DNA from: Agelas oroides
Taxonomy: Eukaryota; Porifera; Demospongiae; Agelasida; Agelasidae
DNA: 64,000 nucleotides
Direction of reading: 5' to 3'
NCBI GenBank assembly: GCA_949130485.1
Contig: OX422189.1
Location: forward strand, 8,314,220 to 8,378,219
Under the pieces are notes generated by a model, which had not been told where the DNA came from, ran no database searches, and saw only the letters and a program-made list of their open reading frames with translations. The position numbers and the translations under genes are program-made. Below are positions 1 through 64,000 of the stretch, piece after piece (position 1 is the first letter of the stretch; each line of letters begins with the position of its first letter).

Positions 1-45
1 TGAGTATTCAAAAGTCTTGGGTAAACATGTAGCCTCATAATCATT

Positions 46-175
46 CATCTTGGGTATAGCCTCATTCCCAGGCCGCTGCCCAGGTTCCCCTTACATGCAG
101 TATGGAAAAGTGGAAAGGGCCTGGTACATTATGTCATGTGCCATGATGTAATCAAAAATTTCCCAGAACTAAAAG
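46..175 (+). repeat. Diverged TAGCCTC 'B-type' repeat
   Basis: The stretch has the order TAGCCTCATTCCCAGGCC, then GCAGTATG, GGCCTGGT and a CATGATGT end. This matches the repeats at 20770-20856, 27101-27181 and 51127-51190, though it is more decayed. Confidence 0.55.
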
Positions 176-301
176 GCGAGGTTTCATGTGTTATTCAAGC
201 AGCTAGAGGAGGAGAAGGAGGGGGATGAGGAGGAGAAAGAGGATGGTTTTAGTGATCAGTGTTCAGAGACAACCTGCAAGACAAGGGAGGAAGGAGGATA
301 G

Positions 302-413
302 TAGCCTCCAACCCAGGCTTTCCGTTCCAGATTTTGCCTCACAGCTTTGGAGAAAAAACCAAAGCTGCGACACAAAATCTGGAACGGAAAGCCTGGGTTC
401 GATTGCGAGGCTA
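302..413. repeat. Hairpin MITE of the TAGCCTC family
   Basis: The two arms (about 302-337 and 372-413) are near-perfect reverse complements around CCAGGCTTTCCGTTCCAGAT, with a second small stem in the loop (AGCTTTGG / CCAAAGCT). The ends read TAGCCTC and GAGGCTA, as in the family found throughout the window. It lies in the part of the UBXN7 gene left of exon 5, so it is probably intronic. Confidence 0.75.
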
Positions 414-648
414 GGAGTAGAGTCTGCTGATCATAAGCAACCTGGCTCCACGGCAGAAGTAGCGGTAGAGAAAGCCGAGAAGGGGAAAGGAGGAGGAAGG
501 GGAGGTGGGGGCCACAAGCGAGAGACGGCAATGCTCCCTGATAAACGGACCTGCCCACCACTGACAGAAATCAAACTAGCAAACGAAAGCATGAAAGACA
601 GCCACATATTCAATGCTTGGTGTGTGTAATCAGGTACAATGTTAAGTA

Positions 649-1109
649 CCGTAGTCTCGCGAAAAAGGGCCCAGTATCATATATCCGCCCACCCCCCATT
701 ATTGCTTCAATTTCCTGCAAAGGTCTAAAGTTTACTCCAAAAAGCGCCCACCCAATTGACCTCATGCGTAAAGTTTTCAAATGGAACATGATGCAAGGTT
801 AGTCTATAGTTACACAGAAAATGATGTGATATAGGTATTAAAACAATATCTAAAAGTCACTGTAGCAGCTTCTGATTAGTTTTCTACATGACTAGATTTG
901 CCAGTAAAACTAAAGATGCATGGAACTTCGAGTCCTTTTCCTGGAATGTTAGAACGCTGCCGCTTGTTTGTAACTTTGCATGTAATTGTGTCCCTCTCCA
1001 AAACGCTTTTTCATGGTAAAATGCAACGCTGTTACAAATATCCGCCCATCCCCTTGTCTGAGCACAAAGTAATGTGTACCGCCCATGGGCCCTTTTCGCG
1101 AGACTACGG
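649..1109. mobile_element. Non-autonomous DNA transposon (MITE), TA target site
   Basis: The termini are inverted repeats of CCGTAGTCTCGCGAAAA(A)GGGCCC, with a TA dinucleotide on each side (647-648 and 1110-1111), as in Tc1/mariner-like MITEs. The 461-bp body has no transposase-like reading frame. It lies about 40 bp downstream of UBXN7 exon 5 on the minus strand, so it occupies an intron. Confidence 0.8.
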
Positions 1110-1149
1110 TATAAGTGAACTGAACAAGCATACTGCACGCTTCCCACAC

Positions 1150-4100
1150 CTGCCAGAAGATAAAGTGTTGTTTGATGATGTCCCTCACGTCGTGGTTGCT
1201 CCACACATCACGATTGAGGACCTGGGAGGCAAATTCACTCGAGTCCTGGACATTCACCAGCAACCATTTCTGCTTGACTTGACCAGCAAAGCGTGCCTGG
1301 GGGGTGGGAGAGGGAGAGGGAGAGGGAGAGGGAGAGGGAGAGGGAGAGGGAGAGGGAGAGGGAGAGGGAGAGGGAGAGGGAGAGGGAGAGGGAGAGGGAG
1401 AGGGAGAGGGAGAGGGAGAGGGAGAGGGAGAGGGAGGAGGGAGGTGGGAGGTAATATAAAAGAAGAGAGAGAGAGTACGGAAGGGAGAGGGAGCAGGAGA
1501 GAGAGGAGGTGGGAAGAAGAGAGGGAAAGAGGGAGGGAGACAGGGGGAATGGAAGCAAAAGGGCAAGGAGGTGGTGGAGAGGACAGAGAAGGGGAAGAGA
1601 AGAAGGAGGGAGGAGAAGGGAGAGTGGGGAGACCGAAGAAGGAAGAAAGGGAGGGAGGAATGAGGTAGAGGGAGAGAGAAGTTGGAGGGAGAGATAAAGA
1701 ACTTTGGATCAAAACACTTGTGTATGACCACATCAAATGGTTTCACACACCTCCTGAAATGTTCCCATGAAGAGGATGTCAACGGGAGGCTTGAACAGCT
1801 CAGCTAAGCTTTTCTTTTTGTTATTGTCTCCTGGTCCCATGTAGGTGTGACCTGCAGACAACATTAGGATAGATGACATCAACACGTGGAATGACAAATC
1901 TGTAGTCACATGGAATGGCAATACTTATAGTCACATGATCAGGGTGGAGCATAATTGGTTGCTAGCGGTAACCATGGTAATCACCCAGATTGTTTATGTT
2001 TCTATGCAATCACCAACTCCAGCATTTGATATTTCCAGTAAAAACAGAGGGAGAAGGACCGAGAGATCTCGCTATGTGGTGATGTCATGTAACATTAGGT
2101 AGTCAGAAAGTAGACACATAGGGCGTGGTTGTCCGACAAAAAAACTCGACGGTCTGTCTAAAGATTTGAGGTCAGAACGTGGCAAGTCATCATCAGTACT
2201 GAAGAAGAGGGTTCTCTGTACTTTTGCCGATGTTTACACTGAATGGTTCGGTCATCATCATGGCGAAAGTGGTTCGGACTGATTGATACAATGTCTGAAC
2301 TCAGGCACTGCTTCATGTGTCACCTTCTGTCTACCTGACTCGTTCCCAGGGTTTCTCCTCCAGGGAACTATAGGGATTATCAGGGGTGTAGCTAAAATTT
2401 TCAGACAATGAGATGCGTGCGGCGAATGTTTCCAATCTGACATCAATGCATGTGACAACATCTCTCAGGACATACTGGAAGCGACCAAATACCAGAGGAG
2501 GCGAAGGCTTGGGAATGACCAACAATAAACCTCACTCATCAGGGCAAAAGTGCTCAGACTGATTGATGCAAAATCTGATGTCAACCCAGAAATGAAAATG
2601 TTGGGAGGATACAAAAACCTCACTCACTGGAGGAGTAGTCTTGAAAAGGATCAAACACTGTCTGGGGGAGCCTCCTGGAATGCAACACTCGTCCTGTGGG
2701 AGGTCAAAGGTCAGACAGAGTCAAATCATTTGCTAGACATCATGGTAGCTAGTCTAGCTCAGGCATCATGATGGCTACAGAGGAAAGCTTGGGCTCATTC
2801 CAGCTTAGCCACAAGGGAGCCGGAGCTGAGCTGTGGCCAAATGCTCACTTGTTGGTGGAAGTTCTTCTTCAATAAGTACACCTCGTGTCTGGGGAATGGG
2901 AGCACGTACACCATGGCTATGTGTGGGTGTATGTGTGGAGGGACAAAGGTGAGAGGAGAGGAGGGGGAGGGGGGAGGGGGAAGGAAAGAAAATGGAGGTG
3001 AGAAGGATGGAAAGGGAGAGAGATGAAGAGACAGCAACTAAAAGAGTAAGAAGCAGTTACAGTATTATTGTTGCATTGCAGCTAGCTATCAATTCATACA
3101 TGTATGAAGTAAGAGTACTGAGATTTATATGTGGCAGTCCCGTGTGAAAATTGAAGATTATTCCACCGTGTATTTCGATCTCATTGCCACGTTCGAAGTG
3201 CCGCATTGCTGAACTTCCGCTAAGAGCGGGGCTCATATGGACTTTGTAAACTTATTAGTTATTCACGCATCTATGAAGCATGTATGAGCCCCGCCCTTAA
3301 TGGAAGTTCAGCGGTACAGCACTGCAAATGTGGTGATGCAATCAAAATACACAACAGAATAATCTTCAATTCCTACACAGCACTGCCACATATACATCTT
3401 GTGCATGTGGGTGTGTGTGCACATGCATGTGTGCATGGTATTACATAACAGGTGGGGTCACTTGAAAAGAAACATTTACACTATGGAATGTCATTGGTGT
3501 GGCTATGACCCAAACATGCCCACCTGACATTGGATGCAAATACTCTTGCTACTGAAGTTGACAAGTACTCTGATGTGGACATGTGATGACACAACCAGTC
3601 TTGGATCTCTTATCTGAAGTACAGTAAAGCAGGCTACATGTATTTGGATAATATGTTTAACAGGGGGGAATTCTGATACATGAAGCGTAACAAAAGGTAC
3701 AAAGCTAAATGCTATGCATGCAGCAGGCCTGCTGACCTTCGTTGACAGCGCTTTTTAACTGGCTAACTCCTCAGTAAAGCAGAAATGTTAGCTTGATCTC
3801 TCACTTTCCGGAGGCTATGAGACGGACTAGCTCGATAGACTACTGGGGAGGGGGAAATTTTGATGATCAAGTGTAGCTCAATAGACTAACCAACCGTTGG
3901 AATAGCCCTGGTTTACTTTACTGGTGCATGTACTATAATGCTTTCTGCGTGGGCGGCAGAAGTAATTTAGCTCAAATGTGTTGCCTGCGAAAACCAGAGG
4001 AGGACAAACAAGGTTGACCTTTGCTAAGTTAAATACCTGAGGTTACAAGTATTCTTAATTGAGCATGTGAGACTACATGTGCCTCGTTGCTGGCAGCTTG

Positions 4101-5728
4101 TCAATCACATCATGGAAGAAAGGGAGTCAGAAACGGGCGGACATACACATAGTAACGCACCTCCTTTAGGGCCCAAACAACTACAGGTTTCATATCAAGA
4201 GGGGGTGTCGCATTGGGACATAACCCCCCAGTCTGAGTTTCCTTCCCTCTAGAAATTTGTAAACTATGATGTCATAATTGTCTCAACGGCTACAATAGGG
4301 TATACAACACAATAACAAAGTACAGTATATAATTATAGGCATAATCTGACAATTCTTGTTCTTAAATGTGAATTTCACTGACGCAAGCATCTACATTTCC
4401 CCCCAGGAAAAAAAATCCTGTATGAAACACTGAAGGATACTATTCATGATATGGACTATCACATCCGATTAGTCAACTATTTAGTTTCAGCACATCTTTA
4501 TTAGCTCTGGCCTTCTTGTGTGACACCTCAGTGTCACTACAAAACTAGATTCACTTGTAAAACTTGGTACTGACTAGCCGACAAGCAAACAGTCAACAAA
4601 CTTAGTTGCAACTGACTGATTGACTAACAGAGGGCGGCATGTTACGTCATCGCATCATAGCAACCATTGCTATGCTGCCATCTTGATAGACAAAATGAAA
4701 AGTTTAATGTACTAGCGCGTCAAACTCTCTGCATCAGCAACGATCCTACAAGTAGCATTCCTTTCTTGTACAGGTATGTTAGCTGTCTTTATTAGCTCTC
4801 TGCATACTATAAAGTTGAAGCATGCTCTGCACCTCGAAGCAAGCTCGTAGAATAGGCCTCGCCGTACAATTTTCCCTGTTCATTGCCTCTCAAGATGGCG
4901 GTGCATATACGGAAGTATGCGGAAATATGTAGAAGTTGCCTACCGATGACATCACTTCCAGCTATTAACCACATTATTAAACATCTAAACCTCATTTTCA
5001 CAGAATAGGTTGCCCAGAAACGAGCACAACATAGGTTAGACCAATACCTGTTGCATATTAGTTTTTCATCAGGGACTCTCCCTCAAGTACACACAGGCAG
5101 GCAGCCATTACCATTATAATGTACTTGTCAACCACAAAAAAAGTTTGGCTCGTGGACACTTGAGGCAACACTCCATGCACATGAACATCTAGGGAAAAGT
5201 GCTTCAATGTTTAGGGGAGTCATTTTTAGCTCTTTTGCAATATGCTAAAAATTATCGACAGGTAAATCAATGGCACTGACTAATACAGAGCACAAGATTG
5301 ATAACGTACACAAGAGCAGTGATAATGGCCAGCAAAGCTGGTTCCAAAAAGACATGTAGGCAAGGGATGGGGAACTAATATGCAACAAACGGACAGTGGC
5401 CTTAAGAAAGAGGTTACTACAATGATATTCTACCCAGCTCTCTACCAAATATCCACTATCGCTCACTAACACCCAATTGACAAACTGTTTGCAGAGCTCA
5501 AAGCACTCACATTTCCTCGTAGCTCTTTGCTTCACTCTCAGCGAGAGCAGCAGGACCTAAAGAGGAAGGTCCGGCTTGAGGCCCCCCACTAGCAGCACCT
5601 CCTCCGCCCTCGAGGTGCATGTTGATAGCCAGGTCCAAGTTGCCTCCGCACGCCTCCAGCAGACTCCTGGCTACTTCCCGAGACGCTCCCGTGACAGAGA
5701 CGAACTGCTCTAACTTTGCCGCATCCAT
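1150..5728 (-). CDS. UBXN7: UBXN7-like UBA-UAS protein, 5' five exons (partial)
   Basis: UBXN7 proteins are p97/VCP cofactors that bind ubiquitin through a UBA domain and cullin-RING ligases, linking ubiquitylated substrates to p97. Five exons join in phase: 5728-5511, 2916-2849, 2693-2628, 1830-1751 and 1296-1150. Exon 1 starts MDAAKLEQFVSVTGASREV, a UBA domain of about 40 residues followed by a Gly/Ala-rich tail. Exon 2 carries the family signature VRAPIPQ. Exon 3 has RRLPQTVFDPFQDY, and exon 4 has LAELFKPPVDILFMGTF. Exon 5 is the UAS thioredoxin-like core, with KWLLVNVQ, LNRDVWSN and IIKQHFIFWQ. The Met at 5728 was chosen because its N-terminus resembles the family; an in-frame GTG or Met further up (5782) is less likely. 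The rest of UAS, the UIM and the UBX domain would lie left of the window. Recognition comes from family motifs held in memory. Confidence in identity is high; confidence in exact borders is moderate. Confidence 0.9.
1305..1437. repeat. (GGGAGA)n hexanucleotide microsatellite
   Basis: There are about 22 near-perfect copies of GGGAGA on the plus strand, followed by purine-rich DNA to about 1690. On the transcribed strand this is (TCTCCC)n, and it stops about 8 bp before the AG acceptor of UBXN7 exon 5. It therefore doubles as the intron's polypyrimidine tract. Open frames here (Gly-Arg or Ser-Pro repeats) are translations of the repeat, not genes. Confidence 0.95.
2917..5510 (-). other. UBXN7 intron 1 (no further gene seen)
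   Basis: This 2.6-kb stretch lies between the donor after UBA exon 1 (GAAAT|GTGAGT) and the acceptor of the VRAPIPQ exon. Apart from the hairpin at 3127-3394 and a purine-rich patch at 2940-3025, I see no convincing exon, RNA gene or transposase fragment in it. Confidence 0.6.
3127..3394. repeat. Long hairpin (foldback) MITE in UBXN7 intron 1
   Basis: The left arm runs from TATGTGGCAGT at 3127 to about 3235. The right arm, about 3285-3394, is its reverse complement with scattered mismatches; the shared cores are GAAGATTATTC and GCTGAACTTCC. The spacer is about 50 bp and nothing in it is coding. Confidence 0.75.
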
Positions 5729-7093
5729 AATACTCTTCCTTCTCAAGTCCAAACGTTGGTGAGCAACAATTAGAAACTCCACCAGTACTATTTCTGTTGT
5801 TTCATAGTCTCGTTCCCAGACGTGGTGGACTTAGTCTCGTACCCAGACCAAATTTTGATTTTTCACGCACCCCTTGTGGCCCCGTAGGGCGCGCTCAAAA
5901 TTTGGTCTGGGGACAAGATTGAAACTAGATTCGATTTCACAACTTCACAACCCGTTTACTGATATGATGGTGGTGTCGGAGTGAATAATGTCCCCCCGTG
6001 AATAATGTCCCCCCGGACATTATTCACCGGTGAATAATGTCCCCTCTAGTGAATAATGTCCCCCCTCGTGCAAGTGCTTCCAAGGTGGTCTGCGGGAAAG
6101 GTGGTCTGGCATTTTTATTTGCTAAGTTTAGAGCATTACAACTGGCAGCCGGGAACACGCATGGGCCTGACAACAGCAGCGCGACCCACAATCCGAGGTG
6201 AACTACAGCTCGCAAGGATACGCAGGGTAAGTCTCGCATGGCCAGACCCAACTGCGAGACTAGACACTCTTAACCTCGTACCCCGGCCTTCTGAACTTGT
6301 GTTTGTCATGCACGGAAGCTTACCTTTAGGCTTCTTTCCCTGTGGCCTGTGCTAGCACTGCAAGAGACCAATGCCAACGGTGGGGTAAGAACGTCCAGGA
6401 TAAGAGTCTAGGAGACACTCGACACTCTGCGTAAATCATCCCACTCCACCATGCATACTCGAGTGTGTGCCAAGAACACCGTACGCATGGTTCCATAGTC
6501 TCGCAGGCCTGTGTGGCTTGTGAGGCCACTCCAAATTACTTACCGTTGTTTCAAAATGAACTCGTCTTCCCACATACTAGTGGCTGAATCCCCGCAGATG
6601 ACAGTTCTCAACCTTGTTCTAGGGGGGACAATATTCACTGAGGGGGGACATTTTGGGGGGGGGGGGGGGGACACTGTACACTATGACAGTGGTAGCCTTA
6701 GTTGGAGAACTAAGTGTTCCCAGGCCTTCCCCGGCTCTAGTTTTCGATTGCTTGCAGTAAAAACTGGGCGGTGACGAAGGCCAAGGAACAAGGCTAGATG
6801 CTGGTGTGCAGAAGCACTGATGTCAAGTAGGACACTGGGAGAGCTAAATAGCCTATGAAGTGCTCATAAATGAACTTTGAAGTCAACAGTACATTTGATT
6901 TTCAACTGTGTGCAGCATTCCATTTGTTCACTTTCTCCTCCCAACTCTGAGGGGGAAGCAAAGTGAACCAATTTGGCAAAGGTAAACTAGCAGTGAACTC
7001 GTGGGGTGCATTTTTTAATTTAAAAAAGGAACAGAATTGCACAAACAACAATGCCTTTCAAAAAAGAAGCTGATGAGAATTACCCAATACCAT
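5729..7093. other. Intergenic region between UBXN7 and locus A
   Basis: This holds the presumed UBXN7 promoter and the 3' flank of locus A. It carries a TAGTCTC-type foldback (about 5831-5925, arms CCCAGACCAAATTTT / AAAATTTGGTCTGGGG). A larger element is bounded by TGAATAATGTCCCCCC repeats at 5982-6065 and the inverted GGGGGGACAATATTCA at about 6624, followed by poly-G (about 6655-6670). No TATA box or CpG-island signature stands out. Confidence 0.6.
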
Positions 7094-10000
7094 CTACAAA
7101 CCTAGTACATCTTTAACCTGTTCAGCGAGACTTTTTTGTTCCGAATCATACAGCAATTCTATTAAATTGCCCCAGGTAGCGTCTGGTTTTTGTAACCAAT
7201 GCATAAACATTTCCTGACAGCAGATAAATAGACCATTTCTCTTGTGCGCATTCTCTGCTTCAATCGTTGCAACCTGTTTGCCCTCTGGATCAAGGTCCAT
7301 GAGAAACCCAAAATCCTTCCAGTCTGCAGCGATTGTCTTGATAATCTCCACCTTTCTTCCCTCGGTGGTCTTCAGCCTCATAAGCTGTGCCATAGTGGGC
7401 TTCATATCTGTACAGTTAGGACACAAAATATATAAACAAAACATAATATACCAGGTACATAGTGGCCACATTGTACATACCAGCAATGGAGCCACGTATC
7501 TTAGGAAATGGCAGCTCTTCTGCAACAGTCTGTAAACCTGTGGAAACAAAATTTACATTATGCCAGTAGCTGTACATGCTCTGATACTAAACAGTGAACC
7601 TATCCACATAGACAAATATCGCATCAAATTGTGGGAGATATGCTAATCACTCCCCATTACACAGTCAGATGGCATTATATGCTGAAGAATAATGCCAATG
7701 TGACTGAGACTTGTCCTGCTGCTAATGGTCTGCAAAATTGCTTTTATAACCAGGCGTACTGCAACCAGGCTAATCTTAAGCCAAAGCATCAGTGCATTAT
7801 CCTTGACCTGGTCTGTAGTTTCTTGATTCCTTTTGTGGGAGCATTACAGCATACACCATAGCAAGTGCAAGATGTATTTCAAGCCACATGAAGCAGTACT
7901 ATGACAAAGCAGATAATTTAGCCTTGTTGTCAAGTTTCTGATCAGCTTTTGTCACATTCTGTACGAAAAATTGGGAATGAGGATAGTGCGCTGTAAATGT
8001 AGTTTGATGACCTTGTTTACTGAATATAGCTAGTGTCATGAACAAAACCAAAAGTACTATCAGACACTTAGAGAGTCCTGGCATTGGAATTACATAAATA
8101 CAGTGTGTGATTGCAAATTAACTATGGTAGCAGGATAATGTTAGCTGCCTGAAGTGACATCAAGTGAATACTTTGCATGACAAAGCTGCATGCTCATAGG
8201 ACAGCAGTGATTCTTGTGCTAGCTTTTATAACACAAAACAAAACAAACAAAAAAGGCAGAGGTAGTGCAGCTATATATAAATACTCCCATTGTGTGGATA
8301 GACAGTGAACTTACACATTAGCAAGTATCTAAACGTCTTACCATTCCCTCCACCTGGAAACCAAAATTGTTGTTCCCTTTGTAGGGTACCGAGTGGCTTT
8401 TCTGTTTTGCTGCAAACAATGTAAGAACTATCAGGGCAGATTCTGGCTGCATGGGATGGGGTGCATTCACATGGGCAGAGGAATGCTGGCTCCACTTGTA
8501 TACATTGAAACCTCATTACATCAAAAACTTTATCAACTGCCGCAAAAACGTTTCTGCGAATGTTTAGGCAGAATGTCTTGACATCCTTCTCCTCAACTTT
8601 GTCCATGTTGACATGAATTTCAAGGTGTCGTGTGTAGTTCACCATCGTTATTGTGACAGGAAGCATGGGATCACAGAGTTTGACAATATTGTGTGCAAGA
8701 CATTCTGGTGAAGTCTGTTCTGTTCGACACAGCTTCCAGTTGTAAGCAGAGATAAGACACGATGTGATGTTACCAAAGCAACCATTGGGAACACAGCCAT
8801 TACTGAAATGTATGACTAGTGGGGCTACCTTAGAGGACGAGGGAAGGAATTCCTGAATGGCTTCATCAGGAATGGCTGCAAGTAAGCTCATCATAAGGTA
8901 TTCTCTTTTCTTCATTGTGGATGACTTCTGCCCTGGCCTGCCAGAGTGAGTAGGAGGCTGCTGGTTCTTGGCCAGTGACTCTTCAGTACTAAGTTGGGCT
9001 ATTGTGTATGTATGAAGGAAGAGTTTAATGGCATGCTGGGGTTCATAGATACTGGGAATGAAGCAATCAGACAGCTGAAGACTCTTATCGCACAGCATCT
9101 CTTCTGTAATAATGCCTTCCTTGCAAAAGCGTTCGTATTTAGCCAGTATGGCAGGCAGGCCACCAGACTTCACTTTGTAGCTAAGAGCTACAATTGCATT
9201 GACAAAGTCAAGGGGCACTTGTGGAGACAGAAATACTAGGTTCGGAAGAACATGTTTAAAATAGAGGAAAATATTGTGGCGATGGAAGTAAATCAATGCT
9301 GCCTGAACAACCTCGCTGCCCATTTTCAGCCTTGTCCCAACCTGCACACACTCATCAAAGCTCAAGACCATCAACTGCCTATCTTCCCCTTTCTTCTCCT
9401 TTGCATACAAGATAGCTTCTTGCTCAAACAAGAAAAAAGACGCAGGAATCTCAACCTTTTCTCCTATGTCAGCATCAATCATCTTCTGACGAATCAGTTC
9501 TAAGACTTCTTCATCATGATCATCTGGGTTCAGCAAATTCACTGGAAAGATAATCTCATCACGTGACCGGTAGACAATCAACTCATCTTCCATTGCTGGG
9601 AGAAAGAGATTTTTCAGCTCCTTATTCACAGCTGCTAGGGTTTCGGAAAGCTTATCTTCCACACAGTCTCTGTGGGTGCCAATGATGCTTACCTTGAATT
9701 GCTGGCTTCCTGTGTATGTAAGCCGCTTAGCTTGCAAAGTACAAGCAAGCTGATGTATGACCTGCCTGATGGTAAGTGCAGAAAGAAGAGGTCGCTTGAA
9801 TGCTGTGCCATCCACATAGAGAGCAATGGGAGGGCACTCATCAAGAGATTGGGCAAGATTCACGACAAGCACTGTTATGTTGGAATTGTGGATCAAAGAT
9901 GGCATTATTTCCATAAATTCAGGCTGCCCTCCTGTGTCAATCATATATAGGAGCTCTATGATGAAGGCTTTCTTGGGACCTTTTACCTTTTGCACTAAGC

Positions 10001-10480
10001 TAATCATGGCTTCACTAGCATAGCTCTTCTCTGGTTGGGAATGAACTACAGTGGAGGGGGCAGTGGATGGTGAAGGGATAGCTGTGGTTGCCTGGAAAGG
10101 AGATAGCGCTTCCTCCAAAGAGGCTTGGGCAGGCTGTAGTGCCTCTTCTTCTGTGAAGATCTTAGCTATGGAGGCTACATCAGCCTTAGGCAATCCACCC
10201 TGGAAGAATGGGGCCAAGAACTCAAGGATCTTCTCCGGTGCAAGGAGCTCCAAGGAGTCCATTCGTGCAATACGATGCATGAGTCCACGCAAGGACTTTT
10301 CTGCAATCCCCGTGCTAGTGTACCTACCTGGGGGGTTGGTTCGAAAAATTCTACTAATAAGCCATGTCTTTCCTGATCCTGCAATGCCAACAACTACTGC
10401 AACTGCGTTCCTCTGTTCAAGACTTCCCGATTCCAGAGCTTGGTCTACAATTGTCTGGGCTTTGTCATCACTCATGGTCA
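7094..10480 (-). CDS. Roc-COR GTPase with C-terminal Death domain (locus A, GTPase half)
   Basis: The exons are 10480-8342 (phase 1 in, phase 1 out), 7537-7481 and 7407-7094 (stop). The large exon encodes a Ras-like Roc domain. Its P-loop GIAGSGKTW is at residues about 32-40, the G3 motif DTGGQPEF at 182-189 and the G4-like GTHRDC at 268-273. Between G1 and G3 there is a Pro/Ser/Thr-rich insertion (about 115-150). COR-like sequence follows, with FHRHNIFLYF and LPNLVFLSPQVPLDFV. The last exon is a Death domain (WKDFGFLMDLD, ATWGNLIELL). Roco proteins are GTP-regulated scaffolds, and Death domains recruit adaptors or kinases, so a cytoplasmic signalling role is likely. ATG at 10475 lies just inside the acceptor and could be a start. 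However, phase 1 continues exactly from the Kelch exons upstream, which favours a Kelch-Roco-Death protein. It is close to a duplicate of locus C. Confidence 0.85.
7899..8077 (-). other. Possible alternative last exon with a transmembrane segment (locus A)
   Basis: After an acceptor-like TGCCAG (exon would start at 8077, phase 1), the frame reads LSKCLIVLLVLFMTLAIF, a clear hydrophobic helix. It continues for about 40 more residues to a stop at 7899. Splicing from the Roc-COR exon (phase 1) would give a membrane-anchored form lacking the Death domain. Locus C has a transmembrane exon in the equivalent position. No strong donor is visible, so it would be a terminal exon. Speculative without transcripts. 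Confidence 0.35.
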
Positions 10481-11251
10481 CTGCAAAAAAATAAAAGTGA
10501 GGGAGGCAATGAGAGGATGCAAAGTTAAAGTGGGAGAGGAAGACAGTCAGGGATAGAAAGAGATAGAAATTAAAATGGAGAATTCTAGCCCTGAGACAGC
10601 CAATCTATTTGACAATTTCAAATGTTTTTCATTTTGTTCTAGCGATAACTGTACCCCAAGTAGAAAGAAAATGGTACAAGCTTAAAGCTGCTAAATATTA
10701 AGGGTGAATCTACAGAAAAAAGAACCCAGAGTATAGAAGGCAGAGTGATGCAAACACTGTGTTTGTATGCTGAATTCAGAGTTTATACAAGTCATGTGAC
10801 TGTGTACACTGAACTTGTATGGCATTCTACATCAACTTCAACTCTTATGCTGTCCATATGCCTATATAAATGCTAAGTGCACTTGTATTCAAGTACATCT
10901 GTAAGCTCAGCACAGCATGTAGTAAAGTAGGTAAGAGGTGCTTGCCAGTCACTGCTAGTAAGCTTATGTTTGGCTTCTGCTGATGAGCCTTTTAGCTACA
11001 GCAGGTAAAGCCTTTTCACTAAGGTAACACTGCTTATAGGCATCTTGGTGTGTACAGTGTAGACCAAAACTACAACTTGAATGAGGCATCTGTAAAACAC
11101 TTTGATGCCTTCAATCTGTAAGTCTTTTATGCTTGCTCTTTTAACTATCTAACTAATCAGGACGAAATACATCTCAATATTCATATGCAAGTAAGGATAC
11201 AACAGAAGCTAAGAACAGGAACACCAGGATTGTGCATGTGTGTTTGCTCAC

Positions 11252-14200
11252 CAAACTCCAGTACAGCAGTTATGGCTAGTTTCTGATGATGACGTTTTGC
11301 CCACTCCCACTTTGGACATCCCCCAAAAATGATGACTTGTGTCCGCCCTGGTACCAAACTCAAGGGAGTAGCAGTGTGTCTTAGCCGCATTTGTGCATCT
11401 TCATGAAGGGTGAGCTGAAGAGAGGGAAGAAACTGATTCGATTTGTGTGACATCATTGTTAAAAATTGAAGGGAAAAAAGAAAACATGAGATCCAGCCAG
11501 GATTCCAACCTGGGCTTTTTGAATTCCAGTCAGATGCTCTTACCAACTGAGTCACCTGGAGCTATAGCATTCAAGCAGAGGATAAGTGGTAGGTACAGTT
11601 GATTCTTAGGATGGATGTTGTGTGTCGAGTGGGGGAGCACCAACACCACTAGCACATTGATGTTCATTACGTGAAAAATTCGATACATACATAAAGTGTG
11701 AAGTTAAAACATAATGGGATGTGGGGATGGGGCATTTATGGCTTAAACAGGTATGGCTAAAATGGGTGGGGCATTTATGGCAAAGTGACTTATTGTTGTT
11801 TGGGAGATATGCTCAAAAAAAACCCACTGGTTTTCAGGGGAGTACCCTTTCCGGTCATCGCATGACCACAGGTTTCGGTCCCTTTGAACTGCCGACCTGT
11901 GGCCTACTACAGAAAGGGCGGAACCACTCCCCGCCTAAGGCTTGCTTTGAGTGAGGAGCCCAGCTCTCAGTTGGCATTCACAGAGCTATGAATATTCTAA
12001 TTACTAAGCAAATTGGGGTTGGGGCTCAATGGGTGGAGTTAGTTATCATAACATTAACTAGCGCACCAATGCACTGAGTGTCGTAGACTCATCGTCACAT
12101 CTTGGTGGAGTATATTAATAGTTTGGGTGTGAGACCGTGAGATGCGGTTGACGGGCTTTAAATGGGAGCGTGCTTCTCCTAGTAACGGCGTACTTATCTT
12201 AGTAATGCCATCTTTATGCTTGTTATGGTGTGTGCTTTGCAGTAACGGTACACCTAGGGGTATAGTCGGTTCCGTAAGGCTGAGCTATGGCTAGGGTTGG
12301 GCTAGGGCTGTTTTGTGTTATCTGTGAGGCTCTCTCACATTTGACTTACTACTGTGAAGCTTACTCACATGCAGTTACGGTATGGGTCTGAGGCTCACTC
12401 AAATTAACATTATGAGTGTGAGGCTCTCTCACACTTGACTTACCACTGTGAGACTCACTCGAGAGATGTCCAGGATTGCCATCAAAGGCTTAGTAGTGCC
12501 TTTGATCTCCTTTTGTTCTTTCTTTGTTCTCTAATCCCAACCCTAACCCTAACCCAGCCCCTAACAATGCATTGTTGGCAAACCTGGACATGTATAGAGA
12601 GCTCACTCACAGTTACGCTATGGGTCTGAGGCTCACTCATATTAACACTGCATAGTGAGTACCGAAGTACTGTCTGCTGCATGCAACCAGCTAACTGGGT
12701 ATTAACAGCAGCCACTTTGCATGTGCCATCAGAACTCTGATTGTGAGCCAACCAGAGCATTTTCACTTCCTGAGAATAGCAATACAAGGTATATTTTGCA
12801 TGCCTAAAGTTTCATGTTTAAGGGATTCTATTCACAGAGTAGGAGATGAATGGGAAAAAGGGAAAAAAGTTATTGTGCACATCATAGACAATGTGATCAG
12901 TTGGTTACATTGAAAGATATCAGCATATGTTAAACAATGGTCTAGTTAGAGCATGTAAACCTAGTCGAATCATTGATCACCACTCACCTCCCTCCACCTC
13001 CCAGCATTGACATCCAGGATCCATGCATCACTTAGAGTGTTACCATTCTTATCCTCCACTCCCCCAGAGACCAGCAGTTGGGGGTCATCCTCTCCAAAGT
13101 TGAGGCAGCAGGCTGCATGGGAGTCTCTCCTCACTGGCCAAGGGGCTCCCTCAGGCTTCTCCAGTTTGGTCCACTCCTGAAACAAGTGATACATAAAACG
13201 TGTCACATGATGAGTTCAGTTATTCACTGTTATGCCCATATTGGCTTTGACATGGTATGGCAAAGCGTTTCATTTAATTCACACCCCACCCACGGCACAG
13301 GACGTACTTCAGGCAATACCAGCTGTATTGGGATCAGTTGGATGACCGAGAGATATGGTATTTAGATAACGTCCCACCCATGCATTTGTAGTGTAATGAT
13401 CACATAAGCATTAATCTCTCCAAGCATACCATTGACTCAAAATCCATAAGAAAACAGTCATTGACTCTGTGGTCTTTGTGATGTTGTGGTTGGTTTCCTC
13501 CAAAGAGCACTGCCTGGTGGTCGTTAATGGCAGTGAAGGAGAAGAAATAACAGGGAGGTGGCCTAGGACCAGTGGTTGGAGGGGAAGACCACTTGCCTGC
13601 AAATAATAAAGCTCAGTACAGTGTTAAGTTGTTGTCGTGTTGTTGTTTTGTTAAGTTGATTTAGAAAACAGTCATGTATTGTTGGAGCATCGTATACATG
13701 TAGCATAGGCCCCAGCCTGAATGATATACATGTAGTACTGTTCGCTAAAAGCATGACAAAATCTAACTATATGCATACATATATGGGTGTGTGTGAGGAA
13801 GACATGGCAAAAGGGACTATGGAGTTCAATGGTCAAACGATGTCTGGGAGACCTAAAAATTTAATATCTACACAAGAGACAATTGCTCAGCAAAAACTTG
13901 GCTTCAGACTCACTAGTTCAATAATGTTGAATACATCAAAAAACAAAAGAAACTTGGCTTTTGAACCACACAGATCCCTTCTGCCTTTCTTATTCAGGGA
14001 GATGTGGTTCGTTGATTGCTCAGGCTTTCTCACATATGTGTCACTAGCCTCGTTCAACTGGGCTGGGAATGAGGCTAATGTGTCACATGTGCTGGAAGCT
14101 GTATATTGTCAAGATGGTAACTAGCTTCACAGCACATGCTGGAATGGTCGACCATCTAGCTATACCAATGCACAAAAAATTCATAGCCACATACATCAAG

Positions 14201-15010
14201 GGCAGTGAAAATAAGAGTGCCTTTGGAAAGTGACTAGTATGTACTCACAACAGAGAATGGTTAAACTAAAATGACTAGTGTCATCAATTTCAGTATCTCA
14301 AAGAGTGGTCTAACTTAAAGCTTACTCCAGTCATGGCAAAGGCAATATCTATTGATGATCTCAGGCTGTTTTCAATTAGCAAAAGTCTACCTACTCTGCA
14401 CTTCTACCACCCAACAGACACCCGAATTAGAATAAAACAAATGAGACAATGCTCACATACTTCTTGTGATGTCAAACACGTGGAGTTCATTGCTGAACCC
14501 CCTTCTACTGACGAAGGGATCCTCGATGAAAGTTGCTCCAGGCTGAATGGGACCAGTGGGAATGCCGTAGCCCCCAAATGTAGCCAGCTGGTCTTGAGAG
14601 AAGGAGACCATTCCACACCAAATTTTTCTCATTGGTCCATCAGCCTGGTTCAGAGGTTGTAGCTCCCTCCACTCCAGTGTGGTGGCGTCAAGTCTGTGAA
14701 GGGAGTTGTAATAAGACCTGCCATCATGCCCACCAAACCAATACAATGAATCCAGCAGTGAGGTACAGGCTCCATCACACAGTCCAGGGGGTGGTACTCC
14801 TGTTGTGTGGTGTTTCTCCCATGTCTCCAGGTGGGGGTCAAAGATCTCAACAGTTGATGCTAGCTTATTTCTTCCACTCTCAGAGGAGTCTTGAACAAAG
14901 CCACCCCGGAGGTAACACCTTCCTCCAACTGCAGCAGCACAGTGGGAAAACCTAGGAGGTGGTTCATATACTTTGGTTGGATGGAACGTGGAAGACGAAA
15001 TGAATGCCAT
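11252..15010 (-). CDS. Kelch-repeat propeller, five exons (locus A, Kelch half)
   Basis: The exons are 15011-14461, 13596-13430, 13176-12988, 12769-12671 and 11414-11252, and all phases agree. The first Met (15010) lies one base after the acceptor TATATAG, so a 5' UTR intron is implied. Kelch signatures recur: CYLRGGF, YWFGGHDGRSYYNSLHRLD, ATFGGYGIP, AVLFGGN, LLVSGGVEDKNGNTLSDAW and VIIFGG. Together they are enough for about six blades. Kelch propellers are protein-interaction platforms. The last exon ends in phase 1 (GAGTTTG|GTGAGC), exactly what the Roc-COR exon at 10480 needs. If that splice is not used, the frame runs about 24 residues to a stop, giving a free Kelch protein. A near-copy lies at 43031-38579. 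Confidence 0.85.
11490..11562 (-). pseudogene. tRNA-like sequence (tRNA pseudogene or SINE head)
   Basis: The 73-nt span can be folded as a tRNA. Six of seven acceptor pairs form (GCTCCAG with CTGGATC). The D-arm is ACTCAGTTGGTAAGAGC, and the T-arm CCAGGTTGGAATCCTGG carries a damaged B box. The anticodon loop would read CTGGAAT. It lies in the intron before the last Kelch exon. The duplicate at about 38817-38877 keeps an intact B box (GGTTCGAATCC) but has lost the anticodon arm. It is probably not a working tRNA in either copy. Confidence 0.5.
11605..12655. other. Insertion specific to Kelch copy A (no gene)
   Basis: Comparison with the duplicate at 38.9 kb shows about 1 kb present only in copy A, between AGCAGAGGATAAGTGGTA and the next exon's donor region. 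It contains degenerate tandem units around GTGAGGCTCACTC (about 12325-12650) and a short telomere-like CCCTAACCCTAACCC (about 12539-12555). No terminal inverted repeats or coding frame were recognised. Confidence 0.55.
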
Positions 15011-15011
15011 T

Positions 15012-17971
15012 CTATATAGAGAGTAGAGATAATCACTGCATTCAATAGAAGACTCCAATTATAGCTACTACGTCAACACTGAGAGGTTATACCTTTGTGG
15101 GAAAGTTTGGCTGAAGCAGCTAAAGAGAAAAAAGATTGCATAATTTTTGCCAATATGTAATTGTTTTTACCCACACCACCCAGAAACATCTCTTGATGAA
15201 AAGGATTGTTTGCCTGAAACAGTCGTGATGTAGAGTGATAGTCTATAAATGACGTGTCTCCCCACCTCAATCAACAACAATCTATTGCCAAATACAAAGA
15301 TGTACCAGGACAAAATCTAGACCAGCAAAGGGAAAAGCGCATTCACAAATACAAATGTGTGCACAACAAATCACAACAAATAAACTCCATACATTTTCGA
15401 AAAATTACACCCCAAGTGGAAAGAAAAATAAATTAAATAATGAATGAATGAACGAAAAGGCACAAAACTGCACATGCATGCCCAATGTTTTAGCATTTCT
15501 TTCCCAGTCTGAGAGGACTTACCGAGGTTTGACACCACAGCTTGAAACAGTTATCACTGAAGTATCTACTGTGCAAGCGCTAAGGTCGAGAGCTAATCCA
15601 CCGCAATTGCACGGGGCCATACATTTGCCATCAATTAATTGGACCTACGGTGACATAGGATTTTACAGTGGCCAAACTAGCAAACTTGACATGAAGGTAA
15701 TTGCTAAAGATGAGAATATGCAATTTTTTTGTAAACTGCTGCTAACCTGAGTTATGATCAAAAATGTTGACACTTCAGTGACTACACAAACTTCATTCCA
15801 ACTTGCGACTCTGGAGCCTTGTATAAAGGCTAAGGTATGTACATTGTTAACAAGCTAGATCTATTAGCTACAACTTTCTGGTAGCAGACTACTGGCCATA
15901 CTGAGCTACAAGTCACTCTGATACTTCAGTGAAGTGCGCACTTAGCTACTGGTCGCTGCACTACAGCACATCCCATGTCTCCACAGCGCTTTTGATGGCA
16001 ATGGTTCTTCTTTACAACACCAACTGACGTATCCCAAAAAGCTTTGTGCAGTGTTTTTAGCTCCTACACAACTCAGATATAGATACACAAATTGGCAGCC
16101 TGGCCATCTTCTGGCCAGCAGGTCAACACTCACACTTACAAGTTGGCTGGCTTTATCATCTCGCCTCTACATGGCTTCAATTACCACCAGTTAGCACCCA
16201 CTCAGAATATTTAGACCATAGATAGTGGAGTGAAGCTCCATGTGCAGTTTTAATAGCCAGCTAGTGTAGCCTCGTACCCAGGCTCCTCCTCAGCAGGGGA
16301 GGAGCCTGGGTACGAGGCCAAGCTAGTGTATATCACAATACTGCATGTGAAGAACACATTTAGCACTTAACCACTTGTTGCTAGATAACAGCTAACGTAC
16401 TGTACCAGCTCAGTGGCTGATTTCACCAGCTGGCACAACCTTTGTTGTCAGTAGGACCATGTCTTCATTTAACCCTCTGTCTTTCACCCTTGCTTACCAC
16501 ACCCATACCCATGGCCTTTCTCTTAGTCAAAGTTTGTGCTCTCATGGCCTGCCACCTATACCCAATACTTTGCACTTCGGATGCAGTTACCACCTGCACC
16601 CCAGTCACCCTTTTCTTTCCACTTGGGGTGCGGTTATGCTCGTAATAATAATAATTCATTTATTGTGGGTTATTGGAGACACTGCATCACTTCTTCACTT
16701 AGGATACTTTATACAACGTTACTGTTTTGCCTTTGTACTGGAGCATGGAATGGATTATGGTTTGTGGTTAGTCTTGTTTCCAGGCACAACACTAATATAT
16801 GCATAGGTGGTACACCTGGCATGCATAGAATGGCAACATTTCCAGGATCAATAATGTCTTTTAGCATCCAAGGTACATCCTACTGTAGTATTTATGAGCA
16901 AACTTCGCTCAAGGATGAACAGTCACAGCTGCAGAATTAATGCTTGTTAATACAAGCAGCTGACTGAATGAATTGCTTGAGTGGTAGTGCATCAACTACA
17001 TCCTAATGGTAGCACCACTTTCAAACATCGTTGAGATAAAACTTAGTGTCAAATGCATCCACACTACATAAGTACCCTTACTTATCTTGTCAATCTCTAA
17101 TGATTCAGAAGTATCTCCCATATGCACATGAACAAAATCTGAAACAAAAAGCATTTCCACGAACAGCAAGCTAATTACAGTCTAATGATCACAAAGCACT
17201 CCTAATGTTGACAATAAACCACTCTACTTGGGAACAAATGATGCCGAAATATGGCATCTGGCATGGCTCTTTTGGTACATGGAAATTGTGCAAGTCAGAT
17301 TGGATAGCCTTGTTCCAAGGAACAAGGCTATTGATTGGTCATAACACACAAAATATGCATAAAACTACGACAAATACTGTACTGCGGAATGTGATCATGC
17401 GCTCTTGCATGTTATACTTAGTAAATGTGTTTTTAGTGAATCTTAAGTCGGTGTCAGCTGTTGTATAATGCATGTACGTCTCACTCAAGTAAAAATCATG
17501 AGTAATACTCCCTGTTCACATTTATGTATGTAAAATATTTTATCGTGTAATGCATTCTAATTTTGCACACTCATAACAAACTTACAATCTTAAAATCCTG
17601 CAAACAATTCCTGGCCTATGGTACAACAAAACACAACTTTCCATGTACTGTATTTGCACTATCTCCTTGGGCTTTGGCAAATTTTCATCACATGCACAGA
17701 GGTGAAACCATTTGGCCTACACTAAGCCACACAAAACTAACTTCCTGTGTCAATCTTACAGAACCTGCATTGGCTTCACCACACTGCCTTGGCTTTCAAA
17801 CAGGCCAGCCAGATTGAACCACAATAGTTCATCTGGTGCAGCATAGGTCTCACAGAACACCTGTTCCAATCTCTATGAAATGTCACCTGGGATCAATAGA
17901 ACCAAGCATACTACAAACACTCTAGTTCATCTGCTCTACACCAACCCTGGCTGCCTAATGGTCATGCCTAC
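15012..17971. other. Upstream region of Kelch A (no further gene recognised)
   Basis: Parts align with the region upstream of the second Kelch copy (43.03-43.79 and 45.76-47.4 kb). A short stretch at about 15119-15092 on the minus strand (CTGCTTCAGCCAAACTTTCC after an AG) may be a 5' UTR exon. About 1.4 kb (about 15.27-16.68 kb) is absent from the second copy. Nothing else in it reads as a gene. Confidence 0.5.
16267..16320. repeat. Compact TAGCCTCG palindrome
   Basis: This is a perfect hairpin, TAGCCTCGTACCCAGGCTCC to its reverse complement, with a 5-8 base loop. It is flanked by AGCTAGTG on both sides, an 8-bp target duplication. It is the smallest form of the family described at 20334-27230. 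Confidence 0.8.
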
Positions 17972-19461
17972 TATATGGGGGTGATCAGTGTCAAAATTGG
18001 GGGTGTAAACTTGGGAGTGGGGGGGTGGGGCTTTCCAAAAGTGTAGGGGTATACATTGAGGTTTAAAAGCTGAAAAAACAAAACAAATTTCTTTGCTGTT
18101 AAAATGTGAAGTGGTGAGACAAGCTCTTAGATTCTCGAGGATGCTTCAAGATGAGCCATGCCCCACAAATGAAAACTATTCACCTCCATTGCTGCACACA
18201 GGGTGTGTTGGTCATCTGAGGAATCTCAAATTTTGGATGCATCAGCTCCAAACAGATTACAAAGGCATCAACCACATCCAAGGATATTGTTCTTCATAAC
18301 TTTTCATATCTGTAGCAACTCTTTTCAAGGTTCTTATTGCCCAGCAACTCATTATTCAATGTGATTTTGACTATAGTAACTGCCATGAAAGCTACACCTT
18401 TAACCACACCTAAATTTGTTCATATCAGCCAATACTGTGCACACAATGTTGTTGCATGTACTGTCAACGTGCTGAAGATTATGACAAGTATGCAACCCCG
18501 CCCCCCCCCTCTCAACATGAAGTGCACCCCCACTCAGTTTGAAGCGTACCCCTGAAGTGTACTGCCTCTCAACCTGATTTACACCCTCTCTCAACATAAA
18601 GCGTACCCCTCTCAGCGTGAAGTGTACCCCTTCTCAACGTGAAGTGCACCCTTTCTCAACCTGAACTGTACCCCCAATCAACCTGAACTGTATCCCCAAT
18701 CAACCCGAACTGTATCCCCAATCAACCCGAGGTCCACCCCCTCTCAACTTAATGTGTACCCTCCCAACTTGAATTATACCCCCTATTCAAAAATGTATAC
18801 CCCTACACTTTTGGAAACTACCCCCTCCAGATTACATCCCCAATTTTGACACTGATCATCGGTCATTATTCTACAGAACGGACAGGAATGGAATGGAACG
18901 GAACGGTTCCATCACATTATTTCACGGAACACAGTTTATTGCGAAATGTAAACGTAAGTTATTACAGGTTATACGTGGGCATAGCTAGCTATTATCTATG
19001 ACGTGGGTAAGTACTCAGTAGTCTCACCATGCATGCTACTTGTCCTTTGTTTTTCCGATAGAGATCTGAGTGTTTACACAGCTAAAACCAGCGTTCCTGA
19101 CAGAGTGGCAGCAACTGTACTAACTGGCACTTACACAAGGCTCAACTGTTGGCTTAAAAATGTCCGTATAATTTGTCAATGGGACAATACTGTTCAAACA
19201 GTATCATGGCCGGTAACTAGAGCATTTCAACGCACAATGCGACATTTGGTAGGTAGTTGTGTGTGACATTTGGTAGTCGTGTGTGCAATAGCACACATAT
19301 TCGAACCTAGTCTTGCACCCAGACCTCTCTCAGAAAAATCAAGAAGGGCACGAGACTAATTTGAATCCGTTCCATTCCATAAAATAATGTGACCAGAACT
19401 CTTCCGTTTCGTTCCAGTCCGTTCTGTAGAATAATGACCGCCACACTGATCACCCCCCATA
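17972..19461. mobile_element. DNA transposon with GGGGGTGATCAGTGTC termini, containing a nested MITE
   Basis: The left end (TATGGGGGTGATCAGTGTC...) and the right end (...GACACTGATCA / CACCCCCCATA) are inverted copies. GCCTAC flanks both sides (17966-17971 and 19462-19467). The duplicated locus has the uninterrupted site at about 47409 (CATACCTACAGTGTGG), which proves insertion after, or its absence from, one copy. The interior has degenerate tandem repeats around CAACCTGAACTGTACCCC (about 18480-18790). There is no transposase frame. Confidence 0.85.
18861..19439. mobile_element. MITE nested in the right terminus of the previous element
   Basis: The termini are GGTCATTATTCTACAGAACG and its inverse (CGTTCTGTAGAATAATGACC with one change). 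It interrupts the outer element's right end, and ACACTGATCA occurs on both sides (18849-18858 and 19443-19452), consistent with a target duplication of about 10 bp. The 579-bp body is non-coding. Confidence 0.8.
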
Positions 19462-19804
19462 GCCTACAGTGTGGCAACGTCCCAGCTGCTATATCTATAT
19501 CATCTCCTGTTCATAGACTGTACTCAATAATTTAGTATCATGCAAGTTTTATGCAGCACAAAACTTATCAGACATCATGCAATAAACTGGATCCTCGGGT
19601 CCACTTTTGGCGACCAAAATTGGCCTCAGGAGGGCCACTTTCATTCACCAAACTTTTTTGGTAGATTGGGCCCTTGGGTGATCACTTTTTATTAGGGCTA
19701 CATACTTTAGCATGACAGTGCCTACAACCGTTATACACAGTTCACGTACCTGCCGGCTCAGGCTGACGAAGTTATATAATGCTTGTCAGCTTGAAAGGGA
19801 CAAA

Positions 19805-20139
19805 TAGTCTCGCGGAGCCAGACTCTCACACGAAAAGCGGGAGAGAGTCTGGTGACACTCGCATGGTGAGTTGGTGGGTGAAACTCGCATAGTGAGTTGG
19901 TGCTAATAGGTCACGGAATTTCTGTGGGCGATAATTGACCATAAGTAGGTTACAGCGGCAAAGTTTTTGAAGGTCTGGCTTCAATGTCACTTCCATGACT
20001 TCCCTGTCAATCGCACACTTGCATGTTTGCACCTACTTAATTATCTACTGACTTGCTGACAGTGCAACACCAACTCACTATGCGAGTGTCACCAGACTCT
20101 CTCCCGCTTTTCGTGTGAGAGTCTGGCTCCGCGAGACTA
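19805..20139. mobile_element. MITE with about 70-bp terminal inverted repeats
   Basis: The arms 19805-19877 and 20068-20139 are near-perfect inverse copies, starting TAGTCTCGCGGAGCCAGACT. Each contains an internal hairpin of its own (CTCTCACACGAAAAGCGGGAGAGAG). There is no coding frame. Confidence 0.85.
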
Positions 20140-21333
20140 AGGGACAAAGGCCTAGGGGACGCCCAGAATTTTGTAGTCTCGTGCCCAGATCCTACCCTCA
20201 GCTCACGTGGGGTCTGGGCATGAGACTAGCTAGTCTCGTCCCCAGACCCAACCCTCTCACGAGGAGAAACGTTTCTCGCCGGGAGGCCCGCGCGGGCGGG
20301 GCACGAGACTAGAGACTAGCGCCGCGAGTAGCGTAGCCTCGTCCCCATGGCCCAGGCCCCACCCAAAAATCGGGAAAGGGGCCTGGTGTTACTTGCAAAA
20401 ATTCCCGTATGTGCTGCGTCAGCAGTCTTCGTTTGGAGTAGAGGAATCACGTTGGGCCATTACCAATTACTAAATTCTGGACACGTGAAAGTAGTAGACT
20501 CGTTCCAAGACCACTTGAAAATGGGAACGGGGCAAGCAGACTTTTTATAAACCTCGGATTTCAGAAACTTGGAGCGTAGTTACGCTTGCTAGGCTACTGC
20601 TCTTGCCTCACAGGATTTTTCTGTTGTCGCTCCGTAGCAAGATCTGTTCTTCTACTCTGTAATGCCATCGTCAACAGTAGCTGGCTACCACGTGATCAAG
20701 TAAGGCACGTAATTGTTACATAATATGCTGACTCAGCACATACGAGAAAGTTTGCAAGTGACGCCAGGCTAGCCTCGTTCCCAGGCCTTCGCGCGTTCGT
20801 CGCTTGCAGTATGAAATAATTCGCTCAGAAGGCCTGGTCCATTTCATCACGTGATGTATGCCGCAGCCGTAATTTTACGTCACACTAGATATGGCCGCGC
20901 CGTGTTGCAGCATAATTTGGTTGTAGAGATAACCACAAATGGAGTTGGAAGAACCTGAAACAGGTCACGCGCGTACGATAGACTACAATAGTAAACTCGA
21001 GCTGAAGAAGACGAGGAGTCGAAATCCAGGTTCAACCTAGTGACACGATGTGGCCAAGGTATCTGAATATAGACGTCTACTATCCAGCTAAACATGGCAG
21101 CTTGTGCTCTTTCGCTGCCGAGACTTTTAGCACTTAGGTAAGTTCGTACACGAACCATTACTGTGATGTCTGGGGGCCTCTTTCAACGCTAAAGTGGGCT
21201 CTAGCTCATCTATGACATCATTGATTCCAGTAGCATGGTCGTGACGTAAGCTGCGGCACACATCTTCTTCTTCGTCTTTGTAACCTCCTTTCTAGGAGAG
21301 TATCCCAAGTTGGGCTATATAGGGCCGGGTTGG

Positions 21334-23611
21334 GCGTATTTTTTTTTTGGACGCACTTTCGACTTAGTCTCTGGACGGTAATGCATATGCGCATGCGCAG
21401 TGCCACACCCTTCGTGTACTTAGACCTTTGAGAAGGGCGAGTTGAACATGATCGAGCAAAACGACTGCCAAGAAGACTGCAGTTAGAAAGACAGCTACTC
21501 CTCAGGTGATCTTTAGCAACAAAGAACTTCAGCCTATAACTACAATGTATTTCCAGTGAACTGTGAGCAAGAATGGAAAGTATCTGGCCACTGTTCAATC
21601 TGTTGTCTCATCTAGAAATAATTTGCCAAGGACAATCATGATAGTGCGTAATATAGTCTATTCTAGCCATGCATTAAGACATTCCAGCAACCTGGAAACT
21701 CTCAGGGAATGTTTTCCCAGGAATGGGCAGCAATTAGAACTATCTTGTAGAAAGACCCAAAGATTCACACTGATTGAGATTTCATTCTGTGGGGTGTTGA
21801 AGCAGTAGTTTCTAGAGGGTCTGTGAACAAGGCTATTGAAGCAGTAAGACTGAATGTTTTGCCTGTCGATGCATGTGTGTAGGGAATCACTGATATATTG
21901 GAATTTGGGAAGTGAAAACAATGCAACCCTGTTATAGACAAGTTTTGACGCACTTTTACTGGACAAATTTGAAACTTGCGATGTTTCAACTGCTAATTTG
22001 CAATCTCCATCAGCATTTATTTGAGCCTGATAAAGAGAATGATATAGCAGTTGAAAGATTACAATAACATACTTGTCTGGTGAAAGTCTGTCAAATCTTG
22101 TCCATGCACAATGCCTAAACAATAGCCCTATTTACACTAGCACTTTCCAGTTTCAAATTGTCAAATTTGTTTAGGGCAGCTGTGTAAACTTTTAACCGAT
22201 TTGAAACCAGTCTAAATGTTAAATGTAAACAGGGCTAATGCAAACGATCTTGATTCTTTGATTCAGGATGCCAAAAAAAAAAAATTTCCAAGGACATCAG
22301 TGATGATTGCTACAAGGACTATTTGTAGGTGTAGCTGATGATAAAAGGTCATACCAGTGTAGTTTTATGTTGGTCAGACCTGGCGGACCCAAATATTGCC
22401 ACATGCTATTGTCTACGGAGTGCATATGAATCATCAAGCTGACTTTGTCAAGTAGTGTCATCTTTTGCGTGGATAATAAAATAGAGCCTGAAGATCAAAC
22501 AAAAGACCAAGATTGTCTACTGTAGACAGGGTGACTCTTTTGGCGAGCTGTTAGTATACACTTTGTAGCAAAAGTGTTGCCAGTATCATGATCACTGGTT
22601 ATCATTTTTAAGCCTACCTACTGGCCAATTCATCTATTCAAGCAGCAAAAAATGGATTGGTGTGGCCTAAGACAACCTTCTTCAACAGTTACTCTAATCT
22701 TGTTCCCAGTCTGCTTTTCCATAACGCTGGAGAGTGGGAAGGCCTGTATGCAAATGAGGATTTTATGTAACACGATTATAGCTGGAACACCATACTTCTG
22801 TGTTAAACACAGGCTACCCGTCAGAAAAACATAAGCTTGTTCTAATTACTGCCCATTTCTGGAAGAACTTTCCCTGAGAGTTTCCAAGGCAGGTGGAATG
22901 ATGTACTGACTACATGGTGCACCATCATTGTCCCTGGCAAATTATGACTTGTATAGGGAGACAAAATAAATTGAACGTGGCAGATACTTTCCAGTCTTGT
23001 TCACAGTTCACTGATAGTGACACTGTAATAGACTGAAGTTTTTGATGCTAAAGGTCCTCTGAAGGATAGCTTCCTTTCCAATTGCCATCTTCATAGTATC
23101 ATTTGGCTCAATCATGTTCGGATGATACACTCTCATACCACTCCCAGCCACACCACAGAATAGTAGTTCAATAGTCGGCTCAGTGTGAATCTCTGGGTCC
23201 ATCTGTTCCTCATCAGGTAAACGCAAGGTAGTTCTAATTGCTGCCCATTCCCGAGACGACATTCCCTGAGAGTTCCCAGGTTGCTGGAATGTCTATAATA
23301 GACTATATGATGTACTATCATGATTGTCCTTGGGAAATTATTTATAAAGGAGACAACAGAGATTGAACAGTGGCCAGATGCTTTCCATTCTTGCTCACAG
23401 TTCACTGGAAATACATTGTAGTTATAGGCTGAAGTTCTTTGTTGCTAAAGATCACCTGAGGAGTAGCTGTCTTTCTAACTGCAGTCTTCTTGGCAGTCGT
23501 TTTGCTCGATCATGTTCAATACGCCCTTCACGGAGGGTGTGGCACTGCGCATGCGCATATGCATTACCGTCCAGAGACTAAGTCGAAAGTGCGTCCAAAA
23601 AAAAAATACGC
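21334..23611. mobile_element. Mutator-like element with long TIRs, inserted in the LINE
   Basis: The ends start GCGTATTTTTTTTTTGGACG and are inverted copies for about 460 bp (21334 to about 21800, and about 23160 to 23611). The 9-mer CCGGGTTGG flanks both sides (21325-21333 and 23612-23620), as expected for Mutator-type elements (8-10 bp). A third, more diverged copy of arm sequence lies inside (about 22830-23040). No transposase was recognised, so it is non-autonomous. Confidence 0.85.
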
Positions 23612-23958
23612 CCGGGTTGGAGTAGTAGTGCGTTCCGGTGTGCACGGAGTTGGTCTAGAAAGTCCACAATGTACACCTGTGTTGCGTGGTCCTTAATCCA
23701 TACACAACCGAGCATGACGTCGACAAAGTGATCCGGGTCCAGGTTAATATCAGGGAGTAGCGATTTAACGTGGGAGGGTGCATCTGAGAGTAATTCATGG
23801 CGGCGAGTGGAGAGGGAGGGGCAGCGCAAGATGAAGTGGGCGGGGTCCTCAGGTGCAGTGAGACACAGCTTGCAGGTGGAGTCGCCAGGGGCTCTGCTAT
23901 TCATCCTGCGTCGAAATCTCGAGGCGTCAGCCTCCAGGCCATCACAGCCAACCAGCAT
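23612..23958 (-). pseudogene. LINE C-terminal Cys-His segment
   Basis: CKLCLTAPEDPAHFILRC is the CCHC-like knuckle found at the C-terminus of many non-LTR polyproteins. The frame runs into the DNA transposon inserted at 23611. On the far side (21333 and below) the same frame would reach a stop within a few codons, so the insertion lies at the very end of the coding region. Confidence 0.8.
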
Positions 23959-24272
23959 TCTAAGACGAAAGTTGGTTCTGATGGTGGCTTGTCGATCGTG
24001 CAGGGTGGAGGACCAATGGTGGGGGGGTTTACCGAGGGGGAGGTCGCAGTAGCCAATCGGATAGTCTGGACACTCTTCAGTGAGGGCGATGTAATGATTG
24101 ATGTTTAGCAGCCTTTTGTTGGAGTTTTTCCAAGAGACTTTGCCCCTTGGGGTGGAGATCAGCTGTTCAAGGGATGGGAGGTGGAGATTGTCCAGTAGTT
24201 GTTGCCATAGGGGGATGATCCCAGAGAGCGATGGGCCTAGTCAACCGTTGTTCAAGGATCAGTCTGGGAAGG

Positions 24273-25592
24273 TCAGTAGTGGACATGGATGCGATGGAGT
24301 TGATGAAGGTGAGTTGTTGCTGTGGAAGATATGTCCCTGGAGCCTAGGAGACTAGTTAGAGCTACACTAGGGCATCTGACAGGGAGGCCTTGAATGGTCC
24401 TTAGGATCTTCCGGTGGATGCGTTCCAGCATAAGTGATTCAGTTTTAGATATAGACCATAGTTCACATCCATACAGCATGATGGGAAGAGAGAGTGTGGA
24501 GTAAAGTCTGTGGGAGGTGACAGGATGTAAGCAGCCAAATCTGGAGCCGACTGCATTCAGGGCAAAGAAGGCACTCTGGCCAGCGGCACAACGCTCGGAA
24601 GTCCGAGCCAAGGTGGAGTAGTGAACTGAGCGTAGGATTCCAAGGTGGTGGTGCTCATCAACCTCTTGCAGTTGCTGGCCTGCTAGTAGCCATTGCCTAT
24701 TGGATCTTGCGAGGGCCCTAGAGCGGGGTGATTCACCGAATACAAGGATCACGGATTTGGAGGAGTTCGGTCGGTAGTGCCACTGGGAGGCGTAGTGTGA
24801 GACAATATCTAGCATTGCTTGTAGTTCTTCAGGGGAGCTGGCCACCAGTGCTAGATCGTCAGCGTACATTGGGGCACCGCAGAAGACTTCTCCAATCCTC
24901 GCTCCGAGACCGGAGTGGTCAAGAGTGTTTAAGAGGTCGTCCACAAAGATAGAGTATAGCAATGGGGATAGAATTGCTCCCTGGCGGACACCCTGTAGGA
25001 TTGGGAATGATCTGGAGTGATCGCCACATTGAAGTACAGAGCAAGAGGAGGAGGTGTACCAGTTGTTTAGGATATGCCAGATCCGGGTTGGGATGCCTTT
25101 GCGGTGCAGTTTGACGAACAGTCCTTGGTGCCAGACTGTGTCGAAGGCTTTCTTGACATCTAGCAATGCTACATATGCCTTCTTACCACTTTCCCTGATT
25201 GATTGGATTGCTTCTTGCAGGACAAAGGCGGTGTGGATAGGACTGTAGCCAGAGCGGAAGCCACCCTGTAGTGGATTTAGGGAGAGGGCGGGGGATTGGA
25301 GTTTGGCAAGGAAGACTTTCTGGAAGAGTTTGGAGATGTTAGAGAGGAGGGAAATTCCACAGTAGTTGGATGGATCAGTCTGGTCTTTTTTTGGGTCTTT
25401 AGGTATTGGCGTAATGTAACCGAGTTGGAAGACTGTAGGGATATGGCCAGTGGCGACTATGGCATTGAAGAGATCAGTGAGGAGGTTGCATGCCAGAGGG
25501 CCAGAATGAATGATGTGCTCAGGGTCAATTCCATCTTGGCCGGAGGCCTTGTGAGGTTTAAGGCATTGAATGGCTTCCTTGACTTCATCCAC
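24273..25592 (-). pseudogene. LINE reverse transcriptase domain
   Basis: The 439-residue frame has the reverse transcriptase blocks LKPHKASGQDGI, PIPKDPKK, NYCGISLLSN, GFRSGYSP, ALLDVKKAFDTV, GVRQGAILSPLLYSIFVDDL and the catalytic MYADDLAL. A thumb-like region follows, with HHHLGI and LPIMLYGCELW. It would copy the element's RNA at the nicked target. Upstream coding continues in another frame (about 25.46-25.80 kb), so a frameshift is present. Confidence 0.9.
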
Positions 25593-25876
25593 TGTGATGG
25601 GTATTTCATCCCCTGCTGTAGTATCAAGAAGGGCCAGGTACTCTTCATTGATGGATTGCTGGAAATCAGAGTCGTATGTGCTATGGGGAGAGGGGACACC
25701 GAGTTGTTCGAAGTAGGAGGTCCATCCCTCGAGGAGGGCATCTCCTTGAAAGGTGGTGCCATTAAATGAGATGACTCGGGGGGGTTCAGGTGAGTGGCCA
25801 TTGATGTTCCTGATTTCTCTAAAGAGTTTACGGGAATCTGTATTGGCCAGGTCTAATTTTGAGAAGAAAAGTTCCC

Positions 25877-27106
25877 TTAGATTTTTACAGTGGTTTCCGA
25901 GTTTGGCTCTAAATTTCCGTTTGGATTCCTTATAGATAATTCGAAGAGGGTGATCAGGATTTCTGGGTTTTCCGGCATTTCTCCAGGTCTTGTGTGCATT
26001 GTTAGCGGTCTTTTGGGCCAGCTTAAGCTCATCATCCCACTCAGGCGTTTGGTGGGGAAAGAAACGCTTAGGGAGATTAAGTGGGAGAGTGTTCTGTCAA
26101 TGAGATGGGGGTTGGAAGAGTAATCTGACAGTGACGGAAGGGGTAGATGGGATAGGCTAGCTTCTAGTGGGGATGTATAAGATCTCTTCAAATCATGCGT
26201 TGTGAGCTTCCTCCAGTTGGGACGGGGTGGGGGACTGGATTTTTTGTGATGGGTAGGGGAGTTGGGAAGGTGAGTACTTATCTGGCAGGTTATAGGAAGG
26301 TGGTCAGAGTTGTTAGATGGTTCCTCCTCGATGACATGGCAAGATGAGAGAGATGGGAGTACGTGAGATGGGCAAAGAATATGATCAATTGTTGATATGG
26401 AGCCATGGGCTTCACTCTCATAGGTGGAGGTTGCAGGGGTAGGGCTGAGATGTAGGTGAGCAGATAGAAAGTTCCATCTTTTTAGGTACTGCATTAAGAT
26501 TTTACCTTGTTCATTGATAGGAGTAGAGGCCATTGGGCCTCCGCCCAGTCCAAGGTCTGCGTTTATATCACCAAGGATGAACACATCATTGTCAAAGCTG
26601 AACAAATTAATCATGGAGTCTAGGTAGTCGAGGGATTCTTTAAAAATGTCAGTGCAGCCTGTGCGAGTTGGTAGGTAGACAGAAAGCAGACAAATGGGTC
26701 GAGGTTGGGCTTGGAGTGAAATGCCGACCACTCGATGAGAGGAGGAGTTGTCAAGCTTGCTGATGTAGTGGTCAAGCGATTTTCTCCATGCGATTGCTAC
26801 TCCTCCATGACCTCGAGGATGTCTAGGCCTGCAGTAGAGGTCATCCTCTTCTGCGGGAGGGGCAGAAGATAAGAAATTGAAGTCAGGGTGGAGAGCTTGA
26901 AGAGATTGCAATTCGTAGGTCTGGAGCCAGTGCTCGGAGATAGCAAAAATGTCGTGTTGGTTGAGGAGCTGGTGGGTATAGTAAGTGCTGACGTTAAGAC
27001 ATCCTACTCTAAGATGTTGAGACCCCGTGCCTGTGGAGGATGTCAAGGGTATCTTATTAGCAGGGGCACGGGGGGGATGCAGTGGGGCTACTCCTGGGGA
27101 CATCAC
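25877..27106 (-). pseudogene. LINE endonuclease domain (APE-like)
   Basis: The frame shows the fold's motifs in order: ISEHWL, GGVAIAWR, VYLPTR, FILGDINADLG, STIDHILC and NNSDHLPI. These correspond to the metal-binding Glu, Asp-Asn and Ser-Asp-His sites of exonuclease III-like endonucleases, which nick the target DNA. The N-terminal Asn strand is only loosely kept (VGCLNVS). The frame is not continuous with the reverse transcriptase downstream. Confidence 0.85.
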
Positions 27107-27488
27107 GTGATGAAATGGACCAGGCCTTCTGAGTGAATTATTTCGTACTGCAAGCGACGAACGCGCGAAGGCCTGAGGCTAACGCCAGGCCCCTTTCCCG
27201 ATTTTTGGGTGGGGCCTGGGGACGAGGCTACGAGTAGCGCGCGCATCCTAGGAGGTAGTGCAAGTATACGGATTTTGTATACGTACATTACATCTTCCGG
27301 TGATATCCGTTATGATAATCGGAGTTATGCGGTTGTCGTACAACGAAAGAGCTGTGCCAGACGGCAGATTTCGGCACCATCTGTTCCAACCTGTGTTCAT
27401 GCGAACGACCTATCCTTCAAGATATGTCTATTTCAGGTGGTCAAGGGTCCACACAGCTGTCGAGACCGCTGTTACTGCTCCCGTCGGC

Positions 27489-27650
27489 AGAGACTTTGCA
27501 TGAAAAAGCTGCATACTCATATATAGACCAACAGGGCAGCCATGAAATATTGTACTTGCTTCATGGTTGAGAGTGTGTGACTGCTCTTTCTATCGTCCCA
27601 GTTGCTACACAAACAGCCGTTTTTGATTAATATAGCACAAGGAAAAAATG
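27489..27650 (-). pseudogene. Remnant of the locus C first intron
   Basis: About 160 bp (GACTTTGCATGAAAAAGCTG... to ATAGCACAAGGAAAAAATG) match the intron just downstream of the locus C Roc-COR exon (57719-57870), and more weakly the corresponding part of locus A (8178-8270). No Roc-COR coding sequence remains beside it, so it marks a lost or truncated fourth copy, or a duplication breakpoint. Confidence 0.7.
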
Positions 27651-28590
27651 AGAGGTATGGCAGCTACAAAAGCTACATGTACATTTTCAGTATAGTTGCT
27701 ACTAGCCTATAGTTCCAGCACTAGTCTTGCAAGCCCGACCCACTTCTGGCTTGTGAGACTATCCCAGGACCAGGAACCAGGCTAAGTGGCTACATGATAA
27801 TCATATAATCAGTACTTGAGTATTTGATCGGAGTGGACTGTTTTTAGTGGCATGTGTTATGCACAGTAGTAGCCAAGAGGATAAACTTCTGGATTAAATC
27901 TGGATCAGTTCTCATAGAGTGTTGCAGGCATGAACTGACTTGATTTCCTGACTGGTTGGCTACTGAGTTAACTTTATATCATTATATATCAGCATGTGTA
28001 CAATCTACAGCTAGAGAGCCATGCAGAATTCAAGCCATGCATGCATGGTAGGATGTTACAGCTTTCTTATTTTCTAGTTTGTGGATGCACTATGTACCAG
28101 CAAGTGCAAGAAGTAGTGCAAGAATGATTGTAACAATGGACAAAAAAAGGAAGAGTTTCTTATTTTGTCCAGCATGCATGAAGGAGGATAATTTACTGAC
28201 TGTTGTCTACATGACCTGTAAAAGATAGGGTTGTTTAGTATTGCCAGATACGCATAACTTTTACTAGGTTACTGTCTAGTAAAAAAATATTATAGCAGAC
28301 ACCTAATTTATATTTCTGAGATTATACAGATCAGGTAGCATGCAATAAAAAGCATGATATTGCATGGGAGCTCCCTGTTCATTAAGTTCATTGCAGCATA
28401 CAATATTAACAATAGCAAGTTATGAGGTTCTCATAATACATCTTCTGCCAAGTTCAAATCATTTGCAAAAACAACCGTGTGCTAATCTTACAATGGATAA
28501 CACACCAAAAGTAAAAGTGCAAGGATTTGATGGACAAATGTCATGAAAACCATTAATACAACAACTGCGTGACAGTGATTAGTTTGGCTC

Positions 28591-29165
28591 TCAATGTTTC
28601 ACTTTACTAGTAGGTGGAACTGGAGATGAAAAAAATGATGTTGTGATGAATTGGTAATAGCCAGATTTTTGAGTGAGTACTAATTCCTCAGTTCCTTTCC
28701 AAGCTGACCCTCCCTGAGGTACTCTACAATCTGCAGTTAGTTTCAAGTCATCTGTGTACAACAAATTGTATATATTTGATGCACAGTGTATAGACTTGAT
28801 CTTGCCCGTGGATTTACGTAGAGCTGGAGGGATGTTTGTGATTCGTTTACAATGCACATGACTGAATGAGTGGGATGGTATGTGGTACACACAACCTACT
28901 ACAGCAGTATACACACTGTAACATAAACTGAGTGTTATATATACCAAGCCAGTGTTGATACACCATTCAAATTTAATCTTGCCATAGCTTGGTTGTAAGT
29001 CTCAGCTCTGAAATAGCTTTAGAATAATCAGCCTGAGGTTTCCATACACTCTCACTCTGTCAGCAGCCATATATTTGATTTTTAAGAAACTCAGAAGTGC
29101 AACCACTTCAAATTCATCTCCAGAATATATTCCAGGTGTCACTTTTTCAATCACGTTATAGAACT
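28591..29165 (-). pseudogene. Coding-like DNA, unrecognised
   Basis: Two neighbouring minus-strand stretches read like protein: about 29165-29020 (SGDEFEVVALLSF) and 28947-28591 (RITNIPPALRKSTGKIKSI, LLYTDDLKLTADC, ELVLTQKSGYYQF). They are separated by stops. I do not recognise a family. They could be decayed exons of a gene related to the Roco loci, or unrelated. Confidence 0.3.
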
Positions 29166-29428
29166 ACACGACAGTAACTGTTGAGCTCAGAAATTTTGAA
29201 AATTGTACTCCACTATGCATGAATTAGTCATACTTCTAACCCTAGCCCTGAAATTCAATGAGAACTACATTTTCCTGTATATTTGCAGTTGCCAGCAGGC
29301 TAGGGAAGAGACTGCATGCATTGTATAAACGCCTCGTGCTATTAATCCCAAATTACACTCAAAACCATGCCATTAACTATACTTATAGCAGCTTGTGCAA
29401 GCATTTTTGATCAAATTCAAGGTAATTA

Positions 29429-29828
29429 GAAGTGTGGTTGAGATGAAATAGTACGAAGAGAAATGTGGTTTAGTACAAAGAGATATGTGATTGAGATAAA
29501 ATAGTACAAAAAGAAATGTGGTTGAGAAGAAATTGGTTTAGTACAAAGAGATATATGTGGTTGAGATGAAATAGTACAAAAAGAAATTGGTTTAGTACAA
29601 AGAGATATATGTGGTTGAGATGAAATAGTACAAAAAGAAATGTGGTTGAGATGAAATAGTACAAAGAGATAAATGTGGTTGAGATGAAATAGTACAAAGA
29701 GATAAATGTGGTTGAGATGAAATAGTACAAAGAGATAAATGTGGTTGAGATGAAATAGTACACAGAGATAAATGTGGTTGAGATGAAATAGTATATACAA
29801 AGAGATAAATGTGGTTGAGATGATATAG
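29429..29828. repeat. Minisatellite, about 33-35-bp unit
   Basis: About ten to twelve tandem copies of a unit like GTGGTTGAGATGAAATAGTA + CAAAGAGATAAAT lie about 150 bp beyond the stop of locus B, so they would fall in its 3' UTR or flank. Some units are truncated or fused (29470-29600). Open frames here are only translations of the repeat. Confidence 0.95.
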
Positions 29829-29983
29829 TACGATGATGCACAATGATTATACTATTAGTATGATATGCAGGAAGAGTGAACCATGTACAAGTTATAGTTT
29901 ATAGACCCTAGGCCTATAGTCAACTTGTATAGGCAAAACAATTCATCGCTCCATGGTTCAGTTAGTACAAGTGCATCTGGTAG

Positions 29984-32900
29984 TTATGCTTGAAGCTTGG
30001 TTTTAAGCTCCTGAGCTAGCCGCACTTCATCAACTGCTGGTGCCTCTAGTGCTTGGATCACAGTGGACCATGTGTATAGCCTGGTTGCTCGGCTCTTCCA
30101 GACCCGGAAAACAGATGTGAAACACTGGATAGGGTCATTGGGATTTGAAGCCATGAAGCACTCTTGGTCACTAGGTGTCAGTCCGAGTTGAATGCTGATC
30201 TGTTTCCACTTGCCAGGTACTTTGCTTGCAACTTCATTCATCAGATCTGACAGCTCTGGTTCATTTTCTAGTCCTGCATACTTGCTGTCTAAACCTGCAA
30301 GTGAAGAGATAGCAGACAAATTGATTCTCTTAGAAAGTACATTTAGCGTTCTCAAGAGGATTTCAAAAAGTAAATGGCACTGCATTGTGGTTTATGGCAT
30401 ACAATTTAAACGTTTTGTAAGGATTAATAAAGGTAACAAAGTTACCAGAAATTAAAAACACTTTTTAAACAACACACTGACACCCAACATCATCCTTCAT
30501 CTCATATCCAAACTTACTTCGTTGAATAGAACTCTTTCCTAATGCCATGGGCATTTGCTGTGCACCTTCATGGAGAGCTGTGGGATGAAACAGAGAACAT
30601 ACCATTAACCACGGTAGTCCCAGTGTTAGTGCCAACAAATCTGCAAAGACTAGTAATCTAACATGCTAACCTTGTGGTGGAGGAAGTCGAATCAAGAAGA
30701 AGTTGTTGGGTTCCTTTGCCCCCAGTAGCTTCACTCTGTGTATCAGTTGCACATGCCTCTCCTGCTGTCCAGTCCACTCCACATAAAGCTGGCAGGAAGG
30801 TAATTGACTACCTGGAACAAAGTGGTCAACCTGATTCTTGGAGATCTGTTGGAAAGTATTGAAATCCATTCAGTTAAGTTTTCTGTAGTAGTATCAGCTA
30901 AACTCACCCCAGGGTGGGTATATGGAGTGATTGTCCATCCATTCTTCAGCTCAACTCCCTCTGGTGCGATGTCCAGTTTGATCTCATCCCCTTCAAACAT
31001 CACCACCTGGCTAGGACCTGCTTTCACAGCAGCATTAGTGTAATTGGTATCAACAGCCTGCAGCAGAAAGGTATACGCAAGTGTAATGCCATAACATTAA
31101 ACATCTGGCATGGCTAACATTTCTTAATGAATACTCACGCCTATATGCAACTCCAAGTTGCACATGATTGCGAAGTAGACCTCCCAACTGTGGGTGCCAC
31201 TGCTGCTGTAGTAAAGTCGGGCACAATAACTTCTTGCGTTTTTGAGACCAAACCACTGCATCAGTGATTGGAAAGCTACCCCCACACCAGAGAACTGTGT
31301 CAATTCTATGCTGCCATATTGGCTGTTAGAAGAGAACACTCCACCATCAAGAATGTGAAACCGGTATGGAAGATCTTCCTGGGTGCATTTTGCGACAATG
31401 AATGTAAGACTGGATGGGTGTTGTAGAAGTTCAGGCTTTATGACACAATGCTGAATTTCGACAGTGACAGGTTTTACAAATGTGTAGGGGCTGGCTATCC
31501 AGTAGATCCCACTAACACATTCTGTATCCTCTGGGAACTGGAATTGCCCAGAGAGAGAGGCTTTGATGTGAAGCCGACATTCATTCACACCGGCAGGAAG
31601 GGCATGGTCAGGAAGGTGCATCTTAAAGCCAAATCTTCTCCAAATGAAGCTCCGAGCCCTGCCAGTGTATATGAAGGAGGCATGGTCAATCACCTCAACA
31701 CCACGCAGGTAGCCTGAGTGAAGATAAGCCACATATGAACATACATCATACCAAACACTAACAACAAGTGTCAACAGTGTATACACCTATCAGTTTGCTA
31801 GCAATAATGAGGTACTTGTGAACAATAGTGACAGCAACCATGTGTGATAAAGACAAATAGGTACAGCTAATACTAAAATCTACCTCCATCTATAGAGTAA
31901 CTCTGACAGTCAGAAATCAGATCTATCACCCTTGGTCAATGTCAGTGACATTACCTTCTAATTATTGTGTCATCAAAGTATAAAATGCAGGTGCAAACAC
32001 ATGCCTTGTTGCTCCACAGAATCTTCAGTCTGAACATTCTGCTCCTTCATCTCCACTTCACGTGAACCAGCTGCAGTGTTAAAAAAATTGAATTACTGAT
32101 ACAAGAACCTCTGACTTATTCCCAGTTTATGTCTTAGCGATGACGATCCTGTCAAAACTTTTATCCCCTACTAACTGTAATTGTACAAACTATTATGCTA
32201 TATCTTAATTTTAAAATTGTAGAGAAGTAGTAAATATAGTTGCAAAATGTCTTGGTTACCAGTGTAAGCAAGGCTGTTTGCATTTGCTGTCCCATGTTTC
32301 TAATCTATAATTGCTAGATCAAAATCAGGCAAGAAAAATGTTAGTACCTTTTACAGATTTTACACAATAGGAGACAATGTGAGAATACTCACACAGTACT
32401 AGTCTCAAACTACTGAAGTGACTATCTACTTACCATACTTAGACTCGAACTGTACCCACAGCTTCTGCTTACTCAACAGGGGCTCTTGTTTCCCAGAATC
32501 TCGAGTGCACTGGACAGTGAAATCTTTAACTGAAATTCGTGCAGTGTGAGTAGGAAACACTCCACAGGTGCACTCAAACGCGAAATGATGCGAAAGTTTG
32601 TAGGAGTACTTTGAGCATGCTTCTTTCAGATTTCGGTCAATGGTCTGCCATATCAGAGGAAGAAGGTCAGGTGGGAGTTCGGAACTTGGATGCAGTTCAA
32701 ATCGCTTCATGTTGTTCACCAGTGTGATAGAACCTGCTATATAACCAATCGAAAACTTGAAATAGTTTTTGTACAGCTTTGACATGTTGCCGGATACAAG
32801 TTCAGAAATCTTCCATGGAAGTTTTGATTTGCAGGAAAGCAGTGAGACTACCAGCGCACAAAAGAGCCCAGTGGGAGCCCATCCTTCTTTGAAGGCAATT

Positions 32901-34554
32901 ATGAGGGGGTTGGCAGCTGTGGTCTTCGGTCGGAAAATATCTCCTTCTTCGAGTGCGAGCAGGAGACTAGGCATCATATAAGCCATTTCACCATTGATGG
33001 AAAATGGCATTTCAGAGATTATTAATCTGTGTTGTAGCAATGTGATGAGATCCTCATTGGGAAATGCAGCCTTGCTGTAATCGGTATCAAGGGAGATGAG
33101 AGCGCTGGCAGTGAAGAGTGCCTGGTCACGATATCGCAAATCATCTCCTACAACCTCAGACTCTGGGGCATCCTCTAGCTTTATGTGACGTTCATAAAGC
33201 TGTGTGATGTTACTGAGTACAGCTTGGGGGTCAACAAAGATTGTGTTGTTCAGAACGTCAGGGTAGTAGAGGAAGAGGTTGGCCTCATGGAGGTAATGTA
33301 GGGCTGCTTCCAGGGCTTCTTTGGATTCAAATCCAAGCTTCCTGGCAATCTCCCAGCATTCGGATTTGGTGACAATTTTCAACCCTAGTCTTCTTAGTTC
33401 CATTTCCAAGAAGTACCACAGGAGAGGAAATCGCATTCTCAGTCGGGGTGCCAATTTCTGAATCACTCTTCGCAGTTCACTTGCCACAGGGTCTTCATTC
33501 TTACCCTGGCCAGCAGACATTGCATTGACAGGAAAGATGATCTCAGATGCTGATCGTGGGAGCAGTTGCTTTTGAAAAGGTTCGAAAAGTTTCTTCAGTT
33601 GACTGTTTTTCTCACTCCTGGTCTCCTTGCATTTGCTTTCCTGGTCTGCGAATGTGCCTACTATGACCATGTTAGGCTGTGATTGCTCCTTCTCAATAAT
33701 ATTGTGCGGAAGCGATATTTGTGATTGGTGGAACAAGGACAGCTGGGCTGCCTGGAGAAGAATTTGCTCATTTGAGAGGGGAAAGACACCTAGCTGGTAT
33801 GACTTGCCATCAGGACTGAAGTACTCCACTGTGGGTGTGTCAGAAAGCTCTTCTGAGAGTTTGACCAGGAGTAATAGCAGGGATACATTGCGAATAAAGG
33901 CAGGCAGTATTTCCAAGAATTGGGGCTGCCCACCTGAGTCGATGAAGTGCATCCAGTGTGCTCGTAATGGCTGCCTTGTCGTGGAGAAGGTTTTCATCAA
34001 TTCTAGGATGTCAGATGTTTCTGGTAACTCCAAGGCTTGCATGCGAGGGAGATCTGTTTTACTCTTCTGTGCAACAAGTGTCAAAGGAGGTTGAAGCTTT
34101 GTATGTACAGATGTGTCAGGTGTATGTTGAAGTTGAGCCTTATCATCTGAAGCTGACATCTCTACTGCTTGGCTGGTAGCGTTTACTGTGTTCTGCATTT
34201 TGCTAGTAGTGACTTGTGTTGATTGTGCCGTGTCTGATGTTGAGGATGGAATTTGATATTCAATTCCTTCAACACCTGAGGAAACCCCTTCTGCCACCAT
34301 CTCTTTGAGCCCACCACTGTTCATTGGCTTCCACAGGCTCTCTTCAGGGTCCTCAGAATCGAGACTGTTGATGACTGCTCGCTGTGCCTCCTCAATGCAG
34401 GCGGTGCTAATACGAACAGTTGGAGGTATCAGTCCGTACAGAAGAAATCGAACATGGGTCTTTCCGGACCCTGGTGGTCCGCTAGCAAGGCAGGTTGTGA
34501 GATTGGTTATAATATACCCACTTTTCAGGGCCTTCTCCACCTGCACTTTTAAGG
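29984..34554 (-). CDS. Roc-COR GTPase with ZU5-UPA-Death module (locus B, GTPase half)
   Basis: The exons are 34554-32434, 32070-32005, 31713-31139, 31057-30908, 30845-30671, 30577-30518 and 30294-29984 (stop). All phases agree, and the second intron uses a GC donor (CAAG|GCATGT). The large exon has the P-loop GPPGSGKTH, DSGGQPQF (G3), VGTFADQ (G4 position) and COR-like LHEANLFLYYPDVL. Exon 3 is ZU5 (IWRRFGFKMHLPDHALPAGV ... FSGVGVAF). Exons 4-5 are the UPA-like region (EGDEIKLDI, FFLIRLPP). The last exon is a Death domain (GKWKQISIQLGLTPSD, TWSTVIQALE). The ZU5-UPA-Death order is that of PIDD, UNC5 and ankyrins; joining it to a Roco GTPase suggests a GTP-controlled death-domain scaffold. The exon's phase-1 start fits the linker exon at 37341-37204 and, through it, the Kelch exons. 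An upstream frame with Met at 34684 crosses a clear acceptor and was not used. Confidence 0.85.
31139..31713 (-). CDS. ZU5 domain exon of locus B
   Basis: ZU5 folds occur in receptors and scaffolds such as UNC5, ZO-1, ankyrin and PIDD. The exon shows the typical run GFKMHLPDHALPAG, VSGIYWIASP, FVKPVTVEIQHC, LTFIVAKC and GSIELTQFSGVGVAF. At the place where PIDD-type ZU5 domains have the self-cleaving HFS, this one has QFS, so autoproteolysis is doubtful. Entry is in phase 1 and exit in phase 0, and the ZU5-UPA exons together restore phase 1. Confidence 0.85.
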
Positions 34555-34739
34555 CTGTGAAAAGGGGGGGGGGAGGAAGACCACTGTGTTGCAATTGCAG
34601 CTCTTTAGAAGCTATATATTTTAATAAAATGCTAGCTAAACTTGTGCAGTATAAGCTGACTTCCCAGAAATATACACAGACCAAATGGGTACATCAATTC
34701 TACCACGTCAGAGAAATATGTAATGGTCGAGGGACCTAC

Positions 34740-34826
34740 CACTGCAGCAGTGTATGTAATTAATGCTGTTGTTGTGACTTCACTTGATTGCACTGTTTGA
34801 CTGTGCTGATCTTTGTCATGCGCCAT
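34740..34826 (-). CDS. Possible first exon for a separate locus B transcript
   Basis: A Met at 34826 starts MAHDKDQHSQTVQSS and runs to GCAGTG|GTAGGT (phase 0). It resembles the N-terminus of the A and C GTPase exons in composition. However, its phase does not fit the phase-1 acceptor at 34554, so as drawn it cannot be joined. Weak candidate only. Confidence 0.2.
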
Positions 34827-35060
34827 AGCAAGCTATTTAAAAAGTCTGGGATACATGGCTAGAAGTAACAACAGAGTAATTGTCATACATAATAAGGGTA
34901 AAGTGGTGTGAACTGGTTTCTCAGGCCAGTATGACCATCCACATTGTTACATCAAATGCACTGAGTACTGGTCAACCACCTGCAACATGAACACACCATA
35001 GCTAGCAACCAGACATTTGAGAATGACTGTATGTATACAGTTTCAAGAGAAGAACATGTA

Positions 35061-35097
35061 TTAGCCTCATACCCAGCTGGCCTGGGTACGAGGCTAA
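35061..35097. repeat. TAGCCTC palindrome
   Basis: TTAGCCTCATACCCAGCTGG is followed by its inverse, giving a short perfect-ended hairpin of the dispersed TAGCCTCG family. It lies in the intron between the locus B linker exon and the GTPase exon. Confidence 0.75.
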
Positions 35098-35396
35098 TCA
35101 CGTGTACACATGCCATTGGTATGTACAAGTTACTTGTGCTGCTTTACAGGGACGATCCCAGACAAGGCCTCGTGTATACCTATTTAGGGCTTCTCATATC
35201 CATGCCTGACAGCCAGAAAGTAATGTGAATAGAAGTATCGGGATAGTATGGTTTGATGGGGAAGGTTTTAGTAGCTGCCAGAATTGATTGGGGAAGGAGT
35301 GGGGAAGGAGGCAGAGGGGGAAAGGAGAGAGGGAAGGGGAGAGGTAAAAATTTCGGAGCCCAGTACCGGTGTTTAAGAGGAAACAATGGTCTCACC

Positions 35397-37196
35397 TAAT
35401 GTTGGGCGATATACCGGTATTTTTAGTGATTTGCGGTATTTGACTCAAACCGGTATAACCAGTATAGCAGGTTGCCGTGATCTGTCGGTTGTGCAAACAC
35501 TCAGTATCAGCGAAAGGCGGTAACACATCGAACCTGCTGATGGTTCATCATCCCCAACGGCATTTCGAGGTAAAGAAGGCAAACAGCAAGCCTAGCGGCA
35601 AGGACAAGGACCACACAAAAACTGGCAAGGCTTCTTTCAGGCTATTTAACACACATCGATCAGGCCAGAAGTATGAACGAAAGAGCAGAAAGTGGCAGCA
35701 GCTGACTGATGCAGTGACATACTGCTTGGCTAAAGATATGATGCCAATTTATTCTGTCAAGGAGAGTTTTGTTCGTTTACTCCATTCTCTGGATTCTCAG
35801 TATGAGTTGCCAAGCCGTAAGAATTTTTCAAATGTTGCCATCCCCAAACTTTATGCACAGACCATAGATGATATAGTCGTCCCTACTATATCATCTATGC
35901 ACAGACTCAAGATGTCGTTGCAGCAGAAATCAAAAGCGCCGAGTTTCTTGCTGCAACAACAGATACGTGGTCCAGTTACACTACTGAGCCATACTTGAGC
36001 TATACAGTACATTTTGTGCAGGAGGACTGGAAGCTTGAGAGCCAATGTCTGCAGACCCATTACCTTCCTGAAGACCATACCAGTGAAAATATTGCTGCAG
36101 CCCTGAGAGAGACACTGAGTCATGGGAGATTGATGTTTCAAAGCAGGTATGTCTAACCACAGATAATGGATCAAAATATAGTATGTGCTGCTGAAAGCTG
36201 TCTGGGCTGGACTCATCTCTCCTGCTTTGGCCACAATCTCCACCTTGCAGTTCAGAATTCCACAAAAAATGAGAGGAAAGTGGATCGAGCAGTAGGAGTC
36301 TGCAAGAAGCTGGTCTCTACATTCTCCCATAGTTGGAAGAAAAAGCGAGAAGTGAGAAAGATCCAGGAGGAGCTAGGCTACCACAACATTGCCTTGTCAC
36401 AGATTGTGCTACACGGTGGGGTTCCACAGAAAAGATGATTGCAAGAGTGCTAGAGCAATTCGTAAGGTACTAAGTGACGATCGGAAACAGCCCATCTAAT
36501 ACCAACATGGCAGGATATTGATGTCCTGGAATCCATTCAAGCTGCACTTGGACCACTCGCTGATTTCACAGACATGCTGTCAGGAGAGAACTTCGTGACC
36601 ATGTCCACTATCCTGCCTGTGTTACATATACTCAAAAATGAGGTCTTGAAGGAGTCAGAGAATGACACTCAACTCACTAAAGACATCAAGGCTCGCATTC
36701 TCACCTCCATGGAAGACAAGTATTCAGACCCTGATGTCAGTGGACTGCTGAATGTAGCATGCTTCCTTGACCCATGCTTTATTTAGTACTGAATACATTT
36801 CCACTAGTGTGGAAGTTGCTATAGTGAAAGACAGACTAGCAAGAGAAGGGGTGGTGGAAGATCCAGGCTCCTAAGTACCCTATTTTAGCTAAGCTAGCTA
36901 AGAAGTATTTGTGTATCTGTGCGTCCAGCTCTGCTTCAGAGAGACTGTTTAGTACCTCTGGGCACATTGCTTCTAAGAAGCGTACCTTGCTTAAACCTGA
37001 CAAACTAAACATGCTTGTGTTCCTATCCAACAATCTTTAAAACTGCTCTGTGTTCAAAGTTGTGTAATGTGTCAGATGTACATGTATAAACGATGACTTT
37101 TGATTACACAAGACAGCAGTATGCATATACTGGTATACGGTGATGTTACTGTCATATCAAATACCAATATTGAATTTCCCATACCACCCAACATTA
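35397..37196 (+). mobile_element. hAT transposon, 8-bp target duplication, inactive
   Basis: The ends are TAATGTTGGGCGATAT and the inverse of TAATGTTGGGTGGTAT. GTCTCACC flanks both sides (35389-35396 and 37197-37204), the 8-bp duplication typical of hAT. It carries a broken ZBED-type transposase on its plus strand. The right-hand duplication includes the last exon base and the splice donor of the locus B linker exon. Confidence 0.92.
35477..37039 (+). pseudogene. hAT (ZBED-type) transposase, fragmented
   Basis: A BED zinc finger opens the frame (ICRLCKHSVSAKGGNTSNLL, then HHPQRH). Catalytic-core pieces follow at 35.9-36.8 kb in changing frames, with a duplicated CATAGATGATATAGTCGT / CACTATATCATC palindrome at about 35865-35900. 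The hAT C-terminal dimerisation motif is intact at about 36884-37039 (SSASERLFSTSGHIASKKR, ending MLVFLSNNL and stop). At least four frame breaks make it non-functional. hAT transposases cut and paste DNA. Confidence 0.88.
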
Positions 37197-37203
37197 GTCT
37201 CAC

Positions 37204-37341
37204 CATGCTCAGTTTTCCTCCGCCGCATCTCTTCAAGTTTTGTTAACCTCTCTGGTGTCCCTAGCCCACTGCTGTGAATCACACCCACCAGGGCCCACTC
37301 ACTTGTTGAAGAACCACGAGATGATGAAGACTGCACTGACT
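37204..37341 (-). CDS. Ser-rich linker exon of locus B
   Basis: The exon lies between the acceptor CTTCCTCAG and the donor CATG|GTGAGAC. It enters and leaves in phase 1 and encodes about 46 residues (SVQSSSSRGSSTSEWALVGV, then a basic helix-like PERLTKLEEMRRRKTEH). It joins in phase to the last Kelch exon (38579) on one side and the GTPase exon (34554) on the other. No corresponding exon is seen in locus A. No domain is recognised. Confidence 0.6.
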
Positions 37342-38578
37342 CTGAGGAAGGAGGTGGGAAGGGTGGGCACATGAGTTATCCATACATAGTACGTAGTATT
37401 TGTGGGTTGATAATGGATCTTCATTCATGGCGTGTTGAAACTACAGGACTTGTGCATACTAGCTAAATCTAGTGCAACAACCAGTTATATGACCAATTGG
37501 ATATCTCTGGAAAAGACACATCCTGACTACTTCAATGATGCCAGTAGACAGGGCTTTATGGGGAGGGAGGAGGGGAGGGACAGAATGCCATCCACCCCCC
37601 TTGGAACCTATAAGTCTAAACTGCCTTATCAGCATGAGCAAATATGGTAATCAGATCCAACCATAGACAGTGAAAATATTACTCAAAAAAAGATTTTCAG
37701 AGGGTCTAAGTTTACCCCTATATAATTAGGACACAAAGCATATCAACATAGAGATTGCTCTAGCCAGGATTCAGACAGCAATTTGAAGAGTGTGCATTTC
37801 CTACTCCAGGCCTGGAAATGAGGCTAGTACTCTCCCCCAAACAGGCAACTTTCATCTTCTTGACAATTTTTCTAAATTAGTAATGAAGCCCTGGTAGAGA
37901 GACACACAGCTAGCTGTTAATTGATATATACATATGCAGAACTTGATAAACTGGTATATGTAGAACGTTGTGGGGCGAACCTGAGCCATGGTGAGACTAA
38001 TGTTGGGTGGTATGCAGAGCAGCATCATTTGGCTAACTAAGACTTCACCAGTTTTATTACCAGGTTGCAGCATACAGGTCATGCATGTCTGCAGCTAGCA
38101 GGGTTTAAGTCTGGTCTCCTGCTGACCTCTGTTGACTCTGAACACACTGCCTTGCTTGTCATGCACAGTTCTTACACAAATATGAGAGGCAAGTGCACTT
38201 GTACTCAAGTACATCTGTATAAGCTCACCACAGCATGTAGTTGTAAGAGGTGTTTCGCCAGTCACTGCTATTAAGCTTATGATTGGCTTCTCCTGAGCCT
38301 TGTAGCTACAGGAGGTAAAGCTTTTTCACTAAGGTAACACTGCTTATAGGCATCTTGGTGTGTACAGTGTAGACCAAAACTACAACTTGAATGAGGCATC
38401 TATAATGCCTTCAATCTGTTGATTCTTCAAGTCTTTGCTGGCCGATTTATGCTAGCCCTTTTAACTATCTAACCAATCAGGACAAAATACATCTCAATAT
38501 TCATACACAATATGGATACAACAGAAGCTAATCAGAAGGGAACAGGAACACCAAGATTGTGCAAGTGTGTTTGCTCAC

Positions 38579-41500
38579 CAAACTCCAGTACAGCAGTTAT
38601 GGCTAGTTTCTGTTGATAATTTTTTGTCCACTCCCACTTCGGACATCCCCCAAACATGATGACTTGTGTCCGCCCTGGTACCAAACTCAAGGGAGTAGCA
38701 GTGTGTCTTAGCCGCATTTGTGCAGCTTCATGAAGGGCGATCTGAAGAGAGTGAAGAAACTGATTTGATTTGTGTGACATCATTGTTGAAAATTGAAGGA
38801 AAAAACAACAACATGAGATCTAGCCAGGATTCGAACCTGGGCATTCTGAATTCTTACCAACTGAGCCACTGGAGCTATAGCATTGAAGCAGAGGATAAGT
38901 GGTATACATCCATAGTACAGTTTGATTCTCTGGCTGGATCTCTTGTAGGCCTTGATTCTGCTTAGTAAGTACTGAAGTACTGTCTGCTGCATGCAACCAG
39001 CTAACTGGGTATTAACAGCAGCCACTTTGCATGTGCCATCAGAACTCTGATTGTGGGCCAACCAGAACATTTTTCCTTCCTGAGAATAGCTATACAAAAT
39101 ATTTTTTGCCTGCCTAAGATTTGCATGTTTAATTTGCAGAGTAGGAGATGAAGGGGAAAAAGGGGGGAAGTTAATGTACACATGATAGACTATGTGATCA
39201 GTTGGTTACATTGAGAGATTTAAACAATGGTCTATATAGTTAGAGTGTGCAGACAGACTCAAGTAGTCGAATCATTGATCACCACTCACCTCCCTCCACC
39301 TCCCAGAGTTGACATCCAGGATCCATGCATCACTTAGAGTGTTACCATTCTTATCCCCCACTCCCCCAGAGACCAGCAGCTGGGGGTCCTCCTCTCCAAA
39401 GTTGAGGCAGCAGGCTGCATGGGAGTCTCTCGCTGCTGGCCAAGGAGCTCCCTCAGGCTTCTCCAGTTTGGTCCACTTCTGACAGATAAAAATTGTCACA
39501 TGATGAGTTCTTGTAATGACAGTTGTTGATTGTAATGCCCATGTTATTTAGATAACTTTGTCCCACCCATTCATTTATAGCGTAATGATCACATATTTAT
39601 ATGGCATTAATCTCTTTGAGCATACCATTGACTCAAAATCCATAAGAAAACAGTCATTGACTCTGTAATTTCTGCGATGTTGTCTGCGTCTTTGTTGGGC
39701 TCCTCCAAAGAGCACTGCCTGGTGGTCGTTAATGGCAGTGTAGGAAAAGAAATAACAGGGAGGTGGCCTAGGGCCAGTGGTAGGAGGAGAGGACCATTTG
39801 CCTGCAAATAGTAAAGTTCAGTCTGAAAACCAAGTACAGTGTTGTTGTTTTGTTGTTTTTGTTGATTTGATTTAGAAAACAAGTCATGTATTGTTGGAGC
39901 ATCCCATACACGCAGCATAGTGAGTGATGTACATGTAGAACTGTTGCATAAAAGCATGACAAAATCTAAGTACCGTACTCCGTCTAAAATATTGGACATT
40001 CTAATTATTCGGACACCTCAAATATGATTTCTTTTCATCGCTCTAATCAAACCCGGCAGCAGACAAAATTGAGGGATTTCCCCTCTCTAATCCACTCAGA
40101 CACACGCGAGGTCGAAATTTTTTGCCGATAGTCAAACGAAGTTCTGCAGAGTGAATCAAGGAATAGAGAAGGCTCTACAAAGTTATTTTGAGCCTGGGTA
40201 TGTTATTCTGGAGATTACAGAAAACACTTACATGCTGCATGTTGTGTGTACCGGCTACCGTCCTTGGCTTTTGCAAGGCGCAGCACCCAAACTGTCTTGA
40301 TATTTAAAACGCTCATGGGCCGCAGAACCTTCCTAGTTAGTGTTATATTTCTGCTTGGAGGCGTTGTGAAGAAATCAGTCACTTTTACGATCGAAGCGAT
40401 TGACAGTGATCCAGGCCTCGTTCACTATGCTTCACCCCGTGAGTCCGATGGTGATGCTCAGCAACTTAGTCTGTTCATGGACACTGACAGTAGCCCCGGC
40501 ATGCACAAAGATAGTGGCAGTAAATGTACATGGTAACTCGTAACAAAAGCATGGCTGATAACTCACAAAAAGGGCGACGAAACTGGCACTAAAACCCCCT
40601 CTAATTCACACCAGACACTTCTGCTATAACTCTCCAAAAATTTCGGTACACTCCAATTGTGAATTTTTTTTGCTGTCTGCTATTTTAGAGAGACACGGTA
40701 TAGCTATATACGTGTGTGTGTGTGTGTGTTAGGAAGACATGGCAAAAGGGAACTAGGAGTACAATGGTCAAACGATGTCAGGGTGACCTAAAAATGTAAT
40801 AGCTATACAAGAATGCTCAGCAAAAACTTGTCTTTCAGACTCACTAGTTCTAAAGTGTTGAATATATAACAAGAGACGTGGCACATAGGTCCCATCTGCC
40901 TTTTTTTTTCAGGGAGATGTGTAGCCTCGTTCCCAGGCTCCTGTGCGTGGGCGGAGGAAAAAGAGCCTAGTACACACTGTTTGCACATGCTCAGTTCCCC
41001 CAGGATTTCTGGAAATCTGGGTAAAATCTGCTCCGTTCCACAACCTCCGCGAGACACGCTGACTTCTCCCCGTATAAAAGATGCCTGCTACAGACCACGC
41101 TCTGTGTGGACGATGAGGAGGGAGCGACGAAGGTATTCAGCTCTTCGCTTGCGATCGTCCATTCCAGTTAAACGCTGCGGCACGTGACTGACGCAATCTT
41201 TCCCTCTGAAGTTTACAGATCGTCTCGATCGAAGCAATGCAGAACGTTAACATCAAAGCAATATTGGTTTTGCCTTCAAAACAGCCCGTATGTGTCCCAC
41301 AGGGAGTATAACCATGCAGTGCGGGCTTTCAGGAGGTAAACAGAAATTGACTGTAATTTTAGTGTAGCGGAGTATGCAGGTTACCAAGGGAACTTAGCGC
41401 ATGCGCAAACAGTGTGTACCAGGCTCTCTTTCCTCCTCCCCCGCACAAGAGCCTGGGAATGAGGCTAGCAGATGTGGTTCAGCGATTGCTCAGGCTTTCT

Positions 41501-43030
41501 TACATGTGTCACTAGCCTCATTCCCAGGCCAACTGGGCTGGGAATGAGGATAATGTGTCACATGTGCTGGATTGTCAAGATGGCAACTAGCTTCACAGCA
41601 CATGGTGGAGTGGTTGACCATCTAGTTATATCAATGCACAAAAAATTCATAGCCATGTACATCAAGGGCAGTTAAACTAAGAGTGCCTTTGGAAGGTGAC
41701 TATAGTATGTGATACTGTATAGTTGGTAATTTTCGCGAGGGATTTATTTTCGCGTTTTTCGCGAGTCAAGAAGCCATTCGCGAAAATTAAAACCGCAAAA
41801 TGTTTGTTGACCACGTGCAAAGCGATTGAACCATGTTTCAATCCGGCCTACTTCAAACTATCTAGCCGTTCTATAAACTCCAACGAAAGCCCGTCACAGA
41901 ATGTGCCTTTGACGGCTATCGCTCAAGCCATCCAGGAAATCAAAGTGCTACGTAAGCACAGATGCACGAACCGGACAGCGGAGCAAGGCCGGGAGCGGAA
42001 GCAATCGTTTCTACAAACGTCTTGGGTACGAGGCTACTTTTCTCGTCACACTGGAACAAAGAGCTGAGATTGCCATCTCTCTCTGTAAGCAATTCTAAAC
42101 ATTTGCTCAGCTTTTAGCTGTACTGCTAGCTAACCAGCGGATCCCAGATTCACCGACTGCGAAAATTTCTAAAACCCGAATTTTGGCCTGTTGCGCAAAA
42201 ATTTGTACCCGCGAAAATTATCAACTATACGGTACATGCCAGAGAATGACTAAAATGACTAGTGTCATCAATTTCAGTATCTCAACCCTCTTGACTTTTA
42301 CTCAAAGGGTGATCCCACTTAAAGCTTACTCCAGTCATGACAGAGGCAATACCAAGACTATTTTATTGATGATCCCAAGCTGTTTTCGATTAGCAAAGGT
42401 CTATAGTACCTACCTGCACTTCTACCACCCCACACAAACACCCGGATTAGAATAAAACAAATGAGACTATGCACACATACTTCTTGTGATGTCAAAGATG
42501 TGAAGTTCATTGCTCAAACCCCTCCCACTAATGAAGGGATCCTCGATAAAAGTTGCTCCAGGCTGAATGGGACCTTTGGGAATGCAATAGCCCCCAAATG
42601 TAGCCAGCTGGTCTTGAGAGAAGGAGACCATTCCACACCAAATCTTTCTCATTGGTCCATCAGCCTGGTTCAGAGGTTGTAGCTCCCTCCACTCCAGTGT
42701 GGTGGTGTCAAGTCTATGAAGGGAATTGTAATAAGACCTGCCATCGTACCCACCAAACCAGTACAAGGAATCCAACAGTGAGGTGCAGGCTCCATGGACC
42801 AGTCCAGGAGGTGGCACTCCTGTTGTGTGGTGCTTCTCCCATGTCTCCAGGTAGGGGTCAAAGATGTCAATAGTTGATGTTAGCTTTCTTCTGTCACTCT
42901 CAGAGAAGTCCGGAACAGAGCCACCCCAGAGGTAGCACCTTCCCCTAACTGGAGCAGCACCATGGGAAAACTTGGGAGTTGGCTCATATTGTTTTGTTGT
43001 ATAGAATGTGGAAGACTGAATGGATGCCAT
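38579..43030 (-). CDS. Kelch-repeat propeller, five exons (locus B, Kelch half)
   Basis: This is a duplicate of the locus A Kelch block. The exons are 43031-42481, 39801-39626, 39478-39290, 39079-38981 and 38741-38579, with the same phases. Motifs match blade for blade (CYLWGGS, YWFGGYDGRSYYNSLHRLD, ATFGGYCIP, AVLFGGA, LLVSGGVGDKNGNTLSDAW, VIMFGG). The first Met (43030) again lies one base after the acceptor. No stop or frameshift interrupts it, so it is probably functional. Several introns contain transposons absent from copy A. Its exit phase (1) suits the linker exon at 37341. Confidence 0.85.
39973..40698. mobile_element. DNA transposon remnant, TA target site, in a Kelch B intron
   Basis: The ends CCGTACTCCGTCTAAAATA and the inverse of CCGTGTCTCTCTAAAATAG are flanked by TA. 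The matching intron of copy A (about 13757) lacks it. There is a short plus-strand frame at 40246-40536 of no recognised family. Probably non-autonomous. Confidence 0.7.
40922..41469. mobile_element. TAGCCTCG-family element, about 9-bp target duplication
   Basis: The ends TAGCCTCGTTCCCAGGCTC and GAGCCTGGGAATGAGGCTA are inverse copies. GGAGATGTG on the left and GCAGATGTG on the right flank them, and copy A has the single site GGAGATGTGG at about 14000. This gives an independent example of the roughly 9-bp duplication made by this family. The body is about 550 bp and non-coding. Confidence 0.8.
41715..42232. mobile_element. MITE, TA target site, in a Kelch B intron
   Basis: The termini CTGTATAGTTGGTAATTTTC and the inverse of CCGTATAGTTGATAATTTTC lie between TA dinucleotides. 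Inside each end are further CGCGAAAAT-type repeats. It is absent from the matching place in copy A (about 14238). Confidence 0.8.
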
Positions 43031-44378
43031 TCTTGAGGGTAGAGATAGTCACTGTATTCAGAATCTACCATGTCATCGCTGAGATAATATGGCTTTGTAT
43101 GGCTGAGGCAGCTAAAGAGAAAAGAATTGCATAAGCTTCCCCACTGTGTAATTTTTTTTTTTACCCACAATACCTGAATACACACTTCAGCTTGTTTGCT
43201 TGGAACAGCATGTAGGGTAATTAGTCTCTAAATGAAAAGTGTCCCCCCCTCCACAGAATAAATTTCAATAGACTAGGAAATAACAGTCTAATGAGAACAA
43301 AACAAGCATCATTTTGACATGTATATTTTCAGTGAGAGATAAACAAAACAAAAAAACACTTGGGATACTTTATACATTTTGCATTCGTACTGTTTTGCCT
43401 TTATGCATTTTTTCATGGAGTGTGGACTGGATTATGGCTTGTGGGTAGTCTCATTCCCAGGTGGGTCTGGGGACAATACTAGGCTATGGGTGAGGATACC
43501 TTTTATGGACTAGACCATGCATGGAATGCCAGGCATTTCCCGGGTCAAGAGCATGTATTAATATCCCAATACATCTTACTGTAGTATTTATGAGCAGCCT
43601 ACTCTCATGGTTGAACAACAGTCACAGGCTGTACATTGGTATCTAATTAATGCAAACAGCTAACTGGATTGCTTGAGCAGTAGTGCATCGACTACAAACT
43701 GATAGAAGTGCCACTTTCAAACACTGCAGCCTTATAACTTGGTGTCAAATGCACCCCCACTACATAACTAGTCAGATGATTTATCATCGTGGGGGCGAGC
43801 CTAAGCGAGCAATGCGTTGCTGATTTAATGTCATGACTCGAGCCATGGATAACAGCAGAATTTGTCACTGTCTGCTGTTCCATGAGCGTGGTAAGCAAAA
43901 ACTTCGTGAAGCCATTTCTTCGGTTGAAGAAGCTTCTAAGGCTACACACACGATTGGACTAAACTTCACACTGAAGTTATGAGCTGAATCTCTGGCGCTT
44001 ATGAGTGTCGATTATGCATGGGCCTTACCTGAAGCGAACTCAACTACTGTGCGTGATTTGTACCGTCTGCATGCGTCTGTGAGCAGCCTGCCCTTGTCTG
44101 TCATGGTCCGCAGTTGTCATGCGTGCGTCGTCTTCGTTCCGGGCTTCCTTCATGGCGACGCTGCGCTCGCATTCAGTAGATCCATCGGCGTGGAGTTAGT
44201 TAGTGAGGGGTCCATCGTGTCAACTTGCACTGGAACATGAATTTTGACGAGCTTTAACACGTGTGCAAATTAATGTACGTGTACCTTCGTATATCCGTTC
44301 GTTCAATTTAAATTTTCGGTATATGGTCGGTCGTATGCATACACACGCGTCTTGCAATGCAGTCCCGCTAGTGTGGGG

Positions 44379-44444
44379 TAGCCTCGTCCCCAGGCTCTCT
44401 CCTCAAAAACGGGGGGAGGAGGAGAGAGCCTGGGGACGAGGCTA
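44379..44444. repeat. TAGCCTCG palindrome
   Basis: TAGCCTCGTCCCCAGGCTCT and its inverse form a 66-bp hairpin. It abuts the 3' tail of the LINE fragment, which begins immediately after it. Confidence 0.8.
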
Positions 44445-44445
44445 A

Positions 44446-45720
44446 GAATGAATGAATGAAATATTTTATTAGAGTGACACGCGAGATGCCCGGCCTGATT
44501 AGGCCTATGAGTCACTACAAACGGGTACAAAATAATGGTTAAGTATACAGATATTACAGATTTAAAAGCTGGATTCTAGTTTTATACAAGTTATACAAAT
44601 GTTTCCCAATTATTCTACAATGATTATTTGCACTAAGGATGTACTTAAATTTATCAATAAGGGTAAGGGAGGTAAAAGAGTTATCTAAGTCGGATAGGCA
44701 ACTGAAAAAGGTAGAACGTAAATGATCTAAAGCTGGACACAACATAACAAAATGAAATTCAGTTTCAACAGTGTCTGATGAACACAATCTGCAGGTCCGG
44801 AGGTGGTATGGTGTTTTTGGTGCCCTATATCGGCCTGTCTCAATGTGAAGTGGGAGACAACCCCCTCGTAGGGCAGCCATGACCCACCGGTGACCCCTGC
44901 ACAGAATACCACTAATGTAGCACTCTGGCCTAGGTTGTTGTTTTATAACTCTATAGTTATGTAGCCTACCCCCTGAGTCTGTACAGTAGGTGTTATGGTC
45001 CCAGATTCGCATTCTCCATTTGTGGTTTGCTTTATCAGTTAATTTAGTGATGACTATGGTTTGAAATTCCTTAGGAGACAAGCTAGTTACATTATTTGGA
45101 TTTAAGTGTCCTAGGTTGATCTAAGTGAGCAATTTATTTGCATGAAAACACCAGGTAGGTTTGCCCTTATTGGCTAGTTCTAGTGACCATTTAAAAATCT
45201 TTTTAGTAAGACGACTATCGTCCATAGTAGCAAGACGGAACCAGAGTTTGAGCATCTCAAACTGGTGTCTACTCCAGACTGGCATCCATCCTGAGTCACC
45301 TTCTAGTAGATCTACTGGGCAGTTTTTACCCACACCCAAAATATGTCTAATTGCCTTGTTCTGAATGGTTTGTAACTTGGGGAAGGTTCTGTAACCCCAG
45401 ACACCAGCCCCATAGTCCATTCTAGATATTACTAGTGAGTCATAAAGTGAGCTGAATGCTTCAAAGGGAAAATTACCAAATTGTTTTGATTTAGCTATAA
45501 GAAGGCCCAAAGCTTTTCTGGCAGATTCACTAAGTGCATTAACACAGTTTTGGTAGTCTAAGTGTTCATCAAGCCAAACACCAAGGTATTTATATGAAGG
45601 CACAACTTCTAATTCTGAGGGGCCACATTTAAAATTGAACGAGGTCCTAGGCTGGGATTTATGTCTAAAATGGCCAATTTTTGTTTTGCTGGTGTTAATG
45701 TGAAGTCGCCAGGATTCACA
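44446..45720 (-). pseudogene. 5'-truncated LINE fragment (3' part of reverse transcriptase polyprotein)
   Basis: Frame 45603-45121 has YKYLGVWLDEHLDY and ISRMDYGAGVWGYRTFPKLQ, the thumb/connector region that follows a LINE reverse transcriptase. Frame 45081-44554 continues with the Cys-His knuckle CRLCSSDTVETEFHFVMLCP. The element ends in an (ATTC)n tail at about 44458-44446. The catalytic reverse transcriptase is absent, and a frame break separates the two parts. It belongs to a different family from the LINE at 21-27 kb. Confidence 0.85.
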
Positions 45721-45762
45721 CCAGGTGTTAGCTAAGTGTGGGGCTCGCTCAGGCTCGCCCCA

Positions 45763-48200
45763 ATTATTCTCACTTTATCTAAGGGCATCTCTAATGAGGC
45801 GTCTCCCAAAAGACATCTCCACAAAAATTTCAATAGGCAAAGTTTATTACCACATGCAAAACACACCCATGAAGCATTTTCACAAACACCAATGGCTAAC
45901 TATAGTGATCACAAAACACTCCTAATGTTGACAGTAAACAACCCTACTTGGGAACAAATGATCCCAAATAAGGCATCTGGCATGGCTCTGGAGGAAGTCA
46001 TAACATGCAAAGATATCCATAACAAATAAAACTAAATCATACAAACTTAGTATTTGCACTATCTCTTCTGACTATGCTTGGGTCTTGGTAAAATTTTACA
46101 CATGCACAGACCAGGAATGTGGACTAATTTCTTGTTTCTGGTAGCTTAGGAGTGTGAATTTCACAACCTGTACCATGCTCCCTTCCATAATCTGGTTTCC
46201 AAACAGATCTCGATGCACCAGTGTCAGCATCCTGTTAGTCTTGCACCCAGCCGGATTGAATCACAATACAGTGGAACTCCTCTATAACGGACACCATTTG
46301 GGAACCAACATTTTTTCCCTTATAGCAAGGTGCCCCTAACTTAGGGGCTTCCGGTATATTTCTGGTAGGTGTGGTACTGTGTAACGGGGCTGTTCAGCAC
46401 AAAGTGGCTGCATTTTCAGAGCTTTCCTTTGCTGTACGCTGGTGGGGAAGGGTATTTGTACTATGAGTAACAGTGCTAATCTAATGTCAAGTTTAACTCC
46501 AGCAGCGATGGTTGACGATCTTGCTGAAAAGCTTGACGGGTGTCTGCTAAATCGGGGTCATTAAGTATTAATAGTGTACAATTGGGACTGCAAAAACTCT
46601 CCATTATACGGAGTAGCGGGATGTCCGCTATTCAGGGGTTGCTTATATATTGAAGTGAATGGAAGGACAGTCCGAACTTTCAGAATTGTCCGCTATATCG
46701 TGGGTGTCCGTTGTTGAGGGGTATCTGTTAAGTGGGTTCCACTGTAGTTCATGTGGTACAACAAACTTCAGTTGTGTTCAAAATTTTCTGTATTCCAAGG
46801 TCTTAAAGAACATAATTATGGTCAAGAAATGTCACCTGGGATTAATAGTACTTGAAGGACCAAGCATGCTACAAATGTGTTATTATTTTGCCAAGCATAC
46901 CAAGGATTGGTAATTGTGAAATAATGTAGAGTAAGTGTAGTGAGACTTGGTAGTTGCATTGTGTTGTTGGCCCATATGTAATGTCAAATGCATGTCACAA
47001 TTTTGGTCCCCAGAAGCCCCCTAAGGTACATGATCTCCATCGTTACTGAACACATGATGAGCAAGTGATTGAGTGAGCTTGGGTTTATGGTTTCGATGGC
47101 ACTACTGAACAAGCGAGTGAACTCAGCTAGAGCATCCATGCAGCTTGACGTAAATTGCTCAGCAGTTCTTGGACTGTAGCTACAAAAGGAAAGCTGCATC
47201 AATAATGGCTTTCTGTAAAGACCATTCGACAACAATTACTGTTCAAGGACTGTCAGGTATTGCATTCTGCATGCCACTGAGTGTCTGCCCCAAGTGACAA
47301 TATGTAGTGGCAAGGCACTTGCTTGTGTACAAGGCTTTCTACATGTATGTACACTAGTTAAACTTGTTCACCTACCCAACCATAACCCATAATCTGGCTG
47401 CTAAATGGTCATACCTACAGTGTGGCAATGGCCAGGCTGGTGTATGGCTTTTATATCTCATAACATGCTTGATCTGTCAGGTATGATTAATTCTGGCATT
47501 GTATCTGTTGTTCATGGACTGTACTCAACAATTACTATGCACACTATGAGCTCAAGGTCAGGCATCATTCATGATAATTCTGGGTCCACTTAGACTGTAC
47601 CCCCAAGCCAACTTTTGGTGACCAAAATTGGCCTCAGGAGGGCCATTTTCGGCATTGTGGGTCCATAGATAAATAGAAGCATAGTAGGGATTGGAAACGC
47701 GTATGCAATGTATTGTGTGGCGTCATTTCCCCTTACAATCCGGGTTGCTCCCGTTGCGCAATGCATTGGTTGGTGTAACGTATCTTGACTGATCAACATC
47801 TGAACTTAATGATTTGTGGTTTATGTGTAGTGTATCAATTAGATTTTCATTTATGCATACTACTCAATGCTGAACTACCTTATTTGTACTTCAGCTACAT
47901 GCTGCTTATCTGTGAATGTGTATCTTTCTACATGGTGGTTTGTATCACTCTATAGCCTGTCTTCCCATGTTTTCATTGTCACCTTTATATTTCCTGGGCA
48001 TCTCACAGCTTTCTGTCTCTTGTGGTATAGCCCAAGCCATACCTCCATTATGTGGTCTGTTTTGTATATAAGTTGCTTTCTGAACAGACTCTCTTGCCGT
48101 TGCTTGCACCTAATAATAATGTTTACTGTTTGAACCGAATGGTGAGTTGACTTGTGAGCCACGCTACAGTTGGAAGGAGTACAATTTTGATACAGTACAC
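45763..48200. other. Upstream region of Kelch B (no gene recognised)
   Basis: This aligns with 17.1-19.65 kb upstream of Kelch A, including the GGCCTCAGGAGGGCCA block at about 47630 (copy A at about 19625; a third copy at about 50810). It holds the MITE at 46269-46744. No exon is convincing. Confidence 0.5.
46269..46744. mobile_element. pogo/Tigger-like MITE, TA target site
   Basis: The ends are CAGTGGAACTCCTCTATAAC and the inverse of CAGTGGAACCCACTTAACAG, flanked by TA (46267-46268 and 46745-46746). Internal GGACACC motifs follow each end. The start CAGTGGAACC is characteristic of pogo/Tigger-type elements. Copy A has the empty site (ACAATAGTTC) at about 17825. Confidence 0.85.
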
Positions 48201-50048
48201 TGCAAATGGATTACATTACACTAATACTAATTAAAAAACACCCTGACGCATGAAGCAAAGTCCTTTGCAAGTTCAAGGATTACTTTGCTTCTTGATGGGG
48301 CTGATGGAAGTATGAAAATAGACCTTTGTGTAATTTTCTAGCGGACTGTAGAGCTAGTATTGACATAATGTGAACAACAGATATTTGGCTGGGTAATAAA
48401 GAATTGTTTAGCATGCATACATGAACACGAAAACAAAATGGAGGTTAAACGGTTTAACCGAAGTTAACAATGGGTGTGGCACTGGTGGCATCAGCGGGAG
48501 CATGCACAGTAGAGCATGCTTATCCTGTGCCCTATGCACGGTGGTTTGGAGCATGCACGGTAGAGCAGTTTGGCATGCTTGTCCTGCGCCAGATGGTAGT
48601 TTGTGACTTGTCCCACCCTGTAATCATCTGGCTCTTCCCCTCCCTTTATTTATGGTATTATTTATTTTAAACTGCTGTAATCTCCCCTAGGTGACCAACA
48701 CGTTGGAGCAATGATGGCCACCTCAGGGTGATAGTGTCCAGGGGGGACAGAGAATCAGTGGGGCATGTGGGGCGAGGCCTGCAGCAGCTACTTGTCTGCC
48801 AGCAGCAACCCATAATAAACACACCTAAGTGGTTGGTATGCATAGGCTAGGCCTGGTTGCTGAGGGCTAGCTGGGCCATGCATGTGGCCTCACGTGCCCC
48901 TGCTGTGCTGACACTCCGCCCACCATAGTAGTCATACCAACTATAGCTTGCAACTCGGGCATCCCTAGAGTTAACTGTAGTTATTCTGGCACGTAAAGAC
49001 ATGTGTAAAAGTAGGTATGTTTTTAGTAGAAAAATAATGCAACTTGATAATTTTTGCCTAACACAAACTTGTCACAATGTCCACGAGTTGTCATTTAAGG
49101 GAAAAGATGAAGGCCTACCGCAGATGGCTGCTGAGTGGACTCCTCCGGGGTGTACTGTGCAAGTCATATTTGGAGGGTGTGGTTTTCGATTCAACGCAGA
49201 CTACCAGCAAACTGCATGAGGCTAAACATGTAAACTGACAAGATGCGTTGCAGTAGAAAGTAGGAGATTTCCATCAATCTCTGCACTTTAGTATGATCAA
49301 CTTGTTTGCTCAGACTACCTACTGTATTTATTCACATAAAACACATGATCCAATCTAGCTCAAGAAACTCAGTTCTGTGAATTTTTGGGTGGATCCTACC
49401 TAGTGCAACCATAGCAGGAGCTAGTGAAGCCTCTCAGTTGTCCCAGTTGGTTTATTTTGTGACTACAAAGGGCAGTTAAGAACAATTTCCTGGAAAAAGA
49501 GCTATCCCATTAACGTTCTACTTTGGCATTTGTAAGACTTTTTGTTGCTGCAGCTGCTACTGTCTACCAAGAACCTCACTTCTGGAGAACTGAAGGCCAC
49601 AAACTCTTTGCATTTGTTTGACCAAAGAATTTTCCATGTTTGAATCCATTGCAACGGATGATCTAATCTAACTAGCGATGTCGGGGTGAAAATCAAAATT
49701 TGTTTATCACAACAACAACCTTTATTTTCGAAAAGAGCATAAAATGGCGATTCCAACGGTACCCATATCAATGAGATTGGGTGAATACAGCAAGCGGTAC
49801 GGTCTTCGAAATGTAACCTGTTTGCCAAATTTTTTCTACGTCATTTTAGCGCAATATTCCGGTCACTACCTTTCCGGAAGCCGCTGTAAGCCCGATCAGA
49901 ACGAAACTCGCTGTGAAGGATAGTCTGTACCTATTCAGTCCAATGAAGGTTGTGGCTTTTAGATATCTAGTATAATCCTTGCACTAGGCTTGATAAATGC
50001 TTAAAAAACGGCATTTTGTGGCCATAAATAGTTGCATTTCCGGGGAAG

Positions 50049-50444
50049 TTGGAGCAAGGTTCCAATCAAAAACCTGTACCATCCCATTGGACAACTACTC
50101 TAGTATACAGAACTGGTTGTGCTTTGTTGAATATTGAAGTAACTGTGAGCAGCATCACAAAATGTCTTAATACTTCAACAATTTGCAGAAAAGTAGCGAG
50201 ATGTGACAAAAAATTGTGTGTAGTTTTGATCGAGGCAGATATTTTTAACAAAGCTGTGCAAGGAAATATACCCAAGCCTCTAAAGAACCTCTATATCAAA
50301 TTTGATGTGAATACATTAAGACATTGTGGAGAAATGGCCTGTGTAGAAGAATATTTACATACTTTTGGAAACTCTGACATCACTAATCTAACGGAAGAAA
50401 TTCAATTCCTGGGTGGATCTAACTTAACGCATGTCCACTCATAA
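50049..50444 (+). pseudogene. Unrecognised plus-strand open frame, 131 residues (probably not a gene)
   Basis: The frame shows the run CRKVARCDKKLCVVLIEADI followed by PKPLKNLYIKFDV. I do not recognise the family, and there is no splice or start context to support it. It lies in repeat-rich DNA just left of a Harbinger-like MITE. A decayed transposon protein is as likely as a host gene. Confidence 0.2.
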
Positions 50445-50558
50445 TTTGAATGCATAATAAATACAGTGCGCTAAATTATACGGAAGTATACGGACTTAAA
50501 GGAACGCGGATGAAAACCGTAAAACATCGCTTTAGCAATCCCTACTATGATTCCATTA

Positions 50559-50771
50559 GGCCACTCCAAGTTGATTCCCATTACACTGGAAATTTAAAGA
50601 CATGTGGGCGGGCGGTTCACTATTCATTATTCATTACCAGAGGCTCTGGGTGTAAAAAGTTCAAAAACACTATCACAACTGTCAGCCACGAATAAACGTA
50701 AGCGTAACGAACGCGGCGTATAAAATGGTGCGCGAGGGAAATGGGAAACAATGAATCAACTTGGAGTGGCC
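50559..50771. mobile_element. Harbinger-like MITE (TTA target site)
   Basis: GGCCACTCCAAGTTGATTC and its inverse form the ends of a 213-bp element flanked by TTA on both sides. PIF/Harbinger elements make three-base TWA duplications. Non-coding. Confidence 0.75.
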
Positions 50772-51126
50772 TTATATATCTATGGTGGGTCAGCTTTTCA
50801 CAACCAAAATTGGCCTCGGGAGGACCACTTTTGGTAGACTCGAGTTGCCACTTTAATATATCTATTTTAGAATGGCAGTACCGACGACCATAATTTGTAC
50901 GCAGTTAACGTACCTGAATGTGCACGTCTCTGACAACGATACCAAACGTGAAGTGCCAAGTTCTTGAAGGGTCAAATCTGCCGAACACAGCGAAGGCTTG
51001 ACAATTTTTACTTACGTAGCGTAGGCCCCCAATTCTCAAGAGGTGCTTCCCCAGCAAGCAACGCAGGCGGGCTGCTTTTACCATTATTTGATTAGTGTAA
51101 CCTCAAGCACTTCACCACAGGAGATT

Positions 51127-51190
51127 AGCCTCGTTCCCAGGCCCGCGCCCAGCTTCCCGTCGCTTGCAGTATGGTTACAGGAAATGACAT
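51127..51190 (+). repeat. TAGCCTCG 'B-type' half repeat
   Basis: TAGCCTCGTTCCCAGGCCCG is followed by CGTCGCTTGCAGTATGG, as in 20770-20856. The partner end is missing. Confidence 0.6.
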
Positions 51191-51318
51191 CAAAACGTAA
51201 AAGGTAAACATCTGCAATTCACTTCAGAACTGTCTTCCACATACACTATGCACAAACACTTCACTGTAGCCATGTAGGGAATACCACATGAAGATTATAA
51301 AAGACAATATACATTACA

Positions 51319-53016
51319 TTATAACTTTGAAACTGGTTTTTCATACATATGATGCACAAATAGGATAAAAGTTGTCTTGAATGTCCAAGTCATCTTCACT
51401 TGAGCATTGAATACATAGGGGTTTGTATCCCATTGAATATACAGCTTTTCGACTGGGTCCTTACAACTCAGTTCTCTGAAGTGTACATCTCTAAGTTGTT
51501 CTGGTAGGTCTAAATCAGATGTATTATACTTGCACAACAACTACAATCAAAGTTGCTAAACTTCCTCTCCAGCTCTTTTTTTAACAACAACATCTTCAAC
51601 CGGAACAGAATCTGGCAGCATGTGGACATTTTGGAAGACTTCCTGTGGTTGACGAACTGGCCTGCAAATCTCGCAGTCATCTTTCCCACACTTCTTTATG
51701 CAGAAATGATAATGCCGCATTTGGCAACAGTGTTCAAGAAAATAATGCTGCTAGTCTTGGCAAATTTTTCAGCATTGCTTTTCAAATCTTGATTGAAAGA
51801 TCCAAAGCTTCAATTGACTGAATCTCTGCATTTAGCTCTTGCATGTCTGCTTCAGTTGCAGGAGTGCCCATCTTGATTGCCTTTCCTTCCAGAGTTAGTC
51901 TCTGAAACAATTCAGACAACAGCAATCTAACTAGCTCATGATCAATTATCAGCGATTTCACTGCATAAGCTTGGTTGCTGAGCAACAGCTGCCCTAATTT
52001 TTTGGAGTGAATTGTAGTTCTTCAGTGACAGTTCTGCTGACTGTGTGCACTCTCTTCTCATCAATCCAACATGTGAGATATTGACCTTTGACTGTTATTA
52101 AATCTATATCCGTTTTTGTATGTTTTCTTCTATTGTATATAGTTGGAAGTTGTAATATTTTTGTGAGTTGTCGTTCCGTAAAGTTCAGTCTATGGTCTCT
52201 GAAAGTTGTTGTCAAAAATAACTGCGTGCAAAGCACTGGTGGCCTCTAGTAGGCAATACACCACACAACACTCAGTGACGCCAGATTTAAAATGGACATG
52301 CTGTGCTCTTCCATGACTGAGCAGGTGCAGTATGACAGGCACACAGGAAATCTAAATCAAGAGCAAGGAAGAATGAAATCAGTGACAGCTGAACAGACAG
52401 AAATGTGATCATGTGATCAGGACCACAATCTGTGTAGATGAAAAGGATAGGTGGAACACAAGAAAACTGTTGTTTGATGCCAGATATCAATTCTGAAGCC
52501 AGATATCAATTCTGAAGCATATCGGTGTGGAGACGATGGTTGCATAGAGCCCTCTTTGAGAGTAACTCTCACTTGACCTTCATACCATGATTCTGATATT
52601 TCGTCAGGAATGAGGGTGACACATGGTACTAGACTGAAACGAGTGGAGTCATGGTCAGCAACAAGGAAGTCCTGGTTACTTGCTACAATGACTTTTTTCC
52701 CTCTCTCGACAGCAGCAACCGGGTATCCTGGTTCACCGGTCAACAGCAACTCGATGCTTATCATCCAAGGAGGCAAAGATACTATGGGCTCTCATCACAA
52801 CTGTACAGCTATTTCTTGCTGGTATTGAAAAATTGCAGCTGCATAATGGCTGTCCACATGTGACTTCTTCAGTTGCCTAGTTTGAACCATAAACTTGATA
52901 TCAAGTGTGTAGTGACATTCTGTGACCAAACTGACAATAATTGCCATTATCTTCACAAAAGACTGAATGTCAGTAGGCTTGCTTAACAGCAGCCGTTTCA
53001 GTTTATAGTCAGACAC
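51319..53016 (-). pseudogene. Decayed copy of a transposon-like Cys-rich / 'GPDH' protein family
   Basis: Read on the minus strand in several frames, three characteristic stretches occur in the expected order. The first is PPILFIYTDCGPDHMITFLS with LSLISFFLALDLDFLCA (about 52470-52320). The second is a helical, Glu-rich part (about 51985-51782, ATEADMQELNAEIQSIEALD). The third is the Cys motif KKCGKDDCEICRPVRQPQEV with LPDSVPVEDVVV (about 51690-51580). I recall closely similar, unnamed repeated proteins in sponge and cnidarian genomes (YTDGGPDH and KKCGxxxCxxC motifs). Their Asp-rich core and copy number suggest a DDE-type transposase, but the function is not established. At least four stops or shifts make this copy dead. 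Confidence 0.6.
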
Positions 53017-54009
53017 TGCAGCTGCATGATTGCCTTATGTCATAAAACAACATTCCTTGCTATTAGCACAAGTACCAATTCAACTACAAACTTTCAATAA
53101 AGGTTACTGATATTCACCCCTCGTTGAAACTGGTATTGTCACATGAGTAAACAGTGTGTTGAATGTATAAGTGATGATGCTTGTACAGCTAGTTATGCCA
53201 ATGTTGGGTATGTATAAAAGTTCAGTATACCGTACAAAAAAAAATACCTATGGTTTCGGAGGACAAGGAGAAGGGGGAAGGGAAGAGAGAGGAAGCCCCT
53301 AAACATTAAATAATGTCTAGGTACTAGGCCTTGGTAGATTCTGCTCTAATTTCTACCCATTAATCTATTCTTTTATTCCCATACTCTTTACCTATTATTC
53401 TTCTCAATGCACCTGTCAATTATTCTAACTGGATTTCACACATATGTATTATATAAAAAAAAATATGACAATAATTCAAAAGCGGTTACAGTTAGGATTC
53501 TTGCCTTTCTCAGTGGTTGTATTCTAGCATTACTGAAACTTCATGTATAGTCCTCCAAAGAAGAGTCTTGCTGTGAGTAAAAGGAACTTGTTAATGGGAA
53601 TGAGGCTACGGTGCACATGCATGATCGAATGATTCTTGATGCTCAGAAGCACATATTATTCCCCAAATTATGCTATGTAGCATAATCTACCAAAGCCTAC
53701 TGGGTACCCCCAAGTTAATAACTCTAGCACTGGAAGTGCTGAATGAAAATAACCGGGGTGGCACATAGCACATATTATTCTGCACTTACAGGATCAAAAA
53801 AAAAATAGTAAGGCACACCATCTCAATCAGTACTATGAACATGCATTCCAATAGAAGCACATGAGCACATATGGACTATTGAAACGTGCACATGGAAACA
53901 CTAATAAGCATGTGCTTGTTGAGTGTGTACTGTAATTATGTGCAGTTTGCTGGAGAGATTGCTCATATCACTGAGTTCTTGTGTGAAGTGTACAAATAAT
54001 GTAGAAGAT
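53017..54009. other. 3' flank of locus C (no gene)
   Basis: AT-rich DNA with a short purine run (about 53258-53300). I see no gene, transposon end or RNA in it. Confidence 0.5.
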
Positions 54010-55368
54010 TTACAATTCTTTTGAAGGAATTTTGTGCAAATCCTTGCTTCCATTGTGTTCTGACAGTGCGCTGTCCATCTTATTTGCAAGAACATGTAAA
54101 TCTGTGTCTCGCAAGCATTCGATCAATGTCTGCCATGTAATGGGCATTCTTCCTCTTTCTTGTAACCACTGCTCTAGAATTTCAACTGTAATATCGACTG
54201 GATCGCCATGTTTCATTTCAATGATGCGTACTTTGCTTCCATCATTGTCCTTCAGAAGTTGTGTTCCAAAGAGTTTGTAATCTGTTGCAATCTTCTTTGC
54301 AATGTCAATGAAACTGCCCTTCACAGGAAAATGACGCAGGACATGAAGGGTGGGATGACTCTCTGCAGATTTACAAGAGGAAACATATCCAGTAGGGAAT
54401 GAAACATGAACAGAACAGTTTTGTCTGGGAAGTGACATACCACGGTTGAATTGTGATTCACGGCCAGATGGGCGCAGTTGATCTGAAAGTAAAACAAATT
54501 ACATATAATAAAAACTAATTGCAAGGCCAGAGGAAGTAACTGACATCAATATGGTACATTATTTTAGTTAGTGCACTTGTCATGTAAATTAATATCTTGC
54601 TCACCGTCAAGCCTGGGGAAAATGGTAGTATTACAGCTTGGTTACTTTCAGACAATAATACCTTGTGCAGACAATAGTATATTAAATTTTAGGCAGTGGG
54701 TAAAAACCAGGTGAAGCCATGTCTTGCTACTCCTTCGGGCTTCCAGCTGGTAAAGCCTTTTAGCTAAAGGTAAAGTACTACTTTATGAAAATGTAAGTCT
54801 ACGCTTCAACAACAACATACGTTGACAGGTAGGTGCACTCCCAGACCAACTGCCTGTAGCTTGACATGTGCGAGTACTGCCTCCCACCAAGGTGTAGCCT
54901 GGATCACAACTGTAGGTGGCTGTCTCTCCGAATGTTGTTCCAGCAGTGTGACTAACCTGGCCATTGGCTGGGTTGGTCAGAGCACCACAGTCCAAAACTG
55001 CCATAAGAAAGAATACATGTATTGTGTCACTGGATACCATTCAACTGAAGATGAAATGAACATGTACCCCATGTACATGCATGAAACTAAAACAAACAAA
55101 CTATATTAACCCAAATATAATAACCTGTGTACATGCATATTTAGGTCCTTGTATACTCCCAAATTTGGGAATTTTGTGTGTATATTCTTGTATTTGCACT
55201 GTGCATAATAGACAGGTATGTCACATATGATTATAGATACTCACTACTCAAATATAAGGTACTACTTACCCAAACTGACTAGCAACCATATTCCACTGTT
55301 AGTTGCAAGCAACACCAGCAGCACAAGTATGGCAATAAAGATACTACCTGTTTTCTTCCAGTTGTGAC
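54010..55368 (-). CDS. Transmembrane, Sushi and Death-domain exons (locus C, C-terminal part)
   Basis: Three exons join in phase 1: 55368-55270, 54997-54821 and 54482-54010 (stop). The first encodes HNWKKTGSIFIAILVLLVLL, a transmembrane helix preceded by two lysines. The second is one complete Sushi/CCP domain (LDCGALTNPANGQVSHTAGT ... GYTLVGGSTRTCQATGSW ... APTC, four Cys). The third is a Death domain (GSFIDIAKKIATDYKLFGTQ, EILEQWLQERGRMPITWQTL). The phases also match the Ig exons upstream, so one transcript with the GTPase is possible. As drawn, Sushi and Death lie on the same side of the membrane, which is odd; skipping of either phase-symmetric exon would resolve it. A possible 8-base exon at 54605-54612 was not used because it breaks the frame. 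Confidence 0.75.
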
Positions 55369-55524
55369 CTGAGAGTACATGAGATGTGTAGATAGGAACA
55401 CATGAATGATGTTGACGATTGTACACCCAACCCACTTTACCAAAATGGAATGAGACTTCTATGGTCAGCATCACACATATGTACCAAAAAAGGAAACCAA
55501 AAACAAACAGAAAAAGAAGCAAAC

Positions 55525-55555
<31 letters not shown>

Positions 55556-55558
55556 CAC

Positions 55559-57586
55559 GGACAATAAGTTTAGCCACATCTGACTTTGTTCCACTCTCTT
55601 CAACTGGATTCTTAACAAGGCATCTGTAGTGTCCTTGGTCACTCTTCTTCACATGCTGAATGCGAAGGGTGCTGGTAATGTCAGTCTGCCTGCATTGGAG
55701 CCAACATTCATCCTTGTCAATATCTTTGCCATCTTTTTGCCACAGGAACTGTAGGTCATCCCCCGTGGCTTCAACAGTAAAGTTTATGGATGTTCCAGTC
55801 ACTACAGACTGGCTTTCTGGGTGTCGAGTGATCTTAGGAGCATCAACTGTGAGGAATAAAGAAAATGTCAGAAAAGTACTTGCAACCTGCAATTACATGT
55901 GGAGTATCAGCAGTATCTTTAGTAGATGAAGTTCTTATAGCAGCCATTTAAAGACATGCAACATACATGTATACTAAACCTATGACTGTACATGCAAACT
56001 CACAGACAGTAAGTTCGGCCTCATATGAAGTCTCTTCAACCGGATTCTTAACAAGACATTTGTAGTGTCCTTGGTCACTTTTCTTCACATGCTGAATGGA
56101 AAGGGTGCTGGTAGTGTCAGTCTGCCTGCATTGAAGTCGAGATCCATTCTTGTTAATATCTTTGCCATCTTTTTGCCACAGGAACTGTAGGTCATCCCCT
56201 GTGGCTTCAACAGTAAAGTTTATGGATGTTCCAGTCACTACAGACTGGTTCTCTGGGTGTTGAGTGATCTTAGGAGCATCAACTGGGATGAATAAAGAAA
56301 ATGTCAGAAAAGTACTTGTGACCTGCAATTACATGTGGAGTATCAGTAGTAACTTCAGTAGACGAAGTTTTTACAGCAGCCATTTAAGACGGCAACATAC
56401 ATGTATATTAAACCTATGATGGTACATGCAAACTCACAGACAGTAAGTTCGGCCTCATATGAAGTCTCTTCAACCGGATTCTTAACAAGACATTTGTAGT
56501 GTCCTTGGTCACTTTTCTTCACATGCTGAATGGAAAGGGTACTGGTAGTGTCAGTCTGCCTGCATTGGAGTCGAGATCCATTCTTGTTAATATCTTTGCC
56601 ATCTTTTTGCCACAGGAACTGTAGGTCATCCCCCGTGGCTTCAACAGTAAAGTTTATGGATGTTCCAGTCACTACAGACTGGCTTTCTGGGTGTCGAGTG
56701 ATCTTAGGAGCATCAACTGTGAGGAATAAAGAAAATGTCAGAAAAGTACTTGCAACCTGCAATTACATGTGGAGTATCAGCAGTATCTTTAGTAGATGAA
56801 GTTCTTATAGCAGCCATTTAAAGACATGCAACATACATGTATACTAAACCTATGACTGTACATGCAAACTCACAGACAGTAAGTTCGGCCTCATATGAAG
56901 TCTCTTCAACCGGATTCTTAACAAGACATTTGTAGTGTCCTTGGTCACTTTTCTTCACATGCTGAATGGAAAGGGTGCTGGTAGTGTCAGTCTGCCTGCA
57001 TTGGAGTCGAGATCCATTCTTGTTAATATCTTTGCCATCTTTTTGCCACAGGAACTGTAGGTCATCCCCTGTGGCTTCAACAGTAAAGTTTATGGATGTT
57101 CCAGTCACTACAGACTGGTTCTCTGGGTGTTGAGTGATCTTAGGAGCATCAACTGGGATGAATAAAGAAAATGTCAGAAAAGTACTTGTGACCTGCAATT
57201 ACATGTGGAGTATCAGTAGTAACTTCAGTAGACGAAGTTTTTACAGCAGCCATTTAAGACGGCAACATACATGTATATTAAACCTATGATGGTACATGCA
57301 AACTCACAGACAGTAAGTTCGGCCTCATATGAAGTCTCTTCAACCGGATTCTTAACAAGGCATCTGTAGTGTCCTTGGTCACTTTTCTTCACATGCTGAA
57401 TGCGAAGGGTACTTGTATTGTCAGTCTGCCTGCATTGGAGTTGAGATCCATTTTTGTTAACATCTTTGCCATCTTTTTGCCACAGGAACTGTAGGTCATC
57501 CCCCGTGGCTTCAACAGTAAAGGCTATGGGTGTTCCAGTCACTACTGACTGGCTCTCTGGGTGTTGAGTGATCTTAGGAGCATCAA
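55559..57586 (-). CDS. Five tandem Ig (I-set-like) exons (locus C, middle part)
   Basis: The exons are 57586-57308, 57152-56874, 56716-56438, 56282-56004 and 55846-55559, each starting and ending in phase 1 and each one Ig domain of about 93-96 residues. Shared features are DAPKITxHPESQSVVTG, FTVEATGDDLQFLWQKDG and SDQGHYxCLVKNPVE. The Trp of strand C and the F-strand DxGxYxC are present, but the B-strand Cys is replaced by Val in all five, so no canonical disulphide can form. That is usual for intracellular Ig domains (titin-like) and fits placement between a cytosolic GTPase and a membrane helix. The second and fourth exons with their introns are virtually identical, evidence of a recent 870-bp tandem duplication. 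Confidence 0.85.
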
Positions 57587-57938
57587 CTGGGAGGAAAGAT
57601 TTTAACAGCAAAACAGTTATGAAACTCTTCTCCCGGCACCAAAATACTGTGAGCTGAAAAAAGTACAGTGTGCATGTGGTTGCAAACTATAATAGCAGGA
57701 TACTAAGCTGTCTCAAGTAAAGACTTTGCATGAAAAAGCTGCATACTCATAGACCAACAGTGATTCTTGTACTTGCTGTATGGTTGAGAGTGTGTGAATG
57801 CTTTTTCTATAGTTCCGATTGCTACACAAACAGCTATATTTGATTTATATAGCACAAGAAAAAAAATGCAGACGGTGGCACCCCCATTGTGTGGATTGAT
57901 GGTAAACTTATACATTAGCAAGTATCTAAACATCGTAC

Positions 57939-60077
57939 CAATTCCTCCATCCTGAAACCAAACTTGTTGTTTCCTTTGTATGGAACCGAGTAGTTTTCCT
58001 GTTTTGCTGCAAACAATGTAAGAACTGTCAGGGCAGATTCTGGCTGCATGGGATGGGCTGCATTCACATGGGCAGAGGAATGCTGGCTCCACTTGTACAC
58101 GTTGAAACCTCATTACATCAAAAACCTTATGAACTGCAACAAAAATTTTTCTGCGAATGTTTAGGCAGAATGTCTTGACATCCTTCTCCTCAACTTTGTC
58201 CATGTTGACATGGATTTCAAGGTGTCGTGTATAGTTCACCATCGTTATTGTGACAGGAAATATGGGATCACAGAGTTTGACAATATTGTGTGCAAGACAT
58301 TCTGGTGAAGTCTGTTCTGTTCGACACAGCTTCCAGTTGTAAACAGAGATAAGACATGATGTGATGTTACAAAAGCAACCATTGGGAACACAGCCATTAC
58401 TGAAGTGTATGACTAGTGGGGCTGCCTTGGAGGATGAGGGAAGTAATTCCTGAATGTCTTTCTCAGGAACAGCTGCAAGTAAGCTCATCATAAGGTATTC
58501 TTTTTTCCTCATTGTGGATGACTTCTGCCCTAGCCTGCCAGAGTGAGTAGGAGGCTGCTGGTTCTTGGCCAGTGACTCTTCAGTACTAAGTTGGGCTATT
58601 GTGTACATGCGCAGGAAGAGTTTAATGGCATCCTGGGGTTCATATATACTGGTAATGAAGCAATGAGACAGCTGCAGACCCTTATCGCACAGCATCTCTT
58701 CTGTAATAATGCCTTCCTTGCAAAAGCGTTCGTATTTAGCCAGTACTGCAGGCAGGCCACCAGACTTCACTTTGTAGCTAAGAGCTACAATTGCATTGAC
58801 AAAGTCAAGGGGCACTTGTGGAGACAGAAATACTAGGTTCGGAAGAACATGTTTAAAATAGAGGAAAATATTGTGGCGATGGAAGTAAATCAATGCTGCC
58901 TGAACAACCTCGCTGCTCATTTTCAGCCTTGTCCCAACCTGCACACACTCATCAAAGCTCAAGACCATCAACTGCCTACCTTCCTCTTTCTTCTCCTTTG
59001 CATACAAGATAGCTTCTTGTTCAAACAAGAAAAAAGACGCAGGAATCTCAACCTTTTCTCCTATGTCAGCATCAATGATTTTCTGACGAATTAGTTCCAA
59101 GACCTCTTCGTCATGATCGTCTGGGTTCAGCAAATTCACTGGAAAGATGATCTCATCACATGAGCGGTAGACAATCAACTCATTCTCCATTGCAGGAACA
59201 AAAAGACTTTTCAGTTCCTTATTCACAGCTGCTAAGGTTTCAGAAAGTTTATCCTTCACACAGTCTCGGTGGGTGCCAATGATGCTTACCTTGGATTGCT
59301 GGCTTCCTGTGTATGTAAGCCTCTTAGCTTGCAAAGTGCAAGCAAGCTGATGAATGACCTGCCTGTTAGTAAGTGCAGAAGGAAGGGGTCGCTTGAACGC
59401 TGTGCCATCCTCATAGAAAGCAATGAGAGGGTACTCATCAAGAGATTGGGCAAGATTCATGACAAGCACAGTTAGATTGGAATTGTGGATCAAAGATGGC
59501 ATTGTTTCCATAAATTCGGGCTGCCCTCCTGTGTCAATCATATATAGGAGCTCTATGATGAGGGCTTTCTTGGGACCTTTTACCTTTTGCACTAAGCTGA
59601 TCATGGCTTCACTAGCATAGCTCTTCTCTGGTAGAAAATGAGCTGCAGTGGAAGGGGCAGTGGATGGTGAAGGGATAGCTGTGGTTGGCTGCGAATGAGA
59701 GAGCGCTTCCTCTGAAGAGGCTTGGGCAGGCTCTAGTGCCTCTTCTTCTGTGAAGATCTTAGCTAGGGAAGTTACATCAGCCTTAGGCAACCCACCCTGG
59801 AAGAATGGGGCCAAGAACTCAAGGATCTTCTCCGGTGCAAGGAGCTCCAAGGAATCCATCCGTGCAATACGATGCATGAGTCCACGCAAGGACTTTTCTG
59901 CAATCCCCGTGCTAGTGTACCTACCTGGGGGGTTGGTTCGAAAAATTCTACTAATAAGCCATGTCTTTCCTGATCCTGCAATGCCAACAACTACTGCAAC
60001 TGTGTTCCTCTGTTCAAGACTTCCCGATTCTAGAGCTTGGTCTACAATTGTCTGGGCTTTGTCATCACTCATGGTCA
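57939..60077 (-). CDS. Roc-COR GTPase exon (locus C)
   Basis: This is one 2139-bp exon, the same length as in locus A and alignable without any net gap. It carries GIAGSGKTW (residues about 32-40), the Pro/Ser/Thr-rich insertion, DTGGQPEF (182-189), GTHRDC (268-273) and the COR-like FHRHNIFLYFKHVLPNLVFL. It enters in phase 1 and leaves in phase 1 through IG|GTACGA, a weaker donor than the GTAAGA of locus A. If the donor is missed, the frame reads about 78 residues into the intron to a stop. The next acceptor in phase is the first Ig exon at 57586. No Kelch exons are seen upstream within the window, so the start is either ATG at 60072 after a 5' UTR exon, or lies in exons to the right. Role as for locus A. 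Confidence 0.85.
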
Positions 60078-60989
60078 CTGCAAAAAAAGTGAGGGAGACA
60101 ATATATAAGAAAATGCAGGAAACGCATGAATTGAAGGTACTAACTACAGTACACTAAGCTGCCGTATGTCAGCCAGTAGAGACAACTTCATGACATAGCC
60201 AACAGATCCTTAACATTTCTGTCCTATCAAGGACTGTGGCTGAAACAACTTTGATTTTACCATACAAAGAATACGTGCTGCATAAACACTTTACTATATC
60301 TTGGCTTTCACTTAATACATTTTGGAAGGCCACTGTTTGGCTCCTCTTCAACTGGCAGGGGGGCTATATTGTTATTGTGTGTGCAAGGGGGGTCAGGGCA
60401 CATGCACTCCCAGAAGTGTTTTTAATATTAGGTAGTTTGAAACCACTTCTGAAATACTTTAGAGCCAAAAGTATCACTATGATCTTCCTTCAATGTATCT
60501 ATCACAGACCTGAGGCTTTGTATTAGGGTAGCATTTCTGTTGGCATGGTTATATGCATTGACTTCATTATTAGGATACCATTACCCTTCTGGAATTGTGG
60601 CAGCCCTTACTGACTCCCACAACCTTTTCCCCAAAATGCAGAAGGTGTGATTGTGCTCATATTCTCACTAAACTATGATAAGTGGTAACAGTCATAAATC
60701 ATTGACTAGGCAAGTATTAACCAGCACCGATATGTTCTAACCAGCACTAATAAAGAAAAATATGGCTGACTCACAAGACTAATCAGCAAGGGCATGGCAA
60801 CTCGCCCGGAAAGCAAAAATTGACTAGCAGCATGATACAACAGCACCTCCTGAAGTTAAAGAAATCATATATATGTCTATGGTGCTACAAAATGTTGTGT
60901 GCCAAACAGACACTGTTGACTGTATCATTTCAGTAAACAAGAGATGCAACTGGTGTGTATGGTGAAATACTTAGTCATGTGACCTTAAC

Positions 60990-61617
60990 TATTAGTGCCA
61001 AAATTGCTCAATATACTATTGTCAATAGGAAGGCAATTTCTCACATACAACACGAATGGTTAATGTCATTTGGAAGGCAGTTTAGATCATTGTTCAGAAG
61101 GTGTTCTCTGTCATTTGTGAATGCCCTACAGAGCTACCGAGCGATACTACAGCAGCCAAAAAGGGTTAGCCGCAGCTGCGTCTTGGACAGGTCGTGGCCC
61201 TACGAGGTCATGCATGGCCAAGGTCACATGACCGCCATGCCCATTAGTCAAATATGTATACCATAAGCTCCCGAAAATAAGCGGACGTATACTATTTTAG
61301 CCACCCCACCTCGAAAGACTTTTTGACAGCCCTATCTCAATTCACCTACTCTCATTACACCTATTACAGACCAAACAAACCAAAAGCAGCAATAAACAGA
61401 TTAGAGAGAACTGGTGCGGCGGTCGTTCCATCCAAGACGTGGCTGCAGAAAACTCTTTTTGGCTGCCGTAGTATCACTGTGTAGTTCTGTAGCGCCTTCA
61501 AGAATGGAGAAACCGCCTTCCAAATGGAATTGACCGTCCACATTGCATGTGAGACATCGCTTCCTATTGTCAATAGTATATCGAGTAATTTTGGCACTAA
61601 CAATGGATATAAATCTC
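60990..61617. mobile_element. Foldback element with about 200-bp arms
   Basis: 60990 to about 61190 and about 61430 to 61617 are inverse copies with mismatches; shared pieces are AGTGCCAAAATT, ATACTATTGTCAATAGGAAG and ACAGCAGCCAAAAAG. The spacer is about 240 bp. No transposase. Confidence 0.75.
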
Positions 61618-62040
61618 CACCTGATTCAATATGGCGTGAGCTCATCTACCAACTTGAACACCCAAGCTATTTACTAACTCGCAACATATACTACTAATGA
61701 ACCAGCATGTAGCATGATGTCCATAAATTCCCTCAGTGCTGTGAATATTAATATTGTACACTCTTGTGAGACTACTAGCATTTGTGGTACAAAAAAGGCC
61801 CCAGATCCTGTCACAAGTCTCTCCGTAAGGGCCCCTAGCACCTGCGTGTTTTCATATGCACACTTATTCCTGCAGTCATCATTCATGCCACCCACCTTCA
61901 GGTCACTTGTAACACTGGATGACTAGTGTATAATTCTTTGTACAACAAGGCATCATCATTCATGACCACATGATACAGACCATCATTTGACACCTACCAG
62001 CACACTCAGCTCATGTGAGTTTTATGCACTTGGAATGGAT

Positions 62041-62338
62041 GTCCATTGCTTCTTCTGGATGTGTCAAGTTATTCAACTAATCAAGTTATTGTATGTTGCT
62101 AGGTGATCGCTAAGATTATTTTGCGTACAATAAATCTACTATACAAGTCCACAACTTCCCACTATAGTGCAATAACTACATTTATCATATGTCCATTGCT
62201 TCTTCTGGATGTGTCAAGTTATTCAACTAATCAAGTTATTGTATGTTGCTAGGTGATCACTAAGATTATTTTGTGTACAATAAATCTACTATACAAGTCC
62301 ACAACTTCCCACTATAGTGCAATAACTACATTTATTAT
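62041..62338. repeat. Two-copy tandem duplication, 150-bp period
   Basis: 62041-62190 and 62191-62338 are almost identical (first bases GTCCATTGCTTCTTCTGGAT). A handful of substitutions separate them, so the duplication is recent. Confidence 0.95.
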
Positions 62339-63274
62339 CCAGTTGATATTTCTACAACAGTATTTTCCCATTCCCGTGCCGTGCAATACCACACGATATT
62401 GCACGGGTAGTTATTGCACGGGCCCTGAGGCTATATACGCACGATATCCTAGCAACCAGCATGCGCTTTAATTAGAACCAGTGCGTTCGAACGGCGAGTT
62501 ACTCGGGACTTTGTGTGAGAAGAGACATGACGATGTTGTGGTAATGGATAATAAATACTTCATTACACTCGTTAGCGTGCATATCGCGGTTATTGCACGC
62601 TAACTCGTGTAATAAGGTATATGTATGCAAGAGTGCAATAACTCACAGATTATCACACTCTCACTTAATGTTTACATTTTTTGCGAATGCAAAAGCAGCT
62701 CTTGTAGGTACGATACCCTTCGAGCGCTTTCGTGCATGTTCTTGGGCTAAAGATGACGAGGTTCACCTTTCTTCAACACCGATGTACGAAAGTGGCTAGC
62801 CAGCTAGCTTAGTCTTATACCGGCCATTCTGGCGTGCAAAAAAAACAAAACAGCATTAAGAGGTTAGTAGCAAGCTGCAATGAGTGGCTTGTTTAATTTG
62901 CCAGGGCTGAACAGCTCTCTAGCTGTATAACCACCAAGCAATGCACAATAAATCAGTTAGATCGCACCCACTCAGGATGTAACCGCTTTACATGCACTCA
63001 GCACTTGGGCACTGCGCACACTCGTGCCTCATGCTTATGAAGTGGCTACATCCCTCATGGGTGCAAAGTAATTCTTACTTATTTACATTTTTTTTTGTTT
63101 TTTCACATCTTGGGATGTAACCGGTGTAATGTAAACACACTCTACCTCTTGTTTGCATCAATCATTATGCACAAGTGGAGCCACTACTGTTTTCAATTCC
63201 AACAGCAAAACCTTTTTCTGCATCATTGAACAATTTCGTTAGCAAAAATATTCTCCCATGACATGTATTAATGC

Positions 63275-63441
63275 TCTGGAATGTCTAATTAAAAAAGGTA
63301 TTATGTAACCATAATAAGGTCAAACAACCCATGTTCTTTTACAGTAAATTAACCCTAGGTCAAGGTCTGGAATGTCTAATTAAAAAAGGTATGACGTAAC
63401 CATAACAAGGTCAAACAACCCATGTTCTTTTACAGTAAATT
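63275..63441. repeat. Two-copy tandem duplication, 91-bp period
   Basis: TCTGGAATGTCTAATTAAAA starts at 63275 and again at 63366. The copies differ at a few positions and the second is cut short. Confidence 0.95.
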
Positions 63442-63969
63442 TTCAATTTCCATCTTTGGGTGTAACTATTAATCTATATGGTATCTATCTTGGAGTGCGG
63501 TTTAGACCTAAAATAATACAGAGGTGAATATTGCAATGAGGTCCACTGATATTACTCCATTACACTACAACCACTCCTGATCCAGTTGCAATACCCTTAC
63601 GCTCTACCATCTCTCCTGATCATCTTTCATAACCATCATCGTAATGGTTGCTGGCAATGCTTTATGAACAATCTGATGTTGATGGCAGTGTGTTTACTGA
63701 TTGCTATACTTTTGAATGCAAAGTGTGAGTGGCTGCTATAGCACCAAGACACAGTTCTGTGGCAGTGCCTCAAATACAAAGGCTGGTTCCAAAGGGAAGG
63801 TGCTCCGAGAAATGACCATACGATGAATTTTGCATGGTTATGGTGGCCTCAGAAGCACTCTCATGTGGTCTACAATTGCAAATTTTCCTGGTGGAGCATG
63901 CCCCCAGACCCCCCTGGAACGCTGTGCGCTATACGCACACAGACAACTGCGCTGCACCAACCCCAACTC

Positions 63970-64000
63970 TATATGTATGCCCCCCCCCCCCCCCCCCCCC
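63970..64000. other. Poly-C run at window edge
   Basis: More than 20 consecutive C residues end the window. This may be a sequencing or assembly artefact, or a true homopolymer; a similar poly-G occurs at about 6655-6670. Confidence 0.7.

Follow-up and report, generated by a model that had tools for sequence, protein, structure and literature searches.

Three tandem Roco GTPase genes of the sponge Agelas oroides modelled from interchangeable phase-1 exon modules

Three Roco gene models in the window

The window, by which we mean the whole 64,000-nt stretch of Agelas oroides DNA analysed here, contains three neighbouring Roco GTPase genes, A, B and C, all on the minus strand. Splice sites were chosen by homology and consensus rather than from transcripts, and the structures below are in-silico splice models; each spliced gene contains a single stop, as its final codon. 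The three models carry the different middles described in the earlier note, with none in A, ZU5-UPA in B and Ig5-TM-Sushi in C.

Gene A (Kelch-GTPase-Death, 1173 aa in 6 exons) begins with four Kelch exons: K1 (14461..15010), which has an ATG at its start and scores 72.9 bits with Pfam Kelch_KLHDC2; K2 (13430..13596), placed by tblastn to locus L039; K2b (12988..13176), a 74% tblastn match to L043; and K3 (11252..11414), placed by homology, which is stop-free and exits in phase 1. Once spliced, this propeller scores 158 bits in Pfam. A single Roc-COR GTPase exon (8342..10480, phase 1-1) follows, and the gene closes with a Death exon (7094..7407; Pfam Death 27.6 bits, cut-off 22.6), position 7094 being the last base of its stop codon. 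The Death acceptor used in the model lies outside the two top-scoring acceptors of that exon.

Gene B (Kelch-linker-GTPase-ZU5-UPA-Death, 1515 aa in 10 exons) likewise opens with K1 (42481..43030; Pfam 68.7 bits), K2 (39626..39801; tblastn), K2b (39290..39478; homology) and a stop-free K3 with a phase-1 exit (38579..38741; homology). A 46-aa linker exon (37204..37341, phase 1-1), which has homologues in L039, L040 and L043 and is found at eight places in the genome, leads to the Roc-COR GTPase exon (32434..34554, phase 1-1), recognised by a Pfam COR-A match below cut-off (E 2e-5) and by comparison of family profiles. Behind it stand a ZU5 exon (31139..31713), two UPA exons (30908..31057 and 30671..30845) and a Death exon (29984..30294), which scores 16.5 bits in Pfam, under the cut-off; its 73%-identical relative in L045 reaches 21.9. 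The UPA exons are named by position and order: two conserved exons sit there, and neither the frame of the first nor the spliced piece of gene B gave a Pfam UPA match. In the spliced piece from GTPase to Death, COR-A is the sole Pfam match at E 0.05, with none for ZU5 or Death. Three further frames near these genes (44554-45774, 35468-36786 and 28591-29001) have no Pfam match.

Gene C (GTPase-5 Ig-TM-Sushi-Death) has 10 exons in the window, and its Kelch exons are located just beyond the window edge. Its Roc-COR GTPase exon (57939..60077, phase 1-1), of which position 60077 is the first exonic base, was placed by homology. Five I-set Ig exons, each 1-1, span 55559..57586 (57586-57308, 57152-56874, 56716-56438, 56282-56004 and 55846-55559), and one of them scores 74.1 bits. 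They are followed by a 99-nt transmembrane exon (55270..55368), a Sushi exon (54821..54997; Pfam Sushi 60.8 bits) and a pre-Death exon (54441..54482), all 1-1, the last being our weakest exon call. The Death exon (54010..54362) scores 21.4 bits, just under the cut-off, and is 58% identical to that of L032. A resemblance of the Ig exons to the cytosolic Ig kind of MALT1 was considered and dropped: a PDB search is topped by titin, myosin-binding protein C and Robo/DSCAM, and MALT1 is not among the best 60 of 184 matches.

With a transmembrane segment and a Sushi domain between GTPase and Death, the parts of gene C cannot all occupy the correct side of one membrane. It is quite possible, though we lean against it, that gene C and the Ig-TM-Death arrangement of L032 represent an overlapping or alternative transcript, in which a surface Ig receptor uses the Death exon of the GTPase protein. 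The transmembrane segment lies between Ig and Death in both loci, and KESK after that of L032 indicates a type I orientation, so the Ig domains must be outside, which conflicts with a GTPase of that chain lying in the cytosol. Because they are 1-1, the Ig, TM and Sushi exons of gene C could also be skipped, and weak start candidates are present between GTPase and Ig1 (ATG frames that overlap and contain a hydrophobic stretch in gene C, and in L032 a short one). By eye, however, no candidate passes for a true signal-peptide exon followed by a good donor in phase 1, and KK before the gene C transmembrane segment indicates the opposite orientation.

A divergent Roc-COR family

The GTPase of A-C is a divergent Roc-COR. 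Pfam alone is weak for Roc and COR, and profile-profile comparison was therefore required: at E<=0.01, Roc is matched in 16 of 29 family members and COR-A in 7 of 29 (best 2.8e-8), and the scores of the window members are under the Pfam cut-offs for both. An hhalign comparison of the family with a canonical LRR-Roco from this genome gives a probability of 96.6% (E 5e-10) over 313 columns, from G3 onward and from Roc into COR. Against the PDB, the five top matches of the family profile are LRRK2 Roc or Roc-COR chains (E 0.0019-0.0041), followed by Rab GTPases, and the family is colinear with LRRK2. The Roc G domain is marked by a P-loop, a DxGGQ-type G3 and a THxD-type G4; in the 29-member alignment the D and GGQ of G3 and the T and D of G4 are invariant (G4 of gene B reads TFAD), and the P-loop residues are at least 90% conserved. 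An AlphaFold model of the three window GTPases, made from a three-sequence alignment, was unusable (pLDDT 35, pTM 0.27).

NACHT and LRR are absent from the Pfam matches of the window exons, spliced pieces and family members, where weak AAA/NB-ARC/nSTAND P-loop matches stay below cut-off; kinase and ankyrin gave no match in the tested window exons or spliced pieces. The genome holds at least 57 distinct places with this GTPase, A and C included, and at least 16 further places were read by eye from a second search. In four pairs the GTPase exon has a dN/dS of 0.18-0.33, indicating purifying selection, so that the term fast-evolving, proposed for the family in the earlier note, does not suit the GTPase exons; it is the combination of modules that changes.

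ZU5 and Death exons

All six B-type GTPases, window B included, have a same-strand ZU5 exon 531-1033 bp downstream. The B exon itself scores 15.7 in Pfam and that of L047 17.9, under the cut-off of 21, and exons elsewhere that are 38-51% identical to B's exceed it, with a maximum of 48.6 bits (C8:3151229). We therefore regard the gene B exon as a probable ZU5, by homology. The best 106 of 122 ZU5 candidates in the genome are all above cut-off, and these 106 listed matches do not include the five B-type copies closest to B; against the PDB the ZU5 profile finds only ankyrin-1 (E 1.7). The autoproteolysis site of FIIND proteins is HFS. FS is invariant in the six aligned ZU5s, as HFS in two and as QFS in four, including window B, where QFS stands at what we take to be the position at which FIIND proteins are cut.

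Only A of the three window Death exons passes the Pfam cut-off. Among the Death exons of five relatives, L035 (36.2) and L046 (28.1) also pass, and L045 (21.9) and L011 (20.9) fall just short. The C-terminal exon of the L036 class, carried by L034, has no Pfam Death match, and its Death label is therefore by eye. An exon downstream of L027 that looked CARD-like returned no Pfam match and was discarded as a CARD.

The Kelch block and the linker exon

The Kelch parts, the Roco-Death parts and the Ig-TM receptor might simply be separate genes that adjoin here and have been joined by eye. Consistent with this, only about six of the 73 Kelch matches have a GTPase exon within 30 kb among the matches listed (by eye), and Kelch blocks are also joined to a coiled coil and protein kinase (L043) or to a coiled coil and ZU5 (L039). 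An in-frame ATG close to the start of the A and C GTPase exons, which L011 lacks, makes a Kelch-less start possible. Against a chance neighbourhood, K3 ends in a phase-1 donor and is stop-free in A, B, L039 and L040; a homologous linker comes after K3 and ahead of GTPase, coiled coil-ZU5 or coiled coil-kinase; and the gap from K3 to the GTPase exon in A is just 771 bp. Seven of the eight genomic copies of the linker are flanked on their own strand by a Kelch exon on one side and a GTPase (three) or ZU5 (four) exon on the other, at distances of up to about 25 kb from their neighbours. The linker exon thus supports the Kelch-to-GTPase join and makes Kelch as an unrelated neighbour unlikely, and we consider separate genes very improbable.

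Phases of the module borders

In the models, phase 1 is found at the K3 exit (A, B), on both sides of the linker (B) and of the GTPase exon (A, B, C), at the entry and exit of ZU5-UPA, on both sides of the five Ig exons and of the TM, Sushi and pre-Death exons, and at the Death entry. Within the Kelch and ZU5-UPA blocks the introns are mostly phase 0 (K2|K2b, K2b|K3, ZU5|UPA1 and UPA1|UPA2; K1|K2 is phase 1), and "phase 1" therefore refers to borders between modules, not to every intron. Among 32 GTPase rows across the genome, related to each other and thus not independent trials, the best-scoring acceptor is phase 1 in 30 of 31 and phase 0 in one, the 32nd having none, and the best-scoring donor is phase 1 in 27 of 27 (three fused rows were unscored and two lack a donor). 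A mechanical choice of best-scoring sites in the window gives phase 1 at 26 of 43 sites, which counts against uniform phase 1, in a set that also takes in the phase-0 intramodule introns and the start codons of K1 and counts one Ig exon two times. Death acceptors chosen in the same mechanical fashion (n=21) are phase 1 in 10, phase 0 in three and phase 2 in two, with none in six; a 22nd, that of L011, was not located. The reading of tandem Roco genes with phase-1 module borders is confirmed, as coordinates fit, the spliced frames are open and all chosen borders are phase 1.

Evidence for exon exchange

GTPase and Death sequences were compared over 20 loci, comprising window A, B and C, L040 and 16 of the 30 loci L009-L038, where L009 is gene C and L010 gene A; twelve (L012, L018, L019, L022, L023, L024, L026, L027, L029, L031, L037 and L038) were left out as duplicates or for a flank with no Death exon, a partial one or another one, and the Death sequences of L017, L030 and L034 are incomplete. 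A and C are 90% identical in the GTPase and 31% in the Death exon, L034 and L035 97% and 29%, and L040 and L035, the other way round, 28% and 74%. Control pairs that were co-inherited give 92/94, 98/100 and 92/91 (GTPase/Death), with Death no faster, and 79/71, with Death slightly faster. The three loci thus do not share their Death ends as had been supposed (B is 23-24% identical to either A or C), and a shared GTPase end holds for A and C, with B only 25-29% identical to C.

AU tests reject co-inheritance of the modules, the weakest rejection being that for A and C (p 0.023). On the Death tree, which is resolved only in part (stars on 6 of its 20 inner branches; several of the end branches are long), gene A adjoins the clade of C (92/92, long branch). 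DNA similarity ends in or at introns: L034 and L035 are 95% identical up to 405 bp into an intron, L032 and L033 90% up to 7 nt past the donor, and A and C 94% over the GTPase exon plus about 25 and 60 bp. One more stretch of 133 bp at 73% identity beyond the A/C exon counts against a clean break. Purifying selection alone is unlikely to explain why A/C similarity is nearly exon-limited, given a dS of only 0.13. Pairs at dS 0.04, 0.13 and 0.33 keep the GTPase exon and differ in the C-terminal exon. For Kelch K1, dS is 0.26 between A and B and 0.48 between A and C, compared with 0.13 for the A-C GTPase; by its sequence, gene A is a mosaic, B-like in the Kelch block and C-like in the GTPase exon.

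Discordant Death exons could alternatively be tandem, mutually exclusive exons, one per gene having been detected. For most paralogues about 0.7-1.6 kb downstream was covered, where further Death exons could be missed, and L045 carries a second Death-like frame 1.6 kb beyond. However, tblastn with four Death queries finds one Death exon each at A, B and C in the window, L034 and L030 can be aligned on through the Death-like exon, and L034/L035 similarity ends in an intron, which leaves tandem exons improbable. For exchange between genes, the identities, AU tests, breakpoints and dS values point to separate histories of the GTPase, Death, Ig-TM-Death and Kelch modules, and the proposed assembly from symmetric, interchangeable phase-1 exons is strongly supported.

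Discussion

Taken at sequence level, the analysis establishes the gene structures (as models), their phases, Roco homology and exon exchange. We favour, with a probability of roughly 0.6, the reading that A-C are members of a large germline Roco family whose phase-1 modules recombine via introns and whose GTP-gated switches feed Death-domain assembly. Each protein would have an N-terminal platform (Kelch propeller) followed by a single-exon Roc-COR and would end in a Death exon, with ZU5-UPA, Ig-TM or nothing as the optional middle. Binding of a ligand or partner by the propeller or Ig domains may alter the GTP state and COR-mediated pairing of the switch, and the Death domains brought together would nucleate a Death-fold assembly with cell death, NF-kB-type or immune output. 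A swapped Death exon would rewire the output, and a swapped Kelch, Ig or ZU5 module the input or control. In the B class, ZU5-UPA could conceivably add a FIIND-like cleavage or autoinhibition step, a suggestion weakened by QFS in place of HFS.

Instead of sensing microbes, the proteins may act in allorecognition, cell adhesion or housekeeping scaffolding, which we judge a distinct possibility, if the less likely one. Kelch, Ig and Sushi domains are widespread in adhesion or scaffold proteins, and no feature here links the genes to microbes; on the other hand, Roco (AP-GTPase) proteins are coupled to death or conflict signalling in DAPK and bacterial systems, according to PMC8195603, and the size of the repertoire and the turnover of its modules agree with recognition of one kind or the other.

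The putative ZU5-UPA-Death order of gene B is the architecture of PIDD1, UNC5 and ankyrin, and B has FS at the FIIND cleavage-like site; unlike them, it is fused behind Kelch and a Roco GTPase and carries QFS, and any cleavage is putative. The Roc-COR GTPase of A-C is shared with DAPK1, in which a Death domain also forms the end, and with animal Roco proteins of the MFHAS1 type. DAPK carries an N-terminal protein kinase and ankyrin repeats; A-C, by comparison with DAPK1 and MFHAS1, have no kinase, ankyrin or LRR, place Kelch in front, exist in dozens of copies and encode a GTPase of about 700 aa in a single 1-1 exon, in which a long insert separates P-loop and DxGGQ. DAPK is named as an AP-GTPase homologue in PMC8195603, whose AP-GTPase conflict systems, like A-C, combine a Roc-COR switch with C-terminal outputs that vary and with a front part supposed to be the sensor; the bacterial ones described there carry LRRs ahead of the switch and effector enzymes after it, where A-C have Kelch and Death. 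Brown algal ROCO genes (PMC11378527) also form an expanded, exon-shuffled family of proposed immune receptors, in which single phase-2 LRR exons are shuffled within a constant LRR-ROC-COR layout; here, whole unlike domains are swapped between genes in phase 1, with no LRR match. To NLR repertoires, including those of sponges (PMC12909245), which are large, partly clustered and couple a nucleotide switch to Death, the resemblance is functional only, since A-C lack NACHT and LRR and use a GTPase of Ras-like class. In Aplysia, ROCO-TIR and ROCO-MyD88-like proteins show invertebrate Roco fused to immune adaptor domains, with TIR and LRR as partners and no occurrence of ZU5 in the retrieved text of PMC9334734. 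Among the literature matches listed, no such architecture as that of A-C is described.

Textbooks explain the origin of animal multidomain proteins by phase-1 exon shuffling but, to our knowledge, intracellular cases that are recent and still show their breakpoints are rare. Since close pairs keep the GTPase and differ in the C-terminal exon, and a window gene is itself a mosaic, these loci allow direct tests of how, how fast and with what selective value exons are swapped in a family of Death-domain genes. Sister genes 87-97% identical in the GTPase switch already differ in their presumed output domain. At close to even odds, tilting slightly against, these loci might constitute a germline combinatorial receptor system in which Kelch, Roco GTPase, ZU5-UPA, Ig-TM and Death exons, each kind present in a large pool and all matching in their phase-1 borders, are still recombining via introns, an intron-mediated counterpart of NLR diversification on a Ras-like GTPase that possibly reaches the Kelch-kinase genes. 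Our findings suggest that Roco GTPases can fill an NLR-like repertoire role, and exon exchange between genes looks like a route to new danger-sensor combinations.

Gene models and splice phases

We searched the whole Agelas oroides genome (259 Mb, 141 contigs) and modeled the three neighboring minus-strand Roco-Death genes, A, B and C, picking their splice sites with homology in view. An AG acceptor precedes and a GT donor follows each GTPase exon, both in phase 1. The propeller upstream of A and of B consists of four Kelch exons, K1 (with the ATG), K2, K2b and K3, and for gene C the four corresponding frames lie upstream, just past the window edge (L041). In A, B and two Kelch-bearing relatives (L039, L040), K3 has no stop and its exit is in phase 1, and the linker exon of gene B (37341-37204, minus strand; 46 aa) is phase 1-1, with both splice borders in phase 1. 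In silico splicing yields a single open frame per gene, of 1173 aa for A, 1515 aa for B and 1403 aa for C, the last counted from the GTPase. The earlier note had read every module border as phase 1; this stands for all borders chosen here, but the introns inside the modules differ (1, 0, 0 within Kelch; 0, 0 within ZU5-UPA). A mechanical best-score choice gives phase 1 at 26 of 43 window sites, and the modeled acceptor of Death A is outside the two best-scoring candidates. The domain search of spliced proteins that had been proposed was productive in part: the spliced Kelch block of A reaches 158 bits in Pfam, against 72.9 for K1 alone, but in B from GTPase through Death COR-A was the sole domain at E 0.05.

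The linker exon occurs at eight genomic places, all on contig C7, which carries the window. Seven have, on the same strand, a K1 exon on one side, up to ~25 kb away, and a GTPase (three) or ZU5 (four) exon on the other, a placement that offers the strongest test of the predicted unity of Kelch and GTPase in one gene. A ZU5 exon lies 531-1033 bp downstream of every one of the six B-type GTPases, that of window B among them.

Next to gene A, on its downstream side, is a UBXN7-like gene (949-5827, minus strand; UBA_4 56 bits, Thioredoxin_7 40.6 bits). It contains a long simple repeat (~1235-1700) whose frames read Arg-Gly on one strand and Pro-Ser/Leu-Ser on the opposite one. Between B and A lies a LINE-type retroelement (24273-27178, minus strand) that has frames for an endonuclease and for a reverse transcriptase (RVT_1 109 bits). 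Two adjoining minus-strand frames at 44554-45774 look retroelement-like by eye and have no Pfam match at E<=0.001.

Identity of the modules

Pfam places Roc in A and C at E 0.003-0.004 and COR-A in B at E 2e-5, all below cut-off; among 29 family members, 16 match Roc and seven COR-A at E<=0.01. The best five PDB matches of the family profile were LRRK2 (top E 0.0019), then Rab GTPases, and the profile aligned with a canonical LRR-Roco of the same genome over 313 columns (96.6% probability, E 5e-10), spanning G3, G4 and on into COR. Because of the LRRK2 matches and this alignment, we file the GTPase as a Roco of divergent type, in which a long insert separates the P-loop from DxGGQ. AlphaFold gave no usable model for the three GTPase sequences entered. 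The GTPase exon's dN/dS of 0.18-0.33 (four pairs) is as would be expected of working genes.

The GTPase exon occupies at least 57 distinct places, A and C counted (57 of 205 first-look candidates were scored), with 16 more in a second list by our own reading; most are single open frames of ~670-830 aa, a few being partial or containing stops. Across the 32 rows examined genome-wide, 30/31 have their best acceptor in phase 1 and 27/27 their donor; since the rows are related by descent, these counts show that one 1-1 exon has been conserved, and do not stand for events independent of each other.

Against a Pfam Death cut-off of 22.6, A scores above, and C (21.4) and B (16.5) below. The ZU5 of B reaches 15.7 bits (cut-off 21) and its nearest B-type copies likewise stay at or under the cut-off, while ZU5 exons 38-51% identical to it do pass, with up to 48.6 bits; the UPA label in B is by position. 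In gene C, Ig at 74 bits and Sushi at 61 bits are clear matches. Residues FS are kept in six of six ZU5s, two of which carry HFS, presumably the FIIND-type cleavage motif; window B has QFS.

Exchange of exons between genes

For the 20 loci whose GTPase and Death-place exons were both available (190 pairs), the two identities correlate at 0.47. GTPases are at least 60% identical in 31 pairs, of which 23, not independent events, have C-terminal exons below 40% and eight have them at 61-100%. Discordant pairs include (GTPase/Death % identity) A-C 90/31, L034-L035 97/29, L032-L033 87/24 and B-L040 74/28, and the reverse occurs in L040-L035 28/74, C-L032 29/58 and L025-L036 38/73. Much faster evolution of Death does not simply explain this, as co-inherited pairs keep it (L013-L014 92/94, L020-L021 98/100, L030-L034 92/91, L015-L016 79/71). 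The nearest GTPase relative of B (C7:6774471, 90%) has a Death unlike B's (26%), and a relative on contig C15 has a 68% GTPase yet keeps a B-type Death (73%).

On the Death tree, AU tests reject A+C (p 0.023), B+L040 (5e-9), L032+L033 (6e-4), L034+L035 (2e-70) and B+L046 (5e-5); on the GTPase tree, a quick one without mixture and tested with pairs chosen after identities were known, they reject L040+L035 (5e-4), C+L032 and L025+L036 (each <1e-40). A's Death adjoins C's clade on a long branch, making A-C the least certain Death swap. We regard these comparisons as strong evidence, at the level of sequence, for exchange of exons between genes. The C-terminal exon class of L036 is also present in L025, L030 and L034; it is Death-like by eye, with no Pfam Death match in L036, the member tested.

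The DNA breakpoints fall within introns or at their edges. L034 and L035 are 95% identical to 405 bp beyond the GTPase donor, with nothing alignable after, while L034 and L030 align on through the Death-like exon; the likeness of L032 and L033 stops 7 nt past the donor. C and A are 93.7% identical over 60102-57880 versus 10510-8283, which is no more than the exon plus ~25 and 60 bp despite a GTPase dS of 0.13, and outside this block share one further match, 133 bp at 73% shortly downstream. Between A and B the Kelch alignment comes in six pieces, 80-86% identical and covering introns as well (15268-10875 versus 43251-38191), and between C and A in four, 79-84% identical, with K1 dS of 0.26 for A-B and 0.48 for A-C. 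A's Death exon is 23-31% identical to those of B and C. These module-by-module similarities and dS values indicate that gene A is a mosaic, its Kelch closer to B's, its GTPase almost C's and its Death unlike either.

Past the Death exon, three B-type genes have minisatellite-like repeats that resemble one another (window 29426-29898, minus strand; L047 ~2076-2300; L048 ~1969-2290), and the 3' flank therefore seems to have been copied along with them.

A wider module pool

The genome holds at least 106 ZU5 places, all above the Pfam cut-off, 73 Kelch matches and 870 first-look Death candidates, of which 150 were scored and 150 pass. In L039 the Kelch block precedes coiled coil-ZU5-UPA; in L043 (2509-3867), a Kelch-bearing relative, a homologous linker joins it to a single exon for coiled coil and protein kinase (Pkinase 108 bits), which gives the Kelch module another output. 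L015, L016 and L022 hold GTPase and Death in one open frame. L027 has, ~0.9 kb downstream of its GTPase exon at Death's place, a 106-aa stretch that is CARD-like by eye and without a Pfam match. On C15, a second Death-like frame ~1.6 kb past a B-type Death exon (L045 3187-3516) coincides with a Pfam Death match (C15:1980561, 57 bits).

Locus L032/L042 has the order GTPase-Ig6-TM-Death; its Ig exons are 56-63%, its Death 58% and its GTPase 29% identical to those of gene C, indicating that Ig-TM-Death is a cassette placed behind two unlike switches. Downstream of the L032 gene, a frame (L042 3742-4827) matches YqaJ (67.2 bits) and viral alkaline exonuclease (39.5 bits).

The TM exon of gene C has KK before it, with Sushi then Death after, and in L032 KESK comes after the TM. 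The strongest signal-peptide starts seen between GTPase and Ig1 are weak candidates. Gene C's awkward order would be resolved by alternative transcripts in which the Ig-TM exons are skipped or led by a different first exon. An ATG with a strongly hydrophobic, signal-peptide-like stretch lies upstream of GTPase C (~61431, minus strand) and may be chance.

Relation to known systems and proposed mechanism

The earlier note knew of no description of this combination, and among the open-access matches listed, Kelch-Roco, Roco-ZU5 and Roco-Ig-TM-Death genes were likewise absent. The closest known systems among those matches are brown algal ROCO genes (PMC11378527), whose shuffled LRR exons are in phase 2 whereas the chosen module borders of A-C are in phase 1, AP-GTPase conflict systems (PMC8195603), sponge NLR repertoires (PMC12909245) and Aplysia ROCO-TIR proteins (PMC9334734). 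PMC6208332 lists Kelch-motif and Death-domain genes of sponges that respond to microbial patterns; the available text of that study does not contain the architectures of A-C.

The products are most likely GTP-gated switches, a proposal for which the DNA itself supplies only domain order and its shuffling. The propeller or Ig part would sense, Roc-COR would then change state and the Death domains would then assemble, to which ZU5-UPA could add FIIND-like cleavage.
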